From the NCBI RefSeq assembly GCF_000381085.1, contig NZ_KB905899.1:248001-312000 (forward strand): a stretch of 64,000 nucleotides of DNA. The letters run 5' to 3'. The position numbers and the translations under genes were made by a program. The notes beneath the pieces were generated by a model. It saw nothing but the letters and a program-made list of their open reading frames with translations, was not told the DNA's origin and did not search any database. Of the stretch, positions 1 through 64,000 are shown piece after piece; the stretch's first letter is position 1; each line of letters starts with the position of its first letter. The stretch comes from Thiomicrorhabdus arctica DSM 13458 (lineage in GTDB: Bacteria > Pseudomonadota > Gammaproteobacteria > Thiomicrospirales > Thiomicrospiraceae).

Positions 1-227
1 TGTAAAAGGTGCTGGCAAAGCGCTTCTGCATCTGCAAATTTGCCACCATTTTGGCCATCCGTGCCAATAAAATCGGTATCGCAAAATTGGCAAATGGCCG
101 TGGCGCGATCTTCTTCACGGCCAGTCCATAAGTTGCATTTACTCATTCGGCAAAAAATAGCAGGGCGACCGCTATGGAATCCTTCTCCTTGTAAAGAGTA
201 GAAGACTTCTTTTACCGAATAACTCAT
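1..227 (-). CDS. queE: 7-carboxy-7-deazaguanine synthase QueE (5' part only)
   Basis: Radical SAM enzyme of queuosine/7-deazaguanine synthesis that converts 6-carboxytetrahydropterin to 7-carboxy-7-deazaguanine. The first 75 residues are visible; the gene runs off the left edge. The N-terminus MSYSVKEVFYSLQGEG is the family signature. The radical-SAM cysteines are widely spaced (CNLWTG, then CQFCD), as in the QueE subgroup with an extended cluster loop. The ATG at 227-225 follows an AAGGAAAG ribosome site. It is divergent from leuC, with about 120 bp between them. The identification is firm from the N-terminus, but the rest cannot be judged. Confidence 0.88.
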   Translation of the reverse strand, partial: MSYSVKEVFYSLQGEGFHSGRPAIFCRMSKCNLWTGREEDRATAICQFCDTDFIGTDGQNGGKFADAEALCQHLL

Positions 228-296
228 ATTAACTTTCCTTTTGCCTGAAATGATTGATTGGTGCGTGTATTTTACTATTTAGATTAGGGTGTGAAG

Positions 297-305
297 TGAT
301 ATAAT
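297..305 (+). promoter_or_regulatory. Extended -10 promoter for leuC operon
   Basis: TGATATAAT is a perfect extended -10 (TG at 297-298, TATAAT at 300-305), 44 bp before the leuC ATG. No good -35 hexamer lies at the right distance, which is common for extended -10 promoters. No leader peptide rich in leucine codons is evident. Confidence 0.5.
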
Positions 306-348
306 TTATGATTATTTTTTAATATTTACACGGGTTGGGTTAAGCGCG

Positions 349-1764
349 ATGTCAGCAAAGACTTTATACGATAAATTGTGGGATGCACATATAGTGCGTC
401 AAGAAGATGATGGAACGGCTCTGATTTATATCGATCGCCAGTTGCTGCATGAAGTGACTTCTCCACAGGCGTTTGAAGGTCTGCGTATGGCGCATCGTAC
501 GCCATGGCGTATTGATACCAACTTAGCCACACCAGATCATAACGTGCCAACCACCGATTTAAGTAATGGGATTGCAAGTATTACCGACCCGGTTTCTCGT
601 ATTCAGGTCGAAACGTTGGGTATGAATACCCGTGAATTTGGGATTACCGAATACGCGATGGGCGATATTCGTCAAGGTATTGTGCATGTCGTTGGGCCTG
701 AGTCAGGTGCAACTTTACCAGGTATGACGGTGGTTTGTGGTGATTCTCATACGGCAACTCATGGCGCTTTGGGTGCATTGGCACACGGTATCGGTACCTC
801 TGAAGTTGAGCATGTGTTAGCAACTCAGTGCTTAATCCAGAAAAAAATGAAAAATATGCTGGTTAAAGTCGACGGAAAGTTATCTGCTGGGGTGACCCCA
901 AAAGACGTCGTACTGGCCATTATTGGTAAGATTGGTACGGCTGGCGGTAATGGCCATGCAATCGAATTCGGTGGACAGGTGTTTCGAGATATGTCTATTG
1001 AGGGGCGTATGACGGTCTGTAATATGGCGATTGAAGGCGGTGCGCGTGTTGGTCTAATTGCGGTGGATGAAAAAACAGTCGAATATGTTAAAGGTCGTAC
1101 TTTTGCGCCAAAGGGCGAGCAATGGGATATGGCTGTGACGGCTTGGATGGATTTAACCTCCGATGCTGATGCTGTGTTTGATACCCTCGTAGAGTTAGAT
1201 GGTTCAATGATTGAACCGCAAGTCACTTGGGGTACATCACCTGAGATGGTTTTAGATGTGAATGGCAGAGTGCCAAATCCGGCGAACGAAATGGATGCTG
1301 TGAAGGCGGACGGAATTCGCCGTGCTTTGGCTTATATGGGGCTAGAGGCGGATATGGCAATTAAAGACATTCCTGCTGAATATGTCTTTATCGGGTCTTG
1401 TACTAATTCACGTATTGAAGATCTTAGAGCCGCCGCAACCGTACTCAAAGGTCGAAAGATTTCCGATAAGGTCGAGCTGGCTTTAGCGGTGCCGGGTTCG
1501 GGTTTGGTTAAGCAGCAAGCGGAAGCTGAAGGGTTGGATAAAATTTTTATTGAAGCGGGTTTCGAATGGCGTAATCCTGGCTGTTCAATGTGTTTAGCGA
1601 TGAACGCAGATAAATTGCCGACAGGTAAGCACTGTGCGTCCACTTCAAATCGTAACTTTGAAGGGCGTCAAGGCGCAGGTGGGCGTACTCATTTAGTCAG
1701 TCCAGAAATGGCCGCCGCCGCCGCCATAGCAGGTCATTTTGTTGACGTGCGTGATTACATCTAA
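349..1764 (+). CDS. leuC: 3-isopropylmalate dehydratase large subunit LeuC
   Basis: Aconitase-family subunit that isomerises 2-isopropylmalate to 3-isopropylmalate in leucine synthesis, working with LeuD. The 471 residues match the bacterial LeuC length. The [4Fe-4S] ligands are visible as C351 (IGSCTNSR) and C412/C415 (NPGCSMC), and the substrate motif [10 protein letters not shown] is present. The ATG follows only a weak ribosome site. It is the first gene of leuC-leuD-leuB, with 23 bp before leuD. Nothing is missing. Confidence 0.97.
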
Positions 1765-1787
1765 CCGAGCAGGAGTGGAGAGATAAG

Positions 1788-2426
1788 ATGGAAAAGTTTA
1801 TAAAAAAGACCTCGATTGTTGCCCCGATGGATCGTGCGAATGTAGATACCGATGCGATTATTCCTAAGCAGTTTTTAAAATCAATTAAACGCTCAGGTTT
1901 TGGTCCGAACTTGTTTGATGAGTGGCGTTATGAAGATGTTGGACAACCGGATTCCGATAACTCAGCTCGACCATTACGTAAAGAATTTGTTTTGAACCAA
2001 CCGCGTTATCAATCTGCTCATATTTTACTGGCACGTGAAAACTTTGGTTGTGGATCAAGTCGTGAACACGCACCTTGGGCATTAAAAGATTACGGGTTTG
2101 ATGTGGTTATCGCACCAAGTTTTGCGGATATCTTTTTCAATAACTGCTTTAAAAACGGCATTGTTCCGATTGTGTTAGAAGAAGCTGTCGTGGATGGCTT
2201 ATTTAAAGACGTTTTTGCCACAGAAGGCTATCAGCTAACCGTTGATTTAGCAGCGCAACAAATTATTAGGCCTAATGGCGAAGCGATTTTATTTGAAGTG
2301 GACACCTTTAGAAAACACTGTTTAATGAATGGTTTAGATGACATCGGTTTAACATTGGCGTATCAAGATGACATTAAAGCTTACGAAGTCAAAACGAAAA
2401 AAACCACACCTTGGTTATTTAACTAA
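1788..2426 (+). CDS. leuD: 3-isopropylmalate dehydratase small subunit LeuD
   Basis: Swivelling-domain subunit of isopropylmalate isomerase; it completes the LeuC active site. The 212 residues are normal for LeuD. The early motif [15 protein letters not shown] and the loop [15 protein letters not shown] are diagnostic. The GGAGTGGAGAGA stretch before the ATG supplies the ribosome site. It is cotranscribed with leuC. The 101-bp gap to leuB holds a copy of the window's iterated palindrome. Confidence 0.97.
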
Positions 2427-2469
2427 GAGTATGCATTGAGTTGGACAGGTCGTAAGATTATGAAAAGTA

Positions 2470-2481
2470 ACCAGGCCTGGT
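2470..2481. repeat. Iterated palindrome ACCAGGCCTGGT, copy 1
   Basis: Exact 12-bp palindrome in the leuD-leuB gap. It is one of nine exact copies in the window. There is no loop and no T-run, so it is not an ordinary terminator. Confidence 0.9.
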
Positions 2482-2527
2482 CAGTCACACAACAGAATTT
2501 AAATTTAAAGAAGTAAGAGTTAATGAT

Positions 2528-3601
2528 ATGACACAGCAAGTATTGGTTTTACCAGGAGATGGAATCGGCCCAGAGATCACTGCAGAAGCCGTTAAGGTTT
2601 TAGAAGCATTGAATCGATCTGATAATTTAGATATTGTCCTGTCTGAAGATTTGGTCGGTGGTGCCGCTTATGATGTACATGGTGTGCCATTGTCTGATGA
2701 AACCATGGCCAAAGCACAAGCGGCCGATGCGGTTTTATTAGGTGCTGTTGGTGGGTATAAGTGGGAGTCATTAGATATCTCCGTCCGTCCTGAAAAAGGT
2801 TTGTTACGCTTGCGCTCTGAGATGCAGTTGTTCGCTAACTTACGTCCTGCTTACTTGTTTCCTCAGTTGGCAGATGCGTCAACGTTAAAACCAGAAATCG
2901 TTGCGGGGTTGGATATTTTGATCGTCCGTGAATTAACGGGTGGGATCTATTTTGGTCAACCACGTGGGATACGCACTTTAGAAAACGGTGAACGCCAAGG
3001 GTACAATACTTACGTTTATAAAGAGTCTGAAATCAAGCGTATCGCCCATGTTGCTTTTCAAGCGGCGATGAAGCGTAATAAAAAATTAACGTCTGTTGAT
3101 AAGGCCAATGTATTAGAAGTGACTGAGCTTTGGCGTGAAATAGTCGATGTCGTTGCTAAAGAGTACCCAGAAGTTACAGTGAATCACATGTACGTTGATA
3201 ACGCCGCGATGCAGTTAGTATTTAATCCGAAACAGTTCGATGTGATGGTCACAGGTAATATGTTTGGTGATATCTTGTCGGATGAAGCGTCTATGTTAAC
3301 AGGCTCAATCGGTATGTTAGCATCAGCTTCTTTAGATGCGAATAATAAAGGGATGTATGAACCAAGTCATGGCTCTGCACCTGATATTGCAGGGCAGAAC
3401 TTGGCAAATCCATTAGCCACAATTTTATCGGCGGCGATGATGTTACGTTACACATTAGGTCGTGAAGATTTAGCGGTTAAAATCGAAACAGCGGTCTCTA
3501 AAGTATTAGATCAAGGGTTGCGTACTGGAGATATCTGTTCTGCTGGCATGACTCAAGTCAGTTGCAGTGAAATGGGTGATGCCGTTGTTGCAGCGCTTTA
3601 A
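2528..3601 (+). CDS. leuB: 3-isopropylmalate dehydrogenase LeuB
   Basis: NAD-dependent decarboxylating dehydrogenase that forms 2-oxoisocaproate, the last leucine-specific step before transamination. The 357 residues are typical. The N-terminal [10 protein letters not shown], the substrate region [13 protein letters not shown], the metal-binding stretch [11 protein letters not shown] and the NAD-binding [12 protein letters not shown] are all present. Its ATG is preceded by AAGAAGTAAGAG. It is third in the leu operon. The next gene, on the same strand, belongs to a different process. Confidence 0.97.
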
Positions 3602-3631
3602 GATCCTAGTGGTCGGACGGCTTTCGTTCAG

Positions 3632-4621
3632 ATGAGAAACCATTTTACGATTACCATTAGTGATGTATATGGCACACATGAGTATTCGTTTAAACAGTTT
3701 ATCCGTAAGTTTATATGGATTCTATTTGCGGTTTTCATTGCTGTTTGGACGGTGGGTGGCATTTCGATTTGGTGGTTAAATCAAAAAGCAAATAATGATG
3801 AATTGGTGCATAAGGCTTCCGTAAAAGCATTTACAGCAAGTTTAGAAAAAACACGTTCTGACTATGAAAGTCTGCTTGTTGAAAAGACTAAGTTAGAGCA
3901 GGACTTTTTGAGTACTCGTTCTCAGATCGCATTTTTAGATCAAGCGTTGCAAGGCCTAGAGGAATTGGTCGGCGAAGGGGATTCTGAATCCGAAGTGGAT
4001 GTACCACCTTTGCCTCTCGATGAACGGGTTAAACGCGTTCAGTTAGATTCTTTAGGTAAAAATATCATGATGAGCATGGTACCAAGTGGCCCTGCTGTGG
4101 CGAATTATAGAGGACTAAGCAGTAAGTACGGACGGAGGATTCATCCGATTACCGGTAAAATTCACTTGCATGGTGGACTTGATTATCGCGGTAAAACGGG
4201 GGCTGCGGTTATCGCAACGGCTGATGGTGTGGTTAAATATTCTGCAATGAATGAAGAGAGCGGTTTTGGTAACTTAGTGACTTTGGTGCATGCCAATGGG
4301 TTTATGACGCGTTATGGGCACTTAAGCAAACGCACTGTAAAGCTCGGTGACTATGTACGAAAGGGCGAAAAAATTGGTGAAATTGGCAATACTGGGCGCT
4401 CTACTGGTCCGCATTTACATTATGAAGTTTGGTTTTTATATAAACGACTCAACCCTCAGGCCTTTAATGACTGGTCCTTAGGGAAGTACGATAAAATATT
4501 CACAAAGGTAAAAGGGGTTCCATGGGGTTCTTTAAGTCAAGCCGTCGACATGCTCGTCAAGAAGGTGGAAAAACAATTATTGCTGAAGGGTGTCTCATTA
4601 GCGGTGAAATCGCCGATTTAA
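3632..4621 (+). CDS. M23 (LytM-type) peptidoglycan endopeptidase, membrane anchored
   Basis: Predicted periplasmic zinc endopeptidase acting on peptidoglycan cross-links. There is one transmembrane helix at about residues 27-50, then a charged coiled-coil-like region (about 55-115), then an M23 domain with the zinc motifs HLHGGLDYR (HxxxD type) and HLHYEVW (HxH). It lies directly upstream of, and overlaps, a bactofilin gene. In several bacteria such M23/bactofilin pairs set cell curvature or helical shape (for example the Csd1/CcmA system of Helicobacter), so a cell-shape role is the best inference. The substrate bond and membrane orientation are inferred from the family. Confidence 0.9.
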   Translation: MRNHFTITISDVYGTHEYSFKQFIRKFIWILFAVFIAVWTVGGISIWWLNQKANNDELVHKASVKAFTASLEKTRSDYESLLVEKTKLEQDFLSTRSQIAFLDQALQGLEELVGEGDSESEVDVPPLPLDERVKRVQLDSLGKNIMMSMVPSGPAVANYRGLSSKYGRRIHPITGKIHLHGGLDYRGKTGAAVIATADGVVKYSAMNEESGFGNLVTLVHANGFMTRYGHLSKRTVKLGDYVRKGEKIGEIGNTGRSTGPHLHYEVWFLYKRLNPQAFNDWSLGKYDKIFTKVKGVPWGSLSQAVDMLVKKVEKQLLLKGVSLAVKSPI

Positions 4622-5040
4622 AAGGAGCTTTGCATATTGATGGCCGTATCGATGGTCTTATTGATAGTGGTTATGATGTGTCTATTGGTGAATCAGGGCA
4701 TGTTACAGGCTTGATTAAAGCCAAGCAGATTGTGTTGAGTGGTGTTCTCGAAGGTAAGGTTGCTTGCGAAAGTATTGATATTTTAGCGACGGGCAAACTT
4801 GTTGGCGAGTTGATCTGTGGTGAATTCACGCTAGAAACTGGCGGTAAATTTATTGGCCAGAGCCATGAGATGACGGAAGACGGTATGGCTGTAAGTTTGC
4901 CTGAGACCTTTGAAAAATTGGGTAATATGACACAAATGTCTGTCTTAGAAAGAGTCGCCTTAAATAACCAAAGTAATCAAGCTAATCAAGATGAACAGGT
5001 GGATGAGATGGCTGAGACGTCTCAAGACACTCACCAGTGA
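4522..5040 (+). CDS. Bactofilin family cytoskeletal protein
   Basis: A 172-residue protein with the bactofilin beta-helix repeats at about residues 18-115 (IAEGCLISGEIADLKGALHI and following). It has a short basic N-terminal tail, which may be membrane-binding, and an acidic Gln/Asn-rich C-terminal tail. Bactofilins polymerise without nucleotide and recruit peptidoglycan enzymes. The ATG has an AAAAGGGG ribosome site 5 nt upstream, and the first 100 nt lie inside the end of the M23 gene in another frame. Translational coupling and joint action with that enzyme are likely. The next gene, asd, is 150 bp away. Confidence 0.9.
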   Translation: MGFFKSSRRHARQEGGKTIIAEGCLISGEIADLKGALHIDGRIDGLIDSGYDVSIGESGHVTGLIKAKQIVLSGVLEGKVACESIDILATGKLVGELICGEFTLETGGKFIGQSHEMTEDGMAVSLPETFEKLGNMTQMSVLERVALNNQSNQANQDEQVDEMAETSQDTHQ

Positions 5041-5190
5041 TCATTTCATAAATTATGTTTTTTTGAAAAAAGCATACACATTTTAAGATTTGCTCAAGAT
5101 GAGCATATGCATCGTAATCAATTTTTCAGAGTAGGTTGATTTGCTAGACATAAAACTGCATTACGGTGAAATAATATTGAAGGGTAAAAA

Positions 5191-6213
5191 ATGACTAAGT
5201 TATACGATATTGCTGTTGTGGGAGCAACGGGTGCAGTGGGTGAGACAATATTAAAAGTACTGCAAGAGCGTAATTTTCCTGTGGGCAACTTATACCCATT
5301 AGCGAGTAGCCGTTCTGCAGGTAAAAAGATCCTGTTTGCAGGTAAGTGGATTAAGGTTTTAGATTTGGCAGAGTTTGACTTTTCACAAGCACAAATTGGC
5401 CTCTTTTCACCGGGTGCTAGTGTCTCTAAAATTTATGCCCCTAAAGCGGCAGCAGCAGGGTGCATTGTGATCGATAACACTTCAGAATTCCGTTATGATG
5501 ATGATGTCCCATTGGTCGTACCTGAAGTGAATCCTGATGCGGTTGCCGGTTACAAAGCGCGCGGTATTATCGCCAATCCTAACTGCTCAACAATTCAAAT
5601 GATGGTGGCTTTAAAGCCTATTTATGATGCCGTCGGTATTAAACGCATCAACGTTGCAACCTATCAAGCTGTCTCAGGGACAGGTAAAAATGCGATTGAG
5701 GAACTTGCTAAGCAGACGGCTAACTTATTGAATATGAAGCCAGTAGAAATCGAAGTTTATCCTAAGCAAATCGCTTTCAACGTGATTCCCCAAATTGATG
5801 TCTTTATGGAAAATGGCTATACCAAAGAAGAGATGAAAATGGTCTGGGAAACGCACAAAATTATGGGAGACCCTAATATTAAGGTCAATCCAACAGCCGT
5901 GCGTGTACCTGTGTTTTTTGGTCATAGTGAAGCGATACATATCGAAACGGACAGAAAAATTACAGCAGCTGAAGCGAAAGACTTAATGAAAGCTGCAGAA
6001 GGTATTGTTTTGATAGATGAGCATATCGATGGTGGTTATCCTACGGCCGTGAGTGATGCCGCTGATACCAATCCAGTGTATGTTGGCCGGATACGTGAGG
6101 ATATCTCGACTGAAAATGGTTTGAATATTTGGGTAGTTGCAGATAACGTGCGTAAAGGCGCGGCAACGAATACGATTCAAATTGCTGAATTACTGATTAA
6201 AGATCATATTTAG
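5191..6213 (+). CDS. asd: Aspartate-semialdehyde dehydrogenase
   Basis: NADP-dependent reduction of aspartyl phosphate to the semialdehyde, the branch point for lysine, diaminopimelate, threonine and methionine. The 340-residue chain opens with the nucleotide motif VVGATGAVG. The catalytic Cys132 sits in ANPNCSTIQ and His245 in FFGHSEAIH, matching the Pseudomonas-type family. AGGG lies before the ATG. truA follows after 3 nt. In many relatives fimV lies between asd and truA, and here there is no room for it. Confidence 0.96.
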   Translation: MTKLYDIAVVGATGAVGETILKVLQERNFPVGNLYPLASSRSAGKKILFAGKWIKVLDLAEFDFSQAQIGLFSPGASVSKIYAPKAAAAGCIVIDNTSEFRYDDDVPLVVPEVNPDAVAGYKARGIIANPNCSTIQMMVALKPIYDAVGIKRINVATYQAVSGTGKNAIEELAKQTANLLNMKPVEIEVYPKQIAFNVIPQIDVFMENGYTKEEMKMVWETHKIMGDPNIKVNPTAVRVPVFFGHSEAIHIETDRKITAAEAKDLMKAAEGIVLIDEHIDGGYPTAVSDAADTNPVYVGRIREDISTENGLNIWVVADNVRKGAATNTIQIAELLIKDHI

Positions 6214-6216
6214 CCG

Positions 6217-7002
6217 GTGATTAAAATTGCACTGGGCATAGAGTACCAAGGTACTCAGTACTGTGGTTACCAGCGACAATTGGATTGTCCAACGGTTCAG
6301 GGGAACTTAGAACAGGCTTTGTCTAATATTGCCAATGAACCGATTGCACTCACCTGTGCAGGTCGCACCGATACGGGTGTACATGCTGTTGGTCAGGTAG
6401 TGCATTTTGAAACCAAGGCAATACGACAGTTAAAAGCTTGGGTTCAAGGGGCAAATACAAAGTTGCCATCTGATATTCGTATTAGCTGGGCCAAAGAAGT
6501 TACAGAAGACTTCCATGCACGTTTCTCAGCGGGCTCTCGGCAGTATCGTTATGTGATTTATAATCGTAGAGTGAACTCTGCGGTCTTAGCCAATAGGGTG
6601 ACATGGATTTACGACCATTTGGACGTTGATAAAATGCACCAGGGGGCGCAAGCGTTATTGGGTCATCATGATTTTAGTTCCTTTAGAGCCTCAGGTTGTC
6701 AGGCAAGTAACGCATTGCGAACAGTGGAATCAGTCTCGGTATCGCGTAAAGGAGATTTTGTCTTTATCGATATTCAGGCGAATGCGTTTTTACATCACAT
6801 GGTGCGCAATATTGCAGGGACATTGTTTCAAATCGGTTTATCTGAGAAACCAGTGGAGTGGGTTGCAGAAGTGTTGGCCTTAATGGATCGAACCAAAGCC
6901 GCGGCGACAGGGCCTGCAACAGGCTTGTATTTTGTGAATGCATTTTATCCAGAAAAATATGGAATTCCTAAGGTGGCTTTAGATGAGGTGCTGTGGCAGT
7001 GA
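6217..7002 (+). CDS. truA: tRNA pseudouridine(38-40) synthase TruA
   Basis: Isomerises uridines 38-40 in the anticodon arm of many tRNAs. The 261 residues include the catalytic Asp52 in CAGRTDTGVHAVGQV and the C-terminal RNA-binding motif FLHHMVRNIAG. The start is a GTG only 3 nt after the asd stop, so translation is probably coupled to asd. The 3' end overlaps trpF by 10 nt. The asd-truA-trpF order is widespread in gammaproteobacteria. Confidence 0.95.
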   Translation: MIKIALGIEYQGTQYCGYQRQLDCPTVQGNLEQALSNIANEPIALTCAGRTDTGVHAVGQVVHFETKAIRQLKAWVQGANTKLPSDIRISWAKEVTEDFHARFSAGSRQYRYVIYNRRVNSAVLANRVTWIYDHLDVDKMHQGAQALLGHHDFSSFRASGCQASNALRTVESVSVSRKGDFVFIDIQANAFLHHMVRNIAGTLFQIGLSEKPVEWVAEVLALMDRTKAAATGPATGLYFVNAFYPEKYGIPKVALDEVLWQ

Positions 7003-7637
7003 ACCAGAAGAATCAAAGAACACGCGTTAAAATTTGCGGATTAACCTCTAAGGAAGATGCTTTATTGGCAGTGAATAACGGCGCAGATGCCGTTGGTTTA
7101 GTATTTTATGAACCCAGTCCTCGTCACGTGAATATTGACCAGGCCTGTTCAATTGCAGAATCGATTCCTGCGTTTGTGACCAAGACAGCCTTATTTGTGA
7201 ATCCGGACGCTGAATACGTTAAAGCGGTATTAAGATCGGTTAAAATTGATCTCTTGCAGTTTCACGGTGATGAGAGTCCTGAATTCTGTGAACAATTTGG
7301 TCTGACCTATATTAAAGCCGTCAGAATGCGTGAAGGGATTGATTTAGTGGCTTTAGAAAAGCGTTACAGTGGGTCAGCAGGCTTGCTATTAGATGCTTAT
7401 AAAAAAGGTGTGCCGGGGGGTACCGGAGAACAGTTTGATTGGGCAAGTATTCCAGCAGGGATCGCTCAAAAAATTATTTTAGCGGGTGGTTTAAAGGCTG
7501 AGAATGTCCAGAGAGCTATCCAGCAGGTCGCGCCTTGGGCGCTTGACGTCAGTGGTGGAGTAGAGGCTTCGAAAGGAGTAAAATCCGCTGAAAAAATACA
7601 AAAATTTATGCAACAAGTTATGAGGTCAGTCCAGTGA
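6993..7637 (+). CDS. trpF: Phosphoribosylanthranilate isomerase TrpF
   Basis: TIM-barrel isomerase of tryptophan synthesis. The N-terminal [12 protein letters not shown] holds the catalytic Cys, and [19 protein letters not shown] carries the catalytic Asp and phosphate-loop features. The GTG start overlaps truA by 10 nt; a second GTG six nt later is possible. It ends in a GTGA overlap with trpB, so trpF and trpB are translationally coupled. The length of 214 residues is normal. Confidence 0.95.
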
Positions 7638-8839
7638 CAATTGATTATTCTAAATACCCTGATGAGCACGGTCATTTTGGTCCTTATGGTGGTACTTTCG
7701 CGCCAGAAACGTTAATGGCCGCATTGGAGCAACTTAGTCAAGAATATGCCAGTGTTAAGAACGATCCCGATTTTTTAAAAGAGTTGGCTGAAGATTTACA
7801 AAACTATGTAGGGCGTCCTACACCTTTATATTATGCAAAACGTTGGTCAGAATCTTTAGGCGGTGCAAAAATCTATCTGAAGCGTGAAGATTTGAACCAC
7901 ACTGGCGCACATAAAGTGAACAATGCAATTGGTCAAGCCTTACTCGCAAAACGTTTGGGCAAAACACGTATTATCGCTGAAACGGGCGCAGGTCAGCATG
8001 GCGTTGCCAGCGCGACCGTAGCCGCACGTTTAGGTTTGGAATGTGTCGTCTATATGGGGGCGGATGATATTGTTCGTCAAGCTCCGAATGTTATGAGAAT
8101 GAAGATGCTGGGTGCGACTGTGATCGCTGTTGAGTCTGGTTCACGCACGTTAAAAGATGCATTAAATGAAGCGATGCGCGACTGGGTGACCAATGTGGAT
8201 GATACTTTCTATATTATTGGTACGGTTGCTGGACCACATCCTTATCCTGCTATGGTGAGAGATTTTCAGGCGATTATTGGTCGTGAAACCAAGCAACAAT
8301 CCTTAACACAGGAAGGTAAGTTACCGGATGTTTTGATTGCGTGTGTGGGGGGAGGATCTAATGCCATTGGTTTATTTTATGAATTTTTAGGCGATGACAG
8401 TGTCAAAATGGTTGGGGTTGAGCCGGGCGGTTTAGGTCTAGAGACGGGCAAGCATGCAGCGCCTTTATGCAAAGGTTCTCCGGGGGTTCTCCATGGCAAT
8501 CGTACCTATTTGATGCAAGATGAAAATGGTCAAATTTTAGGTACACACTCAATATCCGCGGGCCTGGATTATCCAGGTGTGGGTCCTGAACATGCTTGGT
8601 TAAAAGATATCAAACGCGTTGAGTATGTCTCGATTGACGATGAAGAAGCGTTGCAAGGCTTTAGAGACCTAACCAAATATGAAGGTATTATTCCGGCACT
8701 TGAGTCCAGCCATGCAATTGCCTATGCGACCAAATTGGCACCGACCCTATCTAAGGATCAGGTCATTGTGGTTAACTTGTCAGGTCGTGGTGACAAAGAT
8801 ATGAATACCATTGCACAAATTGAAGGCTTTGAGGTTTAA
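7634..8839 (+). CDS. trpB: Tryptophan synthase beta chain TrpB
   Basis: PLP enzyme that joins indole and serine. The 401 residues include the PLP lysine K94 in [13 protein letters not shown], the [13 protein letters not shown] loop and the PLP-phosphate loop GGGSNA. The GTG start overlaps the trpF stop by 4 nt. trpA follows after 70 nt. Anthranilate-stage trp genes are not nearby, so the pathway is split, as in many gammaproteobacteria. Confidence 0.97.
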
Positions 8840-8909
8840 GCGATTGGGGTTCATTCAGGTTAAACCACCGTCAGTCACGATTAAATGAAGTCTTTTTTAG
8901 GGAAATAGT

Positions 8910-9740
8910 ATGAGCAGGATACAACAAAAATTCGACGAATTGAAAAGAGTCGGTAAGACGGCTCTAATTCCGTATATTACCGCGGGTGATCCCGAGCCAA
9001 ATGCAACCATAGATTTAATGCATTTGCTCGTTCAAAAGGGTGCAGACATGCTTGAATTGGGTGTGCCTTTTTCAGACCCGATGGCCGATGGCCCTGTGAT
9101 TCAAAAAGCCGTCGAACGGGCGTTGCGTCATAATGTCAGCTTGGATGATGTCCTTGAGTTTGTCCGCGTCTTTCGTGAACAGGATAGTGAAACCCCGATC
9201 ATTTTAATGGGCTATCTAAACCCGATTGAAGCCATGGGTTACGAAGCGTTTGCCAACGCAGCAAGTTCTGTAGGTGTGGATGCGGTATTGACCGTTGATA
9301 TGCCACCTGAAGAATCTCAAGGTTATTTACAGGCACTCAGTACACATGAATTAGATCGTATCTTTTTAGTTTCTCCGACTACGCCGGAGAGCCGTTTAAA
9401 GTCCGTTAATGAAAAAGGCAGCGGTTTTGTCTATTATGTTTCTTTAAAAGGTGTGACAGGCTCAAAAGAGTTAGATACGGCGGATGTTGCCAATAATATG
9501 GCACGATTACAGGCTAAATTAAAAATACCTATTGGCATTGGCTTTGGGATTAATAATGGACCAATGGCGTTTGAAATGGCAAAGCTTGGCGATGCTGTGG
9601 TGGTGGGTTCTTCGTTAGTCAAATTAATAGAAGCCAATGAATCCAAAGGGCGTTATGATATTCATCTTGCCATTGGTGAAAAAATGGCAGAATTTCGGCA
9701 CGCGATAGACAGAGCCGATGCACTTAAAGGTCAGGAGTAG
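8910..9740 (+). CDS. trpA: Tryptophan synthase alpha chain TrpA
   Basis: Cleaves indole-3-glycerol phosphate to indole, which is channelled to TrpB. The 276-residue TIM barrel has both catalytic acids at the canonical positions, Glu49 ([11 protein letters not shown]) and Asp60 (MADGP). The phosphate loop is GIGFGIN. An AGGG ribosome site precedes the ATG. accD starts 2 nt after its stop, a common operon junction. Confidence 0.97.
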
Positions 9741-9742
9741 AC

Positions 9743-10597
9743 ATGAGCTGGTTTGAAAAAATTTTACCAAGTATTAAACAAGTTACGGAACGCAAAAAAT
9801 CCGTGCCCGAAGGCTTGTGGACGAAGTGCCCTAAGTGTGAAGCGACCCTTTATCGTTCTGAAGTTGCGCGCAATAAAGAAGTCTGTCCTAAGTGCCAGCA
9901 CCATATGCGTTTAGGAGGTCGTCAGCGTTTGCATGCCTTTTTGGATGAAGGCAGTTTCAAAGAGACGGCTGCGAATATTTCACCTGTGGATGCGCTTAAA
10001 TTTAAAGACATTAAAAAATATAAAGATCGAATCGCGGCTGCCCAAAAAGCCACGGGTGAGAAAGATGCTTTAATTACGGGTGTCGGAACAATTAATGGCC
10101 TAGAAGTGGTCACGGCGGCATTTGAATTCAAGTTTATGGGTGGCTCAATGGGGTCGGTTGTTGGCGAGAAGTTTGTGCGTGGTGTCAATGAGGCGATTGA
10201 ACGTCAATGCCCATTTATCTGTTTCTCAGCCAGTGGTGGTGCGCGTATGCAAGAAGCGTTGTTTTCTCTAATGCAGATGGCGAAGACCAGTGCTGCGTTA
10301 GGCCGCTTACGTGCAAAAGGATTACCATTTATTTCGGTATTGACTGACCCTACTATGGGAGGTGTTTCAGCCAGTTTTGCAATGTTAGGGGATTTGAATG
10401 TGGCAGAACCTAAAGCATTGATTGGTTTTGCAGGACCTCGTGTTATCGAACAGACCGTTCGTGAAAAACTGCCCGAAGGATTTCAACGCAGTGAATTTTT
10501 GCTTGCTCATGGGGCGATTGACCGCATTATTCACCGTCATGAATTAGCGAATGAATTGTCTGATATTTGTAAGATGTTACTGAACAAATCGGCTTAA
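9743..10597 (+). CDS. accD: Acetyl-CoA carboxylase carboxyltransferase beta subunit
   Basis: Transfers CO2 from carboxybiotin to acetyl-CoA together with AccA, starting fatty-acid synthesis. The N-terminal zinc ribbon is intact (C29/C32 and C48/C51), followed by the crotonase-like carboxyltransferase domain with [10 protein letters not shown] and [12 protein letters not shown]. The 284 residues are a normal length. It is coupled to trpA by a 2-nt gap. folC follows after 81 bp, which contain only weak hairpins. Confidence 0.96.
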
Positions 10598-10678
10598 TTT
10601 ATTTGAGTGGTGAGTCACATTATCAATGTGTAATTATTTACCTCAATCCCGTACTACGCGGGGCAAAGATTTAAAAAT

Positions 10679-12025
10679 ATGATAATTCCAAATCGTCATT
10701 CTAGTCTAACGGACTGGGTTGATTGGTTACTTCAATTACACGCTCAAGAAATAGACCTTGGCCTCGACCGAATTCGTTTGGTAGCGAATGCTATGCAATT
10801 GACTAAGCCCGCTCCATTGGTGATTAGTGTTGCTGGCACAAATGGCAAAGGTTCGAGTGTTGCTTTATTGGTTGCGATTCTCAAAGCCGCTGGACATCAA
10901 GTTGGCGCTTATACTTCTCCGCATATCCAGTTTTTTAACGAACGCATACAGATTAACGGTAATCCGGTCAGCGATGATTTAATCATTGAGGCATTTGTCG
11001 CGATTGAAGAGGCAAGAGCACAAACTAAATTAACCTATTTTGAGTTTTCAACCTTAGCGGCACTCTATCTCTTTAAACGAGCTCAGTTAGAGGTCGTCGT
11101 ACTTGAGGTAGGTTTAGGCGGGCGCCTGGATGCCGTCAATATAATCGATGCAGATGCCGCTTTGATCACTGCGATTGATATTGATCATGTCGATTGGTTA
11201 GGAGATGATCGCTCTGTTATCGCCACAGAAAAAGCCGGTATCATGCGCCGTGGGAAACCTGCTGTTTGTTCAGATATGAATCCACCAGCCAGTTTAATGG
11301 CTTATGCAAATGAACATGCCGTGCCGTTAAGCCAGTTTAAAGTTGATTTCGATGTCCTGGTAAATGACCAGGCCTGGTCGTTTACATGGTTAACGCAGCA
11401 AAATGGTGTACAGTTGAAAGGCACATTAGACGACTTACCTTTTCCAGCCCTCAAGGGGGCGTTTCAACTGAATAATGCGGCAGGGGTGATTGCGCTTTTA
11501 TTCAAATTTACGGCCATATTACGAGTGGATCGTAAAGCGATTAATTTAGGCTTACAACAAGTCAGTCATCCTGGTAGATTGCAATCCCTAAAGATTGGCG
11601 CTCAGTCCTGGTTAATTGATGTTGCACATAATCCCCAGTCAGCTCTGGCGTTAGCGACTTACTTACAGCAACAACAAGCCAAGCATACTAAATTACAATA
11701 TTTGTCTCTATTTTCGGTATTAAATGATAAAGATGCACTGCCAATGGTTCAACAGATAGCGCCTTTTGTGTCTACTTGGTTGATTGTTGACTTAGAGATT
11801 CCTCGAGCAACTTCAGTTAACGCTTTACGTGTCTTATTGAAGGCGGCAGGGGTTGAAGATTTAAATATCATCACCAAGAAGAGTATGGAGGATGCAGTTT
11901 CTTATGCAAAAAGCTGTGCTGTAGAAGATGTGTTAGTTTGGGGCTCATTTTTTACGGTATCTCAAGTATTAGCCAGTTTAGCCGTGAAAAAACCCATTTC
12001 AAAAACAGAGAAAGCACATGGATGA
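10679..12025 (+). CDS. folC: Bifunctional folylpolyglutamate/dihydrofolate synthase FolC
   Basis: Adds glutamate to dihydropteroate and extends the polyglutamate tail of folates. The Mur-ligase-type P-loop GTNGKGSSV lies near residue 53, with YTSPHIQFFNERI after it, plus the C-terminal ligase domain with DVAHNPQS. The 448 residues are slightly long but normal. One exact iterated palindrome is embedded at 11367-11378, where it codes DQAW in the central domain. The stop overlaps the SPOR gene by 8 nt. Confidence 0.95.
   Translation: MIIPNRHSSLTDWVDWLLQLHAQEIDLGLDRIRLVANAMQLTKPAPLVISVAGTNGKGSSVALLVAILKAAGHQVGAYTSPHIQFFNERIQINGNPVSDDLIIEAFVAIEEARAQTKLTYFEFSTLAALYLFKRAQLEVVVLEVGLGGRLDAVNIIDADAALITAIDIDHVDWLGDDRSVIATEKAGIMRRGKPAVCSDMNPPASLMAYANEHAVPLSQFKVDFDVLVNDQAWSFTWLTQQNGVQLKGTLDDLPFPALKGAFQLNNAAGVIALLFKFTAILRVDRKAINLGLQQVSHPGRLQSLKIGAQSWLIDVAHNPQSALALATYLQQQQAKHTKLQYLSLFSVLNDKDALPMVQQIAPFVSTWLIVDLEIPRATSVNALRVLLKAAGVEDLNIITKKSMEDAVSYAKSCAVEDVLVWGSFFTVSQVLASLAVKKPISKTEKAHG
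11367..11378. repeat. Iterated palindrome ACCAGGCCTGGT, copy 2 (in folC)
   Basis: Exact 12-bp copy inside folC. The frame reads (G)AC CAG GCC TGG, giving Asp-Gln-Ala-Trp. A weaker partial (TCCTGGT) lies just upstream. Confidence 0.9.
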
Positions 12026-12578
12026 TCTGAGTAAGTACCGTATAACAGGTGCTTTTCTTTGGCTTTTGGTACTGGTGATTTTAGTGCCTAGTTGGTATGG
12101 AAATCCCGTCAATTTTCATCCGGATGGGCATCAAAGCGTTGTGACTAAAGGGGAACGCCCTTTAGTAGAGCATATTTATGAATTACCTGTGCAAGCGGCC
12201 CAAAAGCAAGCAGAGATTCAAAGCAGCCCGGTGGCGAACAGTCAAACTACAGATAAAGACGCGGTCGTTAAGTCGATTAAAGAATCTAAAAGCACAGTGG
12301 TTGACAATCCGTTAGTTTCTAACGATCCAAAGAAGATGGAGCAAGCCTCTTCCCCCCAATGGATCGTCAGAATTACAGCCTACACAGAGATCAAGAAAGC
12401 CAACGATTTACGGGGGCGTCTTGAGTCTGATTATGCAGTATGGATTAAAGAATTTAAAAAAAGTGGAACTTATTCAGTGCGAACAGGACCTTATCTTTCT
12501 AAGGTCAAAGCTGAACAAGATAAACAAAAATTAGATAAAATGTTACGAACGAATGCAGAAGTCGTGCAACTTAATTGA
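12018..12578 (+). CDS. DedD-like SPOR-domain membrane protein
   Basis: Predicted inner-membrane protein with a short cytoplasmic N-terminus, one transmembrane helix (about residues 11-26), a disordered periplasmic linker and a C-terminal SPOR domain (about 112-186, WIVRITAYTEIKKANDLRGR) that binds septal, denuded peptidoglycan. Size and position downstream of folC match DedD of enterobacteria. In the usual order cvpA follows; here purF does. A septation role is inferred from the family. Confidence 0.85.
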   Translation: MDDLSKYRITGAFLWLLVLVILVPSWYGNPVNFHPDGHQSVVTKGERPLVEHIYELPVQAAQKQAEIQSSPVANSQTTDKDAVVKSIKESKSTVVDNPLVSNDPKKMEQASSPQWIVRITAYTEIKKANDLRGRLESDYAVWIKEFKKSGTYSVRTGPYLSKVKAEQDKQKLDKMLRTNAEVVQLN

Positions 12579-12627
12579 TCAGTGAGACGCTGAACAAAAA
12601 TTTTTAAGTAAGAGAGAGTGTGCAAAG

Positions 12628-14145
12628 ATGTGCGGTATTGTTGGGATTGTATTGGCTAACGGCCAAACGGTTGGTCAAGAGATTTATGACGCTTTAACTA
12701 CGTTACAACATCGTGGTCAGGATGCCGCTGGTATTGTGACGTGTGACCAAGGACGTTTTTATCAACGTAAAGAGAACGGCATGGTTAAGGATGTGTTTCG
12801 CACACGTCACATGCGAGATTTGCATGGCAATATCGGAATCGGTCATGTCCGCTATCCAACGGCAGGATCTTCTTCAAGTGCAGAAGCGCAGCCGTTTTAT
12901 GTTAACTCTCCTTATGGAATCGCAATGGGGCATAACGGTAACTTAACCAATGCTGATGAGTTGGCTCAGGATATTTATCGCCAAGACTTACGTCACCTTA
13001 ATACCAATTCAGACTCTGAAGTGCTCTTAAATATTTTTGCACACGAGTTGATGCAACAGAAAAAACTGTTTATTGACCATGAAGATGTTTTCAATGCGGT
13101 GCGGAATGTGCATAAACGTGTGAAGGGGGGGTATGCTGCGGTCGGTGTTATCTCTAATATCGGTATTGTCGCTTTTCGCGATCCTTTTGGTTTGCGTCCG
13201 GTCGTGGTCGGTAAACGTGCGAATGCAAATGGTTTTGATTACATGGTGGCTTCTGAATCCGTCGCTTTAGATGGTTTGGGTTACGAGTTGTTAAAAGATT
13301 TGGCACCTGGAGAAGCGGTCGTCATTACCGATTCCGGTCAGATCTTCTTTCAGCAGTGTGCTGAAAAGCCGAAATTATCGCCTTGTATATTTGAGTTTGT
13401 TTATTTTGCACGTCCTGATTCAATGATTGACAATATTTCCGTTCATAAGTCTCGTTTACGTATGGGTGAAAAACTTGCTGATAAAATTCTTAAAGAGTGG
13501 CCAGATCATGATATTGATGTGGTGATGCCGATTCCAGACACCAGTCGCACCTCGGCATTAGAGTTGGCCTCTCGATTAGGTTCTCCATATCGTGAAGGTT
13601 TTATCAAAAACCGCTACATCGGACGTACCTTTATTATGCCTGGACAGCAGTTGCGTAAGAAATCGGTACGCCAAAAATTGAATGCCATTGGTTTAGAGTT
13701 TGAAGGTAAAAATGTCTTATTAGTCGATGATTCGATTGTTCGTGGTACCACCTCTGCTCAAATTGTAGAAATGGCTCGTGAAGCGGGCGCTAAAAAAGTC
13801 TATTTCGCCTCTGCGGCACCTCCGGTTCGTTTTCCTTATGTTTATGGAATTGATATGCCGTCGCCAACAGAGTTGGTTGCGAGTAATCGAACGGTTGAAG
13901 AAGTGGGCAAAATTATTGGTTGTGATAAATTAATCTATCAAGATCTGGAAGATTTGATTGAAGCGGTCGGGGTGGGTAATGAAGAAATTTCTGAATTTGA
14001 CACCTCTTGTTTCAGTGGCATTTATGCCACAGGCGATATTACGCCTGAATATTTAGCTTCTATAGACAGTGCTCGCAATGATGATGCTCAAGCAACTAAA
14101 CAGGCTTCTGGCCAGGAAACGGTTGGAATTTACAACGGTAACTAA
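12628..14145 (+). CDS. purF: Amidophosphoribosyltransferase PurF
   Basis: First committed step of purine synthesis: PRPP plus glutamine gives 5-phosphoribosylamine. Cys2 (MCGIVGI) is the N-terminal glutaminase nucleophile, and the class-II amidotransferase domain is followed by a phosphoribosyltransferase domain with the PRPP loop [14 protein letters not shown]. The 505 residues match the family. AGAGAGAG precedes the ATG. The folC-dedD-purF-metZ order resembles Pseudomonas, but cvpA is missing. Confidence 0.97.
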
Positions 14146-14173
14146 AGGGGTGGCTAGGCTGTCGTTGAGTTTA

Positions 14174-14185
14174 ACCAGGCCTGGT
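14174..14185. repeat. Iterated palindrome ACCAGGCCTGGT, copy 3
   Basis: Exact 12-bp copy in the 69-bp purF-metZ gap. The flanks (TTA before, AGC after) do not extend the palindrome. Confidence 0.9.
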
Positions 14186-14214
14186 AGCGTTACTGTTTTT
14201 AATGATAGAGAGTT

Positions 14215-15396
14215 ATGATGAATTCATTTGATATTGAAACATTAGCTGTTCGTGCCGGTTACGACCAAACGCAAGAGCAAGAAAATAGTGAGGCGATTTT
14301 TCCGACGTCTAGTTTTCGTTATACATCTGCAGCTCAAGCAGCTGCACGGTTTAGCGGAGAAGAGAAAGGGAATGTTTATTCTCGTTTTACGAACCCAACC
14401 GTTCGCGCATTTGAAAATCGTCTTGCGCTCATGGAAGGTGGTGAGGCATGTGTCGGCACATCCTCAGGCATGGCAGCCATTCTCTCAACTTTTATGGCTT
14501 TATATGAGTCAGGTGATCATGTTATTTGCTCACAAAGTGTTTTTGGCACCACCAAAGTTCTGTTCAATAAATACCTAGTCAAATTTGGGCTGGAGGTTAC
14601 GTTTGTCTCGCAGACGGATACTTCAGAATGGAAAAAGGCGATTCAGCCAAATACTAAGGCGTTCTTTTTAGAGACCCCCTCTAACCCTCTGACAGAGATT
14701 GCAGACTTATCGACCATAAGTGCTTTGGCCAAGGCCAATGGGTGTTTATTAATTGTTGATAATTGCTTCTGCACACCGATTCTGCAAAGACCTTTAGAGC
14801 AAGGTGCTGATATAATTATCCATTCCGCTACAAAATTTCTAGATGGTCAAGGACGAGGAATTGGGGGTGCCGTGGTTGGTTCAAATGAATTAGTTGATGA
14901 GCATGTACGCGGTTTTATGCGAACGGCCGGACCTTCAATGAGCCCCTTTAACGCATGGATTTTTTTAAAAGGTCTGGAAACGTTACCTATTAGAATGGCA
15001 GCACATTGTCAAAGTGCGCTGCAATTAGCAGAGTGGCTTTCTTTGCACCCTGCTGTAGAGCAAGTTTTTTATCCTGGATTAAAGTCACACCCACAGTATG
15101 AGTTGGCTTGTAAACAGCAGTCTGCTGGTGGCGGCTTGGTGAGTTTTAAAGTGAAAGGCAACCAAGCTGAAGCATGGTCGGTCATTGATCATACTCAAAT
15201 GGTATCAATCACGGCAAACCTAGGGGATGTTAAAACCAGTATTACTCATCCCGCAACCACCACACACGTTCGCGTAGAGCCTGATGCGAGACTTAGGGCG
15301 GGTATAACGGATAACTTAATACGTCTGTCAGTTGGTTTGGAGTCAATCGAAGATATTAAAGCAGATCTTGCAAGAGGTTTAGATCTATTGAGATAG
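14215..15396 (+). CDS. metZ: O-succinylhomoserine sulfhydrylase MetZ
   Basis: PLP enzyme of the Cys/Met gamma family that makes homocysteine directly from O-succinylhomoserine and sulfide. The PLP lysine is K207 in HSATKFLDGQGRG, and YSRFTNPT is the family's N-terminal motif. Position after purF and the length (393) match Pseudomonas MetZ rather than cystathionine gamma-synthase. Direct sulfhydrylation would suit a sulfide-rich lifestyle. Discrimination from MetB or MetY is by family feel and context, not by test. Confidence 0.85.
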   Translation: MMNSFDIETLAVRAGYDQTQEQENSEAIFPTSSFRYTSAAQAAARFSGEEKGNVYSRFTNPTVRAFENRLALMEGGEACVGTSSGMAAILSTFMALYESGDHVICSQSVFGTTKVLFNKYLVKFGLEVTFVSQTDTSEWKKAIQPNTKAFFLETPSNPLTEIADLSTISALAKANGCLLIVDNCFCTPILQRPLEQGADIIIHSATKFLDGQGRGIGGAVVGSNELVDEHVRGFMRTAGPSMSPFNAWIFLKGLETLPIRMAAHCQSALQLAEWLSLHPAVEQVFYPGLKSHPQYELACKQQSAGGGLVSFKVKGNQAEAWSVIDHTQMVSITANLGDVKTSITHPATTTHVRVEPDARLRAGITDNLIRLSVGLESIEDIKADLARGLDLLR

Positions 15397-15416
15397 GTCG
15401 GTTTTTGCAGAGCCTT

Positions 15417-15444
15417 CGCTAAGTAATAAAGTGGTTACTTAGCG
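15417..15444. repeat. Perfect hairpin between convergent metZ and yhbY
   Basis: CGCTAAGTAA and TTACTTAGCG form a perfect 10-bp stem with an 8-nt loop. No T-run follows on the plus strand (GGTTGATG), and a weak A/T stretch precedes it. It could be a factor-assisted or bidirectional transcription end between two facing genes. Confidence 0.55.
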
Positions 15445-15499
15445 GGTTGATGAGTGAAATTCTTTATTCTGATTTCGCTCTTCTCTTGTGGTTGTTCAA

Positions 15500-15808
15500 C
15501 TAGTTTCTAGGCAGTGGCAGTTCAGTTTCATCGTTCTGGCGGTAGATAACACAGATTTTACCAATGGTTTGAACAAGAAGTGCACCACTTTCTTTCACAA
15601 GGTGCTGAACAATCTCTTTGCGTTCATCACGATCTGCACTGGCGATTTTTATTTTAAGAATTTCATGATGTGCAAGGGTGCTTTCTAGCTCAGCCATTAG
15701 ACTTTCTGTCACACCGTTAGCACCAATCATTATCATTGGATTTAAACCGTGCGCGATGCCACGTAGATATTTTTTTTGATTATTGGTAAGTTTTTCTGGC
15801 TGGCTCAT
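15500..15808 (-). CDS. yhbY: YhbY-type CRM-domain RNA-binding protein
   Basis: Small ribosome-assembly-associated protein with a CRM domain (LTNNQKKYLRGIAHGLNPMI, then IGANGVTES). The reading frame extends four codons further to a TTG, but the ATG at 15808 is preferred because GGAAT lies 7 nt before it; this gives 102 residues. It is divergent from rlmE, as in many gammaproteobacteria where yhbY, rlmE and ftsH sit together. Its role in 50S maturation is family knowledge. Confidence 0.9.
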   Translation of the reverse strand: MSQPEKLTNNQKKYLRGIAHGLNPMIMIGANGVTESLMAELESTLAHHEILKIKIASADRDERKEIVQHLVKESGALLVQTIGKICVIYRQNDETELPLPRN

Positions 15809-15873
15809 TGAATATTCCAATCATGGTCATTATTAATTAAATAGTATTTGTATATTGTAGTTGAAAACGAATT

Positions 15874-16494
15874 ATGGCGAGAAGTAAATCGAGCGACGTT
15901 TGGTTAAAAGAGCATTTTAACGATCCATACGTTCAAAAGGCAAAGCTAGAAGGCTGGCGTTCGCGTGCAGTTTATAAGTTACAAGAGATAGATGACAAAG
16001 ACAGCTTGTTTAAACCGGGTATGTGTGTCGTTGATTTGGGCGCGGCTCCAGGCGGCTGGTCGCAATGGACGACACATAAGGTTGGCAATAAAGGCGAGGT
16101 TTTTGCCTTAGATATTCTGCCCGTAGAGCCTTTTGCTGGAGTGACCTTTATTCAGGGTGATTTTAGAGAGGATGAGGTCTATGATGGCTTATTGTCAGCT
16201 TTAGCCGGACGCGATGTTGATGTGGTTATGTCCGATATGGCGCCGAATATGAGTGGGAATAAAGGGGTAGATATTCCCCGTGCCATGTATTTAGTTGAAT
16301 TGTGTATTGAACTTGCTGATCAGGTATTGAAGCCGAATGGTGATTTATTGATGAAAGTCTTCCAGGGGGAAGGTTACGATCAATTGTTAAAAACGCTGCG
16401 GTCAAAGTATCAAAAAGTCATCACACGTAAGCCAGATTCTTCTCGTGCACGAAGTAAAGAAATTTATTTATTGGCGCGAGGCAAAAAGGCTTAA
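15874..16494 (+). CDS. rlmE: 23S rRNA 2'-O-ribose U2552 methyltransferase RlmE
   Basis: SAM-dependent methyltransferase (FtsJ/RrmJ) acting on U2552 in the A-loop of 23S rRNA. The SAM motif [14 protein letters not shown] lies near residues 50-63, with the catalytic lysine region ([13 protein letters not shown], later [10 protein letters not shown]) and [11 protein letters not shown] present. The 206 residues are normal. It is followed by a terminator that includes its stop codon, then ftsH. Confidence 0.96.
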
Positions 16495-16517
16495 GAAATG
16501 CTAAGGCCTAGTTTTTT
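16487..16517 (+). terminator. Probable terminator of rlmE
   Basis: AGGCTTA pairs with TAAGGCCT with one bulge, and T6 follows at 16512-16517. The left arm covers the rlmE stop codon. Confidence 0.5.
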
Positions 16518-16645
16518 AAGCGCGTCATAAGTTTTATTTATGAAAAATATGGTAAAGTAGCAAGATTGGATTAATTTAAACGAAACTTTTCGAGGGGCGC
16601 GGTGCCCTTCTTGGAAAGATCTTAGAGAGCGGTTAAGGGTAGTCA

Positions 16646-18619
16646 ATGAAGAATGATATGCTAAAAAATGTATTGGTTTGGGCGATTGCGGCAATGATAT
16701 TGATGTCTGTATTCAATCATTTCAGTAGTAAGGGGCAAAGTGCTTCTAGTCGTCTAGATTATTCTGATTTTATTGATCAGGTTCAGCAGGGGCAAGTCAG
16801 TAAAGTGAATATTGAAGGTCCTACGATTCGTGGTGTTTATATCAGTGGCGATTCATTTACAACCTATAACCCTGGTGATGCCGGTCTAATGGGTGATTTG
16901 TTAGACAATCACGTTAAGATTACGGCACAACCGCCAGAGCAGCAAGGCGTGTTGATGCAGATCTTTATCTCATGGTTCCCTATGTTGTTATTGATTGGGG
17001 TGTGGATTTTCTTTATGAAATCCGTCGGTGGCGGTATGGGTGGTAAAGGTGGCCCAATGTCATTCGGTAAAAGTAAGGCTAAAATGCTAACAGACGAGCA
17101 GATTAAAGTAACCTTAGATGATGTAGCGGGTGCAGATGAAGCTAAGCAAGAGGTTGGAGAAATTGTTGATTTCTTGAAAGATCCTGCTAAATATCAAAAT
17201 TTGGGAGGCAGTATTCCCCGCGGTGTGTTGATGATCGGACCTCCAGGTACCGGTAAGACGTTGTTGGCGAAAGCAATTGCTGGCGAAGCACAAGTACCAT
17301 TCTTCACCATTTCGGGATCTGATTTTGTTGAAATGTTTGTTGGTGTAGGTGCTTCTCGTGTACGTGATATGTTTGAGCAAGCTAAGGCACATGCACCTTG
17401 TATTATCTTTATTGATGAGATTGATGCTGTTGGCCGTAAGCGTGGTTCGGGTATGGGCGGCGGAAACGATGAGCGTGAGCAGACATTGAATCAATTATTG
17501 GTTGAAATGGATGGCTTTGAAGGCAATGAAGGTGTCATTGTTATTGCTGCCACAAACCGTGCAGATGTTTTAGATAACGCATTACTGCGTCCTGGCCGTT
17601 TTGATCGTCAGGTGACGGTAGGTTTACCGGATATTCGTGGCCGTGAGCAAATATTAAAGGTTCATATGCGCAAAGTGCCTGTGGCAGATGATGTTAATCC
17701 ATCCTATATCGCTCGAGGTACGCCTGGATTCTCTGGTGCCGATTTGGCTAACTTAGTGAATGAAGCTGCACTGTTTGCAGCAAGACTCAATGAAAAGTTA
17801 GTGACTCAGAAGCACTTCGAAAAAGCCAAAGATAAGATTCTAATGGGGGTTGAGCGTAAGAGCATGGTCATGAACGATAAAGAGCGTAAAATGACCGCTT
17901 ATCATGAAGCTGGGCATGCCATTATTGGTTGGTTAGTGCCAGAGCATGATCCTGTTTACAAGGTTAGTATTATGCCTCGTGGCCGTGCATTGGGTGTGAC
18001 TATGTATTTGCCTGAAGAGGATTCTTATAGCTACAGTAAACAAAAGCTAGAAAGTCAGTTATCAAGTTTGTATGGCGGTCGTATTGCTGAAGATCAAATT
18101 TATGGTCCTGATATGGTCACCACCGGTGCGAGTAATGACATAGAACGCGCCACAGCGATTGCTCGTAATATGGTTACCAAGTGGGGTATGTCTGATGATC
18201 TAGGGCCTTTATTATATGAAGAAGAAGATAATGGCAGCTTCATGGGAACTTCTCGTAATGCGAATGTTTCAGGTGAAATTTCAAAACAAATTGATGTGGA
18301 AATCCGTAAGCTCATTGACCGTAATTACCAACGCGCCCAGAATATTCTTTTAGAGCGTGCAAGTGAACTTGAATTAATGGCTGAAGCATTAATGACTTAT
18401 GAAACGATTGATGCAGATCAGATTAAAAACATTATGGAAGGTCGCCCATCAGGTGAACCTAAGGATTGGAGTGACTCTAATGATGATGGGACTTCCGCAA
18501 CACCGGGTGAAGCAGCTCCTGAAGAGGTGATTCAAGATAACCCTGGTAATGATAGTCGTTCTGATGATTTAAGTGGTGATGGACCAGTTGTAGAAAATGG
18601 TGAGCCTAAAGCGCCTTAA
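16646..18619 (+). CDS. ftsH: ATP-dependent zinc metalloprotease FtsH
   Basis: Inner-membrane AAA+ protease for quality control and for short-lived regulators. Two transmembrane helices (about 8-25 and 106-124) flank a small periplasmic domain. The AAA module has Walker A GPPGTGKT at 198-205 and the second region of homology [19 protein letters not shown], and the zinc site HEAGH spans 420-424. The 657-residue chain ends in a long acidic Ser/Gly/Asp-rich tail. A strong terminator follows. A GGGC..GCCC hairpin lies in the leader at about 16595-16608. Confidence 0.97.
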
Positions 18620-18650
18620 GTTCTGAATAAAGTCATTTTAGGGCCTAACG

Positions 18651-18678
18651 AAACCCCGTTGAATCGGGGTTTTTTTTT
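18651..18678 (+). terminator. Rho-independent terminator after ftsH
   Basis: AAACCCCG-TTGAAT-CGGGGTTT stem-loop followed directly by a T-run to 18678. folP begins 15 bp later. Confidence 0.88.
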
Positions 18679-18692
18679 GAATAGGAAAAGTC

Positions 18693-19529
18693 ATGTTTAA
18701 CATTAAAGCATTAATTGACGAAAAATCATCAACTCAAGATGGCATGCCTCTCGTAATGGGTGTTTTAAATGTTACTCCAGACTCTTTTTCAGACGGTGGG
18801 CGTTTTGTCACTCAAAATCAGTTTACGCAACATGTTGCAGAGATGGTTTTAGCGGGCGTTGATATTATTGATGTCGGTGGAGAGTCCACCAGGCCTGGCG
18901 CGATTAAAATAGGGCTTCAACAAGAGTTAGATCGTGTATTGCCAGCGATTGAGTGGATTGCCGCACGTTACGATACGCCCCTCTCAATTGATACCTATAA
19001 ACCTCAGGTAATGAGCGAAGCGGTTAGCGGAGGTGCCGTGTTGATTAATGATGTCAATGCATTGCAGGCGGAAGGTGCTATTGAATGTGCTATAAATTCC
19101 GGCGCTACGGTTTGTTTAATGCATAAATTGGGTGAGTTTGCTACGATGCAGGATACGCCTGAATATCAAGACGTGGTAAAAGATGTTTGTGACTTTTTAT
19201 TAGCTCGTGCAAACCTGTGTCAACAAGCGGGAATGGATAAAAATAAAATTATCTTAGATCCAGGGTTTGGGTTTGGTAAGACTTTAGCGCATAATAGCGA
19301 GCTATTCGAAAATTTAGAGCGTTTCGTCTTGTTGGGGTATCCTCTTTTAGTGGGGGTCTCCAGAAAGCGCATGATCGGTGATATTTTAAATGCAGCTGCT
19401 GTAGAAGATCGAATTGTCGGTAGTGTGGCCGCAGCGGTTTTAGCGTCGCTTAAGGGGGCTCGTATTGTGCGAGTTCATGATGTTAAAGAAACGGTTGAGG
19501 CTTTACGGGTCACAATGCATTTAATGTAG
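18693..19529 (+). CDS. folP: Dihydropteroate synthase FolP
   Basis: Condenses para-aminobenzoate with dihydropterin pyrophosphate in folate synthesis. The TIM-barrel signatures MGVLNVTPDSFSDGG and GGESTRPGA are present, with DPGFGFGKT and a C-terminal RVHDVKET. The 278 residues are normal. It sits in the usual ftsH-folP-glmM order. A near copy of the iterated palindrome (18888-18898) falls in the conserved STRPG codons and is probably coincidental. Confidence 0.97.
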   Translation: MFNIKALIDEKSSTQDGMPLVMGVLNVTPDSFSDGGRFVTQNQFTQHVAEMVLAGVDIIDVGGESTRPGAIKIGLQQELDRVLPAIEWIAARYDTPLSIDTYKPQVMSEAVSGGAVLINDVNALQAEGAIECAINSGATVCLMHKLGEFATMQDTPEYQDVVKDVCDFLLARANLCQQAGMDKNKIILDPGFGFGKTLAHNSELFENLERFVLLGYPLLVGVSRKRMIGDILNAAAVEDRIVGSVAAAVLASLKGARIVRVHDVKETVEALRVTMHLM

Positions 19530-19563
19530 CGTTCGTGTGTTTTACATAAAGAGTTGAGAGAGT

Positions 19564-20898
19564 ATGCAGAGTAAGAAGAAATACTTTGGAACGGATGGGA
19601 TTCGCAATCGTGTTGGTCAGGGAATGATTTGCCCAGACCAAGTATTAAAGCTTGGTTGGGCAACCGGAAAGGTCATGCGTGAACGTGGTGAAAAAACGGT
19701 CATGATTGGCAAGGATACGCGTATTTCTGGCTATATGTTTGAGTCAGCTCTGGAAGCGGGTTTTATTGCTGCGGGTATTGATGTGTTGTTGTTGGGCCCT
19801 ATGCCAACGCCAGCGGTTGCATATCTAACTCAGACCTTTCGTGCAGATGCCGGGATCGTGATCAGTGCATCGCATAATCCTCATTATGATAATGGCATTA
19901 AGTTCTTTTCGGCCACGGGGAAAAAAATCAGTGATCAGATTGAATTAGCGGTCGAGGCGGCTTTCGAATTAGATATGGAAGTTGTCCCTTCGGAAGAGTT
20001 GGGAAAGGCACGTCGAATAGAAGATGCGGCTGGTCGCTATATAGAGTTTTGTAAAAGTACCTTTCATGGTAAACACAAGCTAGATAATTATAAGATTGTA
20101 GTAGATTGTTCACATGGTGCGACCTATCACATTGGCCCACATGTGTTTGCTGAATTGGGTGCTGAAGTGATTACCATTGGTGCAGAGCCTAATGGAGTCA
20201 ATATCAACCAGGAATGTGGTGCGACCCATCTTGATTTGCTGCAGAAAACGGTCATAGCAGAAGGCGCCGATTTTGGGATTGCTTTTGATGGTGATGGCGA
20301 TCGAGTCATGATGGTTGATGAGCAAGGCGGGATTGTTGATGGTGATATTATTTTGTATATCCTGGCAACAGTGTTGCGTAATGACGTCACCGGGGTAGTC
20401 GGGACGGTGATGAGTAATCTGGGTGTCGAGATTGCTCTCAAAGACGCTGGGGTCGATTTACAGCGTACCAATGTCGGTGATCGTTATGTCATGGAACGAT
20501 TGGTGGAAAATCAGTGGTTGTATGGTGCAGAACCTTCAGGGCATGTTCTTTGTTTGGATAAGACGACAACAGGTGATGGAATTATTGCCGCATTGCAAGT
20601 TCTAACAGCGATGGTGCAGTCGGGTAAAAGTTTATTAGAATTATCTTCTGTGGTTGATATGTATCCTCAGATATTGAAGAATATTAGAGTTGAGAGCGCG
20701 ATCGGATTGGATGAAAACGTTCCACTTAAAGAAAAAATAGCTGAACTTGAAGGTTTAATGGGAAATGAAGGTCGAATTTTAATTCGTGCTTCAGGAACCG
20801 AACCTTTAATTCGTGTCATGGTTGAGGGTAAAGAGGCTGATTTAGTAAAAACAGTCGCTGAACTGTTAGCTAATTTGGTTAAATCAGAATTTTCGTAA
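19564..20898 (+). CDS. glmM: Phosphoglucosamine mutase GlmM
   Basis: Interconverts glucosamine-6-phosphate and glucosamine-1-phosphate for UDP-GlcNAc synthesis. The phosphoserine is Ser103 in [11 protein letters not shown], the magnesium loop is DGDGDR, and the C-terminal phosphate-binding loop is [15 protein letters not shown]. The 444 residues match GlmM. GAGAG precedes the ATG. It follows folP by 34 bp and is likely cotranscribed with it. Confidence 0.97.
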
Positions 20899-20966
20899 AA
20901 TTTCAAGATTGTGTTTGATTAAAGAAAACGCTAATATTGTGAAACTTTTGTGTCGGAGAATATCAG

Positions 20967-21725
20967 GTGAGAAAACCATTTGTAGCAGGGAACTGGAAAA
21001 TGCACGGTTCAAAGGCTTCTATTTTAACTTTAGTCACAGGACTGAATGCGAAATCAAGCGAAATTAGTGGTGTTGATATTGCAATTTGCCCGCCAACGAT
21101 TTATATAGACTATACAAGCCATTGTTTGTCTGCAGATAATATTTTTATCGGTGGTCAAAATATCGCTGAAGAGCCAGACCAAGGTGCTTTTACAGGTGAA
21201 TCATCTGTTGAAATGCTGAAAGATTTAGGCTGTCAGTATGTCGTTTTAGGCCACTCTGAACGCCGTACTATTTATGGTGAATCAGATTCGCAAATTGCAC
21301 AAAAAGTTAAGGTTGCAATGAAAGCAGGGGTTACCCCTATTTTATGTATAGGCGAAACCTTAGAAGAGCGACAGTCAGGGGTAATGGAGTCAGTTATCGC
21401 AGCGCAACTTAAAGCGGTACTTGATGTAGTGGGTATTGCTGCGTTTGAAAGTGTAGTCATTGCCTATGAGCCTATCTGGGCGATTGGTACTGGTGTTACA
21501 GCTTCTCCTGCGCAAGCTCAAGAAGTTCACGCGTTTATTCGTTCTGAACTGGCGGTTTTAGATTCGACGGTTGCTGAGAAAGTCATTATTCAGTACGGTG
21601 GCAGTGTTAAGCCTAATAATGCAGTAGAACTTTTTAGTCAGCCTGATATTGATGGAGGCTTAATTGGTGGGGCATCTTTGGATGCAAATGATTTTATGGC
21701 AATTTGTAAAGCGGCAGGTGTGTAA
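20967..21725 (+). CDS. tpiA: Triose-phosphate isomerase TpiA
   Basis: Interconverts dihydroxyacetone phosphate and glyceraldehyde-3-phosphate. The catalytic His96 lies in LGHSERR and Glu168 in [10 protein letters not shown]; the N-terminal lysine is in AGNWKMHGS. The start is GTG after a CAGG site. The stop overlaps the secG ATG by one nt, the classic tpiA-secG junction. The 252 residues are normal. Confidence 0.97.
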
Positions 21726-22045
21726 TGTTTGAAATAGTTCTATCGGTTCATTTAATTGTAGCTTTTCTTCTGATTGTGTTGGTTCTTATTCAACACGGTA
21801 AAGGGGCTGATGCCGGTGCCAATTTTGGCGGTGGTGGTTCTTCTTCTCAGTCAGTATTTGGTAGTGGTGGTTCAGGATCGTTTTTATCCAGAATGACCGC
21901 TATAGTTGCAACGATTTTCTTCGTGACAAGTTTAACACTGGCTTATATCGGTAGTCAGAAAGCGAAAGGTTACCAAAGTGTTGCTAAAGAAGCTGCTGCC
22001 GCTGCTACGGTAAAGCCTACTGACGCGCCAGTTATTCCAAACTAA
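21725..22045 (+). CDS. secG: Preprotein translocase subunit SecG
   Basis: Small SecYEG channel subunit with two transmembrane helices (about 2-24 and 54-75) and the conserved loop [20 protein letters not shown]. An Ala-rich tail follows (106 residues in all). It is coupled to tpiA and is followed by tRNA-Leu, the usual gammaproteobacterial order. Confidence 0.94.
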
Positions 22046-22063
22046 AGTTATAAACGAATATTC

Positions 22064-22087
22064 GAATTCAGTTTTCAAACTGAATTC
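22064..22087. repeat. 24-bp perfect palindrome before tRNA-Leu
   Basis: GAATTCAGTTT, a central TC, then AAACTGAATTC: two perfect 11-bp arms with almost no loop, ending 9 bp before tRNA-Leu. There is no T-run, so it is not a standard terminator of secG. It may be a processing hairpin or an operator. Confidence 0.7.
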
Positions 22088-22096
22088 AATCTATAT

Positions 22097-22181
22097 GCCG
22101 ATGTGGTGAAATTGGTAGACACGCTACCTTGAGGGGGTAGTGGCGCAAGCTGTGCCGGTTCGAGTCCGGCCATCGGCACCA
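22097..22181 (+). tRNA. tRNA-Leu (GAG)
   Basis: 85-nt cloverleaf with acceptor GCCGATG/CATCGGC, anticodon stem CTACC/GGTAG with loop TTGAGGG (anticodon GAG), the long class-II variable arm and an encoded CCA. It lies between secG and nuoA. Confidence 0.97.
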
Positions 22182-22190
22182 TATTTAGAG

Positions 22191-22240
22191 CTATTGCTAA
22201 GTTGCAGTAGTTCAATGCCTATTGCCAAGTTGCAGTAGTT
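22191..22240 (+). repeat. Two 22-nt direct repeats downstream of tRNA-Leu
   Basis: CTATTGCTAAGTTGCAGTAG(TT) at 22191-22212 recurs at 22219-22240 with one change, a 28-bp period. It sits in the nuo leader, 28 bp before the nuoA ATG. It could be a local duplication or a protein-binding repeat. Confidence 0.75.
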
Positions 22241-22267
22241 AATTTAAAGCTAGACGAGGTGTTAGCA

Positions 22268-22624
22268 ATGCTAGAAAACTATCTTCCAGTCCTAGTTTTT
22301 ATCGTGCTAGGGGCTATGTTTGGTGTAGGGCCTATCCTAATTGGATATTTGCTCGGTCCACAAAAACCAGATTCAGAGAAAAACTCTCCGTATGAGTGTG
22401 GGTTTGAAGCCTTTGAAGATTCACGCATGAAGTTTGATGTGAGATTTTACCTGGTAGCCATTCTATTCATTATTTTTGATTTAGAAATTGCATTCCTGTT
22501 TCCTTGGGCGCTTGCACTTGAAGAAGTAGGAACGTTTGGTTTGTTAGCAATGGGGGTTTTCTTAACGCTGTTGGTGGTTGGTTTTATTTACGAGTGGAGA
22601 AAGGGAGCGCTTGAATGGGAGTAG
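22268..22624 (+). CDS. nuoA: NADH-quinone oxidoreductase subunit A
   Basis: Three-helix membrane subunit of complex I. The conserved loop [18 protein letters not shown] carries the key Cys, and [20 protein letters not shown] follows. The ATG at 22268 is preferred over an upstream GTG because ACGAGG lies 8 nt before it, giving 118 residues. It is first in a complete nuoA-N operon, and its end overlaps nuoB by 10 nt. Confidence 0.96.
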
Positions 22625-23091
22625 AAGGCGTTTTAAAAGAAGGGATTGTCACGACTTCAGCTGATAAGCTGATTAACTGGGCAAGAACGGGTTCTTTGTG
22701 GCCTATGACCTTTGGTTTGGCCTGTTGTGCGGTTGAGATGATGCATGCTGGTGCTTCTCGCTATGACTTAGATAGATTCGGTATTATCTTTCGTCCAAGC
22801 CCTCGTCAATCGGATGTGATGGTTGTTGCTGGTACGCTTGTGAACAAAATGGCACCTGCGTTACGTAAAGTCTATGATCAGATGGCTGAACCGCGTTGGG
22901 TTATTTCTATGGGTTCTTGCGCCAATGGTGGTGGTTATTACCATTACTCCTATTCCGTTGTTCGCGGTTGTGATCGAATTGTTCCTGTGGATGTTTATGT
23001 CCCGGGGTGTCCTCCCACTGCAGAAGCACTGTTGTACGGCATTATTCAGTTACAGAATAAAATTAAACGCACCAATACCATTGCACGATAA
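22615..23091 (+). CDS. nuoB: NADH-quinone oxidoreductase subunit B
   Basis: Peripheral-arm subunit that holds cluster N2, the last electron donor to quinone. All four ligands are visible: the adjacent pair C37/C38 (LACCAVEM), C102 (MGSCANGGG) and C132 (VPGCPPT). The 158 residues are typical. It overlaps nuoA. The 45-nt gap to nuoC has no feature. Confidence 0.97.
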
Positions 23092-23136
23092 AGTTTTGGT
23101 TCTTCATTGGCGAAATAGGCGATAAGTAGTTTTACT

Positions 23137-23790
23137 ATGAAACAGTCAGTATTAGATTTACAAAAGAGAGTCAATCAGGTTTTAGGGGATGATATTGTGT
23201 CATCCACCATTATCTTAGATGAACTCACAATTGAATTGTCTCCATCTAAAGCTTTGGCAGCGTTCAATCTTTTAAAAGATGAACTTGGTTTTGAACAGCT
23301 AATGGATCTTTGTGGTGTTGATTACCTAGATTATGGTTTAGCGAACTGGGAAACCATGACGGCTGTTAATAGTGGTTTCAGTCGGGGTGTTTTTGACTTT
23401 GCTGAAGACAATGATGATGAGTATTTGGATATGAAACGCCGTTTTGCGGTTGTTTATCATCTGTTGTCGATACAGCATAACTTAAGAATTCGTGTCAAAG
23501 TCTTCCCTGAAACAACACAAATGCCGATTGTTGATAGTGTCATTGATGTTTGGAACTGTGCTAATTGGTTTGAACGTGAAGCGTTTGACTTGTTTGGTAT
23601 TTTATTCAAAAACCACCCTGATTTACGTCGTCTTTTGACAGATTACGGCTTTATTGGCCATCCATTAAGAAAAGATTTTCCTCTTACTGGACATGTAGAA
23701 GTGCGTTATGACGCAGAAAAGAAACGTGTTATTTATGAACCTGTCACGATTGAAAATAGAATCAATGTGCCACGAGTGATCCGTAAATAA
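23137..23790 (+). CDS. nuoC: NADH-quinone oxidoreductase subunit C
   Basis: Peripheral-arm 30-kDa-type subunit, separate from NuoD here (fused in E. coli). The diagnostic C-terminal motif [20 protein letters not shown] with RRLLTDYGF and [10 protein letters not shown] is present. The 217 residues carry a slightly longer N-terminal part than the minimal family. The separate arrangement is usual outside enterobacteria. Confidence 0.96.
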
Positions 23791-23820
23791 TCACCTTTAA
23801 AGTGTAATTAGGAATATGTA

Positions 23821-25074
23821 ATGCCTGAAATTCGTAACTATACCCTCAACTTCGGTCCTCAGCACCCATCTGCGCATGGTGTGTTACGTTTGGTACTCGA
23901 GTTGGATGGTGAAACCATTGTTCGTTCTGATCCCCATATCGGTCTGTTGCACCGTGGAACAGAAAAACTTGTTGAATATAAGCCTTACAACCAGTCTATT
24001 GGTTACATGGATCGTTTAGATTACGTCTCAATGATGTCAAATGAACATGCCTATGTGATGGCGATTGAAAAGATGCTGGCGCTTGAAGTACCTGAGCGAG
24101 CTCAATATATTCGAGTCATGTTTGATGAAATTACCCGTGTGTTGAATCACTTAATGTGGTTAGGCGCGCATGCACTTGATATCGGCGCCATGACTGTATT
24201 TCTGTACGCTTTCCGAGAGCGTGAAGATTTGATGGATTGTTATGAGGCCGTTTCAGGCGCGCGAATGCATGCTACCTATTACCGTCCGGGTGGTGTCTAT
24301 CGTGACTTACCTGACACGATGGCGAAACATGCAAAATCGAAATGGAATTCCGGTAAAAAACTTGATGAATTAAATGAAACCCGTGAAGGTTCATTGCTTG
24401 ATTTTATTGATGCTTTCACACAGCGCTTCCCAGGGTATATTGATGAATATGAGACACTATTAACCGATAACCGTATTTGGAAACAACGTACCGTTGATAT
24501 TGGGATTGTTTCACCTGAAAGGGCATTGCAGCTTGGTTTTACTGGACCCATGTTACGTGGTTCAGGAATTGAGTGGGATTTACGCAAGAAACAACCTTAT
24601 GAAGTTTATGACAAGCTTGATTTTGATATTCCAGTGGGTGTCACTGGCGATTGTTACGATCGTTATTTAGTGCGTGTTGCAGAGATGCGTGAGTCTAATA
24701 AGATTATTAAACAGTGCGTTGACTGGTTACAAGTTAACCCGGGTGCCGTTATATCAGATGATCATAAAATAACGCCACCTAAACGTGAAGATGCAAAATC
24801 AAACATGGAAGCTTTGATTCACCACTTTAAGCTTTATACAGAAGGTTATACAGTGCCTGAAAGCGAAGTATATGCTGCCGTAGAGCATCCTAAAGGTGAG
24901 TTCGGTATCTATATGGTATCCGATGGTGCCAATAAACCTTATCGTATGAAAGTTCGTGCACCAGGATTTGCGCATCTAGCGTCACTTGATGAAATGGTAA
25001 AAGGTCATATGATTGCGGATGTAGTTTCCATTATTGGTACCCAAGACATTGTATTTGGAGAGGTAGATCGATGA
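23821..25074 (+). CDS. nuoD: NADH-quinone oxidoreductase subunit D
   Basis: 49-kDa-type subunit that lines the quinone pocket with NuoB. The N-terminal [15 protein letters not shown] carries the quinone-binding His, and [10 protein letters not shown] is conserved. The C-terminus ends [16 protein letters not shown], exactly the family end. It has 417 residues and ends in an ATGA overlap with nuoE. Confidence 0.97.
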
Positions 25075-25577
25075 GTTCGACAACGACTAGTCCAAAAAAT
25101 TTCATCCAAGGTGATATTAAAGCCCGTATTGATAAATGGATTGCAATCTATCCAGAAGAACAAAAAAAATCAGCGGTTATGTCTGCATTACGCATTGTTC
25201 AAGAGTGCCATAACGGCTATTTGACCAATGATTTAATGGATCAGGTTGCCACTTATCTAGAAATTACACCGATGGAAGTTTATGAAGTAGCGACTTTTTA
25301 CGGTAACTATGAACATGCTCCGGTTGGCGAGATTAAGCTTTGTATCTGTAATAGTATTTCTTGTATGTTACGGGGCAACCAAGGTATTTATGATTATTTA
25401 GAGCAAAAGCTCGGTATCAAACCTGGTGAAACGACTGCCGATGGTCGGTTTACAATCAAAAAAGTTGAGTGTTTAGGCGCTTGTGGTGGTGCACCAATGA
25501 TGCAAGTCGGCAAAGATTATCATGAAAATTTAACCAATCAATCGATTGATTTACTTCTAGCTGAGTGGGAGAAATAG
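25071..25577 (+). CDS. nuoE: NADH-quinone oxidoreductase subunit E
   Basis: 24-kDa-type thioredoxin-fold subunit holding the [2Fe-2S] cluster N1a. The ligand cysteines lie in [12 protein letters not shown] and, further on, in [13 protein letters not shown]. The helical N-terminal domain and EVATFYGNY are typical. It has 168 residues. Its ATG overlaps the nuoD stop, and nuoF follows with no gap. Confidence 0.96.
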
Positions 25578-26858
25578 ATGGTTGAACAAAATGAAAACTG
25601 CTTCCGCTTAAATCATCTTGAGAACTCCTGGGACATAGAAACCTATGTCGCTAATGGTGGTTATGAAGTTTGGAAAAAAGTATTGGCGGGAGAGTTAGAG
25701 CCTTCTGAAATTATAGAAGAAGTCAAAACATCCAATCTTCGTGGTCGCGGTGGAGCCGGATTTCCTACGGGTCTAAAGTGGAGCTTTATGAACCGCTATG
25801 CACCAGGTCAAAAATACATAGTCTGTAACTCTGATGAAGGTGAGCCTGGAACCTTTAAGGATAGAGATATCCTGCGTTATAACCCGCATGCTTTAGTAGA
25901 AGGTATGGCAATTGCAGCCTATGTTATTGGCGCTTCTGCTGGTTATAATTATATTCGAGGGGAATTCTGGGAGCCTTATCAGCGTTTTAATAACGCGATT
26001 AAACAAGCTCGTGAAGCTGGTTTTCTAGGTGAAAATTTATTAGGTTCTGGTTTTGATTTCGATCTATTTACCCATTTGGGTGCTGGGGCTTATATTTGTG
26101 GTGAAGAGACTGCGTTAATCGAGTCTATTGAAGGTAAGAAAGGCCAACCACGTTTTAAGCCACCGTTTCCAGCAAGTTACGGCTTGTACGGTAAGCCAAC
26201 CACTATCAATAATACTGAAACCTTAGCGTCGATTCCTATGATTTTAGCGAAAGGTGGTGATTGGTTTAATGATTTAGGCGTGCATAACGCAGGTGGTACC
26301 AAATGTTACTCAATGTCTGGACATGTTAATAATCCAGGGAACTTTGAAGTTCGTATGGGTACCCCATTTAAAGATTTATTAGAACTTTCTGGCGGTATTT
26401 GGAAAGGACGTCAACTCAAGGCGGTCATTCCAGGCGGTGCATCCACTGCCATTTTACCAGCTGCAAAAGCACTTGAAATGAACATGGATTATGATTCCAT
26501 CGCGAAAGCAGGTTCATTTTTGGGCGCAGGTTCGGTGATTATTATGGATGATCAAACAGACATCGTAAAAGTCATGCAGAACTTAAGCCACTTTTATTGG
26601 GATGAATCTTGTGGTCAATGTACACCTTGTCGAGAAGGAACCGGTTGGTTATACCGTGTTTTAACTCGTATTGTTGAAGGTAAGGGCAAACTAGAAGATA
26701 TTCAGGCATTAAAAGATGTCTCTGGAAAAATCATGGGTAACGTTATTTGTGGTTTAGGCGACGCAGCCACCATTGGTTTGACGAGTGCGCTAGAACACTT
26801 TGAAGATGAATTTGTTCACTATATTGAACATGGATGCAGTATTTACGATCGTAGCTAA
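25578..26858 (+). CDS. nuoF: NADH-quinone oxidoreductase subunit F
   Basis: 51-kDa-type subunit with the NADH site, FMN and cluster N3. NADH/FMN motifs: [29 protein letters not shown] and [20 protein letters not shown]3 ligands: [12 protein letters not shown] plus the later Cys in VICGLGDA. It has 426 residues. In a chemolithotroph this module would often run in reverse, reducing NAD+ with quinol electrons; that is inference from the supposed lifestyle. Confidence 0.97.
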
Positions 26859-26931
26859 TGATTCATGCGGGCCCAAATGTTGGGTATGTGTGAAATATTA
26901 AGTTCCATCAGAAAACTTAGGTTAAAGAATT

Positions 26932-29043
26932 ATGGTAAAAATTGAGATAAACGGACAAGTGGTCGAAGCTCAAGAAGGTTGCATGCTCATTGATGTTGCT
27001 GATGATGCTCAGATTCAAATTCCCCGTTTTTGTTACCACAAGAAGCTCTCCATTGCAGCAAACTGCCGTATGTGTCTTGTTGAAGTGGAAGGTGCTTGGA
27101 AAGCACTGCCTGCGTGTGCCACTCCGGTCACGGACGGCATGAAGGTACATACTAAATCGGCAAAAGCCATTTCAGCACAGAAGTCTGTCATGGAATTTTT
27201 GTTGATTAACCACCCACTGGATTGTCCTATTTGTGATCAAGGTGGAGAGTGTGAGCTACAAGATGTTGCCATGGACTATGGTGATGATGTTTCCCGTTTT
27301 ACAGAAGCAAAGCGTGTCGTAAGCGATAGTAATGCTGGCCCTTTGATTAAGACAGACATGACACGTTGTATTCACTGTACTCGTTGCGTGCGTTTTGGCC
27401 AAGAAGTGGCTGGAATGATGGAATTAGGAGCGACAGGTCGCAGTGAATGGATGGAAATCGGTACTTATATCGAAAAGTCCATTACCTCAGAGATGTCCGG
27501 CAATATGATCGATTTGTGTCCTGTAGGCGCTTTAACCTCTAAGCCCTATAGATACACAGCGCGAGCTTGGGAGCTTATCGCTCATAAATCTATTGCAGCT
27601 CATGACAGCATGGGGTCTCATATTCATGTTCACTCCAAAAATAATGAAATAAAACGCGTTGTACCTCGTGAGAACGAGGCGATTAATGAAGTCTGGTTGT
27701 CTGATAGAGATCGTTTCTCATATGAAGGCATTAACTCTGACACGCGATTAACACAACCCTTGATCAAACAGAATGGATCTTGGAATATTGTTGATTGGGA
27801 GACAGCGCTTGAATTTACCGTTGCCGGTTTGCAAAAGACCTTGGTCAACAGTCAAGATATAGGTGTGTTAGCTTCGGCGAGTTCAACGTTAGAAGAGTTG
27901 CATTTACTGCAGAAGCTTGCCCGTGGAGTCGGCATTGAAAATATTGATTTTCGTCATCGTCAAGTTGATTTTACGATAGATCAAACCGACTTTAATGTGC
28001 CAACTTTGGCGCATGAGATCGTAGACGTTGAAAAATTAGAGGTGGTATTGATTGTTGGTTCTTACTTAAGAAAGGAATTGCCAATTCTTAATCACCGCAT
28101 TCGTAAGGCCTTTTTAGAGGGCGCTAAAATTGCTGTCGTTAATCCAATAGATTTTGATTTTAACTATAAAACAACACTACTGAATATCGAATCAGGTATG
28201 GTGTTCAACCTTGCTGGTATTGCTAAAGCGGTACTTGATATTGTGGGTGAAACTGACCAGACCTGGTTGAATTCAATTCAACCGACGGATGAACACATTG
28301 CAATTGCAACAACGCTTGTGGATGCAAAAAAATCGAGCATTATGTTGGGTCAAATCAGTCAAATGCATGCAGACTATAGTGTTCTGCAGAAATTGGCGAG
28401 TATTATTGCTGAAAGCAGCTCAACGACTCTTAATATTCTCCCGTTAGCCGCAAATGAAGTCGGTGCCCACTTAGTGAACTTCCTGCCTAAGTTGGGTAAG
28501 AACAGTGCTCAAATGATTAAGGATGGCTTAAAAGCATTTATTAATATGAATATCGAAGTTGAAGCTGACTTCACGGATGCTGATGCCGCCGTTAATGCGA
28601 TGAACAAGGCCGAATTTGTGGTGAATTTAACCGCATTTGACAGCGATTTGCAGCGTCAATATGCTGATGTCATGTTGCCCATTGCCACTTATGCTGAAAC
28701 GGCTGGAACTTTCGTTAATGCGACGGGTTTGAAGCAATCATTCAAAATGTCAGTAGAACCGAAAGGTGATGCGAAAGCGGCTTGGAAGGTATTACGTGTT
28801 TTGGGTAATATGTTTGATATTGCAGGTTTTGATTATGTCCATAGTAATGAAGTGTTAAGTGAGCTCTTAGACAATACTGCTGACAAGGTGGATTTTTCTG
28901 CTGTAAGCAGCCAATTGCCCACGTCTAATAACGATTCTAAAGTACAGATAATCTCGCCATATCATGTCGATGCCGTGGTTAGAAGATCTCCTTCATTACA
29001 AGCCACACCAGATGCTGACCCAGCCACTATGGGAAGAGGATAA
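26932..29043 (+). CDS. nuoG: NADH-quinone oxidoreductase subunit G
   Basis: 75-kDa-type subunit. The N-terminal [2Fe-2S] domain ([10 protein letters not shown]), the His-ligated cluster ([18 protein letters not shown]) and the [18 protein letters not shown] 4Fe-4S set are complete. The rest is a molybdopterin-oxidoreductase-like region without cofactor. It has 703 residues, toward the short end of the family. One single-mismatch copy of the iterated palindrome lies at 28256-28267, read as DQTW. Confidence 0.95.
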
Positions 29044-29048
29044 TACTG

Positions 29049-30110
29049 ATGTTTGAGACTCTCCAAGCTTTTTTATCAAGCTTTCTATTTGAATGGTTGG
29101 CTATTCTCGTCACTCTAGTCATTCAGGCAGTTGCCGTTGTGCTCCCCATTATGTTGGTGGTCGCTTGGTTGACCTATGCTGAACGTAAAGTCATTGGTTA
29201 CATGCAGGTTCGTATGGGGCCTAACCGAGTAGGGTATTTTGGTTTACTGCAACCGATTGCAGATGCCATTAAATTAATGAATAAAGAGGTCATCTTTCCG
29301 GATCAAGCTAATAAATTCCTATTTATTATTGCGCCTGTACTAGCGATCGCTCCAGCCGTTGCGGCTTGGGCGGTAATTCCTTTTGCCGAAGGCATGGTTG
29401 TCTCTGATATCAATGCCGGTGTTTTATACATTTTAGCTGTTTCATCCATATTGGTTTATGGTGTTATTATTGCGGGTTGGGCATCTAACTCTAAGTATGC
29501 TTTTTTAGGTGCAATGCGTGGTGCGGCTCAGAAGATTTCATACGAAATTGCGATGGGTTTTGCACTGGTAACCGTATTAATGATTGCCGGAAGTATGAAC
29601 CTCACTGACATTGTTAATGGTCAACAAGGTGGTATGCTTAATTGGTATTTATTGCCATTATTACCGATGTTTTTTGTCTATTTTATCTCTGGTTTAGCTG
29701 AAACGAACCGTACCCCTTTTGATGTCGTTGAAGGGGAGGCTGAGATTGTTGCTGGTTTCCACGTTGATTACTCAGGAATGACTTTCGGGGTTTTCATGCT
29801 GGCTGAATACGCCATGATGATCCTTATCTCATTTATGACTTCAATTATGTTTCTTGGCGGATGGTTATCGCCATTTGAAGGCATTCCCTATCTGGAAGCG
29901 GCATTTTCTTGGGTCCCTCAGTTAGGTTGGTTAGCGTTTAAAGTTTCTTTCTTATTATTCGTATTCCTTTGGTTACGAGCGACTTTCCCAAGATACCGTT
30001 ATGATCAACTCATGCGCTTGGGTTGGAAGGTACTGATTCCAGTGACGATTCTTTGGGTATTTGTGGTTGGTATTATGAAATACTTCGACTTCGGTCCTTG
30101 GTTTAATTAA
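29049..30110 (+). CDS. nuoH: NADH-quinone oxidoreductase subunit H
   Basis: ND1-type membrane subunit at the quinone channel, with eight or more helices. [19 protein letters not shown] and the acidic loop [21 protein letters not shown] are diagnostic. It has 353 residues. It starts 5 nt after nuoG. Confidence 0.97.
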
Positions 30111-30123
30111 TTTAGAGGGTGAC

Positions 30124-30615
30124 ATGGTTAGATTTTTAAAGCATCAAATAAAAACATGGGGCCTCATTGATTTATTCAGAGGTCTGCGCGTAACAGGTAA
30201 ATATCTTTTCAAAAGAAAAATTACCGTTCGTTATCCAGAAGAAAAAACACCTATTTCGCCTCGTTTTCGTGGTCATCACGCTCTGCGTCGCTATGAAAAT
30301 GGTGAAGAGCGCTGTATCGCCTGTAAATTGTGTGAAGCCGTTTGTCCAGCGAATGCGATTACCATCGAATCGGAAGAGCGGGAAGATGGTTCACGTCGAA
30401 CAACACAATATGACATTGATATGTTCAAGTGCATTTATTGCGGTTTTTGTGAAGAAGCTTGTCCAGTCGATGCGGTGGTTGAAACTCGCGTGTTTGAATA
30501 TGCCTATGAAGAACGCGGTCCTCACATTATGACGAAAGACAAACTATTAGAGTTTGGCGACAAACATGAAGCTCAAATCGCGGCAGATCGCGCGGTTGAT
30601 GCTAAGTATCGATAA
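30124..30615 (+). CDS. nuoI: NADH-quinone oxidoreductase subunit I
   Basis: Ferredoxin-like subunit carrying N6a and N6b. Two complete CxxCxxCxxxCP motifs are visible, [12 protein letters not shown] and [12 protein letters not shown]. It has 163 residues. GAGGGTGAC precedes the ATG. Confidence 0.97.
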
Positions 30616-30632
30616 CGGAAAGCGAACTCAAT

Positions 30633-31274
30633 ATGACATTTGAACTATTTATCTTTTACCTATTAACAGCGGTTGCCACAGTGTCTGGTCTGATGATGAT
30701 TACCATCAAAAATCCAGTTAAAGCCGCGCTATGGTTAATACTCGCTTTTATTGCGACGGCCGGTGTTTGGATTATGGCTCAGGCCGAATTCCTCGGACTC
30801 GTTTTAATCCTTGTGTATGTTGGCGCTCTCATGGTGTTATTTCTATTCGTCGTAATGATGTTGGATGTCAATATAAGTGTATTAAAGGAAGGTTTTACTC
30901 AATACTTACCTTTAGGTGTTATGGCGTCAATTGCAATTTTTTCCATGATGTATCTCGTCGTTGGGCCAGAGCATTTTGGCATTGATGTTACAGGTGAGCC
31001 TGTGAGCAACTCTGAAAATTACAACAATACTAAGTCGATTGCGATTCCCCTATATACCACTCATGCTTATGCTTTCGTATTAGCCGCTGTGTTGTTATTA
31101 CTTGGTATTGTTGCGGCAATATCCTTAACGCTTCGTCGACGTCCAACAACTGAAGTTTTGTACCAAAATATCGATAAGCAGGTCAAGACATTAGCGACTG
31201 ACCGTTTCAGACTGGTCAAGATGGCTTCAGTGGTGGAAAAAGCTATCCCGAGTAAAAAAGAGGACGAAAAATGA
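30633..31274 (+). CDS. nuoJ: NADH-quinone oxidoreductase subunit J
   Basis: ND6-type membrane subunit with five predicted helices. [20 protein letters not shown] is the conserved helix 3. It has 213 residues, longer than some because of a polar C-terminal extension. The stop overlaps the nuoK ATG (ATGA). Confidence 0.95.
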
Positions 31275-31576
31275 TTGCTCTTTCTGATTACCTAATTTTT
31301 GGCGCCGTCCTATTTATGATTAGTATGGCGGGTATTTTCTTAAATAGAAAAAACGTCATTATCTTGCTGATGTCGATTGAGTTATTGCTTTTAGCTGTTA
31401 ATACCAATCTTGTCGCATTTTCTCATTACCTAAATGATGTAACAGGACAAATCTTCGTCTTCTTCATCCTTACCGTGGCAGCTGCAGAAGCGGCCATTGG
31501 TTTGGCGATAGTCGTTTTAGTATTTCGTAAACGTAAGACCATCAATATTGATGATCTTAGCTCACTAAAAGGATAG
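31271..31576 (+). CDS. nuoK: NADH-quinone oxidoreductase subunit K
   Basis: ND4L-type three-helix subunit with two buried glutamates ([10 protein letters not shown] and [13 protein letters not shown]) used in proton translocation. It has 101 residues. It is coupled to nuoJ by a 4-nt overlap. Confidence 0.96.
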
Positions 31577-31582
31577 TTGTTA

Positions 31583-33556
31583 ATGCTACATACGATTTTA
31601 ACTATAATCCTTGTTAGTCCTCTTATAGGCTCTTTGATTGCCGGTTTGTTTGGACGTCAGATAGGCCGTAGTGGTGCACATTTTGTGACAATTATAGGTG
31701 TTGCTATTTCTACGCTTTTGTCGGCTTACATTTTTAATATGTTTGTTCTTAACAGCACAGAAGCTTATAACGCAAGCCTATACACCTGGATGGTCTCTGA
31801 CGGTATTCGTTTCGAAATCGGCTTTATGATTGACCAACTATCCGCAACAATGATGTTGGTGGTGACGTTTGTCTCATTAATGGTACATATCTACACAGTA
31901 GGTTATATGGATCATGATGAAGATTATGATCATAATGACCCTTACTATCAGCGCTTTTTCAGCTATATTTCATTGTTTACTTTCTCGATGCTTTCCTTAG
32001 TGATGGCTAATAACTTTCTACAACTGTTCTTTGGTTGGGAAGCTGTTGGACTTGTTTCGTATTTATTGATTGGTTTCTATATGAAACGAGAGTCAGCGAT
32101 TCAGGCAAACCTAAAAGCATTCTTGGTCAACCGAATAGGTGATTTAGGATTTATTCTTGGGATCGCAGTGGTCTTCGTTTACTTCAATACCATGGACTAC
32201 AATGAATTCTTTGCTCAGTTAGCGGCAAATAAAGACGTTATGATCGAAGTCATTCCAGGCGTTGAATGGTCAATGATCACTTTGATGTTGATTCTTTTAT
32301 TTATTGGTGCGATGGGTAAATCAGCTCAAATGCCATTACATGTTTGGCTACCAGAATCAATGGAAGGCCCGACGCCTATTTCGGCCTTAATTCACGCAGC
32401 GACAATGGTTACAGCAGGGGTGTTCTTGATTGCACGTTTGTCTCCAGCCTTCGAACTGTCTGAAACAGCCTTGAGTGTGGTGTTGATTATTGGTGCGTTA
32501 ACAGCCTTTCTCATGGGATTGCTAGGGTTAGTACAGACAGACATTAAACGTGTCGTTGCTTACTCTACCTTATCTCAATTAGGTTATATGATTGCCGCAA
32601 TGGGTGCTTCTGCCTACGCTGCAGGTATGTTCCATGTGTTAACACATGCCTTCTTTAAAGCCCTGTTATTCCTTGCAGCGGGTTCAGTGATTATCGCAAT
32701 GCACCATAAGCAAGAAATTTCTGATATGGGTGGGCTTAAGAAATATATGCCAATCACTTATATCACGATGTTAATTGGTTCATTGGCATTGATTGGTTTC
32801 CCTGGATTTTCAGGATTCTTCTCAAAGGACAGTATCTTATTGTCACTTAATGAAGCTGAACGTTTTGGTTCCTCACTCGCTTATGTCTTATTGATGGCCG
32901 GAGTTTTTATCACGGCATTCTACAGTTTCCGTATGTTCTTCCTCGTGTTCCACGGTGAAGAAAGTGAATACGTGAAAACACATCAAATCAAAGAGTCACC
33001 ATGGGTGGTCACCGTGCCATTAATATTGTTGGCTATCCCGACCGTACTGATGGGTTTACCCATGTTTGAGCCGATGCTGACTGGTGCCTATTTTGGTGAT
33101 TCTATTTATGTTCAGCCCGCTAATGATGTGATGCTTGCAGTCTATACAACTTCTTTCAATGGTGTGATAGATTTTGTTGTCCATTCACTGCTGACGTTAC
33201 CCGTGATCTTAGCGCTATTAGGGGTGTTTTTAGCCTGGTTACTTTATGTCAAAGTGCCGACAATGCCAGCTAAGTTAAAGAAAATGTGTCCACGTGGCTT
33301 CTATGTATTAGATAGTGCCTATGGCTTTGACCGTTTGAATGACATCGTCTTCGTTGATGGTACGCGTAAGTTGGGTCACTTCTTTAGCCGTGTCGTTGAT
33401 ACTAAAATCATCGATGTTGGTATGGTCACCAACACCTTTATGACCGTCGCGAACTCGGCAAAAGTGTTACGTCAAACTCAGACAGGTTTCCTGTATCACT
33501 ATGCATTCGTCATGATTTTAGGTCTGCTAGTTATGCTAGTTTGGACACTTTGGTAA
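31583..33556 (+). CDS. nuoL: NADH-quinone oxidoreductase subunit L
   Basis: ND5-type antiporter-like subunit at the distal end of the membrane arm, with the long lateral helix at its C-terminus. Conserved parts include FFGWEAVGLVSYLLIGF, GKSAQMPLHVWLPESMEGPT, the channel lysine region QTDIKRVVAYSTLSQLGYM and FFKALLFLAAGSV. The ATG at 31583 is preferred over an upstream in-frame TTG because AAAGGA lies 10 nt before it; this gives 657 residues. Confidence 0.96.
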   Translation: MLHTILTIILVSPLIGSLIAGLFGRQIGRSGAHFVTIIGVAISTLLSAYIFNMFVLNSTEAYNASLYTWMVSDGIRFEIGFMIDQLSATMMLVVTFVSLMVHIYTVGYMDHDEDYDHNDPYYQRFFSYISLFTFSMLSLVMANNFLQLFFGWEAVGLVSYLLIGFYMKRESAIQANLKAFLVNRIGDLGFILGIAVVFVYFNTMDYNEFFAQLAANKDVMIEVIPGVEWSMITLMLILLFIGAMGKSAQMPLHVWLPESMEGPTPISALIHAATMVTAGVFLIARLSPAFELSETALSVVLIIGALTAFLMGLLGLVQTDIKRVVAYSTLSQLGYMIAAMGASAYAAGMFHVLTHAFFKALLFLAAGSVIIAMHHKQEISDMGGLKKYMPITYITMLIGSLALIGFPGFSGFFSKDSILLSLNEAERFGSSLAYVLLMAGVFITAFYSFRMFFLVFHGEESEYVKTHQIKESPWVVTVPLILLAIPTVLMGLPMFEPMLTGAYFGDSIYVQPANDVMLAVYTTSFNGVIDFVVHSLLTLPVILALLGVFLAWLLYVKVPTMPAKLKKMCPRGFYVLDSAYGFDRLNDIVFVDGTRKLGHFFSRVVDTKIIDVGMVTNTFMTVANSAKVLRQTQTGFLYHYAFVMILGLLVMLVWTLW

Positions 33557-33590
33557 TTAAAAAGAATAAGAAGAAAAGGGACTGGAATTC

Positions 33591-35105
33591 ATGCTAACAA
33601 GCTTTCCTATTTTAAGTACATTGATATGGCTACCTATTTTGGGTGGTCTGCTAGTACTATTTGCAGGTCGTAATAACGATACTGCGGCAAAATGGTTATC
33701 ACTTATAACCGTTGGGTTAACGTTTATTCTTTCAATTCCATTGTGGATTGGATTTGATAATTCGACGGCTTCTATGCAGTTTGTAGAACATATTGCATGG
33801 ATTCCCATGTTTAACATCAACTACCATTTAGGGGTTGATGGTCTGTCTATGCCTTTGGTATTACTTACCACATTTACACAAGTGTTAGTCGTTGCTTCTG
33901 CATGGGACGTGATTAAAGACCGTGTAGAACAATATATGGGTGCCTTCCTAATTATGGGTGGGATTATGGTCGGGGTATTTGTTGCACTCGACTCGATTCT
34001 GTTCTATGTATTCTGGGAAGCCCTATTAATTCCAATGTTTATCGTTATCGGTAAATGGGGTGGTCCGCGTCGAGTTTACGCAACATTGAAGTTCTTCCTA
34101 TATACCTTTTTAGGTTCAGTTTTCATGTTGGTTTCATTCCTATACATGTATTACCAATCAGGTAGCTTCTCAATTCTTGATTTCCAAGGTATGCATTTAG
34201 GCATGACGGCGCAAATTTTGATCTTCTTGGCATTCTTAGCAGCCTTCGCCGTTAAGATCCCAATGTTCCCTGTACATACGTGGTTGCCAGATGCACACGT
34301 TGAAGCGCCGACCGCTGGTTCAGTCGTCCTGGCTGCAATCATGTTGAAGATGGGGGGCTATGGTTTCGTTCGCTTCAGTTTGCCGATTACGCCGGATGCT
34401 TCCATGACTTTGGATTGGTTGGTCATTGCATTATCATTAATTGCGATTGTTTATATTGGAATCGTGGCGCTTGCACAAAATGATATGAAAAAATTAGTCG
34501 CTTACTCCTCAATTTCTCATATGGGTTTCGTTACACTCGGTATGTTCTTAGTGTATGACATCGTTCAGTCAACTGGTTCAATGCAAGGTGCACAGTTAGG
34601 TATGGAAGGGGCAATGGTCCAGATGATCTCTCATGGTTTCATCTCTGGTGCCATGTTCCTAGCGATTGGTGTGCTTTACGACCGAATGCATACGCGTGAA
34701 ATTTCAGCTTACAGTGGTGTGGTTAATAAAATGCCATGGTTCGTTCTGTTTGCAGTCATCTTCTCTATGGCGAATGTGGGTCTTCCAGGTACTTCTGGAT
34801 TCGTCGGTGAATTCATGGTTATCCTAAGTGCCTTCAAAGCAAACCTATGGTACGGAACACTGGCTGCGCTGACCTTGGTTATCGGTGCCGCGTATACGTT
34901 ATGGATGGTGAAACGTGTTTTCTTTGGTCCAGTGACTAATGAGAACGTCGAAAAGCTACAAGATTTAAATAAACGTGAGTTTGCCATTATGGCGACACTT
35001 GCAATTGCGATTATTGCACTGGGTGTGTTCCCAAGTCCATTAATGGAAGTCATGCATACTTCTGTTGAACAGTTACTTGTTCAAGCAACAACCTCTAAAC
35101 TTTAA
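33591..35105 (+). CDS. nuoM: NADH-quinone oxidoreductase subunit M
   Basis: ND4-type antiporter-like subunit. YHLGVDGLSMPLVLLTTF, FYVFWEALLIPMFIVIGKWG, FPVHTWLPDAHVEAPTAGSV and QNDMKKLVAYSSISHMGFV are all present, with the pumping glutamate and lysines. It has 504 residues. AAGGGA precedes the ATG. Confidence 0.97.
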   Translation: MLTSFPILSTLIWLPILGGLLVLFAGRNNDTAAKWLSLITVGLTFILSIPLWIGFDNSTASMQFVEHIAWIPMFNINYHLGVDGLSMPLVLLTTFTQVLVVASAWDVIKDRVEQYMGAFLIMGGIMVGVFVALDSILFYVFWEALLIPMFIVIGKWGGPRRVYATLKFFLYTFLGSVFMLVSFLYMYYQSGSFSILDFQGMHLGMTAQILIFLAFLAAFAVKIPMFPVHTWLPDAHVEAPTAGSVVLAAIMLKMGGYGFVRFSLPITPDASMTLDWLVIALSLIAIVYIGIVALAQNDMKKLVAYSSISHMGFVTLGMFLVYDIVQSTGSMQGAQLGMEGAMVQMISHGFISGAMFLAIGVLYDRMHTREISAYSGVVNKMPWFVLFAVIFSMANVGLPGTSGFVGEFMVILSAFKANLWYGTLAALTLVIGAAYTLWMVKRVFFGPVTNENVEKLQDLNKREFAIMATLAIAIIALGVFPSPLMEVMHTSVEQLLVQATTSKL

Positions 35106-35128
35106 TACGGAATAGGTGAGTTAACCAT

Positions 35129-36574
35129 ATGAATTTTGTGATTCCAGCATTTGCACCTGCTATACCAGAGATGGCGTTATTAGCGCTAATCTCTTTTATC
35201 TTGGTTGCAGATACCTTTTGGTCAAAACGTTATCAATTTGCTACCTATTATGCGACTCAGATCAGTTTAGTTGTCGTTGGTTATCTAATATTAAGCAGCT
35301 TTGCCACGACTCAAATCATTACCTTTGATGGCAGTTTTGTTCGCGATAGTTTTGCCGATATTCTCAAACTCTTTACCATTGCCATTTCAATGGGAATTTT
35401 CCTGTTTTCAAGAGAGTATCTGGTTCAGCATAAATTCTTCAGTGGCGAATATTTTGTTTTAGGCTTGTTTGGTGTACTAGGCATGTTTGTAATGATTTCA
35501 GCCCATAACATGATTACCATGTACCTTGGTCTAGAGATTATGTCACTGGCGATGATCGCTATGATCGCTCTGCGTAGAGATTGTGCGCATGCGGTAGAAG
35601 CCGCGCTTAAATACTTTATATTGGGTGCTTTAGCGACGGGAATGCTCTTATATGGTTTCTCAATGATCTATGGAGCAACCGGATCAATCACCTTCCCGGA
35701 AATGGCTGAGATTATTGCTTCCGGACAGGCTGATAGTGTTGTGCTTTCATTTGGTGTTGTTTTCGTGGTGATCGGTTTAGCATTTAAATTAGGTGCTGTT
35801 CCATTCCACATGTGGGTTCCAGATGTTTATCATGGCGCACCAACCGCTGTTACGTTATACATTGGTACCGCACCAAAAATTGCCGGTTTCGCAATGTTAT
35901 ATCGTCTGCTTGCAGAAGGTATGCCTGGTTTGATTGAAGATTGGCAGTCGCTCATCATAATGATTTCTATCTTATCGATGGTCATCGGTTCTATTGTCGC
36001 GATTGCACAGGACAATCTCAAACGTTTATTAGCCTATTCAGGTATCGGTCACATCGGTTTCTTATTACTAGGGGTAATCGCAGCGACGCCTGAAGGTTAT
36101 TCAGCGTCCATGTTCTATGTGATTATCTATGCGATCACGAGTGTTGCTGGTTTCGGAATGATTGTCACACTTTCTAGAACGGGTAAAGAATTCGATTTAA
36201 TATCAGACTTTAAAGGGCTAAACGTTCGTAATCCTTGGTTAGCGGTCATGATGTTGATTATTCTATTCTCAATGGCAGGGATTCCACCATTTGTTGGCTT
36301 CTGGGCAAAGATTGTCGTTATTGAAGAAGTCGTTAAGGCTGGTTTCACATGGCTTGCGGTTCTTGCCGTCATTATGGCCGTTATCAGTGCGTTCTATTAC
36401 TTGAAAGTCGTTAAGGCCATGTATTTTGATAAGCCTGAAGATGACTCTCCTCTAGAGCCTGTTAGTCCGAGTTTAACTTGGGCAGTAAGCTTTACTGCAA
36501 TTTTGTTGGTTGTGCTTGGGTTATTACCAAGTTCATTGATTGATCTTTGTTACCATAGTCTCAAAGCTCTTTAA
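35129..36574 (+). CDS. nuoN: NADH-quinone oxidoreductase subunit N
   Basis: ND2-type antiporter-like subunit, last of the complex I operon. It is recognised by YLGLEIMSLAMIAMIALRRD, AVPFHMWVPDVYHGAPTAVT and QDNLKRLLAYSGIGHIGFLL. It has 481 residues. A strong terminator follows at 36594-36615, then a DUF2818 gene. Confidence 0.97.
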   Translation: MNFVIPAFAPAIPEMALLALISFILVADTFWSKRYQFATYYATQISLVVVGYLILSSFATTQIITFDGSFVRDSFADILKLFTIAISMGIFLFSREYLVQHKFFSGEYFVLGLFGVLGMFVMISAHNMITMYLGLEIMSLAMIAMIALRRDCAHAVEAALKYFILGALATGMLLYGFSMIYGATGSITFPEMAEIIASGQADSVVLSFGVVFVVIGLAFKLGAVPFHMWVPDVYHGAPTAVTLYIGTAPKIAGFAMLYRLLAEGMPGLIEDWQSLIIMISILSMVIGSIVAIAQDNLKRLLAYSGIGHIGFLLLGVIAATPEGYSASMFYVIIYAITSVAGFGMIVTLSRTGKEFDLISDFKGLNVRNPWLAVMMLIILFSMAGIPPFVGFWAKIVVIEEVVKAGFTWLAVLAVIMAVISAFYYLKVVKAMYFDKPEDDSPLEPVSPSLTWAVSFTAILLVVLGLLPSSLIDLCYHSLKAL

Positions 36575-36593
36575 CCAAATCGTATTTAATGAG

Positions 36594-36615
36594 AGCCCGA
36601 TACTCGGGCTTTTTT
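36594..36615 (+). terminator. Terminator after the nuo operon
   Basis: AGCCCGA-TAC-TCGGGCT followed by T5. It stands between nuoN and the DUF2818 gene; some read-through to the latter is likely because no promoter is obvious. Confidence 0.88.
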
Positions 36616-36633
36616 AATTTAAGGATGTAAATC

Positions 36634-36954
36634 ATGGAATTAAATCAAGCTGTTTGGCTGTTACTCGTGACAGCAATCGTTTTAGCAAATATCCCTTTTA
36701 TCCTCAGTAATAGATTATTTTTATTTATTAAGGTGTCGCACAAGTCGATTGTTGTAAATTTAATCGAATGGTTCTCCTACTTCTTATTGACGGGTTTATT
36801 TGCATATCAACTTGAAAATAAGAGTATGGGGCACGTTTCTCCGCAAACTTGGGAGTTCTATACCATCACCTTATTCATGTTTATAATCTTCGCTTTTCCA
36901 GGGTTTATCTACCGTTATAACCTTAAGAAATTCCTAAAACAAAATAAAGTATAA
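36634..36954 (+). CDS. DUF2818 family membrane protein
   Basis: A 106-residue protein with three predicted helices (about 5-29, 40-59 and 72-95) and a basic tail. It is recognised as DUF2818, a family regularly found just downstream of nuoN in beta- and gammaproteobacteria. That location suggests a link to complex I assembly or stability; no function is proven as far as I know. AAGGA precedes the ATG. Confidence 0.85.
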   Translation: MELNQAVWLLLVTAIVLANIPFILSNRLFLFIKVSHKSIVVNLIEWFSYFLLTGLFAYQLENKSMGHVSPQTWEFYTITLFMFIIFAFPGFIYRYNLKKFLKQNKV

Positions 36955-36971
36955 ATAAGTGATGTTAGGGG

Positions 36972-36999
36972 TTGCGTAAATTCTATAACCCCCTATAAT
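36972..36999 (+). promoter_or_regulatory. Promoter of tRNA-fMet
   Basis: TTGCGT, 16 bp, TATAAT. The segment after the -10, ACGCCAC, is GC-rich and is identical to that after the -10 of tRNA-Pro (44204-44210), as expected for stringently controlled stable-RNA promoters. Confidence 0.7.
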
Positions 37000-37046
37000 A
37001 CGCCACATCGAAACGGGAAACACTCTTGGTTCGGTTTACAAATTGT

Positions 37047-37123
<77 letters not shown>

Positions 37124-37134
37124 CATTCTAAAAG

Positions 37135-37181
37135 CCTGATTTTCATACACTTTATGTGTTTTGAAGGTCAGGTTTTTTTTT
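37135..37181 (+). terminator. Terminator of tRNA-fMet
   Basis: CCTGA/TCAGG outer stem with an inner TCA..TGA and CAC..GTG arm, followed by T9 at 37173-37181. Confidence 0.75.
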
Positions 37182-37590
37182 GCCTAAAATTTGTCCTTGT
37201 GGGGAAAATTGTGGGTGCGTCGTTCGGGGTCTTATTTACATATTGCTGTAGATGCTGATGGGTAAAATGAGCATAACGCTTAACCATCTTATAATCAGAC
37301 CATCCACCCAATTCTTGAAGTACTTCTAAAGGCGTTCCTCTTTGAACATGCCAGGTTGCCCAGGTATGTCGTAGGTCAGCCAGCGTAGATGCCCAATGCC
37401 CGCTTTGTCGCAAGCCTTCTTAAAAGAGCCAGTATTCGCCCATCTAATGGATTTACTCTTGTAGATGAATACATTGTTGGGTGTTTATCTTTTTGTCTTC
37501 TAATGACCTCTATGGCGACTTCAGAGAGTGGAACGACAAAAGCTTGTTCACTCTTCAGAATGTCATATCCTTCAGTTCCTTAAATACATA
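37168..37590 (-). pseudogene. Tyrosine recombinase (phage-type integrase) remnant, copy 1
   Basis: The longest open piece (37168-37413, TTG start, 81 codons) encodes the catalytic C-terminus: DLRHTWATWHVQRGTPLEVL, GGWSDYKMVKRYAH, then the region of the catalytic Tyr. Upstream, up to about 37590, another frame still reads LKSEQAFVVPLS and IRRQKDKHP, typical of the preceding integrase region, but it is out of frame and a stop lies just before the open piece. The N-terminal half is gone. It sits 45 bp from tRNA-fMet, a usual integration target. It is the direct-repeat partner of the remnant at 43155-43950. Confidence 0.82.
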
Positions 37591-38171
37591 GATTGTTGAA
37601 CGAATGATTTGAAAGTTACAATTTCTGGTCGCTTAAAATAATGGTTAGTGAAAAGGGAAAAGGCGCTAAAGTGTAAACAACGAATATCCGAGGATGGCGG
37701 GCATTTAATGTTGAAAACGATATATTCTGATTTAAATGACTTAGATGAATCATTAAAAGCTGAGTCCCTTGCATATTTTAGAACGCTAGAAGAAGTCTAA
37801 CGAATAACCATTTTGCTTGGTTTGTTACTTATGAGTATAGGTATTCTTATAAGTAATAGAAATATGTGAAAGGCAAGTGCTTTCGTTTAGATGGGACTGA
37901 ACTTTTTAATTAAATTGTTCTAAGTATGTTGCCATTTTTACTTGATCACAACAAAGTGATGGATCCCGATTTTGGAATTTTTCACGCTACGAGAGGACTT
38001 TTATGGAGGTTCTTTTAGACAAAATATTTTTAGAGACTTCTGTGTAAAAACAGATTAATACGGCTGTTGATTTTTTCAACAACCGCCTAATAAGTTCAGG
38101 ATTGGGTGTTTAGAATGCCAAATGAGGCATTCGTAAAAATAACCCTGGTGTTCATTTGACTTGACGATATG
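37591..38171. other. Gene-free stretch between integrase remnant and eut module
   Basis: 581 bp, AT-rich, with no convincing gene. A 30-codon frame (37708-37800, MLKTIYSDLNDLDESLKAES) has no good ribosome site and no recognised family. A small hairpin (TGTTGA..TCAACA) lies near 38065-38082. It is probably decayed mobile-element DNA. Confidence 0.5.
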
Positions 38172-39596
38172 TTAGCTGGTCGAATTTTGATAGCTAACGT
38201 CTAATTCTGCTTGTGCTTTTGCCAACATTTCGAACTCTTCTTCTGCACTGTGTGCGACCAAATGGTTTTTGCTATAGCCAAAATAATAAGCCGCGCCAAT
38301 TGCAAATAAAATCATGGTGTAAAAGAAGGCTCTCGGATCAAAAGCATAAACGCCAGTTAATGCAATTAAAGACAACACTAATGCAATTCCAGATGTGAAG
38401 ATACCGCCGGGTGTTTTATAGGGACGTGGAAGGTCTGGTTGTTTGAGTCTTAAAACGATATGACTGTAAGCCATTAATGCATAAGAAACGGTTGCGCCAA
38501 CTACGGCCATGGCCAGAATCAAATCACCTTCTCCACTCAGCGAAACTAAAAACCCAAAAATCCCAGGAATAATAAGTGCACGTGCAGGTACCTTTTTATG
38601 CTCAGTGGTTAAAGACAGTGATCTTGGTAAATAACCTGCTCTTGAGAGTGCAAAAATCAAACGGCTATAACCGTAGATAATAGAGAAAAAAGACGCGATG
38701 AGTCCAGCGAGCCCTAAAACATTTACTAATGTCGCTAGATTCGCATTGCCATTGGCATTTAAGGCATCTACTAAAGGGACAGCGCTTTTACTAATCATGT
38801 CAGCACCCGCAGAACCTGCTAATAAAAAGACAACTAGTACAGCAGTGAACAATAAGAACAACATAGCTGCAATAATCCCTTTAGGGACATCTTTAGCTGG
38901 GTCTTTGGCTTCTTCTGCTGCTAAAGGAACACCTTCAATCGCTAAAAACAACCACATAGCAAAGGGTAATGCTGCCCAAACACCGTACCAACCTAAGGGT
39001 AAAAATTCAGAGGCTCCTATGGCTTCGGTCACTGGAATATTGAATAGATTTGCAGAATCAAAACTACTAAATAATACAACGCCAGTCGCAATAATAGCAA
39101 ATACGGCCAAACCGCTAATGATCATCATAATCTTTAACGCTTCACCCACTCCCATTAAATGAATGCCGACAAAGACTAGATAAAACATAGCATAGACCCA
39201 TATGCCATTAAAGCCTGTGAGCGCTTCAAACGCGGAGCCTATGAATATGACAATAGCGGCTGGTGCTAAAGCATATTCAATTAGAACAGCAAGTCCAGTC
39301 ATATAGCCTGCTGTTGAACCCAGGGCTTGACGAGAAAAACCATAGCCACCGCCTGCTGTTGGGATGGCGGATGACATCTCGGCTAGTGACAATACGAGGG
39401 TTAAGTACATAATAGCCATAAGAACCGCTGCAATGGCAAAGCCACCCCAGCCAGCTTGCGCTATTCCAAAATTCCAGCCTGCAAAATCACCGGAAATAAC
39501 ATAAGACACGCCCAATCCGGCCAGTAAAAACCAGCCTGCGGTGCCACTCTTAAGTTGCCGTTTAGCATAATATTCTTGATTTGTTTGTGTTTCCAT
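38172..39596 (-). CDS. eat: Ethanolamine permease (APC superfamily)
   Basis: Twelve-helix amino-acid/polyamine/organocation transporter. The N-terminal LLAGLGVSYVISGDFAGWNF and SAIPTAGGGYGFSRQALG are close to the Eat ethanolamine-permease group, and the gene is directly downstream of eutBC. The ATG at 39596 is chosen over one five codons earlier because GGAG lies 9 nt before it; this gives 474 residues. It is last in the module eutB-eutC-eat. Uptake of ethanolamine as nitrogen source is the likely role. Confidence 0.85.
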   Translation of the reverse strand: METQTNQEYYAKRQLKSGTAGWFLLAGLGVSYVISGDFAGWNFGIAQAGWGGFAIAAVLMAIMYLTLVLSLAEMSSAIPTAGGGYGFSRQALGSTAGYMTGLAVLIEYALAPAAIVIFIGSAFEALTGFNGIWVYAMFYLVFVGIHLMGVGEALKIMMIISGLAVFAIIATGVVLFSSFDSANLFNIPVTEAIGASEFLPLGWYGVWAALPFAMWLFLAIEGVPLAAEEAKDPAKDVPKGIIAAMLFLLFTAVLVVFLLAGSAGADMISKSAVPLVDALNANGNANLATLVNVLGLAGLIASFFSIIYGYSRLIFALSRAGYLPRSLSLTTEHKKVPARALIIPGIFGFLVSLSGEGDLILAMAVVGATVSYALMAYSHIVLRLKQPDLPRPYKTPGGIFTSGIALVLSLIALTGVYAFDPRAFFYTMILFAIGAAYYFGYSKNHLVAHSAEEEFEMLAKAQAELDVSYQNSTS

Positions 39597-39619
39597 AGCT
39601 CTAGACTCCATCGCTAAAA

Positions 39620-40468
39620 TTATTCAATTAAAAAATTTTTATTTTCTTCTTCATGTTCTATGGTTTTCTCATGGCTTCGATCCTTTAAGTTAACGCCTGA
39701 AAGTTTCAAGCGACGTGATTCTTGAATTAGATACAATGCTTTTTGACTTGCGTCTTTGAAAGCCAGTCCAGCAGGCCTTATATTTGAAATGCAATTTCTG
39801 TATGCATCATTCAGCCCTACCTTAGGTTGCCAAGTAAGATAGAGTCCTAGGCTATCTGGAGAGCTTAATCCAGGACGTTCTCCGATTAAAATAATGACGA
39901 GTTGTGCATTTAGGAGTTCGCCAATTTCATCGCCAATAGCCACTCGTCCTTGCTCAACGATGCATAAAGGCGCTATGCGAATATTGGTTAATGAGGGGGT
40001 GTTTCGAATATCCTTGAATAAAGTCCCTATAAATTTAGGGGTGTTTTGTTGAACTGCTTTGGAAGAAAGTCCATCCACTACAACAATGGCTAAGTCATAT
40101 TGAAAGTCATGCGCTTCAGAGTCCTGCATTAATCCCAAACGGGATATTTCATTCAGTCTTTTGCCTAAGTCTGGTCTTTGTAAGTAGGTCAAACGATCAT
40201 CAGCTTGACTGTGTAAGGTGAATAGTTTTGGCTGAGATTGCAGTGAACTTAATTGAATGGATAAGGATTGAACATCTAAGGGAAGGTGCACGGCATCCTT
40301 AGCTTGCGCATGAGCCAATTGAAACGCTAGCATCTCATGTGTGGGGAGACTGACCCCTGTTCTTCCTAAGCCAATTCTTGCGTCAGTAAACGCTCGAAGT
40401 ATCCGCCAGGGGTTTTCAACGGCTTCATCTGATGTGGTGGGGGGAGTTGATAAAGTTTTAGATTTCAT
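39620..40468 (-). CDS. eutC: Ethanolamine ammonia-lyase small subunit EutC
   Basis: Small subunit of the adenosylcobalamin enzyme that splits ethanolamine into acetaldehyde and ammonia. Recognised by NPWRILRAFTDARIGLGRTG, LPTHEMLAFQLAHAQAKDAV, the cobalamin-site stretch VVVDGLSSKAVQ and ILIGERPGLSSPDSLG. It has 282 residues. The start overlaps the eutB stop by 4 nt (ATGA). No microcompartment shell, eutA reactivase or aldehyde dehydrogenase gene is nearby. Confidence 0.95.
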   Translation of the reverse strand: MKSKTLSTPPTTSDEAVENPWRILRAFTDARIGLGRTGVSLPTHEMLAFQLAHAQAKDAVHLPLDVQSLSIQLSSLQSQPKLFTLHSQADDRLTYLQRPDLGKRLNEISRLGLMQDSEAHDFQYDLAIVVVDGLSSKAVQQNTPKFIGTLFKDIRNTPSLTNIRIAPLCIVEQGRVAIGDEIGELLNAQLVIILIGERPGLSSPDSLGLYLTWQPKVGLNDAYRNCISNIRPAGLAFKDASQKALYLIQESRRLKLSGVNLKDRSHEKTIEHEEENKNFLIE

Positions 40469-41871
40469 ACGCGCCCTTTTGGCAATGATTTTAAAGCGTG
40501 CTTAAAGACATTTGGGATGTCGTCAGGAAGAATGACTTGGTCAATATCTCTAAAAATAGCCATATCCATTAACCATTTTTCAAATTCAGGCGCAGCTTTT
40601 AACCCAAGCACTCGACGTGCGTAGAGTGCATCGTGAAAAGAGGTGGTTTGATAGTTGAGCATAATGTCGTCAGACCCAGGAATGCCCATTACAAAAGAAC
40701 AGCCAGCAACGCCTAAAAGAGTAAGGAGATTATCCATGTCATTTTGGTCGGCTTCAGCATGATTGGTGTAGCAGACATCGCATCCCATAGGAAGGCCTAA
40801 TAGCTTGCCACAAAAGTGGTCTTCTAATCCTGCACGGGTAATCTCCTTGCCGTCAAATAAGTATTCGGGCCCAATAAAACCCACAACCGTGTTCACTAAT
40901 AGCGGTGAAAATTTACGGGCAACTGCATAGGCTCGTGTTTCGCAGGTTTGCTGGTCGAGCCCATGATGCGCATTGGCTGAAAGAGAGCTACCTTGGCCTG
41001 TTTCAAAATACATGACATTATTACCAACCGTGCCACGGTTTAAAGATAGAGCGGCTTCCTGAGCCTCCGCGAGGGTATTTAAATTAAAGCCAAAACTGGT
41101 ATTTGTCGCCTCCGTTCCGCCAATGGACTGAAAGACTAAGTCTACTGGCGCACCCAGTTCAATAGCTTCTAATGTATTCGTTACATGGGTGAGTACGCAG
41201 GATTGGGTTGGAATTTGATAGGTTTGAATGACCTCATCCATGAGCTTCATCAATTTCACTGCTTGCGCAACACTGTCCGTGGCAGGGTTAATTCCGATGA
41301 CCGCATCACCACTGCCATAAAGCAGGCCATCTAAAATGCTGGCGGCGATGCCATTAACATCATCGGTTGGATGGTTGGGTTGCAAGCGCGTTGATAGGTG
41401 ATTTGGTAAGCCAATCGTATTACGAAAGGCCGTCGTGACATGGCATTTTTTAGCCACCAGAATTAAGTCTTGATTACGCATTATTTTACTAACAGCAGCG
41501 GCCATTTCTGGAGTAACGCCTAAGCAAATCTGTTTAAGAACTTCAGAAGTGGCCTTATCACTGAGCAGCCAGTTACGAAAATCACCAACTGTTAAATGAG
41601 AAATTGTAGAGAAAGCCTGTTCATCATGCTCGTCCAAGATTAAACGCGTAATTTCATCCGTTTCATAAGGAATAATAGTTTGGTTTAAAAATGTTTTAAG
41701 AGGTAAATCAGCGAGCGCCATTTGAGCTGCTGCACGATGTTCAGCTGACAGAGCGATCACTCCAGCGAGACGGTCTCCAGATCTTGCAGGAGTCGCTTTA
41801 GCCATCAAATCGCCAAGGTTTTTAAATTGGTAGCGATGCTTTCCTAAGGTGTATTGGTAATTTTGGCTCAT
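40465..41871 (-). CDS. eutB: Ethanolamine ammonia-lyase large subunit EutB
   Basis: Catalytic TIM-barrel subunit. Clear family motifs: GSGDAVIGINPATDS, FQSIGGTEATNTSFGFNL, YFETGQGSSLSANAHHG and CDVCYTNHAEADQNDMDNLL. It has 468 residues, a little longer than enterobacterial EutB. It is first in the minus-strand module. A 175-bp gap separates it from the divergent AraC regulator and should hold its promoter. Function depends on adenosylcobalamin supplied from elsewhere in the genome or from outside. Confidence 0.96.
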   Translation of the reverse strand: MSQNYQYTLGKHRYQFKNLGDLMAKATPARSGDRLAGVIALSAEHRAAAQMALADLPLKTFLNQTIIPYETDEITRLILDEHDEQAFSTISHLTVGDFRNWLLSDKATSEVLKQICLGVTPEMAAAVSKIMRNQDLILVAKKCHVTTAFRNTIGLPNHLSTRLQPNHPTDDVNGIAASILDGLLYGSGDAVIGINPATDSVAQAVKLMKLMDEVIQTYQIPTQSCVLTHVTNTLEAIELGAPVDLVFQSIGGTEATNTSFGFNLNTLAEAQEAALSLNRGTVGNNVMYFETGQGSSLSANAHHGLDQQTCETRAYAVARKFSPLLVNTVVGFIGPEYLFDGKEITRAGLEDHFCGKLLGLPMGCDVCYTNHAEADQNDMDNLLTLLGVAGCSFVMGIPGSDDIMLNYQTTSFHDALYARRVLGLKAAPEFEKWLMDMAIFRDIDQVILPDDIPNVFKHALKSLPKGRV

Positions 41872-42046
41872 ATAGGCTTTACTCGAAAACGTTAAGGGGA
41901 ATAAAAGTTGCTTGCCTATTTATAAGCGAGAGTTGTTCCTTTTGATTATCGAAATTTGGCAAATGATAAAAAGAATATATAAAACAATAGGTTATTTGGG
42001 TAGTATTTGAGACTAAATATTATTGTCAAACATTGCGAGCTATAAA

Positions 42047-42997
42047 ATGAGTAGTGATGAAATAAGTAGTGCACTAAACAGGTGCGTATTGAGAACAGAT
42101 GATCTGGATCAGCAAGCCGATAGCCTGACAAATTGGTTACAAGAATATGATCAAATGAGTGAAGGCTGTTTTTATGGTAGTGTGGACAAGTTAACTAGCC
42201 ATAACTTTCATGTTTTTAAAGAAGAAACCAGCAGAGCATTACGTCAGCAATGTCAAATATGGACAGATGCGATTTGGTTTGGTATTCCACTAGAAGAGGA
42301 TTTGAGTTTTCGGATTAACGGGCAGAATTTAATGCCAAATAATTTGGCAACTCGATCAGGAGATCAAGCCTTTGAGTTGGTTACTCCCGAAAACTTTCAG
42401 ATTTATGGAGTGGTTCTTGAAGGTGAGCTATTAAACCGAATGGCTACTTTACAAGGAGTTGAATTAAGAGAATGGGATGTTTTTAAAAACCCAACGCTTG
42501 AACTGGCACCTCAAAAACTGATGATGTTAAAGTCATGTTTGGGCACCATTATGGATGATTCCTCTCATAAAATGGATTCGTATGTTCGAGAAGACTTGTT
42601 GATGACCTGCCTACTTCATGCTCTGCCTAATGAATCAAGCTCGCCAAAACTCCTTCCTAGCTATCAGCATCGTAAAGTGGTCGTGGAACGTGTAAAAGAG
42701 TATATGAAGAGTCATCAACAATTACCGGTCACGATTACAGAGCTATGTCAAATTGCTTATGTGAGTCGTCGCACATTGCAATATAGTTTTGAAACTATTT
42801 TGGGGTACAGTCCTTTACAGTTTTTGCGGTTGACACGACTGAATCAAGTTCGAAGAGCCCTAAAAACTGCGGATAAAGATAGTACGGTGACCGAAACTGC
42901 TGAAAAGTGGGGGTTCACCCATGCTGGACAATTTAGCCATGATTATAAAAAAACATTTGGGGAGTCTCCATCACAAACTCTTCGAAAAGCCTTATAA
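42047..42997 (+). CDS. AraC-family regulator of the ethanolamine module (EutR-like)
   Basis: A 316-residue protein with a C-terminal AraC/XylS double helix-turn-helix (last 100 residues: LCQIAYVSRRTLQYSFETIL, then the second motif AEKWGFTHAGQFSHDYKKTF). The N-terminal sensing region is not a clear cupin, as in EutR. Its divergent position next to eutB suggests that it activates eutBC-eat in response to ethanolamine with or without cobalamin; that is inference from EutR. The ATG at 42047 (GCGAG 7 nt upstream) is preferred over a TTG eight codons earlier. Confidence 0.83.
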   Translation: MSSDEISSALNRCVLRTDDLDQQADSLTNWLQEYDQMSEGCFYGSVDKLTSHNFHVFKEETSRALRQQCQIWTDAIWFGIPLEEDLSFRINGQNLMPNNLATRSGDQAFELVTPENFQIYGVVLEGELLNRMATLQGVELREWDVFKNPTLELAPQKLMMLKSCLGTIMDDSSHKMDSYVREDLLMTCLLHALPNESSSPKLLPSYQHRKVVVERVKEYMKSHQQLPVTITELCQIAYVSRRTLQYSFETILGYSPLQFLRLTRLNQVRRALKTADKDSTVTETAEKWGFTHAGQFSHDYKKTFGESPSQTLRKAL

Positions 42998-43154
42998 ATT
43001 TTGATGATAATCCAAGTCGAAAAGGTAATATTCTTATTCATTATGAGTTTTGAAAATGTCCTTATAATTTATAAATGGGTGCGGCCTTTATGATTAGTCA
43101 TGTCTAAGCTGCCATTTGTCATTTTTGGGAATGTTGTAGAAGGGGTTTTTGGAC
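42998..43154. other. Spacer between regulator and second integrase remnant
   Basis: No gene, terminator or repeat recognised. It is AT-rich at its left end. Confidence 0.4.
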
Positions 43155-43950
43155 TCTTATTTACATATTGCTGTAGATGCTGATGGGTAAAATGATCGTA
43201 ACGCTTAACCATCTTGTAGTCAGACCATCTACCCCAACTCTTGAAGTATCTCTAAAGGCGTTCCTCTTTGGACATGTCAGGATTTGCCCAAGTATGTCGT
43301 AAGTCATGTCACAACAGCTTCTCATCACCTATCTTTAGCCCTTTATTAGGTAAGATTAATGATTCTAAATACGTAACTTTACAAGTTAGCTGTTTGTAAG
43401 ATATTATAAGAAACAGGAAAACAAAATGGAGTTACATAATCATGCCCTTAAACGTCGCACCGATTGTAGATAACTGGTACTGTCATCTGGACAAAGGTCA
43501 GCGCTTTCGCGTGGTGGCCATAGATGAATCTGCACGCACGGTGGAGATGCAGGATTTTGAAGGTACATTGTTTGAGTACGACTTTGATATATGGTATCAG
43601 GAGGATCTGGAATTTTGCGAGGCACCACTAAGTTGGGCCGGTGCTGAGGACGTCGGTAATATCGACGACTACGGTACTGAAATCACTGATACAAAAGCTT
43701 CCGACTGGACTGAAGCTGCAGATGACTTTTCACCGAAATCGCCACACCGAAAATAGATGCTAACCCGTGTCAAGTTCTGTACCAGGAAGGCAAACCTTAG
43801 TTGACCGAGCTTGCATCAGCGCCATGGAGTTGCTTACGGTTGTGACCGGAGGATCTGGTGTTTACTTTTTGTCTTCTAATGACATCTATTGCTACTTGAG
43901 AGAGCGGAACGACAAAAGATTGTTCACTCTTCAGAAAGGTCATCTCCTTC
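43155..43950 (-). pseudogene. Tyrosine integrase remnant, copy 2, interrupted
   Basis: Two blocks match copy 1 closely and in the same orientation: 43155-43307 with 37230-37378, and 43857-43945 with 37480-37570. The first block still reads HDLRHTWA, but the codon before it is TGA where homologues have Trp, and frameshifts break the rest. The blocks are 549 bp apart, against 101 bp in copy 1, so about 450 bp were inserted. The insert contains the DUF6763 gene. The whole is a dead integrase and the right-hand border of the eut segment. Confidence 0.8.
43442..43756 (+). CDS. DUF6763 family small acidic protein
   Basis: A 104-residue acidic protein (PIVDNWYCHLDKGQRFRVVA, then EMQDFEGTLFEYDFDIWYQ) recognised as DUF6763, a family of unknown function common in sulfur-oxidising gammaproteobacteria. 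GGAG lies 10 nt before the ATG. Its base composition is visibly more GC-rich than the flanks. It lies inside the second integrase remnant, on the opposite strand, so it arrived later. No function is assigned. Confidence 0.72.
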   Translation: MPLNVAPIVDNWYCHLDKGQRFRVVAIDESARTVEMQDFEGTLFEYDFDIWYQEDLEFCEAPLSWAGAEDVGNIDDYGTEITDTKASDWTEAADDFSPKSPHRK

Positions 43951-44174
43951 GATATAGATAATACCCTGTGAGAGATCAGCTTGTGCCCAATGAAGTAGGG
44001 TGGTTATTGATTTTCTAACTCCTTCCACTCGCCACGTTATCCTTCAGGTCTACGTCGGTCATGAATAAGAATTAATTTATTGTTTAAAAATGTATATATT
44101 TTTATTTGAATCTTTATAAAAAAACTGCAAAACAATAGCGTCTGGGATTATTTACAAGAATGCGTTTTTATCTA
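43951..44174. other. Spacer before tRNA-Pro
   Basis: No gene seen. It is AT-rich toward 44060-44130 (ATTTATTGTTTAAAAATG), with no terminator. Confidence 0.4.
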
Positions 44175-44203
44175 TTGACAGGAAGGGGGGTGGCCTATAA
44201 AAT
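44175..44203 (+). promoter_or_regulatory. Promoter of tRNA-Pro cluster
   Basis: TTGACA, 17 bp, TAAAAT, then ACGCCAC. It is strong and shares its downstream discriminator with the tRNA-fMet promoter. The transcript would start about 5 nt before tRNA-Pro. Confidence 0.72.
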
Positions 44204-44214
44204 ACGCCACTTCT

Positions 44215-44291
44215 CGGAGTGTAGCGCAGCTTGGTAGCGCACCTGTTTTGGGTACAGGTGGTCGGGGGTTCAAATCCCTCCACTCCGACCA
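44215..44291 (+). tRNA. tRNA-Pro (TGG)
   Basis: 77-nt cloverleaf: acceptor CGGAGTG/CACTCCG, D-arm GCGC/GCGC, anticodon loop TTTGGGT (TGG) on stem CCTGT/ACAGG, T-arm GGGGG/CCCTC with a G-T pair, and an encoded CCA. Confidence 0.96.
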
Positions 44292-44345
44292 TATTCTTAT
44301 CAGCATGTATAAAAATAAACTTTTTCTGCAAGCTGGTATACAAAA

Positions 44346-44412
44346 GGTTCCACAAAACGTCTAGTGCTCAAAGCTGTTGAGCATCGCCTTTCTAAGGCGA
44401 ATGGACGGAACC
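44346..44412 (+). pseudogene. tRNA-Arg(TCT)-like relic
   Basis: Between tRNA-Pro and tRNA-His. The outer arms GGTTCC (44346-44351) and GGAACC (44407-44412) pair. Inside is a perfect D-arm-like stem TGCTCA/TGAGCA and a perfect anticodon-arm-like stem TCGCC/GGCGA with loop TTTCTAA (anticodon TCT, Arg). There is no T-arm (no GTTCGA), and the D-loop lacks the conserved GG. It looks like a degenerate or truncated tRNA-Arg, or a structured small RNA derived from one. Confidence 0.45.
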
Positions 44413-44436
44413 CTATCTACAGTTAGTATCTACTAT

Positions 44437-44513
44437 GGCGGGCGTAGCTCAGTTGGTAGAGTCCCGGATTGTGATTCCGGTTGTCGCGGGTTCAATCCCC
44501 GTCGCTCGCCCCA
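44437..44513 (+). tRNA. tRNA-His (GTG)
   Basis: 77 nt including the extra 5' G (-1) facing C73. Acceptor GCGGGCG/CGCTCGC, anticodon GTG in CCGGA-TTGTGAT-TCCGG, T-arm GCGGG/CCCCG and an encoded CCA. It is cotranscribed with tRNA-Pro. Confidence 0.96.
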
Positions 44514-44783
44514 TTTTATTCTTTTTTTTATTTCCATTATTATTTTTACACACATTCTGTGCTGTATTTCTATAAATCCAATTCTACTGTTTTTGCCGTT
44601 AAAATTTAACTAAGATCGCTTATCAGAACCCCTGTATTAGAATGTCGTTTCATGAATGGTGTATGTTGAAGTTTTTCTACTGGATCTTTAGTATAGTGAG
44701 TGCACCGTGTTTGTGTAAATTCAAAATGCGAGATAGCCTTTTAAAGAGTCCAATTTTAACCTCAGCGCAACTTGGGAAATCTG

Positions 44784-45430
44784 ATGCAAGAAAATATGAA
44801 TTTTGATGAATCTATTGTCATACACACAGCAGAGATGGAATGGCTTGGTAGTCCTTCAGAAGGGGTATTACGCAAACCTTTAGAGCGAGAGGGCACCGAG
44901 TCAGGGCGTACGACCAGTCTTGTTAAGTTTATGCCTGGTGCGGCCTTTTCTCCGCATAGTCACCCATTAGGCGAAGAGATACTGGTTTTAGAAGGTGTTT
45001 TTTCGGATGAAACCGGTGATTTTCCCGCAGGTACTTATTTTAGAAATCCGCCAGGTTCAAAACACCAGCCGTTTTCCAAAGAGGGATGCATTTTATTCGT
45101 AAAGCTAGACCAGTTTGATCCATTAGACTTAGAGCCTGTGAAAGTCCAAACGGATTTTAATCCTTTGAATCAAGGATTAGGCGGCTTAAAAGTGATGGGG
45201 TTGCATCAGTTTGGGTCTGAAAGTTGTGCGTTGGTTTTTTGGCCAGCAGGTGAACATTTTCAGCCACATACTCATTGGGGTGGGGAAGAAATTTTAGTCT
45301 TAACGGGTGAGTTAATTGATGAAAACGGCCATTATCCAAAAGGCACTTGGTTACGCAGCCACATTTAAGTAAGCATTATCCTTATGTAGAACAAGACACG
45401 CTTATCTGGGTGAAGACAGGGCATTTATAG
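44784..45430 (+). pseudogene. Double-cupin protein with C-terminal frameshift
   Basis: Two cupin (ChrR-like) domains in tandem: PHSHPLGEEILVLEGVFSDE near residue 56 and PHTHWGGEEILVLTGELIDE near residue 159, with metal-binding His/Glu in both. The frame stops at 45368 after TWLRSHI. A frame shifted by one base continues HLSKHYPYVEQDTLIWVKTG to a stop at 45430, as homologues would end (WLRSPHLS). One C appears to be missing near 45357-45361. The N-terminal 194 residues, including both cupin sites, remain intact, so it may still work. The ATG at 44784 has GGGA 6 nt before it; an earlier in-frame TTG is less likely. The substrate is unknown. Confidence 0.72.
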
Positions 45431-45499
45431 TGCATGATAGGTGGAGTGAGTGTGAAGTTTTTTTAAGGTTTTGCGGTTAATGATGAGTACTAAAATGTC

Positions 45500-46210
45500 T
45501 TATAAATGTTTGCGAATTGAAGTAAGGCCTGATGATAGAACTCTAATTTCACCTCTGACTTCTATAAGCGCCTGACCTTCTGAATTAATGCCTAAATAAA
45601 GCCCTGTGGTTTCCTTTTCGGGTGAGATGAAGCGAACGGTTTCATTCACTTCAAATAGGTCATGTGCTTGCCAGTGTTCATTGAGTTCAAGCTGCGAGTA
45701 ATTTTGTAACCCCGCTTGTTGGATTTTATGAAAGAAGCGTTCAAATAACGCATCTAAATCAAACGGTTCAACGCTGCTTGAACCGTCTATCACACCTGAT
45801 CTGCCTCGATTAATGCCAATGCCGATTATCAGCGCACGGTAGTCCTTTTTTAAGACTTGTTCAATCAACATGCCCGCTACTTTCCCTTGATCGTTAAAAA
45901 TATCATTAGGCCATTTCAAATAGAGAGGGGCAGTGGTGAGTTCATTCAGACTTTGATGCAGTAAAGCTGCAATATGTAAGCTTAAAAGACCTGACAGTTC
46001 AAAACCCGCCTCCAGCGGGTAAGCTAAAGAGAATATGGCAGAATCTTGATTTGTGACCCAACGACGTTTTTGTTGGCCATAGCCTGAGGTCTGAATTTTG
46101 GTCGTGCAAAAAATAGGCTTAATGGGTCTGTTTTCAGTAACGTAATCTTTTAAGTATCGACTGGTTGAATCGACCGTTTCCAGCGAAATAACTTCATAGG
46201 AGGCTTGCAT
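45500..46210 (-). CDS. birA: Biotin-[acetyl-CoA carboxylase] ligase BirA (monofunctional)
   Basis: Attaches biotin to AccB. The catalytic core has TTKIQTSGYGQQKRRWVTNQ (biotinyl-AMP loop, less Gly-rich than usual) and LKWPNDIFNDQGKVAGMLIE. There is no N-terminal helix-turn-helix, so it is not a repressor. The ATG at 46210 gives 236 residues; an in-frame TTG lies three codons upstream, and neither has a good ribosome site. Confidence 0.9.
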   Translation of the reverse strand: MQASYEVISLETVDSTSRYLKDYVTENRPIKPIFCTTKIQTSGYGQQKRRWVTNQDSAIFSLAYPLEAGFELSGLLSLHIAALLHQSLNELTTAPLYLKWPNDIFNDQGKVAGMLIEQVLKKDYRALIIGIGINRGRSGVIDGSSSVEPFDLDALFERFFHKIQQAGLQNYSQLELNEHWQAHDLFEVNETVRFISPEKETTGLYLGINSEGQALIEVRGEIRVLSSGLTSIRKHL

Positions 46211-46319
46211 AAGGTTCAACTTAACGTGGTTGCTTTTAGTGTGTGCTTATTCTGTGTAATTCGTCTAAAGAAGGTTGTTCGATGATTATCATCGAACAAT
46301 GAATTAGTTTATCCATTCT

Positions 46320-46331
46320 ACCAGGCCTGGT
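46320..46331. repeat. Iterated palindrome ACCAGGCCTGGT, copy 4
   Basis: Exact 12-bp copy just 3' of the BCCT transporter gene, extended by one matched base pair each side (TACCAGGCCTGGTA). Confidence 0.9.
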
Positions 46332-46335
46332 AGTT

Positions 46336-48441
46336 TTAAGGCTCTTCGTTCAAGTTAAGGTTAGATTGTAATTGCTTTTCATGTTGCTCAATATCCCAAG
46401 GTAATAACTCCGCAGAATGATGCAGTTTGTGCAGGTAGTGTTCAAAGTGATTCAATATATCTGTAATCATATTGTGACGACTGTAGCCGTATACATCATA
46501 AGCTTCACTGCCTCCTCTTAAAAAGACCTCTGCACGGTAATAATATTCATGATCATCTTCAGCTGCGGCTTCGGTTGCTTTTTCTGAAACTGAGATGGAT
46601 GCCGTTTCCATTGGAAGTTCCGATAAAGCAAATCCAGGGATTATGAATTCAGATAAACGGACTTCATAAATAAAGGCCATTTGCTCTGACTTAATGACTT
46701 CTATACGGGTTCTCAGGGGATCGTTCTCCATATAAACGTTTGACTCCCAGCCACGACGTTTGAGTTCGGCTTGAACCGTTTCCATGCTTTTATGAACAAC
46801 GTCTTTAATAAAGCTTGAAACATCCTCTTTATCAGGGTAGTCCACAAGCTTTGCAAGGCGATCCTTCCAATTTGTACCTTCTTTTTCTAAGACTTTACCA
46901 CTATTACGCACCGCGTTTTTTAAACTCATTTCTCGATGGGTTTCAAGAACGAGTGCACGCCACATGCCTATCATGGCAATGATCATAATAATTGCAAAAG
47001 GCAAAGCACTGACAATGGAGGCAGTTTGTAGGGCTTTGAGTCCACCAGCCAAGAGTAAAACCGAAGCCACTGCACCTAACAGGCTCGCCCAGAATACACG
47101 TTGCCAGATAGGCGTGTTAGAGCTGCCGCCAGAGGCAAGCGAATCAAGAACCAAGGCTCCTGAGTCGGCTGAGGTGACAAAGAATGTGATGATTAAAATC
47201 ACCGCCAAAGTTGACATAATACCACTGAGCGGTAAGTGCTCGAATAGCTGGAATAGTGCGATGGCATTATTGTTTTGAACAGCCTGAATAAAACCATGGT
47301 ACCCCTCTTGCATGATTAAGTGTAAGGCGGTATCTCCAAACACCGAAAACCACAGAAAGGTAAACAGGGTGGGTACTAACATTACGCCCAGGACAAATTG
47401 ACGAATGGTGCGCCCTTTACTTATTTTGGCAATAAATAAACCAACGAAGGGAGCCCAGGCAATGGTCCATGCAAAGATAAATATGGTCCAGTTTCCAATC
47501 CAATCGCTTGATGAGTAGGCTTGCAAGTTAAAGGTACGCTCAACGATATTACTGAGGTAACTGCCGGTATTTTGCAAGAATGTCTCTAAGATGAAGATAG
47601 AAGGTCCTGCCATAAACACAAATAACATTAGGGCAACCGCTAAGCCAATATTGATTAAAGAGAGTCGCTTAATACCTTTATCCATGCCTGCCACAACCGA
47701 AATAACGGCCAAACCGGTAATAATGATGATCGCTAAAATTTGGACAGAGGTGGAGATTGGAACGGATGGAATAAGATAATGAATTCCCGTGTTAATTTGA
47801 GTTACGGATAAACCAAGCGTGGTTGCAAGTCCAAAGACGGTTCCCAAAATAGCAAAGGTGTCCACGCCATGTCCAATAGGACCATAAATCCGGTCACCAA
47901 TTAATGGATAGAGCGTTGAACGCATCGAAAGCGGTAAGTTATGTCTAAAGGAGAAGTAGGCTAAGCTTAACCCAACGAGGCCGTAAATAGCCCAAATATG
48001 AAAACCCCAATGGAAAAAGGCAATTTGCATCGCTTCCTTGGCAGCATCTACCGTTTCCGCAGCACCGTTTGGTGGTGAGGCAAAATGTAAGACGGGCTCC
48101 GCAACCCCAAAGAACAATAGGGCAATACCATAACCCGCAGAAAACAGCATCGCAAACCAGGCCAGAAAGGTGTATTCGGCTTCAATATGGTCTGGGCCAA
48201 GTTTAATTTTACCCCATGGCGAAAGTGCAATGACAACAATAAAGACCAAAAACATGGCGACGGCCAGCATATAGAACCAGCCAAAATTTTGAGTAATGCT
48301 GGCCAAGATGCTTGCAAAGAATGTGCCAGCCAATTCAGGGTTACTGAGTGTGCCAATTAGGAATAATAATATGACGACAATCGCTGGAATAAAGACAGGA
48401 AGCAGTAAGGTTGATGCAAAAGCTGGTTTTGAAACAGACAT
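46336..48441 (-). CDS. betT: BCCT-family choline/betaine transporter (BetT-like)
   Basis: Secondary transporter for quaternary amines, driven by H+ or Na+, used for osmoprotectant uptake. Twelve helices; the family signature in helix 8 is WTIAWAPFVGLFIAKISKGR, and TSADSGALVLDSLASGG lies in helix 10. It has 701 residues because of a long cytoplasmic C-terminal domain (about 520-701), as in BetT, which may sense osmolarity. No betaine synthesis genes are nearby. The substrate is inferred from the family. Confidence 0.88.
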   Translation of the reverse strand: MSVSKPAFASTLLLPVFIPAIVVILLFLIGTLSNPELAGTFFASILASITQNFGWFYMLAVAMFLVFIVVIALSPWGKIKLGPDHIEAEYTFLAWFAMLFSAGYGIALLFFGVAEPVLHFASPPNGAAETVDAAKEAMQIAFFHWGFHIWAIYGLVGLSLAYFSFRHNLPLSMRSTLYPLIGDRIYGPIGHGVDTFAILGTVFGLATTLGLSVTQINTGIHYLIPSVPISTSVQILAIIIITGLAVISVVAGMDKGIKRLSLINIGLAVALMLFVFMAGPSIFILETFLQNTGSYLSNIVERTFNLQAYSSSDWIGNWTIFIFAWTIAWAPFVGLFIAKISKGRTIRQFVLGVMLVPTLFTFLWFSVFGDTALHLIMQEGYHGFIQAVQNNNAIALFQLFEHLPLSGIMSTLAVILIITFFVTSADSGALVLDSLASGGSSNTPIWQRVFWASLLGAVASVLLLAGGLKALQTASIVSALPFAIIMIIAMIGMWRALVLETHREMSLKNAVRNSGKVLEKEGTNWKDRLAKLVDYPDKEDVSSFIKDVVHKSMETVQAELKRRGWESNVYMENDPLRTRIEVIKSEQMAFIYEVRLSEFIIPGFALSELPMETASISVSEKATEAAAEDDHEYYYRAEVFLRGGSEAYDVYGYSRHNMITDILNHFEHYLHKLHHSAELLPWDIEQHEKQLQSNLNLNEEP

Positions 48442-48591
48442 ATGGATGCGCGCTCTTTTAACGAAAGTAACCCTAGCCTAACAAAAAAAGTCGATTTACC
48501 CTAGTAAATATTGTGTTAAATTACGAGCTTATTACTGAAAATTACCTCTTTAACTAAGATAAAATCCTCGTTTTGAACCAACAAAGCCTGG

Positions 48592-51156
48592 CTATTTTGT
48601 ACGTGGCCGACGTGGTTGTATCGATCTGCCTGGTTTCTCTTCAAGCGGTTTTTCTGGCCAACGGTGTCTGCGGTATTTACCGCGCATCTCTTTGGCGACC
48701 TCTATATACGAGGTGTTCCAAAAGTTGGCTAAATCGGCGGTGATTTGAATGGGTTTTTGAGCGGGTGACAGCAAATCAAACGTGAGGGCGATTTGGCCAT
48801 TCGCCAGTTTGGGAGATGAGAGTTCACCGAACAGCTCTTGCAGTTGAATCGCGACTTTAGGTGATTTTCCCATTTGATAGTCAATGGCCACTCGTTTACC
48901 GGATGGCGCGGTGTAATGCGTGGGGGCGTATTGTTCTATTGCGTTTAATTCGGAATAACTGAGTCTGGCTTGCAATAGACTCAATAAATCCAATTTTGCT
49001 AAATCTGACCACTGTGTGACATGGCTTAGATAGGGCAGACACCACTTTTCAAAATCATTCACTAGCTCCTCTGTCGAAAATAGGGCGTATTCTGGCAAGT
49101 ATTGGCCTAACCAGGACACGCGATCTAACCAGGCCTGGTTGGTTTTATTCCACGGTAGTTTTTCTAAATTTGAGGCCAAAATGACCTGTGTCATACAGGT
49201 CTGAACGTCGGTTGGCTTGAGTTTTTGGGTGGAGGTTTGCTGTAGACTTAGTGCACCGAGTTTTCGAAAAGTGGTGCCTAAAATACGCTGTTTTTTGTCA
49301 TCAAAAGTGACACTGGTCTCGGTGGTGATTTGCGTGGCAAAGAGTGATTCTATATCCTCTAGGGTAATCGGTGCCGCCATAAAGACTTTACCATCTCGAC
49401 GTTGGCCATCTAAATGGGCGACTACTAACCAGGCCTGGTCATTTAAACGATCTTCAGGCGTCAGAAAACAACCTTTGCCATTGCTTAGTTGATAACGGCC
49501 GTCGGCATTTGAACGACGTTTGGCGACTCTGTCAGGATAGGCTAAGGCTAGCATCTGACCTATTGAAAGCTGGGTAGTGGATGTTTCTGACTTTAAAGTA
49601 TTCGGCAAACCAAGCACTCGTTTTTTCCACTGCTGGCTATTTCTAATGGCTTCTCGCGTCGCCGACAGTACGAGTTGTGAGGCGTTTGATGTTTTACTGT
49701 TTTGACGATAAGCCTGTAAAGCCTCAACCCTATCCTCTAAATTAACTCCATAACCACGTTTGAAAATATCCCGTTCACTCAAAATGGCGGCGATGTCACA
49801 AGCCGTGGTGAGAGATTGCTCTCCAGTTTGTGCTGCAATCAAAAGCATCTTTGCTAAACGTGCCGAAAGGCCGAGTTGACTCGCTTGCTCTCCTAAGGGC
49901 TTGAGAGAACCATTGGTTTTTAAAAAGCCTAGCTGGATTAACAGCGCTTGCGCGATTTGGTAGTGTGCTTTTGGCGGTGGCGTTAACCAGCGTAAATCTT
50001 CTAAATTAGTCACGCCCCACATGGCCATCTCTAAACTTAAGTCTGTCAGATCGGAGTTTAAAATCGATTCGGCTGTGAAGGCTATACGGCTTTTGTGATC
50101 GGATTCTGTCCATAAACGATAAGCATGACCTTCAGCCAATCGACCTGCTCGACCTGAGCGTTGTGTGGCGGACGCTTGCGAGATGTTTTGGGTCAGCATG
50201 CGGGTCATGCCGCTACTGGCATCATAAGCCGCGTGACGGACTAAACCGCTGTCGATGACAATGTGAATGCCTTCTATGGTTAAACTGGTTTCGGCAATAT
50301 TGGTCGAGAAAATGACCTTGCGACGATGTTTAGCATCTTTGAGCAATACCTTGCTTTGGGCTTCAGGCGTGAGTCCACCATAGAGCGGAATCAGAGCTAC
50401 TTCCGCAGGGTTGATACTTTCGGAGGCATGTCTGATAGTTTCTAGAATTTCTTTTTGACCCGGTAAAAAAATCAGACAGTCTCCACTATGTTGCTCAAGT
50501 GTCTTGAGTAAAGCCTGAGTAATCACGATATAAAACGGGTGTCCATAGAGTAGCGATAATGGTTTCGGTGGTGCACTGGTTAAGTAATGGATATTGACGG
50601 GGAAGGTCCGACCAGGGCATTGAATAACGGGCGAATTGTCCAAAAACAGACTTAATGAGTCGCTTGCAATCGTGGCGGACATAATCAAAATCTTTAGATC
50701 TTCTCGCAGTGCAGATTGGCTGTCTAAACATAACGCCAGGGCTAAGTCTGAATCCAAGGAACGTTCATGAAATTCATCAAAAATAATCAAGGCCGTTTCA
50801 CTGAGTTCCGGATCGTTTTGCAGGCGTCTGATTAAAATCCCTTCAGTCATGATTTCAACCACCGTCTCTTTGGATATTTGACGGTCATTGCGAACTTGAT
50901 AACCAATGCGCTGGCCGACTTTTTCACCGAGTTGCTTCGCGAGAAAAGCCGCAAGGGAACGCACTGCCAATCGACGAGGCTCCAGTAGGATGATTTTGCG
51001 ACCTTGTAACCATTCAGCTTGCATCAATGCTAAAGGCACTTGCGTTGATTTACCTGCTCCTGGCTCAGCTTGGAGTATGCAGGCCGAATGTCCAGCTAAA
51101 CAGTTCTGAATCTGTGGGATAAAGGCATGGATCGGTAACTCAGTGGTTGCAGACAT
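48592..51156 (-). CDS. hrpB: ATP-dependent helicase HrpB
   Basis: DEAH-box helicase. Walker A is QAEPGAGKSTQVPLALM, motif II is DEFHERSLDSDLAL, motif III SAT, and motif VI QRSGRAGRLAEGHAYRL. A C-terminal HrpB-specific domain follows (KWCLPYLSHVTQWSDLAKLD). It has 854 residues. It carries two exact iterated palindromes, read as NQAW and DQAW. Its physiological role is unclear in most bacteria. Confidence 0.94.
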   Translation of the reverse strand: MSATTELPIHAFIPQIQNCLAGHSACILQAEPGAGKSTQVPLALMQAEWLQGRKIILLEPRRLAVRSLAAFLAKQLGEKVGQRIGYQVRNDRQISKETVVEIMTEGILIRRLQNDPELSETALIIFDEFHERSLDSDLALALCLDSQSALREDLKILIMSATIASDSLSLFLDNSPVIQCPGRTFPVNIHYLTSAPPKPLSLLYGHPFYIVITQALLKTLEQHSGDCLIFLPGQKEILETIRHASESINPAEVALIPLYGGLTPEAQSKVLLKDAKHRRKVIFSTNIAETSLTIEGIHIVIDSGLVRHAAYDASSGMTRMLTQNISQASATQRSGRAGRLAEGHAYRLWTESDHKSRIAFTAESILNSDLTDLSLEMAMWGVTNLEDLRWLTPPPKAHYQIAQALLIQLGFLKTNGSLKPLGEQASQLGLSARLAKMLLIAAQTGEQSLTTACDIAAILSERDIFKRGYGVNLEDRVEALQAYRQNSKTSNASQLVLSATREAIRNSQQWKKRVLGLPNTLKSETSTTQLSIGQMLALAYPDRVAKRRSNADGRYQLSNGKGCFLTPEDRLNDQAWLVVAHLDGQRRDGKVFMAAPITLEDIESLFATQITTETSVTFDDKKQRILGTTFRKLGALSLQQTSTQKLKPTDVQTCMTQVILASNLEKLPWNKTNQAWLDRVSWLGQYLPEYALFSTEELVNDFEKWCLPYLSHVTQWSDLAKLDLLSLLQARLSYSELNAIEQYAPTHYTAPSGKRVAIDYQMGKSPKVAIQLQELFGELSSPKLANGQIALTFDLLSPAQKPIQITADLANFWNTSYIEVAKEMRGKYRRHRWPEKPLEEKPGRSIQPRRPRTK
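49128..49139. repeat. Iterated palindrome ACCAGGCCTGGT, copy 5 (in hrpB)
   Basis: Exact copy, extended to AACCAGGCCTGGTT (14 bp). Read on the minus strand as Asn-Gln-Ala-Trp-Leu. Confidence 0.9.
49428..49439. repeat. Iterated palindrome ACCAGGCCTGGT, copy 6 (in hrpB)
   Basis: Exact copy 300 bp from copy 5 (equal to 100 codons, start to start). Read on the minus strand as Asp-Gln-Ala-Trp-Leu. Confidence 0.9.
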
Positions 51157-52163
51157 AGAAAGTGGAAAAGCCCTTGGTAAAAAATGAAATAATAAAGATT
51201 AATGTCTAGAGATGCTTGCAAGAGTCAATCGTCGTTTAATAAAGAGTTAAAATGACGCTTCTTTTCGTTTAAATAATGGGCAGTAACTCATTATTACGAG
51301 CCCAATCAACCTAGATTTCCCACATTGCGATCTCGACACATAACGCCTGTCATGAAATAGTCTCTATCGCCTATTTTAATCGTCTTTGGAGGGTATACAA
51401 TATTTTCTGCCGTTTATCTCGTGCGTGAAGATAACATTCGGATGAACTAAGCTAGAGGTGCACGATATGCTGTTACGTTTAAGGATATATTTTCATCAAT
51501 TGTTGTGTGAAATATGACAATACTCACGGACCATCGTATGTCACCATTGTGGGGAGGCAGATGAATGTTTCATTCTGTACCGTATTCAATCGTCTTGCAT
51601 GATTGCTGCAAAACCCAAAATTTAGGAGATTCAAAGGGCACGATGCAGCTTTAAGATATGCTTTGCTTTGCTTGAATATGTTCAACGGTCATGTTATTCG
51701 TTCAAGGCATAAAATGGTTACCAGTGTGGTATTTCAGCATGGCAACATGCAATATTTAAGGTTAATTTTTTTGTTTGGGGTGTTGGACGTATACCACTAG
51801 AACAAGTCTTTCCTATGGTGGGATAAAGAGAATCTGCATGTAAACTGATGTGTGAACTGAACATAGGGTTATACTTGATTTTAAAGAGTTAAAGAGTTAA
51901 AGAGTGAGAAGTGGCAAAGCGATGTGATGGCTTTCAAGCCAACAGCCTTTGGCATTTAATCGGATGTGATCATATAACGAATCGAATTGCCCAAAGAGCG
52001 TCTCCATTGCGCTCAGTTTTCCCCTATTTTGCTGCCGGACAACACCATGAGTGTTGTACTGGAAGTTCCTTAGCTCACTTAGATGCAAGTTTTAAATGAG
52101 ACTGTTTTGTAAATGACCGTCAAAAAAGATGCTTTATTTAGTTTTTAAAAGGATAAATCCGTT
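51157..52163. other. About 1 kb without a recognisable gene
   Basis: Only short frames of 60-65 codons occur on either strand, none with a good start or known family. A triple tandem TTAAAGAG lies at 51881-51904. Codon and base patterns do not look selected for coding. It may be decayed DNA, or may hold the regulatory region or a small RNA upstream of the binding-protein/kinase pair. Confidence 0.5.
51881..51904 (+). repeat. Triple tandem TTAAAGAG
   Basis: Three exact 8-bp units in the gene-free stretch. This is slippage-prone and might vary between strains. Confidence 0.8.
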
Positions 52164-53132
52164 ATGTTTAATTTCCGTCATGTGCTTATTTCAATCGGTT
52201 TGGCAGTCTCTTTTACGGCTCAGGCGATTGATACTATGCGTATTGGTACGAATGTTTGGCCGGGTTATGAGCCGTTTTACTTAGCTCAAAGCCTTGAAGG
52301 ATGGGATAAGGGCAATAAGATACAGCTGGTTGAATATGCGACTGCAACAGAAGTGTTACGTGCATTTAGAAATAAAACAATTGAAGCCGCTGCTTTGACC
52401 TTGGATGAGGCATTATTGCTACGTGAATCAAAGATGCCCATTCAAATAGTTTTAGTCACCGATATTTCAAATGGTGGTGATGTCATTATGGCAACACCAG
52501 ACATTCAGACATTTAGTGATATTAAGGGTAAAAGAGTTGGAGTTGAAGGGGGAGCTTTAGGCGCTTATGTTTTAACGCGTGCTTTAGAAGTACACGGACT
52601 GGCTTTGGAAGACATACAGATAATTCACGTTGGCGTAGACGCTCATGAGTCAGTCTACCGTCAAGGGAAGGTTGATGCTGTTGTGACCTTTGAACCCGTA
52701 CGAACCAAATTAAAAAACCTTGGAGCTCAAGAAATTTTTTCCAGCCGTGAAATTCCTGGCGAGGTCGTCGACGTATTGGTTGTGCATGATGACTACTTAG
52801 CCAAATCTCCAGAGCGGGTAAGAACGTTGATCAAAGGGTGGTATAACGCTTTAACTTACCTTAAAAAACAGCCGGAATTGGCGGCCAAGGTCATAGCTCA
52901 ACGCTTAAAGGTCACTCCCCAAGAAGCATTAGATAGCTTTGAGGGCTTACATTTACCTTCATTGGCTGAGACACGAAAATTATTGGGTGGCGTGGAGCCT
53001 AAATTAAATCCGGTTTTACAGCGTATGCAAAAAACCATGTTAGAGCAGGAGTTATTAATTGATTCAGTCAGTCTCGATAGGCTACTCAATCCAGCCTATT
53101 TAAATATACCAACTCGAGCCAGCAAAAAGTAG
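52164..53132 (+). CDS. Periplasmic substrate-binding protein (NMT1/SsuA-like)
   Basis: A 322-residue secreted binding protein: signal peptide in about the first 22 residues (cleavage near TAQA), then the type-2 periplasmic fold with MRIGTNVWPGYEPFYLAQSL. This family binds sulfonates, nitrate, bicarbonate, thiamine precursors and similar small ligands. No ABC permease or ATPase is beside it. Instead a sensor kinase starts 6 nt after its stop, so it probably feeds a signalling system. AAAAGGA precedes the ATG. The ligand is unknown. Confidence 0.85.
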   Translation: MFNFRHVLISIGLAVSFTAQAIDTMRIGTNVWPGYEPFYLAQSLEGWDKGNKIQLVEYATATEVLRAFRNKTIEAAALTLDEALLLRESKMPIQIVLVTDISNGGDVIMATPDIQTFSDIKGKRVGVEGGALGAYVLTRALEVHGLALEDIQIIHVGVDAHESVYRQGKVDAVVTFEPVRTKLKNLGAQEIFSSREIPGEVVDVLVVHDDYLAKSPERVRTLIKGWYNALTYLKKQPELAAKVIAQRLKVTPQEALDSFEGLHLPSLAETRKLLGGVEPKLNPVLQRMQKTMLEQELLIDSVSLDRLLNPAYLNIPTRASKK

Positions 53133-53138
53133 AGTGTT

Positions 53139-55847
53139 ATGACGTTAAGATTTTTTTTACCTAGCCTGTTTGTGGTTTTTATTACCATTACAACGATCTT
53201 TTCATTTTTGACCATTCGCAGTCATGTCCTAATGGAGGTTAAAGCAGATCAGTACAGTCGAGCGATGAGTTCTTTGAATAGTTTGCAAGGTAATGTTGAA
53301 CGTTTTTTATTTTTGGGTGATATTGAAGGGGTAAAAAAAGCCATTGCGTCTTTAGGGGCTCAACCAGATTTAAATGTTATTTTTGTGACGGATAAAAGAG
53401 GCAAAGTGATTGCTTCGACGCACCAAAGAGCGATTGGACAGCAATGGGATAAGTTGCACTATTTGTTTGATGCTGGACTCATTTATGAGGTCCCTCGAAC
53501 CAAAGTAACTCAAGTGCTTTATTCCGAAGAAAATAATCTTATCACGGGCTATACAAGTGTGTGTAATGCAGAGGCGAGTAATAGTCTGCGCCCACAGCGT
53601 TGTGGATTTCTCTATTATTCGGTAGATGCACTCTATTTACAAGATAAGGCCATGACTTCACTGCTGAATTTGATAGGATTGAGTTTGCTCGGATTTCTTT
53701 TAAGTGCGTTCCTCTTTTCAGTCTCTGTCTATTATAGAGTGACAAGACGAGTTATGCGTTTAGTGGATGTTTTGCAACGTTTTTCAAAAGGTGAGCATTC
53801 GGTACGTGCTCATGTTCAGGGTGCAGATGAATTAGCTCAAATTGGGCAATCAATTGACTCTTTATTCGAACAGATGACTGAAGAGCGTGGAGAATTGATC
53901 GCCAGTGAGCAGATGCAGAAGGCCATTATCAATAGTAGCAGTTATTCTATTATCTCAACCACCCCAGAAGGCATGATTAAGAGTTTCAATAAAGCTGCAG
54001 AAAAAATGCTTGGTTATCAAGCACAAGATTTAATTGATAAACAAAGTCCGGCTTTATTTCATCTGCCTGAAGAGGTGGTCGAGCAAGCCAAAACGTTATC
54101 AATGGAATTAGAAACGCAGATTGAACCTGGTTTTGAAGTCTTTATCGCCACAGCAAAATTAGGTCAACTCTATGAACGTGAATGGACTTATGTCCATAAA
54201 AATGGCGAGCGTATACCAGTCATGCTGTCAGTGACTGCTGTCTATAATCACCAAGGTGATATTACTGCTTATCTAGGGGTTGCTAAGGATTTGACTGAAC
54301 AAAAAAGAGTTGACAAGATAAAGAGTGAATTTATTTCGACTGTCAGTCATGAACTGCGTACCCCTTTAACTTCTATTAAAGGTTCGTTGGGTTTAGTTAA
54401 ATCGGGCATGCTGGGTGAGCTGCCTGAAAAACTCGTTAGCATGTTGGAAATTGCTTTTAACAACAGTGAGCGCTTAATTCGCTTGATAAATGATATTTTG
54501 GATATTGAAAAAATTGCGGCGGGAAAAATGGATTTTAAAATGTCCGAGTTTTCTTTAGACCGTTTATTAGAGCAAAGTGTTGTCGCAAACAAAGGGTATG
54601 GAGAAGAGAAAGGCGCTACCTTTAAAATCACCGAAACGATTGAAAATGCACAGGTGGAAGCAGATCATGATCGCTTGATGCAAGTGATGGCAAATTTGAT
54701 GTCAAATGCTGCGAAATTTTCTCACGAAGGGGGCGAAGTTGAAATAAAGTTGACTGAACAGGATGAACATTATCGGGTTTCAGTGATTGATTTTGGAATC
54801 GGAATTCCAATTAAGGTTCAGCCAACGGTATTTGATCGTTTTATCCAGGGGGATTCTTCCGATACTCGTCAGCAAGGTGGAACGGGTCTAGGGTTAAGTA
54901 TCACTAAAAGCATTGTTGAAAGTCATCACGGCCACATTGATTTCATCAGTACGCCTGAAGGGACGACTTTCTATTTTGAAATACCCAAAATGCAACAGCC
55001 AATCGCACGGGCGTTACCTCAATTAGTGCCTGATAAATCCGGAATTTCTGTTTCTTTAGATGTGTCAAATGTTTCTGCTCAGGCGGGTGAAAAGAACGAG
55101 TCTGAGTGTTTTCGAATCCTTATTTGTGAAGACGATAAAGACATCACCACCTTATTGTCGCTCATGTTACAACAAAATGGTTATGAGACAGATATCGCCT
55201 TTGATACAGACGATGCAAAAGCGTTATTAGCCAAAAACCATTACGATGCCATGACCTTAGATTTAGGTTTACCGGGTCAGGATGGAATCTCTTTTATTCA
55301 TGAACTACGTCAAACGCAAGACTTCAAAACCCTACCTATAGTGGTTGTTTCAGCGAATGCAAATCAAGGTAGAGAGAGTATTAAAACTGAAGATATTGGT
55401 GTGATTGATTGGCTGCAAAAACCGATTGATCAGGATCAATTAGCGAATAGCTTACAGTTAGCCGTTAACAACTTGCCAAGCACGAAACCGCATATTTTGC
55501 ATGTAGAAGATGATGCTGATATCACGGCAGTGACCCGTTTGGTATTAAGGGACTTTGCTACGGTGACTTCGGCTGCCACGCTCGCTGAGGCAAAGCAACA
55601 CCTAGAAAAAACGGACTTTGATTTAGTGATACTTGACTTAGCTCTACCAGATGGTAATGGTGAGAAACTACTCCCTATGCTAAAAACAGGTGACAAGACC
55701 AGTATCCCCGTCGTGGTATTTTCAGTTCACAAACTCACCCAAGATGATACAACTCACATTAAAGCGGGACTGATTAAATCTCAAACGACTAATGAAAATC
55801 TACTTGAAACGATTCGTAACGCGATACAAAATAAAGCTCGGGAGTGA
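53139..55847 (+). CDS. Hybrid sensor histidine kinase with two receiver domains
   Basis: A 902-residue membrane kinase. TM1 about 5-27, a periplasmic sensor about 28-170, TM2 about 172-197, HAMP about 198-250, PAS about 260-390 (ISTTPEGMIKSFNKAAEKML), HisKA with phospho-acceptor His404 (STVSHELRTPLTSIKGS), HATPase (GTGLGLSITKSIVESHHGH), then two receivers with phospho-acceptors Asp708 and Asp833. No Hpt or DNA-binding output domain is present, and no response regulator is adjacent. It is cotranscribed with the binding protein, which is its likely ligand-presenting partner. Confidence 0.9.
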   Translation: MTLRFFLPSLFVVFITITTIFSFLTIRSHVLMEVKADQYSRAMSSLNSLQGNVERFLFLGDIEGVKKAIASLGAQPDLNVIFVTDKRGKVIASTHQRAIGQQWDKLHYLFDAGLIYEVPRTKVTQVLYSEENNLITGYTSVCNAEASNSLRPQRCGFLYYSVDALYLQDKAMTSLLNLIGLSLLGFLLSAFLFSVSVYYRVTRRVMRLVDVLQRFSKGEHSVRAHVQGADELAQIGQSIDSLFEQMTEERGELIASEQMQKAIINSSSYSIISTTPEGMIKSFNKAAEKMLGYQAQDLIDKQSPALFHLPEEVVEQAKTLSMELETQIEPGFEVFIATAKLGQLYEREWTYVHKNGERIPVMLSVTAVYNHQGDITAYLGVAKDLTEQKRVDKIKSEFISTVSHELRTPLTSIKGSLGLVKSGMLGELPEKLVSMLEIAFNNSERLIRLINDILDIEKIAAGKMDFKMSEFSLDRLLEQSVVANKGYGEEKGATFKITETIENAQVEADHDRLMQVMANLMSNAAKFSHEGGEVEIKLTEQDEHYRVSVIDFGIGIPIKVQPTVFDRFIQGDSSDTRQQGGTGLGLSITKSIVESHHGHIDFISTPEGTTFYFEIPKMQQPIARALPQLVPDKSGISVSLDVSNVSAQAGEKNESECFRILICEDDKDITTLLSLMLQQNGYETDIAFDTDDAKALLAKNHYDAMTLDLGLPGQDGISFIHELRQTQDFKTLPIVVVSANANQGRESIKTEDIGVIDWLQKPIDQDQLANSLQLAVNNLPSTKPHILHVEDDADITAVTRLVLRDFATVTSAATLAEAKQHLEKTDFDLVILDLALPDGNGEKLLPMLKTGDKTSIPVVVFSVHKLTQDDTTHIKAGLIKSQTTNENLLETIRNAIQNKARE

Positions 55848-55927
55848 TTTCTATTGTTCCATGAGTAGGGATATAAAAAGAATGACTGCATGGAATATCA
55901 TAAACAATAAAGTCATTTACATGCAAT

Positions 55928-55965
55928 AAAAAAGCCCAGACCCTCATTTATAAAGGGCTGGGCTT
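55928..55965 (-). terminator. Terminator of ssrA
   Basis: Read on the minus strand: AAGCCCAG-CCCT..AGGG-CTGGGCTT, then a T-run. It lies 7 nt past the tmRNA 3' end. Confidence 0.85.
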
Positions 55966-55971
55966 AGGTAT

Positions 55972-56325
55972 TGGTGGAGGTGGGCGGATTCGAACCGCCG
56001 TCCAGAAAGCTTCCACTTAGAACTCTACATGTTTATTTAGTCTATTAGTTTAACCCGACTGTTGCCCGGCTAGCAGGGATCACAGAGGGCGAGTTTGTAA
56101 AGTTTAGGCAGGGCCATCCAAACACATGACACTGACGATTCCGTATGAGTCGATACAGACTAGGGGCTACGAACAACTGGCCAAGCCTGCACTAACAGCC
56201 TAAGCTGCTAGGGAGTAGTTATTGTCGTTTGCAACTATAACATTTGAATCAAGATTTACGTGCGGTGATTCAAGCACGACATGCATCCTAAATTTCCATC
56301 TCCCTGTCGAAACCAAAACACCCCC
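55972..56325 (-). ncRNA. ssrA: Transfer-messenger RNA (tmRNA)
   Basis: 354-nt tmRNA for trans-translation, acting with SmpB. The tRNA-like ends pair (GGGGGTG at the 5' end with CACCTCC before ACCA), the T-arm GGTTCGAATCC-type loop is present, and CCA is encoded. The tag reading frame (56232-56200) is GCA AAC GAC AAT AAC TAC TCC CTA GCA GCT TAG, giving ANDNNYSLAA after the charged Ala. It is one-piece, not permuted. smpB lies about 265 bp upstream on the same strand. Confidence 0.95.
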
Positions 56326-56371
56326 ATAATGGAAAGTTCGTTTGACACGAAAACTGATGAAATTCAGTTCT

Positions 56372-56383
56372 ACCAGGCCTGGT
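56372..56383. repeat. Iterated palindrome ACCAGGCCTGGT, copy 7
   Basis: Exact copy 47 bp upstream of the ssrA 5' end, forming a pair with copy 8 (24 bp start to start). Confidence 0.9.
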
Positions 56384-56395
56384 CAGTTCTAATTT

Positions 56396-56407
56396 ACCAG
56401 GCCTGGT
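56396..56407. repeat. Iterated palindrome ACCAGGCCTGGT, copy 8
   Basis: Exact copy in the ssrA-smpB gap. The two copies share left flank TTTACC/TCTACC and lie a little over two helical turns apart. Confidence 0.9.
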
Positions 56408-56589
56408 GGCTTTTAAAGCCAAATAAATTGATTGTTTAAATTTACTGACAATCTCTTTATAAGGCCGATAAACTCTTTTTCAAGGGGTTTATCTAAAGCA
56501 AGGTTATTATAGCGTTTTTATAAAAGAACTCATCGTCTTATTTAACTTGAATTCATGTAATCGTGAATTTAGCCGTTCTTAAAAAGAGA

Positions 56590-57072
56590 TTAACGAGTCA
56601 GTTTCATAACCCGTTCTTTATCACGACTCCACTCACGTTCTTTTTCTGTGGCACGTTTATCATACAGTTTTTTACCTTTGGCAAGGCCAATGGTGAGTTT
56701 GACTTTGCCACTGTCACTCCAATGCATATCCAACGGCACAACGGTTAAACCATCTTGATCTACCTTAGAGGTTAAAAGCTCAATTTGCTTACGATGTAAC
56801 AGCAATTTTCTTAAGCGTAACGGATCGTGGATGGTATGGGTTGAAGCGGTTATGAGTGCTTGAATCTGCGCGCCAAATAAAAATGCTTCATGATTCTTTA
56901 AGAGAATGTAGCTCTCTTTAATATTCACTTTGCCTTCACGAATACTTTTGATCTCCCAGCCTTCTAATGAAATACCTGCTTCAAAGGTTTGGTCAATCTG
57001 AAAGTCAAAACGCGCTCTTTTATTTTGCGCAATGGTCTTCTCAAGCGCTTTATTTTTAGGTTTTTTTGCCAT
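56590..57072 (-). CDS. smpB: SsrA-binding protein SmpB
   Basis: OB-fold partner of tmRNA for ribosome rescue. IAQNKRARFDFQIDQTFEAG, GWEIKSIREGKVNIKESYI and the basic C-terminal tail KLYDKRATEKEREWSRD, which mimics the mRNA path, are all present. It has 160 residues. It lies upstream of ssrA on the same strand, a common pairing. Confidence 0.97.
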   Translation of the reverse strand: MAKKPKNKALEKTIAQNKRARFDFQIDQTFEAGISLEGWEIKSIREGKVNIKESYILLKNHEAFLFGAQIQALITASTHTIHDPLRLRKLLLHRKQIELLTSKVDQDGLTVVPLDMHWSDSGKVKLTIGLAKGKKLYDKRATEKEREWSRDKERVMKLTR

Positions 57073-57221
57073 ATCTTTTTAGTCGAAACCGACCCTTTAA
57101 ACAGATTATTTTAAACTATTGTTATTATAACAAAATCGCTACAATGATTTACTATCCAAATGCGGTAATGCCTGACTGGCGTGCCTTCATTCGTTTATTT
57201 CCCAGCAGAATGCTGAGTTGT

Positions 57222-57971
57222 CTATCTTAAACGCCTGCCGGTAAAGCAGTAGTCCATGACTTTTTTAGGCACAAACTGATTCATACGCTTTACGTCTAAT
57301 GAAAAACGCTGTGTATGGCCTTCACTGCTTTCTAACTCAAAATAGAGTGGGTTTTGCCCCGTCAATGCAGGTTTAAGCAGATTAAAGAACGCTTTAACAT
57401 CCGAACTGTTACTGTCGGTTTTAAAGCTAGGCATCTCCTGATAGGTAAAAGAGGTGTGAAAGCTCATGCCAAGTAGGCCAGGTTGTTTTTCAACATCGGT
57501 TTTAAACAGTTTAGATAAAGCCCTATTCTGTCCGCCCACAGAAATATCAAATGAGGTGGTGTCTGAACCGGATTTAACCCTCAGACTCTGTGTATCATCA
57601 TAAACATAACCGTGTTTAATAAAGCTGGGCGAGGCATTCGGTAGAGTGCCATCACTCTCCTGTAAAAATTTCTCTTTATCCAGATACTGCACACTAAAGT
57701 TGGCAAAATAATCTTGGCAGCGCATAAAAAATGCTTTTTGGGTACTGTAATCTTGTGGAATATACAGTACAGTGGCCTGCTTGACGGTATCGGTAAAGTC
57801 ATCAGTTTTATAATCAACAATCCAGGTGTCTTTCAAAAAAGTGCCTGCTTGACTAGATTTAGCAGGGTGCTCAACGTCGTGGTATTCGGTTGCGTTTACT
57901 TGCCCAGATATCAAGAGTGGCAAGACCCAAAATAATGGAAACGCTTTTTTAAAGCAGAATATATCGGCCAT
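57222..57971 (-). CDS. Secreted protein of unknown function
   Basis: 249 residues with a signal peptide (hydrophobic AFPLFWVLPLLISGQVNA, about residues 10-27). The mature part is rich in Ser, Thr and Asp, with no domain I can name. The ATG at 57971 is chosen because AAGGAG lies 7 nt before it; an in-frame ATG eight codons earlier has no such site. It is inserted between smpB and ratA, which are usually adjacent and divergent. It is likely lineage-specific and periplasmic. Confidence 0.65.
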   Translation of the reverse strand: MADIFCFKKAFPLFWVLPLLISGQVNATEYHDVEHPAKSSQAGTFLKDTWIVDYKTDDFTDTVKQATVLYIPQDYSTQKAFFMRCQDYFANFSVQYLDKEKFLQESDGTLPNASPSFIKHGYVYDDTQSLRVKSGSDTTSFDISVGGQNRALSKLFKTDVEKQPGLLGMSFHTSFTYQEMPSFKTDSNSSDVKAFFNLLKPALTGQNPLYFELESSEGHTQRFSLDVKRMNQFVPKKVMDYCFTGRRLR

Positions 57972-58232
57972 GAAGTGACTCCTTAAATTAGACAATTTTT
58001 TATTCTAGCATGAATCCGTACTCAACGGATTCATGCTCTAAAATAGCCTCTTTGAAAGGCATTGAAAATAATCGGCCATTGGCACATTCACTCCATTGGC
58101 TACCGTTTAAAGAGCTTTGTTATAATGCGCCATAAAACGCACGTTATAATAGTGTAATCAATATCGACACAGGTGTGTCTAGTGTTCAATTAATCACTTA
58201 AATGTTAAAGATAATCGTTAGCCTTAAACCTT

Positions 58233-58664
58233 ATGAAAAAAATATCCAGAACAGCTCTGTTACCTTATTCAGCCAAACAAATGTATGACATTGTCAATAA
58301 CATCGCGGACTATCCTAACTTTCTACCTTGGTGTGGTGACTCCGAAGTTGTGTCGGAAACGGATTTAGAGATGATTGCTAGTGTGACCATTGCTAAGGCT
58401 GGAATTCGCCAGACGTTTAAAACCCGTAATCATTTAGTGCCTAATGAACGTATTGAAATGCATTTGGTAGAAGGTCCATTTAAATCCTTGAAAGGCGAGT
58501 GGAGTTTTAAAGTATTGGATGTGGATGCGTGTAAAATCAAGTTCGAAGTCGAGTTCGAAGTCAGTAATGGTTTGTTTAATGTCGCCATAGGACCTATTTT
58601 TGAACATATCGCCAGTACATTAGTAGACTCATTTTGTGAGCGAGCCAAGCAGATCTACTCTTAA
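58233..58664 (+). CDS. ratA: RatA-type START/polyketide-cyclase family protein
   Basis: Small START-domain (COQ10/RatA) protein of 143 residues: LPYSAKQMYDIVNNIADYPN, FLPWCGDSEV, GPFKSLKGEWSF. Homologues bind quinone or, in E. coli, 50S subunits. The neighbours smpB and rnfH match the conserved cluster. TATAAT sequences at 58121 and 58145 suggest a promoter upstream. Whether it acts as a toxin or a quinone chaperone cannot be told from sequence. Confidence 0.9.
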   Translation: MKKISRTALLPYSAKQMYDIVNNIADYPNFLPWCGDSEVVSETDLEMIASVTIAKAGIRQTFKTRNHLVPNERIEMHLVEGPFKSLKGEWSFKVLDVDACKIKFEVEFEVSNGLFNVAIGPIFEHIASTLVDSFCERAKQIYS

Positions 58665-58730
58665 ACCGGTGGCTTTAATCAGTAACTCACTTTCGATTAG
58701 CTTTTATGCACGTTTTATTAAGGGTTTATT

Positions 58731-59021
58731 ATGAACAATAAAATTCAGATAGAAGTGGCCTATGCGTTACCAGAAGAACAGTTTTTATTCACTGAAGAAA
58801 TTGCCCAAGGGTCTACCGTCGCTCAAGCTCTAGCGGACTCTAAACTCTTGAAGGAATTTCCAAACTTGAATATCGATAAAGTCGGGATTTTTGCTAAGTT
58901 AGTCGACAGCAATACTATTTTACGCCCTGGGGATCGTATCGAAGTCTACAGACCTTTAAAAGTCGACCCTCGTGATCGCCGTAGAGAGAAGGTAGAAAAA
59001 GAGCGTAAAGAAGCGAAGTAG
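58731..59021 (+). CDS. rnfH: RnfH family ubiquitin-like protein
   Basis: 96-residue beta-grasp protein (IQIEVAYALPEEQFLFTEEI, GDRIEVYRPLKVDPRDRRRE) with a charged C-terminal tail. It always travels with ratA; its function is not settled. It is followed by a bidirectional terminator shared with bamE. GGGTTT precedes the ATG. Confidence 0.92.
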   Translation: MNNKIQIEVAYALPEEQFLFTEEIAQGSTVAQALADSKLLKEFPNLNIDKVGIFAKLVDSNTILRPGDRIEVYRPLKVDPRDRRREKVEKERKEAK

Positions 59022-59106
59022 TTCATCTCAGCTAGTTTGCATGATGATCGTTAATCGTTCGTGATGATTGCAAAGGCTTAGGGGAGTACGGATACATGTT
59101 CGTAGT

Positions 59107-59142
59107 CCTAAAAAAGACCTGAAGTTTCAGGTCTTTTTTAGG
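59107..59142. terminator. Bidirectional terminator between rnfH and bamE
   Basis: Two perfect 17-bp arms (CCTAAAAAAGACCTGAA and its complement) around a central GT, with T6 on each strand. It serves both convergent genes. Confidence 0.92.
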
Positions 59143-59161
59143 TAATTGATATCTTTAGAGG

Positions 59162-59614
59162 TTAGAACCAATCCAGTCCTAACCAAGAGTCATCGTGATT
59201 TAGGGTGACATTGGTGGGTAGCGCTTTCCAGTCTTTTATCATTCCATCTTCATCAAAATTGATGACCAAATGTTTCGTAGAATCGGTATGTAAGGTGGTG
59301 TTTGAGCTGTAAAAAACATATTCCCAATGATTTGGGTTAAATGGATCTCTACCTTGTGGCGGTCCAATTAACTCACGAACTTGTTCCTTGGTCAGCCCTT
59401 CCTGTATATGTGAAACCGATTCTTCTGTCATCACATTGCCTTGCGTTAAAGGTGCTTTGTAAGGGGCAAGGTAAGAGCAACCACTTAATAGGCACACTGA
59501 AAGCGCTAATGACAGCCCCAGCGTTTTGTTTTTAAGTTGGCAGTTAATAAGAGGCTTTTGTTTTAAATTTAAGCCTGATTTGCACGCGGTCAGCTTCAAT
59601 GTTTTCATACTCAT
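59162..59614 (-). CDS. bamE: Outer membrane assembly lipoprotein BamE (SmpA/OmlA)
   Basis: BAM-complex lipoprotein. The lipobox LLSGC puts the lipidated Cys at residue 46, an unusually long signal N-region; a later start is possible but no good site is seen. The mature domain has the BamE motifs QGNVMTEESVSHIQEGLTKE, QVRELIGPPQGRDPFNPNHW and YVFY. It has 150 residues. It is divergent from fur, as in many gammaproteobacteria. Confidence 0.92.
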   Translation of the reverse strand: MSMKTLKLTACKSGLNLKQKPLINCQLKNKTLGLSLALSVCLLSGCSYLAPYKAPLTQGNVMTEESVSHIQEGLTKEQVRELIGPPQGRDPFNPNHWEYVFYSSNTTLHTDSTKHLVINFDEDGMIKDWKALPTNVTLNHDDSWLGLDWF

Positions 59615-59642
59615 TTAGGTGTCTGTGATGGATGATTTAAGG

Positions 59643-59675
59643 TATTATACACACTAATTGAGATTGTGAATCTCA
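59643..59675 (-). promoter_or_regulatory. bamE promoter overlapped by an inverted repeat
   Basis: On the minus strand TGTGTATAAT gives an extended -10 at 59652-59643. The perfect inverted repeat TGAGATT-GTG-AATCTCA (59659-59675) lies over the -35 position. A second overlapping symmetry, TTGTGA-ATC-TCACAA, is centred beside it. This is a candidate operator in the bamE/fur divergent region. Confidence 0.45.
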
Positions 59676-59804
59676 CAACAAAAATAAAATCAATAAAGCA
59701 ACTGAACATGTTCTAAGACAACGAAATCGCGGTTTGTAAAACAAAATTCGCGACCTTTCCTGTGATAGAACATCGTTACAATGTGTTAAAGACCAGAGGA
59801 TTCC

Positions 59805-60209
59805 ATGAGCGGCGCAGAACTTAAGAAAGTGGGCTTAAAGGTTACTTTACCGAGATTAAAAATTTTAGAAATTCTTGAGAGTTTAGGGGATCAGCATCAC
59901 CTTACGGCAGAGGATGTTTATAAGATTTTGTTAGAACAGGGCGAAGAAGTAGGGCTTGCAACCGTTTATCGTGTTCTGACACAGTTTGAACAAGCAGGTA
60001 TTGTTCGCCGCTTGAATTTCGAAAACAGCATCTCTATTTTTGAGCTGGATACCGGTGATAACCATGATCACCTTGTGTGCGTTAAAAATGGTACGGTTAA
60101 AGAGTTCGTTGATCCTATTATTGAAGAGCGTATTAAGGAAATTGCCAAAGAAAATGGTTACGAGTTAGCGAGTCATAACCTTGTAATCTATGGTTCTTTA
60201 ACCGAATAA
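59805..60209 (+). CDS. fur: Ferric uptake regulator Fur
   Basis: Iron-dependent repressor of 134 residues: winged helix (LKVTLPRLKILEILE, HHLTAEDVYKILLEQGEEVG, ATVYRVLTQFEQAGIV) and dimerisation/metal domain (FELDTGDNHDHLVC). The usual CxxC is CVKN, so the second structural-zinc Cys is lost, as in Pseudomonas Fur. HHDH is NHDH. AGAGGA precedes the ATG. Regulated together with, or opposite to, bamE. Confidence 0.94.
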   Translation: MSGAELKKVGLKVTLPRLKILEILESLGDQHHLTAEDVYKILLEQGEEVGLATVYRVLTQFEQAGIVRRLNFENSISIFELDTGDNHDHLVCVKNGTVKEFVDPIIEERIKEIAKENGYELASHNLVIYGSLTE

Positions 60210-60253
60210 AGAGCTGTTTAACGTTGTTAAAACTTTTTCCAAATATAAGAAAT

Positions 60254-60288
60254 AGGCCGTTCAAACACTGATTTGAATGGCCTTTTTT
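60254..60288 (+). terminator. Terminator of fur
   Basis: 12-bp stem AGGCCGTTCAAA/TTTGAATGGCCT (one G-T pair), 6-nt loop, then a T-run. Confidence 0.9.
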
Positions 60289-60330
60289 GTGTGTTTTCCG
60301 CTAATATTTGCTTCACGCTAAGAAGGGGGG

Positions 60331-60693
60331 TTAATCTTGAATCAGTTGGATATCTACTTGAGCTGATTCTTTATCGATTTTAAAAAGGCATTCACAAAAT
60401 TCAGCCTGACTGTTCATTGGAGTAGGGTCATCAGCACAGCTGCAACCAGCGATCAGGCCACTGTAAAACAGACCTGTTTTGATCTCTAAATAATTGTCTG
60501 TCTCTTGAATTGAGATAATCATGACTTTAAAGTCGTCTAGCATGGCATAGTTCGATTGCTGCAAAGCGGCTTGCAGAGGCAAAATATCGCCGTCTAATTC
60601 TTCCACTTCATGAATGAAAATGGCTTTAAAGTCGGCAAGGTTTTGCTTTGTTCTATTGTTCCAGGCCTGTAATGACTTTAAAAAAGTAATCAA
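60331..60693 (-). CDS. Conserved hypothetical protein with CSC motif
   Basis: 120 residues, soluble, acidic. Visible features are a compact cysteine cluster AGCSCADDPTP and a later FCECLF, which could bind a metal. No family name comes to me with certainty, though similar proteins with GCSCADDPTP occur in gammaproteobacteria. It is transcribed ahead of nothing obvious and lies just downstream of recN on the same strand. A partial iterated palindrome at 60661 codes LQAW. Confidence 0.7.
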   Translation of the reverse strand: MITFLKSLQAWNNRTKQNLADFKAIFIHEVEELDGDILPLQAALQQSNYAMLDDFKVMIISIQETDNYLEIKTGLFYSGLIAGCSCADDPTPMNSQAEFCECLFKIDKESAQVDIQLIQD

Positions 60694-60724
60694 TTTATCT
60701 TCCTAAATTTTGTTCTGTAAACGA

Positions 60725-62395
60725 CTAAGAATTGAATTGTTGAGCACTGCTAAACATCTCTTTCGCATGTTCCAGGGTTTGTTGACTGATGGTTAATCCA
60801 CCCATCATACGCGCCAGTTCTTCAATACGTGCCGCTTCATCAAGCTCGATGACTTGAGTAAATGTTAACTCATTTTCAGTCCGTTTTTCAATCTGTAGGT
60901 GAGTATGACCATGCGATGCAACTTGTGCTAAATGAGTGATGGACAATATTTGTTTGTGTGCACCTAATTGCTGCATTTTTTTGCCGACGACTTCAGCAAT
61001 TGCACCGCCGATACCAACATCAACTTCATCAAATATGAGCGTGGGTAGACTCGTCACTTCTGCGGTGGCAACTTGAATCGCTAAACTGATTCTTGATAAT
61101 TCACCACCAGATGCGACTTTGGCTAAAGGCTGTAAAGGTTGGCCTTTATTCGCAGTCACATGAAAAGCGACCTTATCTAAACCACTGGCGTTGACGCTCT
61201 CCAGAGCTGAAATTTGGGCTTCAAATAAGCCATTAGGCATGCCTAGTGAGTGCATGCCTTCGGTCACAATCTTAGAGAGTTTTTCGGCGGCCTTACGACG
61301 TGATTTACTTAAGGCCGAACCACTGTTTTGAAATGTTGACCAGGCCTGGTCAATTTCACTTTTAAGGGTTTCTAAAGAGGCATCTGACTGCGTTAGACTA
61401 GTTAAGTCATCTTTAAGTTGTTGGTGTTTTTCAACCAGGGTCTCGGGCTCTAAATTGTATTTTTTGGCGAGGCCGAACAATAAAGCTAAGCGTTCTTCAA
61501 TCCGGCTGAGTTGGTTAGGATCTAATTCTATGTCACTCGAGTGTTTATGAATCTCCGCAGCGGCTTCTTGAGCTTCAATGAGAGCACTGTTGAGTTGCTC
61601 AATAGTGACTTGCAAACTTGGGCTGTAGCTCACTATGGATTCAATAGCGTGAATAGCTTGATTGACTAAATCTGCCGCACCTGAACTCCCCTCGATCGCT
61701 TCATAAGCATTTTCACAGGCCAGAATAATTTCATTGGCATGTGAGAGTTGACTCTGTTCTTCCGAAAGTTCTTCAAACTCTTCTTGAATAGGCTGAACGT
61801 CATCAAATTCACTGTTTTGAAAAGACAAAAGTTCAAACTTACTTTGAAAGTCAGCTTGATTGGTCAGTAGCGTATCCAATTGGCGATTCAAAACCTGCCA
61901 GGCCTGGTAATCTTGGCGACAGGTTTTGATTAACTCTGGATGAACGGCGTAAGCGTCTAACAATCCTAACTGTTTATGATTTGAAAGTAGCGATTGATGT
62001 TCGTGTTGTCCATGAATATCAATCAGCATGCTGCCTAGAGATTTTAATAGGCTAGAGGGGATGGGGCGGCCATTGATATACGCTTTAGAGCGGCCTTCTG
62101 AAGTGACGGTTCTACGTAGGTAGCAATCACCGTCATCGTCGAGCTCCTGATCAACTAACCAGGCCTGTACATGCGGTAACTGTTTGATATCAAATTGGGC
62201 ACTTACTTCGGCTCTTGGCGTATTATGGCGTACTAGACTGCTGTCTGATCGATCTCCTAAAGTGAGACCTAATGCATCCAGTAGTATGGATTTACCGGCA
62301 CCGGTTTCACCGGTTAAGCTGCTAAACCCCTTATTAAAATTGAGTTGCAGTTTTTCGATTAGAGCCAGGTTTTGAATGGAGAGTTCTTGTAGCAT
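60725..62395 (-). CDS. recN: DNA repair protein RecN
   Basis: SMC-like ATPase for double-strand-break repair. N-terminal Walker A SLTGETGAGKSILLDALGLT, a long coiled coil (about 155-370), then signature and Walker B ASGGELSRISLAIQ and PTLIFDEVDVGIGGAIAEVV. It has 556 residues. It carries one exact and two near copies of the iterated palindrome, all coding QAW. It sits beside fur and nadK in the usual order. Confidence 0.97.
   Translation of the reverse strand: MLQELSIQNLALIEKLQLNFNKGFSSLTGETGAGKSILLDALGLTLGDRSDSSLVRHNTPRAEVSAQFDIKQLPHVQAWLVDQELDDDGDCYLRRTVTSEGRSKAYINGRPIPSSLLKSLGSMLIDIHGQHEHQSLLSNHKQLGLLDAYAVHPELIKTCRQDYQAWQVLNRQLDTLLTNQADFQSKFELLSFQNSEFDDVQPIQEEFEELSEEQSQLSHANEIILACENAYEAIEGSSGAADLVNQAIHAIESIVSYSPSLQVTIEQLNSALIEAQEAAAEIHKHSSDIELDPNQLSRIEERLALLFGLAKKYNLEPETLVEKHQQLKDDLTSLTQSDASLETLKSEIDQAWSTFQNSGSALSKSRRKAAEKLSKIVTEGMHSLGMPNGLFEAQISALESVNASGLDKVAFHVTANKGQPLQPLAKVASGGELSRISLAIQVATAEVTSLPTLIFDEVDVGIGGAIAEVVGKKMQQLGAHKQILSITHLAQVASHGHTHLQIEKRTENELTFTQVIELDEAARIEELARMMGGLTISQQTLEHAKEMFSSAQQFNS
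61336..61353. repeat. Iterated palindrome, copy 9, extended to 18 bp (in recN)
   Basis: Exact core at 61339-61350, and symmetry continues to TTGACCAGGCCTGGTCAA, the longest version in the window. It codes Asp-Gln-Ala-Trp in the coiled coil. Confidence 0.9.
61898..61908. repeat. Near copy of the iterated palindrome (in recN)
   Basis: CCAGGCCTGGT, 11 of 12 bases; the outer A is G. It codes Tyr-Gln-Ala-Trp. A shorter one, ACCAGGCCTG, lies at 62158-62167 (Val-Gln-Ala-Trp). Confidence 0.75.
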
Positions 62396-62470
62396 GTTTA
62401 CTCTTTTTCGTTAATTTATCGCGTATAAATAGTTTGAGGCTAAATTGTGAAAGGTTCGACATTGAACATT

Positions 62471-63346
62471 TTACAGTTTATCACCCCAATGCAATTTGGC
62501 TCTGAGTAACTCAAAATGATCATGTCCTTTAGGATGAATCATTTTAATAAAATTAGGATGACGTGTCACAATCGTTCGGTAACCGGCCGAAATTAGGTAG
62601 GTGATTTGGCCATCACAGATGATTTGCGCCGTGCTATGACAATCTTCATGCGGACGTAATTCAACGACGCTTTTCCCAGAAATAACATAAGGACGATTGC
62701 TCATTGTATGGGGATTAATGGAGACTAAACTTAACACATCTAATGCAGGGTCGAGAATGGGGCCACCTGCAGAAAGGCCATAGGCGGTAGAGCCCGTCGG
62801 TGTTGAGATGATCATGCCATCAGAACGTTGGCTATTAAAGAAACGATTGTCAACGAAGGTTTCAAATTCAATCATTCGCGGCGAATCGGTTTTATGGATC
62901 ACCACATCATTAAAGGCGAGTTGATCGAATAGAATTTCATCATCTTTTTTAATAATGACTCTAATTAAATTGCGTTCTTCGCTCTCATAAATCCCTTCCA
63001 TGACGTCGTCTAAAATAGAGATCATCTCTTTAGGTGAGATGTCGGTCAAAAAACCTAATCGCCCGAGATTGATGCCGAGAATGGGGATGTTTTGGTCAAC
63101 AATAGTGCGTGCAACATCTAAGAACGTTCCATCACCACCGACTACGATGGCGACATCAATATGCTGTGCCAGTTCTTGACGGTCAATGATTTCGATACCA
63201 TAACATTCATACGGACAATCGTGACAGGATGCAGCATCCAAAAAAACCGTTTTGGATTTGCTTTGCAGGTGTTGAATTAGGGTATCAATACTTTCCCAAG
63301 ACTGAATACCATTGTATTTACCAAAAATGCCTATTTTCTTAAACAT
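62471..63346 (-). CDS. nadK: NAD kinase
   Basis: Phosphorylates NAD to NADP. The conserved GGDGTFLDVAR, NLGRLGFLTDI, FNDVVIHKTD and TPTGSTAYGLSAGGPI are in order. It has 291 residues. The adjacent recN and the opposite hrcA are its usual neighbours. Confidence 0.96.
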   Translation of the reverse strand: MFKKIGIFGKYNGIQSWESIDTLIQHLQSKSKTVFLDAASCHDCPYECYGIEIIDRQELAQHIDVAIVVGGDGTFLDVARTIVDQNIPILGINLGRLGFLTDISPKEMISILDDVMEGIYESEERNLIRVIIKKDDEILFDQLAFNDVVIHKTDSPRMIEFETFVDNRFFNSQRSDGMIISTPTGSTAYGLSAGGPILDPALDVLSLVSINPHTMSNRPYVISGKSVVELRPHEDCHSTAQIICDGQITYLISAGYRTIVTRHPNFIKMIHPKGHDHFELLRAKLHWGDKL

Positions 63347-63509
63347 TTATTTCTCTCACTCTTTCCAATATGGGAGAGATCTTTGTACGAGTCGATTGTT
63401 GGCTAAAAATGGTTAAAACTCCGCTGCTTTTGGTTAAAAAAGTTGCAAGTTTTATCTGATTTTTATTTTGATTCGGACTCATAGAATGATCTCTAGACGC
63501 TAAAAATTC

Positions 63510-63537
63510 TTGTATAACTGGGCCGGAAACATATAAT
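63510..63537 (+). promoter_or_regulatory. Vegetative promoter of hrcA
   Basis: TTGTAT, 16 bp, TATAAT. The -10 abuts the CIRCE operator, so bound HrcA would cover the start point. Confidence 0.7.
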
Positions 63538-63564
63538 TTAGCACTCAAGGGTTGAGAGTGCTTA
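63538..63564. promoter_or_regulatory. CIRCE operator (HrcA-binding site)
   Basis: TTAGCACTC, 9 nt, GAGTGCTTA: consensus CIRCE with one deviation in the right arm. It lies about 90 bp before hrcA, giving autoregulation of the heat-shock operon by HrcA. Confidence 0.93.
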
Positions 63565-63654
63565 TTTTAATACTATATAACACTTGAGGCAGGCCGGAAG
63601 ATCCGCCACCAAATGCCATTTTGACACTTACGATACATACTCTTAGGCTAGCAG

Positions 63655-64000
63655 ATGTTAAGCGACCGTTCACAGATTTTATTTAAAAACTTAATGGGAT
63701 TATACCTGAATGAAGGTAAGCCGGTAGGATCTACCACCTTGGCTAAATGCCCAGAAATCGACCTAAGCTCTGCGACAGTACGTAATGTGATGGCGGATTT
63801 AGAAAAGCTGGGATTGATTCATGCACCCCATACTTCTGCAGGCCGTGTGCCAACCGATAAAGGTTATCGCCTTTTTGTCGATTCAATGTTGACCTATCAG
63901 CCACTGTCTATTCAACGTGAAGCTCAGATTCGCCAGAAATTATCACCTAACTTAAACCCCGATGCTTTGATGCTCAACGCTTCGACTATGCTCTCTGGTA
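63655..64000 (+). CDS. hrcA: Heat-inducible transcription repressor HrcA (5' part)
   Basis: First 115 residues; the gene runs off the right edge. MLSDRSQILFKNLMGLYLNE, then GSTTLAK, LSSATVRNVMADLEKLGLI and HTSAGRVPTDKGYRLFVDSM are the HrcA winged-helix signatures. With the CIRCE site upstream it should repress groE and/or dnaK. grpE-dnaK-dnaJ probably follow outside the window. Confidence 0.95.
   Translation, partial: MLSDRSQILFKNLMGLYLNEGKPVGSTTLAKCPEIDLSSATVRNVMADLEKLGLIHAPHTSAGRVPTDKGYRLFVDSMLTYQPLSIQREAQIRQKLSPNLNPDALMLNASTMLSG

Follow-up and report, generated by a model that had tools for sequence, protein, structure and literature searches.

A dialect-forming palindrome iterated through Thiomicrospiraceae genomes resembles the self-recognition tags of DNA uptake

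In the Thiomicrospiraceae, a family of sulfur-oxidising bacteria, a palindrome that forms dialects is repeated hundreds of times per genome and, by analogy, looks much like the self-recognition tags of DNA uptake. The 12-bp palindrome ACCAGGCCTGGT has nine exact copies within the window, that is, the whole stretch of 64,000 nucleotides analysed here, and each lies where an earlier note on this DNA had placed it (2470, 11367, 14174, 46320, 49128, 49428, 56372, 56396 and 61339). The observation made in that note is confirmed by our analysis, and its interpretation of the palindrome is partly supported.

The palindrome in the window and its genome

ACCAGGCCTGGT tops the 12-mers of the window for over-representation in an order-2 ranking. 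Four more copies carry a single mismatch (7138, 18888, 28256 and 61897), where shuffled windows held a mean of 0.12 matches with at most one mismatch and a maximum of 1. Among the near copies claimed earlier, those at 28256 and 61897 do differ by one base; those at 62158 and 60660 turned out to differ by two and three, respectively. There are 14 occurrences of the 8-bp core CAGGCCTG in the window, and the near copies at 60660, 61897 and 62158 have it intact. The sites are as follows.

2470 to 2481, unstranded: exact ACCAGGCCTGGT, between leuD (1788-2426) and leuB (2528-3601)
7138 to 7149, unstranded: one-mismatch copy within trpF
11367 to 11378, unstranded: exact copy within folC (aa231)
14174 to 14185, unstranded: exact copy between purF (end 14145) and the O-succinylhomoserine sulfhydrylase gene (14215)
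18888 to 18899, unstranded: one-mismatch copy within the ORF at 18693-19529
28256 to 28267, unstranded: one-mismatch copy ACCAGACCTGGT within nuoG, the core itself being changed
46320 to 46331, unstranded: exact copy just past the 3' end of the minus-strand gene for a BetT-like transporter (46336-48441)
49128 to 49139, unstranded: exact copy within hrpB
49428 to 49439, unstranded: exact copy within hrpB
56372 to 56383, unstranded: exact copy, first member of a pair, between ssrA (tmRNA, 55972-56325) and smpB
56396 to 56407, unstranded: exact copy, second member of the pair, between ssrA and smpB, 24 bp from the first
60660 to 60671, unstranded: degenerate copy with three mismatches to the 12-mer, core CAGGCCTG kept
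61339 to 61350, unstranded: exact copy within recN (aa350)
61897 to 61908, unstranded: one-mismatch copy within recN (aa164)
62158 to 62169, unstranded: two-mismatch copy within recN (aa77), core kept

The 2.55-Mb genome from which the window derives (G000), that of a member of the Thiomicrospiraceae and probably of a Thiomicrorhabdus, contains 333 copies of ACCAGGCCTGGT, against about 0.2 expected from an order-2 Markov model scaled to the genome and none of the reversed string used as a control, so that the iteration noted earlier is far beyond chance. In 464 kb sampled from this genome, exact copies (57) were twice as numerous as one-mismatch copies (28), of which 20 differed at the two outer positions and 6 by G6>A. 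Inspection of the sequence also showed that the two CCWGG sites in the palindrome abut and do not, as had been stated, overlap. No description of ACCAGGCCTGGT was found in the literature searched, in agreement with the earlier note.

Dialects, flanks and conserved positions across the family

The motif is not restricted to the window: the core CAGGCCTG is present in 236-1173 copies in 18 of 37 Thiomicrospiraceae genomes (hereafter motif-rich), compared with 3-74 copies in the other 19 (motif-poor). G028, at 4.8 kb, was left out of the analysis. Two motif-poor genomes use other spellings, namely ACCGGCCGGT, which G024 carries in 1025 copies and none of the other 36 family genomes in more than 15, and the asymmetric AACAGGCCGGGT of G021, found 41 times in 200 kb where the expectation rounds to 0.0; the remaining 17 of the 19 have neither a high-copy core nor either of these spellings. 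Around a fixed centre, species differ in ACC, AGC or AAC forms, and the dialect series overall comprises ACC, AGC, AAC, mixed and asymmetric forms and CCGGCCGG, the consensus resting on few sites in G002 (7), G018 (14) and G008 (16). An over-represented GC-rich palindrome is characteristic of the family dialects, with the exception of that of G021, which is asymmetric, about 18 bp long and bears a single A-tract. Presence of the motif follows the tree, with 4 changes between rich and poor versus 7.1 in shuffles (p 0.013; 21 genomes, with G021 scored as poor, G001 and G006 left out as too short, and some nodes weakly supported).

The flanks, which had been described as unrelated, bear a position-specific pattern of A-tracts and T. 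Together with the motif they form a scaffold of 24 bp, with an A-tract 10-12 bp from the centre in all dialects but one; A-tracts stand on both sides save in G021, and G035 is the sole palindromic dialect set in which they are not at a fixed distance. Left and right flanks are positively associated (at the second flanking base, T/A is found on both sides at 73 sites, on one side at 28 and on neither at 13), and conservation is slight at more than about 12 bp to either side of the centre. A transposon, a gene family or a REP-type repeat was rejected as the source, given how little sequence is shared past that distance and the presence of sites in aligned codons. The view of the motif as a dispersed, non-transposon, HIP-like iterated palindrome was borne out.

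Sites hold orthologous positions while their outer bases follow the species dialect. The leuD-leuB interval carries a core site in 6 of the 11 motif-rich relatives with a piece from the trpB region (some of these pieces may stop short), and the interval between purF and the O-succinylhomoserine sulfhydrylase gene also has a site in G007. Within genes, cores were found at the same codons of trpF (aa49-50) in G007, G022, G018, G008 and G005, at the same codon of the ORF at 18693-19529 in G007 and G010, at aa164 of recN in G007 and G005, and at aa77 of recN in G018 and G019. At aa231 of FolC, 8 of 12 motif-rich genomes read CAG GCC TGG compared with none of 9 others; the Trp is nearly universal, and Gln-Ala is missing in 8 of the 9 genomes that are not motif-rich. 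In FolC the motif dictates residues where the protein is free to vary, overriding codon choice. The same three codons occupy aa350 of recN in 11 of 13 aligned motif-rich genomes versus 0 of 8 others.

Genomic context, pairs and spacing

In the G000 sample, 33 of 57 sites were intergenic, against 7.4 expected, and the other 24 lay within genes, as did 30 of 64 in G019; near flanks were the same at genic and intergenic sites. Genes for these counts were longest-ORF calls and not the output of a trained gene finder, and the motif-free G003, G020 and G025 were left out. Among the classified intergenic sites of G000, 10 of 31 were in convergent regions, though these make up 15% of intergenic sequence, and 3 of 31 in divergent (promoter) regions, though these make up 26%. 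The divergent share was 2/21 in G024, 7/34 in G019 and 4/15 in G036, the shortage being clearest in G000 and G024 and weaker in G019 and G036.

Close pairs are mostly intergenic (12 of 14, in a count that did not include G006 and G030), and 24 bp is the commonest pair spacing, accounting for 10 of 38 pairs over the gaps of 5-35 scanned. A scan of viral contigs for close pairs returned one stretch, L230. Pair orientation is visible only with the asymmetric motif of G021, where all five close pairs were inverted, three of them between convergent genes and one between divergent genes. This oriented motif showed no strand preference in genes (29 on the same strand, 31 on the opposite); over the pieces as a whole, 39 copies lay on one strand and 50 on the other. 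Chi and KOPS are motif kinds whose action depends on orientation, and such a role is not supported by the lack of gene-strand bias in G021. Site spacing was near random (CV 0.70-1.02), an exponential distribution not being rejected at the 0.05 level in four tests, one of them at p 0.055; a regularly spaced organiser is accordingly not supported.

Uptake signal, protein-binding site or methylation target

Judging from its dialects, its inverted close pairs and its lack of strand bias, the motif behaves most like DNA uptake sequences. We tentatively propose, by analogy and at somewhat less than even confidence, that the palindrome represents the local dialect in which the Thiomicrospiraceae spell a genome-wide self-recognition signal, one working like the DNA uptake sequences (DUS) of the Neisseriaceae and the uptake signal sequences (USS) of the Pasteurellaceae. 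The organism would be naturally transformable, and a putative cell-surface receptor would prefer DNA bearing the motif, such that kin DNA would be taken up and recombined more often. New copies would arise by substitution, and over many generations this uptake bias, a form of molecular drive, would let exact copies pile up where they are tolerated, mainly between genes and also inside them, even to the point of setting free amino acid positions. As the specificity of the receptor drifted, the copies would follow and species dialects would result.

The comparison with known systems is close in several respects. According to part of the account in PMC3630211, the DUS of the Neisseriaceae number 943-5918 copies per genome and form dialects with a fixed core that are consistent with phylogeny, some members having none. 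Likewise, our motif has hundreds to thousands of copies, fixed-core dialects matching phylogeny and family members without it, its core counts in motif-rich genomes lying at or under the low end of the DUS range. Inverted pairs of USS and DUS occur at gene ends, and those of USS serve as terminators, as part of PMC1852404 reports; the inverted close pairs of G021 also lie at gene ends. The USS of the Pasteurellaceae, as described in part of PMC12616744, combine a core with discontinuous AT-rich parts and fall into dialect types; the discontinuous A-tracts, the dialects and the inverted pairs seen here recall them. Unlike the DUS, the motif has another sequence, is mostly palindromic and carries discontinuous A-tracts, and unlike the USS, whose AT-tracts are one-sided, its tracts are two-sided save in G021. 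Counting against uptake, known uptake sequences are asymmetric, whereas the dialects here are mostly palindromic with positively associated flanks.

ComEC was found in 17 of 18 motif-rich and 16 of 19 motif-poor genomes, 33 of the 37 in all, and therefore does not track the motif; G000 has ComEC/Rec2 and an MSHA-type pilus cluster. PilQ exceeded the cut-off in none of the 37 family genomes versus 18 of 21 outside the family, and ComP_DUS in none of 37 versus 14 of 21. GspH/FimT was found in none of the 18 motif-rich genomes and in only three motif-poor ones, barely over the cut-off. ComP, FimT and PilQ were consequently rejected as reader or partner, none being over the cut-off in the motif-rich genomes; the search took in PilQ, ComP_DUS and GspH/FimT, with PpdA/ComN, the USS receptor candidate, outside it. 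A simple pattern for prepilin-like proteins matched nothing in the 18% of G000 examined. In the literature searched, none of the papers that mention both natural transformation and Thiomicrospira reports, by its title, transformation of these bacteria, and no paper on Thiomicrospira spoke of an uptake sequence or an uptake signal. Self-DNA recognition by iterated uptake motifs is, in PMC12616744, said of two families only. That the Thiomicrospiraceae have a third such system, evolved independently of those in Neisseriaceae and Pasteurellaceae, is possible yet doubtful; an MSHA-type pilus that does without PilQ, ComP and FimT would read its palindromic signal, whose half-sites could drift separately and so turn a palindromic into an asymmetric dialect (G021). 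Uptake motifs in a third family, if true, would make it possible to ask by comparison why such motifs evolve, and this in free-living chemoautotrophs.

The main rival explanation is that a chromosome-organising or nucleoid protein inside the cell binds the motif over a 24-bp footprint, its hundreds of sites being maintained by selection on chromosome structure while its specificity drifts between species. MatP/matS, Noc and SlmA are chromosome-organising or nucleoid systems whose palindromic sites are read by a dimer, and the two-fold symmetry of the footprint, its fixed-distance A-tracts, the flank association, the scarcity of sites in promoter regions and their orthologous positions would all suit such a reader. 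We nonetheless consider it rather unlikely: the sites are far more numerous than those of the matS, SlmA or Noc type and irregularly spaced, the absence of a high-copy core from 19 of 37 genomes (17 of which also lack the other counted spellings) is odd for a core chromosome function, and the motif of G021 lacks symmetry, has a single A-tract and shows no preference for either strand. It is also hard to imagine, without drive, hundreds of sites each selected strongly enough to set protein residues. Whatever the reader proves to be, the dialect series and conserved positions offer a natural experiment in which a DNA-reading protein changes together with hundreds of sites.

A HIP-type sequence, made and kept by an orphan DNA methyltransferase and biased repair, is improbable. 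In cyanobacteria, HIP1 (GCGATCGC) and alternate HIPs are GC-rich palindromes, highly iterated, whose forms replace each other (PMC4390886, in part), and our GC-rich palindromes share this behaviour; the concentration of one-mismatch copies on outer positions or G6>A would also fit. However, 7 of the 18 motif-rich genomes (G000, G010, G015, G018, G022, G026 and G033) have neither PF00145 nor PF01555, which makes a methylation-driven HIP unlikely, discards cytosine methylation of the Dcm or GGCC type as a general cause, and speaks against the methylation target raised earlier, as far as the common cytosine type is concerned. The share of genomes with each family is about the same among the motif-poor and the motif-rich (PF00145, 8/19 and 8/18; PF01555, 6/19 and 6/18), all matches with E up to 0.001 being counted in a search of these cytosine-type families, with the adenine families PF02086, PF02384 and PF07669 outside it. 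Type II methylases recognise sites shorter than the 24-bp scaffold or the asymmetric dialect, whose length therefore does not suit them, and the strong intergenic bias and a different phylum further separate the motif from HIP1. The extended flanks, the species dialects and the asymmetric dialect, all missed in the earlier note, favour an uptake-like signal, or one bound by a protein, over a methylase site. The dialect series is also a warning that a repeat may resemble a HIP and yet not be a methylation site. Very improbable, finally, is a main role of the sites as intrinsic transcription terminators, with the palindrome and its A-/T-tracts, or the 24-bp pair, forming a hairpin. Their enrichment between genes and in convergent regions and the mostly intergenic pairs would agree with this, and two single sites in the 46001-62500 region scanned were flagged as terminator-like; yet these two are within hrpB and recN and antisense to them, many sites are genic with unchanged near flanks, and a hairpin needs no fixed spelling. 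Termination is at most a secondary use of the sites.

Copy number, site anatomy and dialects

The window contains nine exact copies of the 12-bp palindrome ACCAGGCCTGGT, each where the earlier note had placed it by eye, and four more at one mismatch; shuffled window sequence gave a mean of 0.12 matches at ≤1 mismatch. It is the top over-represented 12-mer of the window in an order-2 ranking. We found 333 exact copies in the whole genome (G000; 2,552,883 bases in 6 contigs) and none of the reversed-string control, against a Markov expectation of ~0.2, a figure scaled from a 464-kb sample that held 57 copies versus ~0.04 expected (order-2 Markov). The palindrome is thus neither close to its chance frequency nor confined to the window, the two outcomes that the earlier note had named as counting against it. 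Among 28 one-mismatch copies in the G000 sample, the change fell at position 1 or 2 in 20, was G6>A in six and lay once each at positions 3 and 5; none was at A4. The words CTTCTGCA/TGCAGAAG are likewise over-represented in the window (15 versus 2.3 expected).

The motif has a footprint of ~24 bp. When sites were aligned on their centre, A was commonest at -12, -11 and -10 in every dialect set but that of G035, and T at -8 in every set but that of G018, followed inward by the dialect bases, C at -4, and GG and CC meeting at the centre. In genomes with ACC as outer bases, genic sites share the near flanks of intergenic ones in slightly weaker form, and in G021 the A-tract lies on one side only.

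Counts of palindromes and other k-mers in samples of relatives' genomes revealed related but differing iterated words, here called dialects. ACCAGGCCTGGT is the word in most of the sampled motif-rich genomes, those with its 8-bp core CAGGCCTG at high copy.

Other dialects among the family genomes (G000-G036)
G008: AGCAGGCCTGCT
G018: AACAGGCCTGTT
G002: ACAGGCCTGT
G005, G026, G035: mixed outer bases flanking CAGGCCTG
G024: ACCGGCCGGT, 1025 copies, with ≤15 in each of the other 36 family genomes; ACCAGGCCTGGT, 0 copies
G021: asymmetric AACAGGCCGGGT, 41 in 200 kb versus an expectation rounding to 0.0

A trace of the G024 form occurs in G025 (3 ACCGGCCGGT in 100 kb). No such dialect word was seen in 20 to 140 kb samples, the smallest of which could miss a sparse one, of G003, G011, G012, G013, G014, G017, G020, G023, G027 and G031. 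Other repeats surfaced alongside: a second iterated word in 100 kb of G033 (pieces L143-L147), AGGCTAAAGCCT (12 versus 0.02 expected), with AGGCTTTAGC in the same 100 kb (13 versus 0.28); and repeats of ~72 copies in G019 (L088-L097; words such as GTGGATTGAAAC) and ~97 copies in G020 (L123-L127, L176, L184), which are probably CRISPR arrays or tandem repeats of another kind. TTTCACGTGAAA, found six times versus 0.04 expected in G019 (L088-L097, L172, L197), is possibly a parS cluster.

Distribution, inheritance and placement

We scanned genome_contigs (84,980 species, perhaps without the window's own genome) for two ACCAGGCCTGGT copies 5 to 35 bases apart and obtained 37 stretches, 35 of them named Thiomicrospira, Thiomicrorhabdus or Hydrogenovibrio; the remaining two belong to a single MAG labelled no further than Gammaproteobacteria bacterium. 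Across 58 genomes compared, ACCAGGCCTGGT occurred between 0 and 718 times in members of the genus. Elsewhere in the family, three genera had counts of 289, 181 and 400 and two had none, and each of the 21 genomes outside the family had 0 or 1. The core CAGGCCTG splits the 37 family genomes into 18 motif-rich (236 to 1173 copies) and 19 motif-poor (3 to 74). Six motif-poor genomes were set against a Markov expectation: in three the core count is close to it or somewhat lower (32 versus 36, 36 versus 41, 27 versus 60), and in the motif-free sisters G012, G017 and G023 it is far lower (4 to 5 versus 20 to 22), as if the core were avoided there. G-tracts are over-represented in these sisters (CCCCCCCC 16 times in 27 kb of G017 versus 0.4 expected). 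In a tree built from proteins of 21 genomes, with G021 scored as poor, the rich/poor state changes four times versus 7.1 for shuffled labels (smallest 3; p 0.013); the motif is therefore inherited and lost clade-wise, some deep nodes being weakly supported. Whatever its reader, the feature is real and spread through the family, and apparently undescribed in the literature searched. One close pair of ACCAGGCCTGGT also lies on a 35-kb IMG/VR contig (L230).

Of the 57 sites in the G000 sample, 33 fell between genes versus 7.4 expected, and intergenic sites were frequent elsewhere (G019 34/64, G036 16/41, G009 14/21, G015 9/12, G033 9/17; G024, in its own dialect, 22/39), with G035 the sole exception (0/5). 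Of 31 classified intergenic sites of G000, 3 were divergent, versus 26% of intergenic sequence, and 10 convergent, versus 15%; the divergent deficit was weaker in G019 (7/34 versus 31%), G036 (4/15 versus 32%) and G009 (3/13 versus 24%). The commonest spacing of close pairs was 24 bp (10 of 38 pairs; gaps 5 to 35 scanned), and among 14 pairs no more than 40 bp apart in samples of motif-rich genomes, 12 were intergenic. All five such pairs in G021 were inverted, three between convergent genes, and its asymmetric motif showed no strand preference in genes (29 versus 31). Apart from close pairs, sites were spaced almost at random (CV 0.70 to 1.02; p 0.055 to 0.204).

Conserved positions

Codon 350 of recN reads CAG GCC TGG in 11 of the 13 motif-rich genomes aligned and in none of eight others, where Ala-Trp is also common. 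The same string stands at folC codon 231 in 8 of 12 motif-rich genomes and 0 of 9 others; Trp is common to nearly all genomes, and the preceding Gln-Ala is replaced in eight of the nine. G021, scored among the others, has CAG GCC GGG, its own asymmetric core, at both positions. Between leuD and leuB, 6 of 11 motif-rich relatives have a core site, spelled AGC...GCT in G008, in mixed form in G010 and ACC...GGT in the rest. Sites thus stay put over long periods while their spelling changes, and they can dictate amino acids where a protein position is free; from the sequences compared, we infer that copies would arise by substitution.

Candidate readers of the motif

The earlier note had named a methylation target as one possibility, and Elhai's HIP (highly iterated palindrome) model (PMC4390886) couples iterated palindromes to resident methylases. 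For PF00145 and PF01555, the families tested, no such tie appeared: of the 18 motif-rich genomes, 10 lack PF00145, 12 lack PF01555 and seven lack both (G000, G010 (86% complete), G015, G018, G022, G026, G033), with similar match rates in motif-poor genomes (8/19 and 6/19). Within the scope of these two families a methylation target is not supported, which leaves room for adenine methylases of other families. The asymmetric G021 dialect counts against a methylase, and a HIP-type process seems improbable.

The reading we tentatively favour, at somewhat less than even chances, is that the motif may be a DNA-uptake signal. The way it forms dialects, follows phylogeny, occurs in inverted pairs and lies between genes matches descriptions of the DNA uptake sequences of Neisseriaceae and uptake signal sequences of Pasteurellaceae (PMC3630211, PMC1852404, PMC12616744), and the missing strand bias and override of protein residues fit as well. 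Of the 37 family genomes, 33 have ComEC (17/18 motif-rich, 16/19 motif-poor); the G000 ComEC/Rec2, well over cut-off (contig 1, 346181-348811; L074:6181-8811), has two motif sites inside its reading frame (346659, 347925). Weighing against this reading, canonical pilus components are missing, most dialects show two-fold symmetry and copy numbers are lower. PilQ and ComP_DUS were over cut-off in 0 of 37 family genomes, versus 18 and 14 of the 21 outside, and GspH/FimT was barely over it, within the family only in motif-poor G011, G020 and G027; uptake would thus require an unrecognised pilus and receptor. The PilQ result, together with an MSHA-type pilus gene cluster on G000 contig 1 (L068:161-9644; MshL over cut-off, an MshE-type ATPase, a GspF-type protein), points to the absence of a canonical PilQ-type pilus from the family. 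A chromosome-binding protein that reads the motif is a less likely alternative to uptake, and the asymmetric dialect counts against a strictly two-fold organiser site. That the sites, enriched between convergent genes in G000, serve mainly as terminators we consider very improbable.
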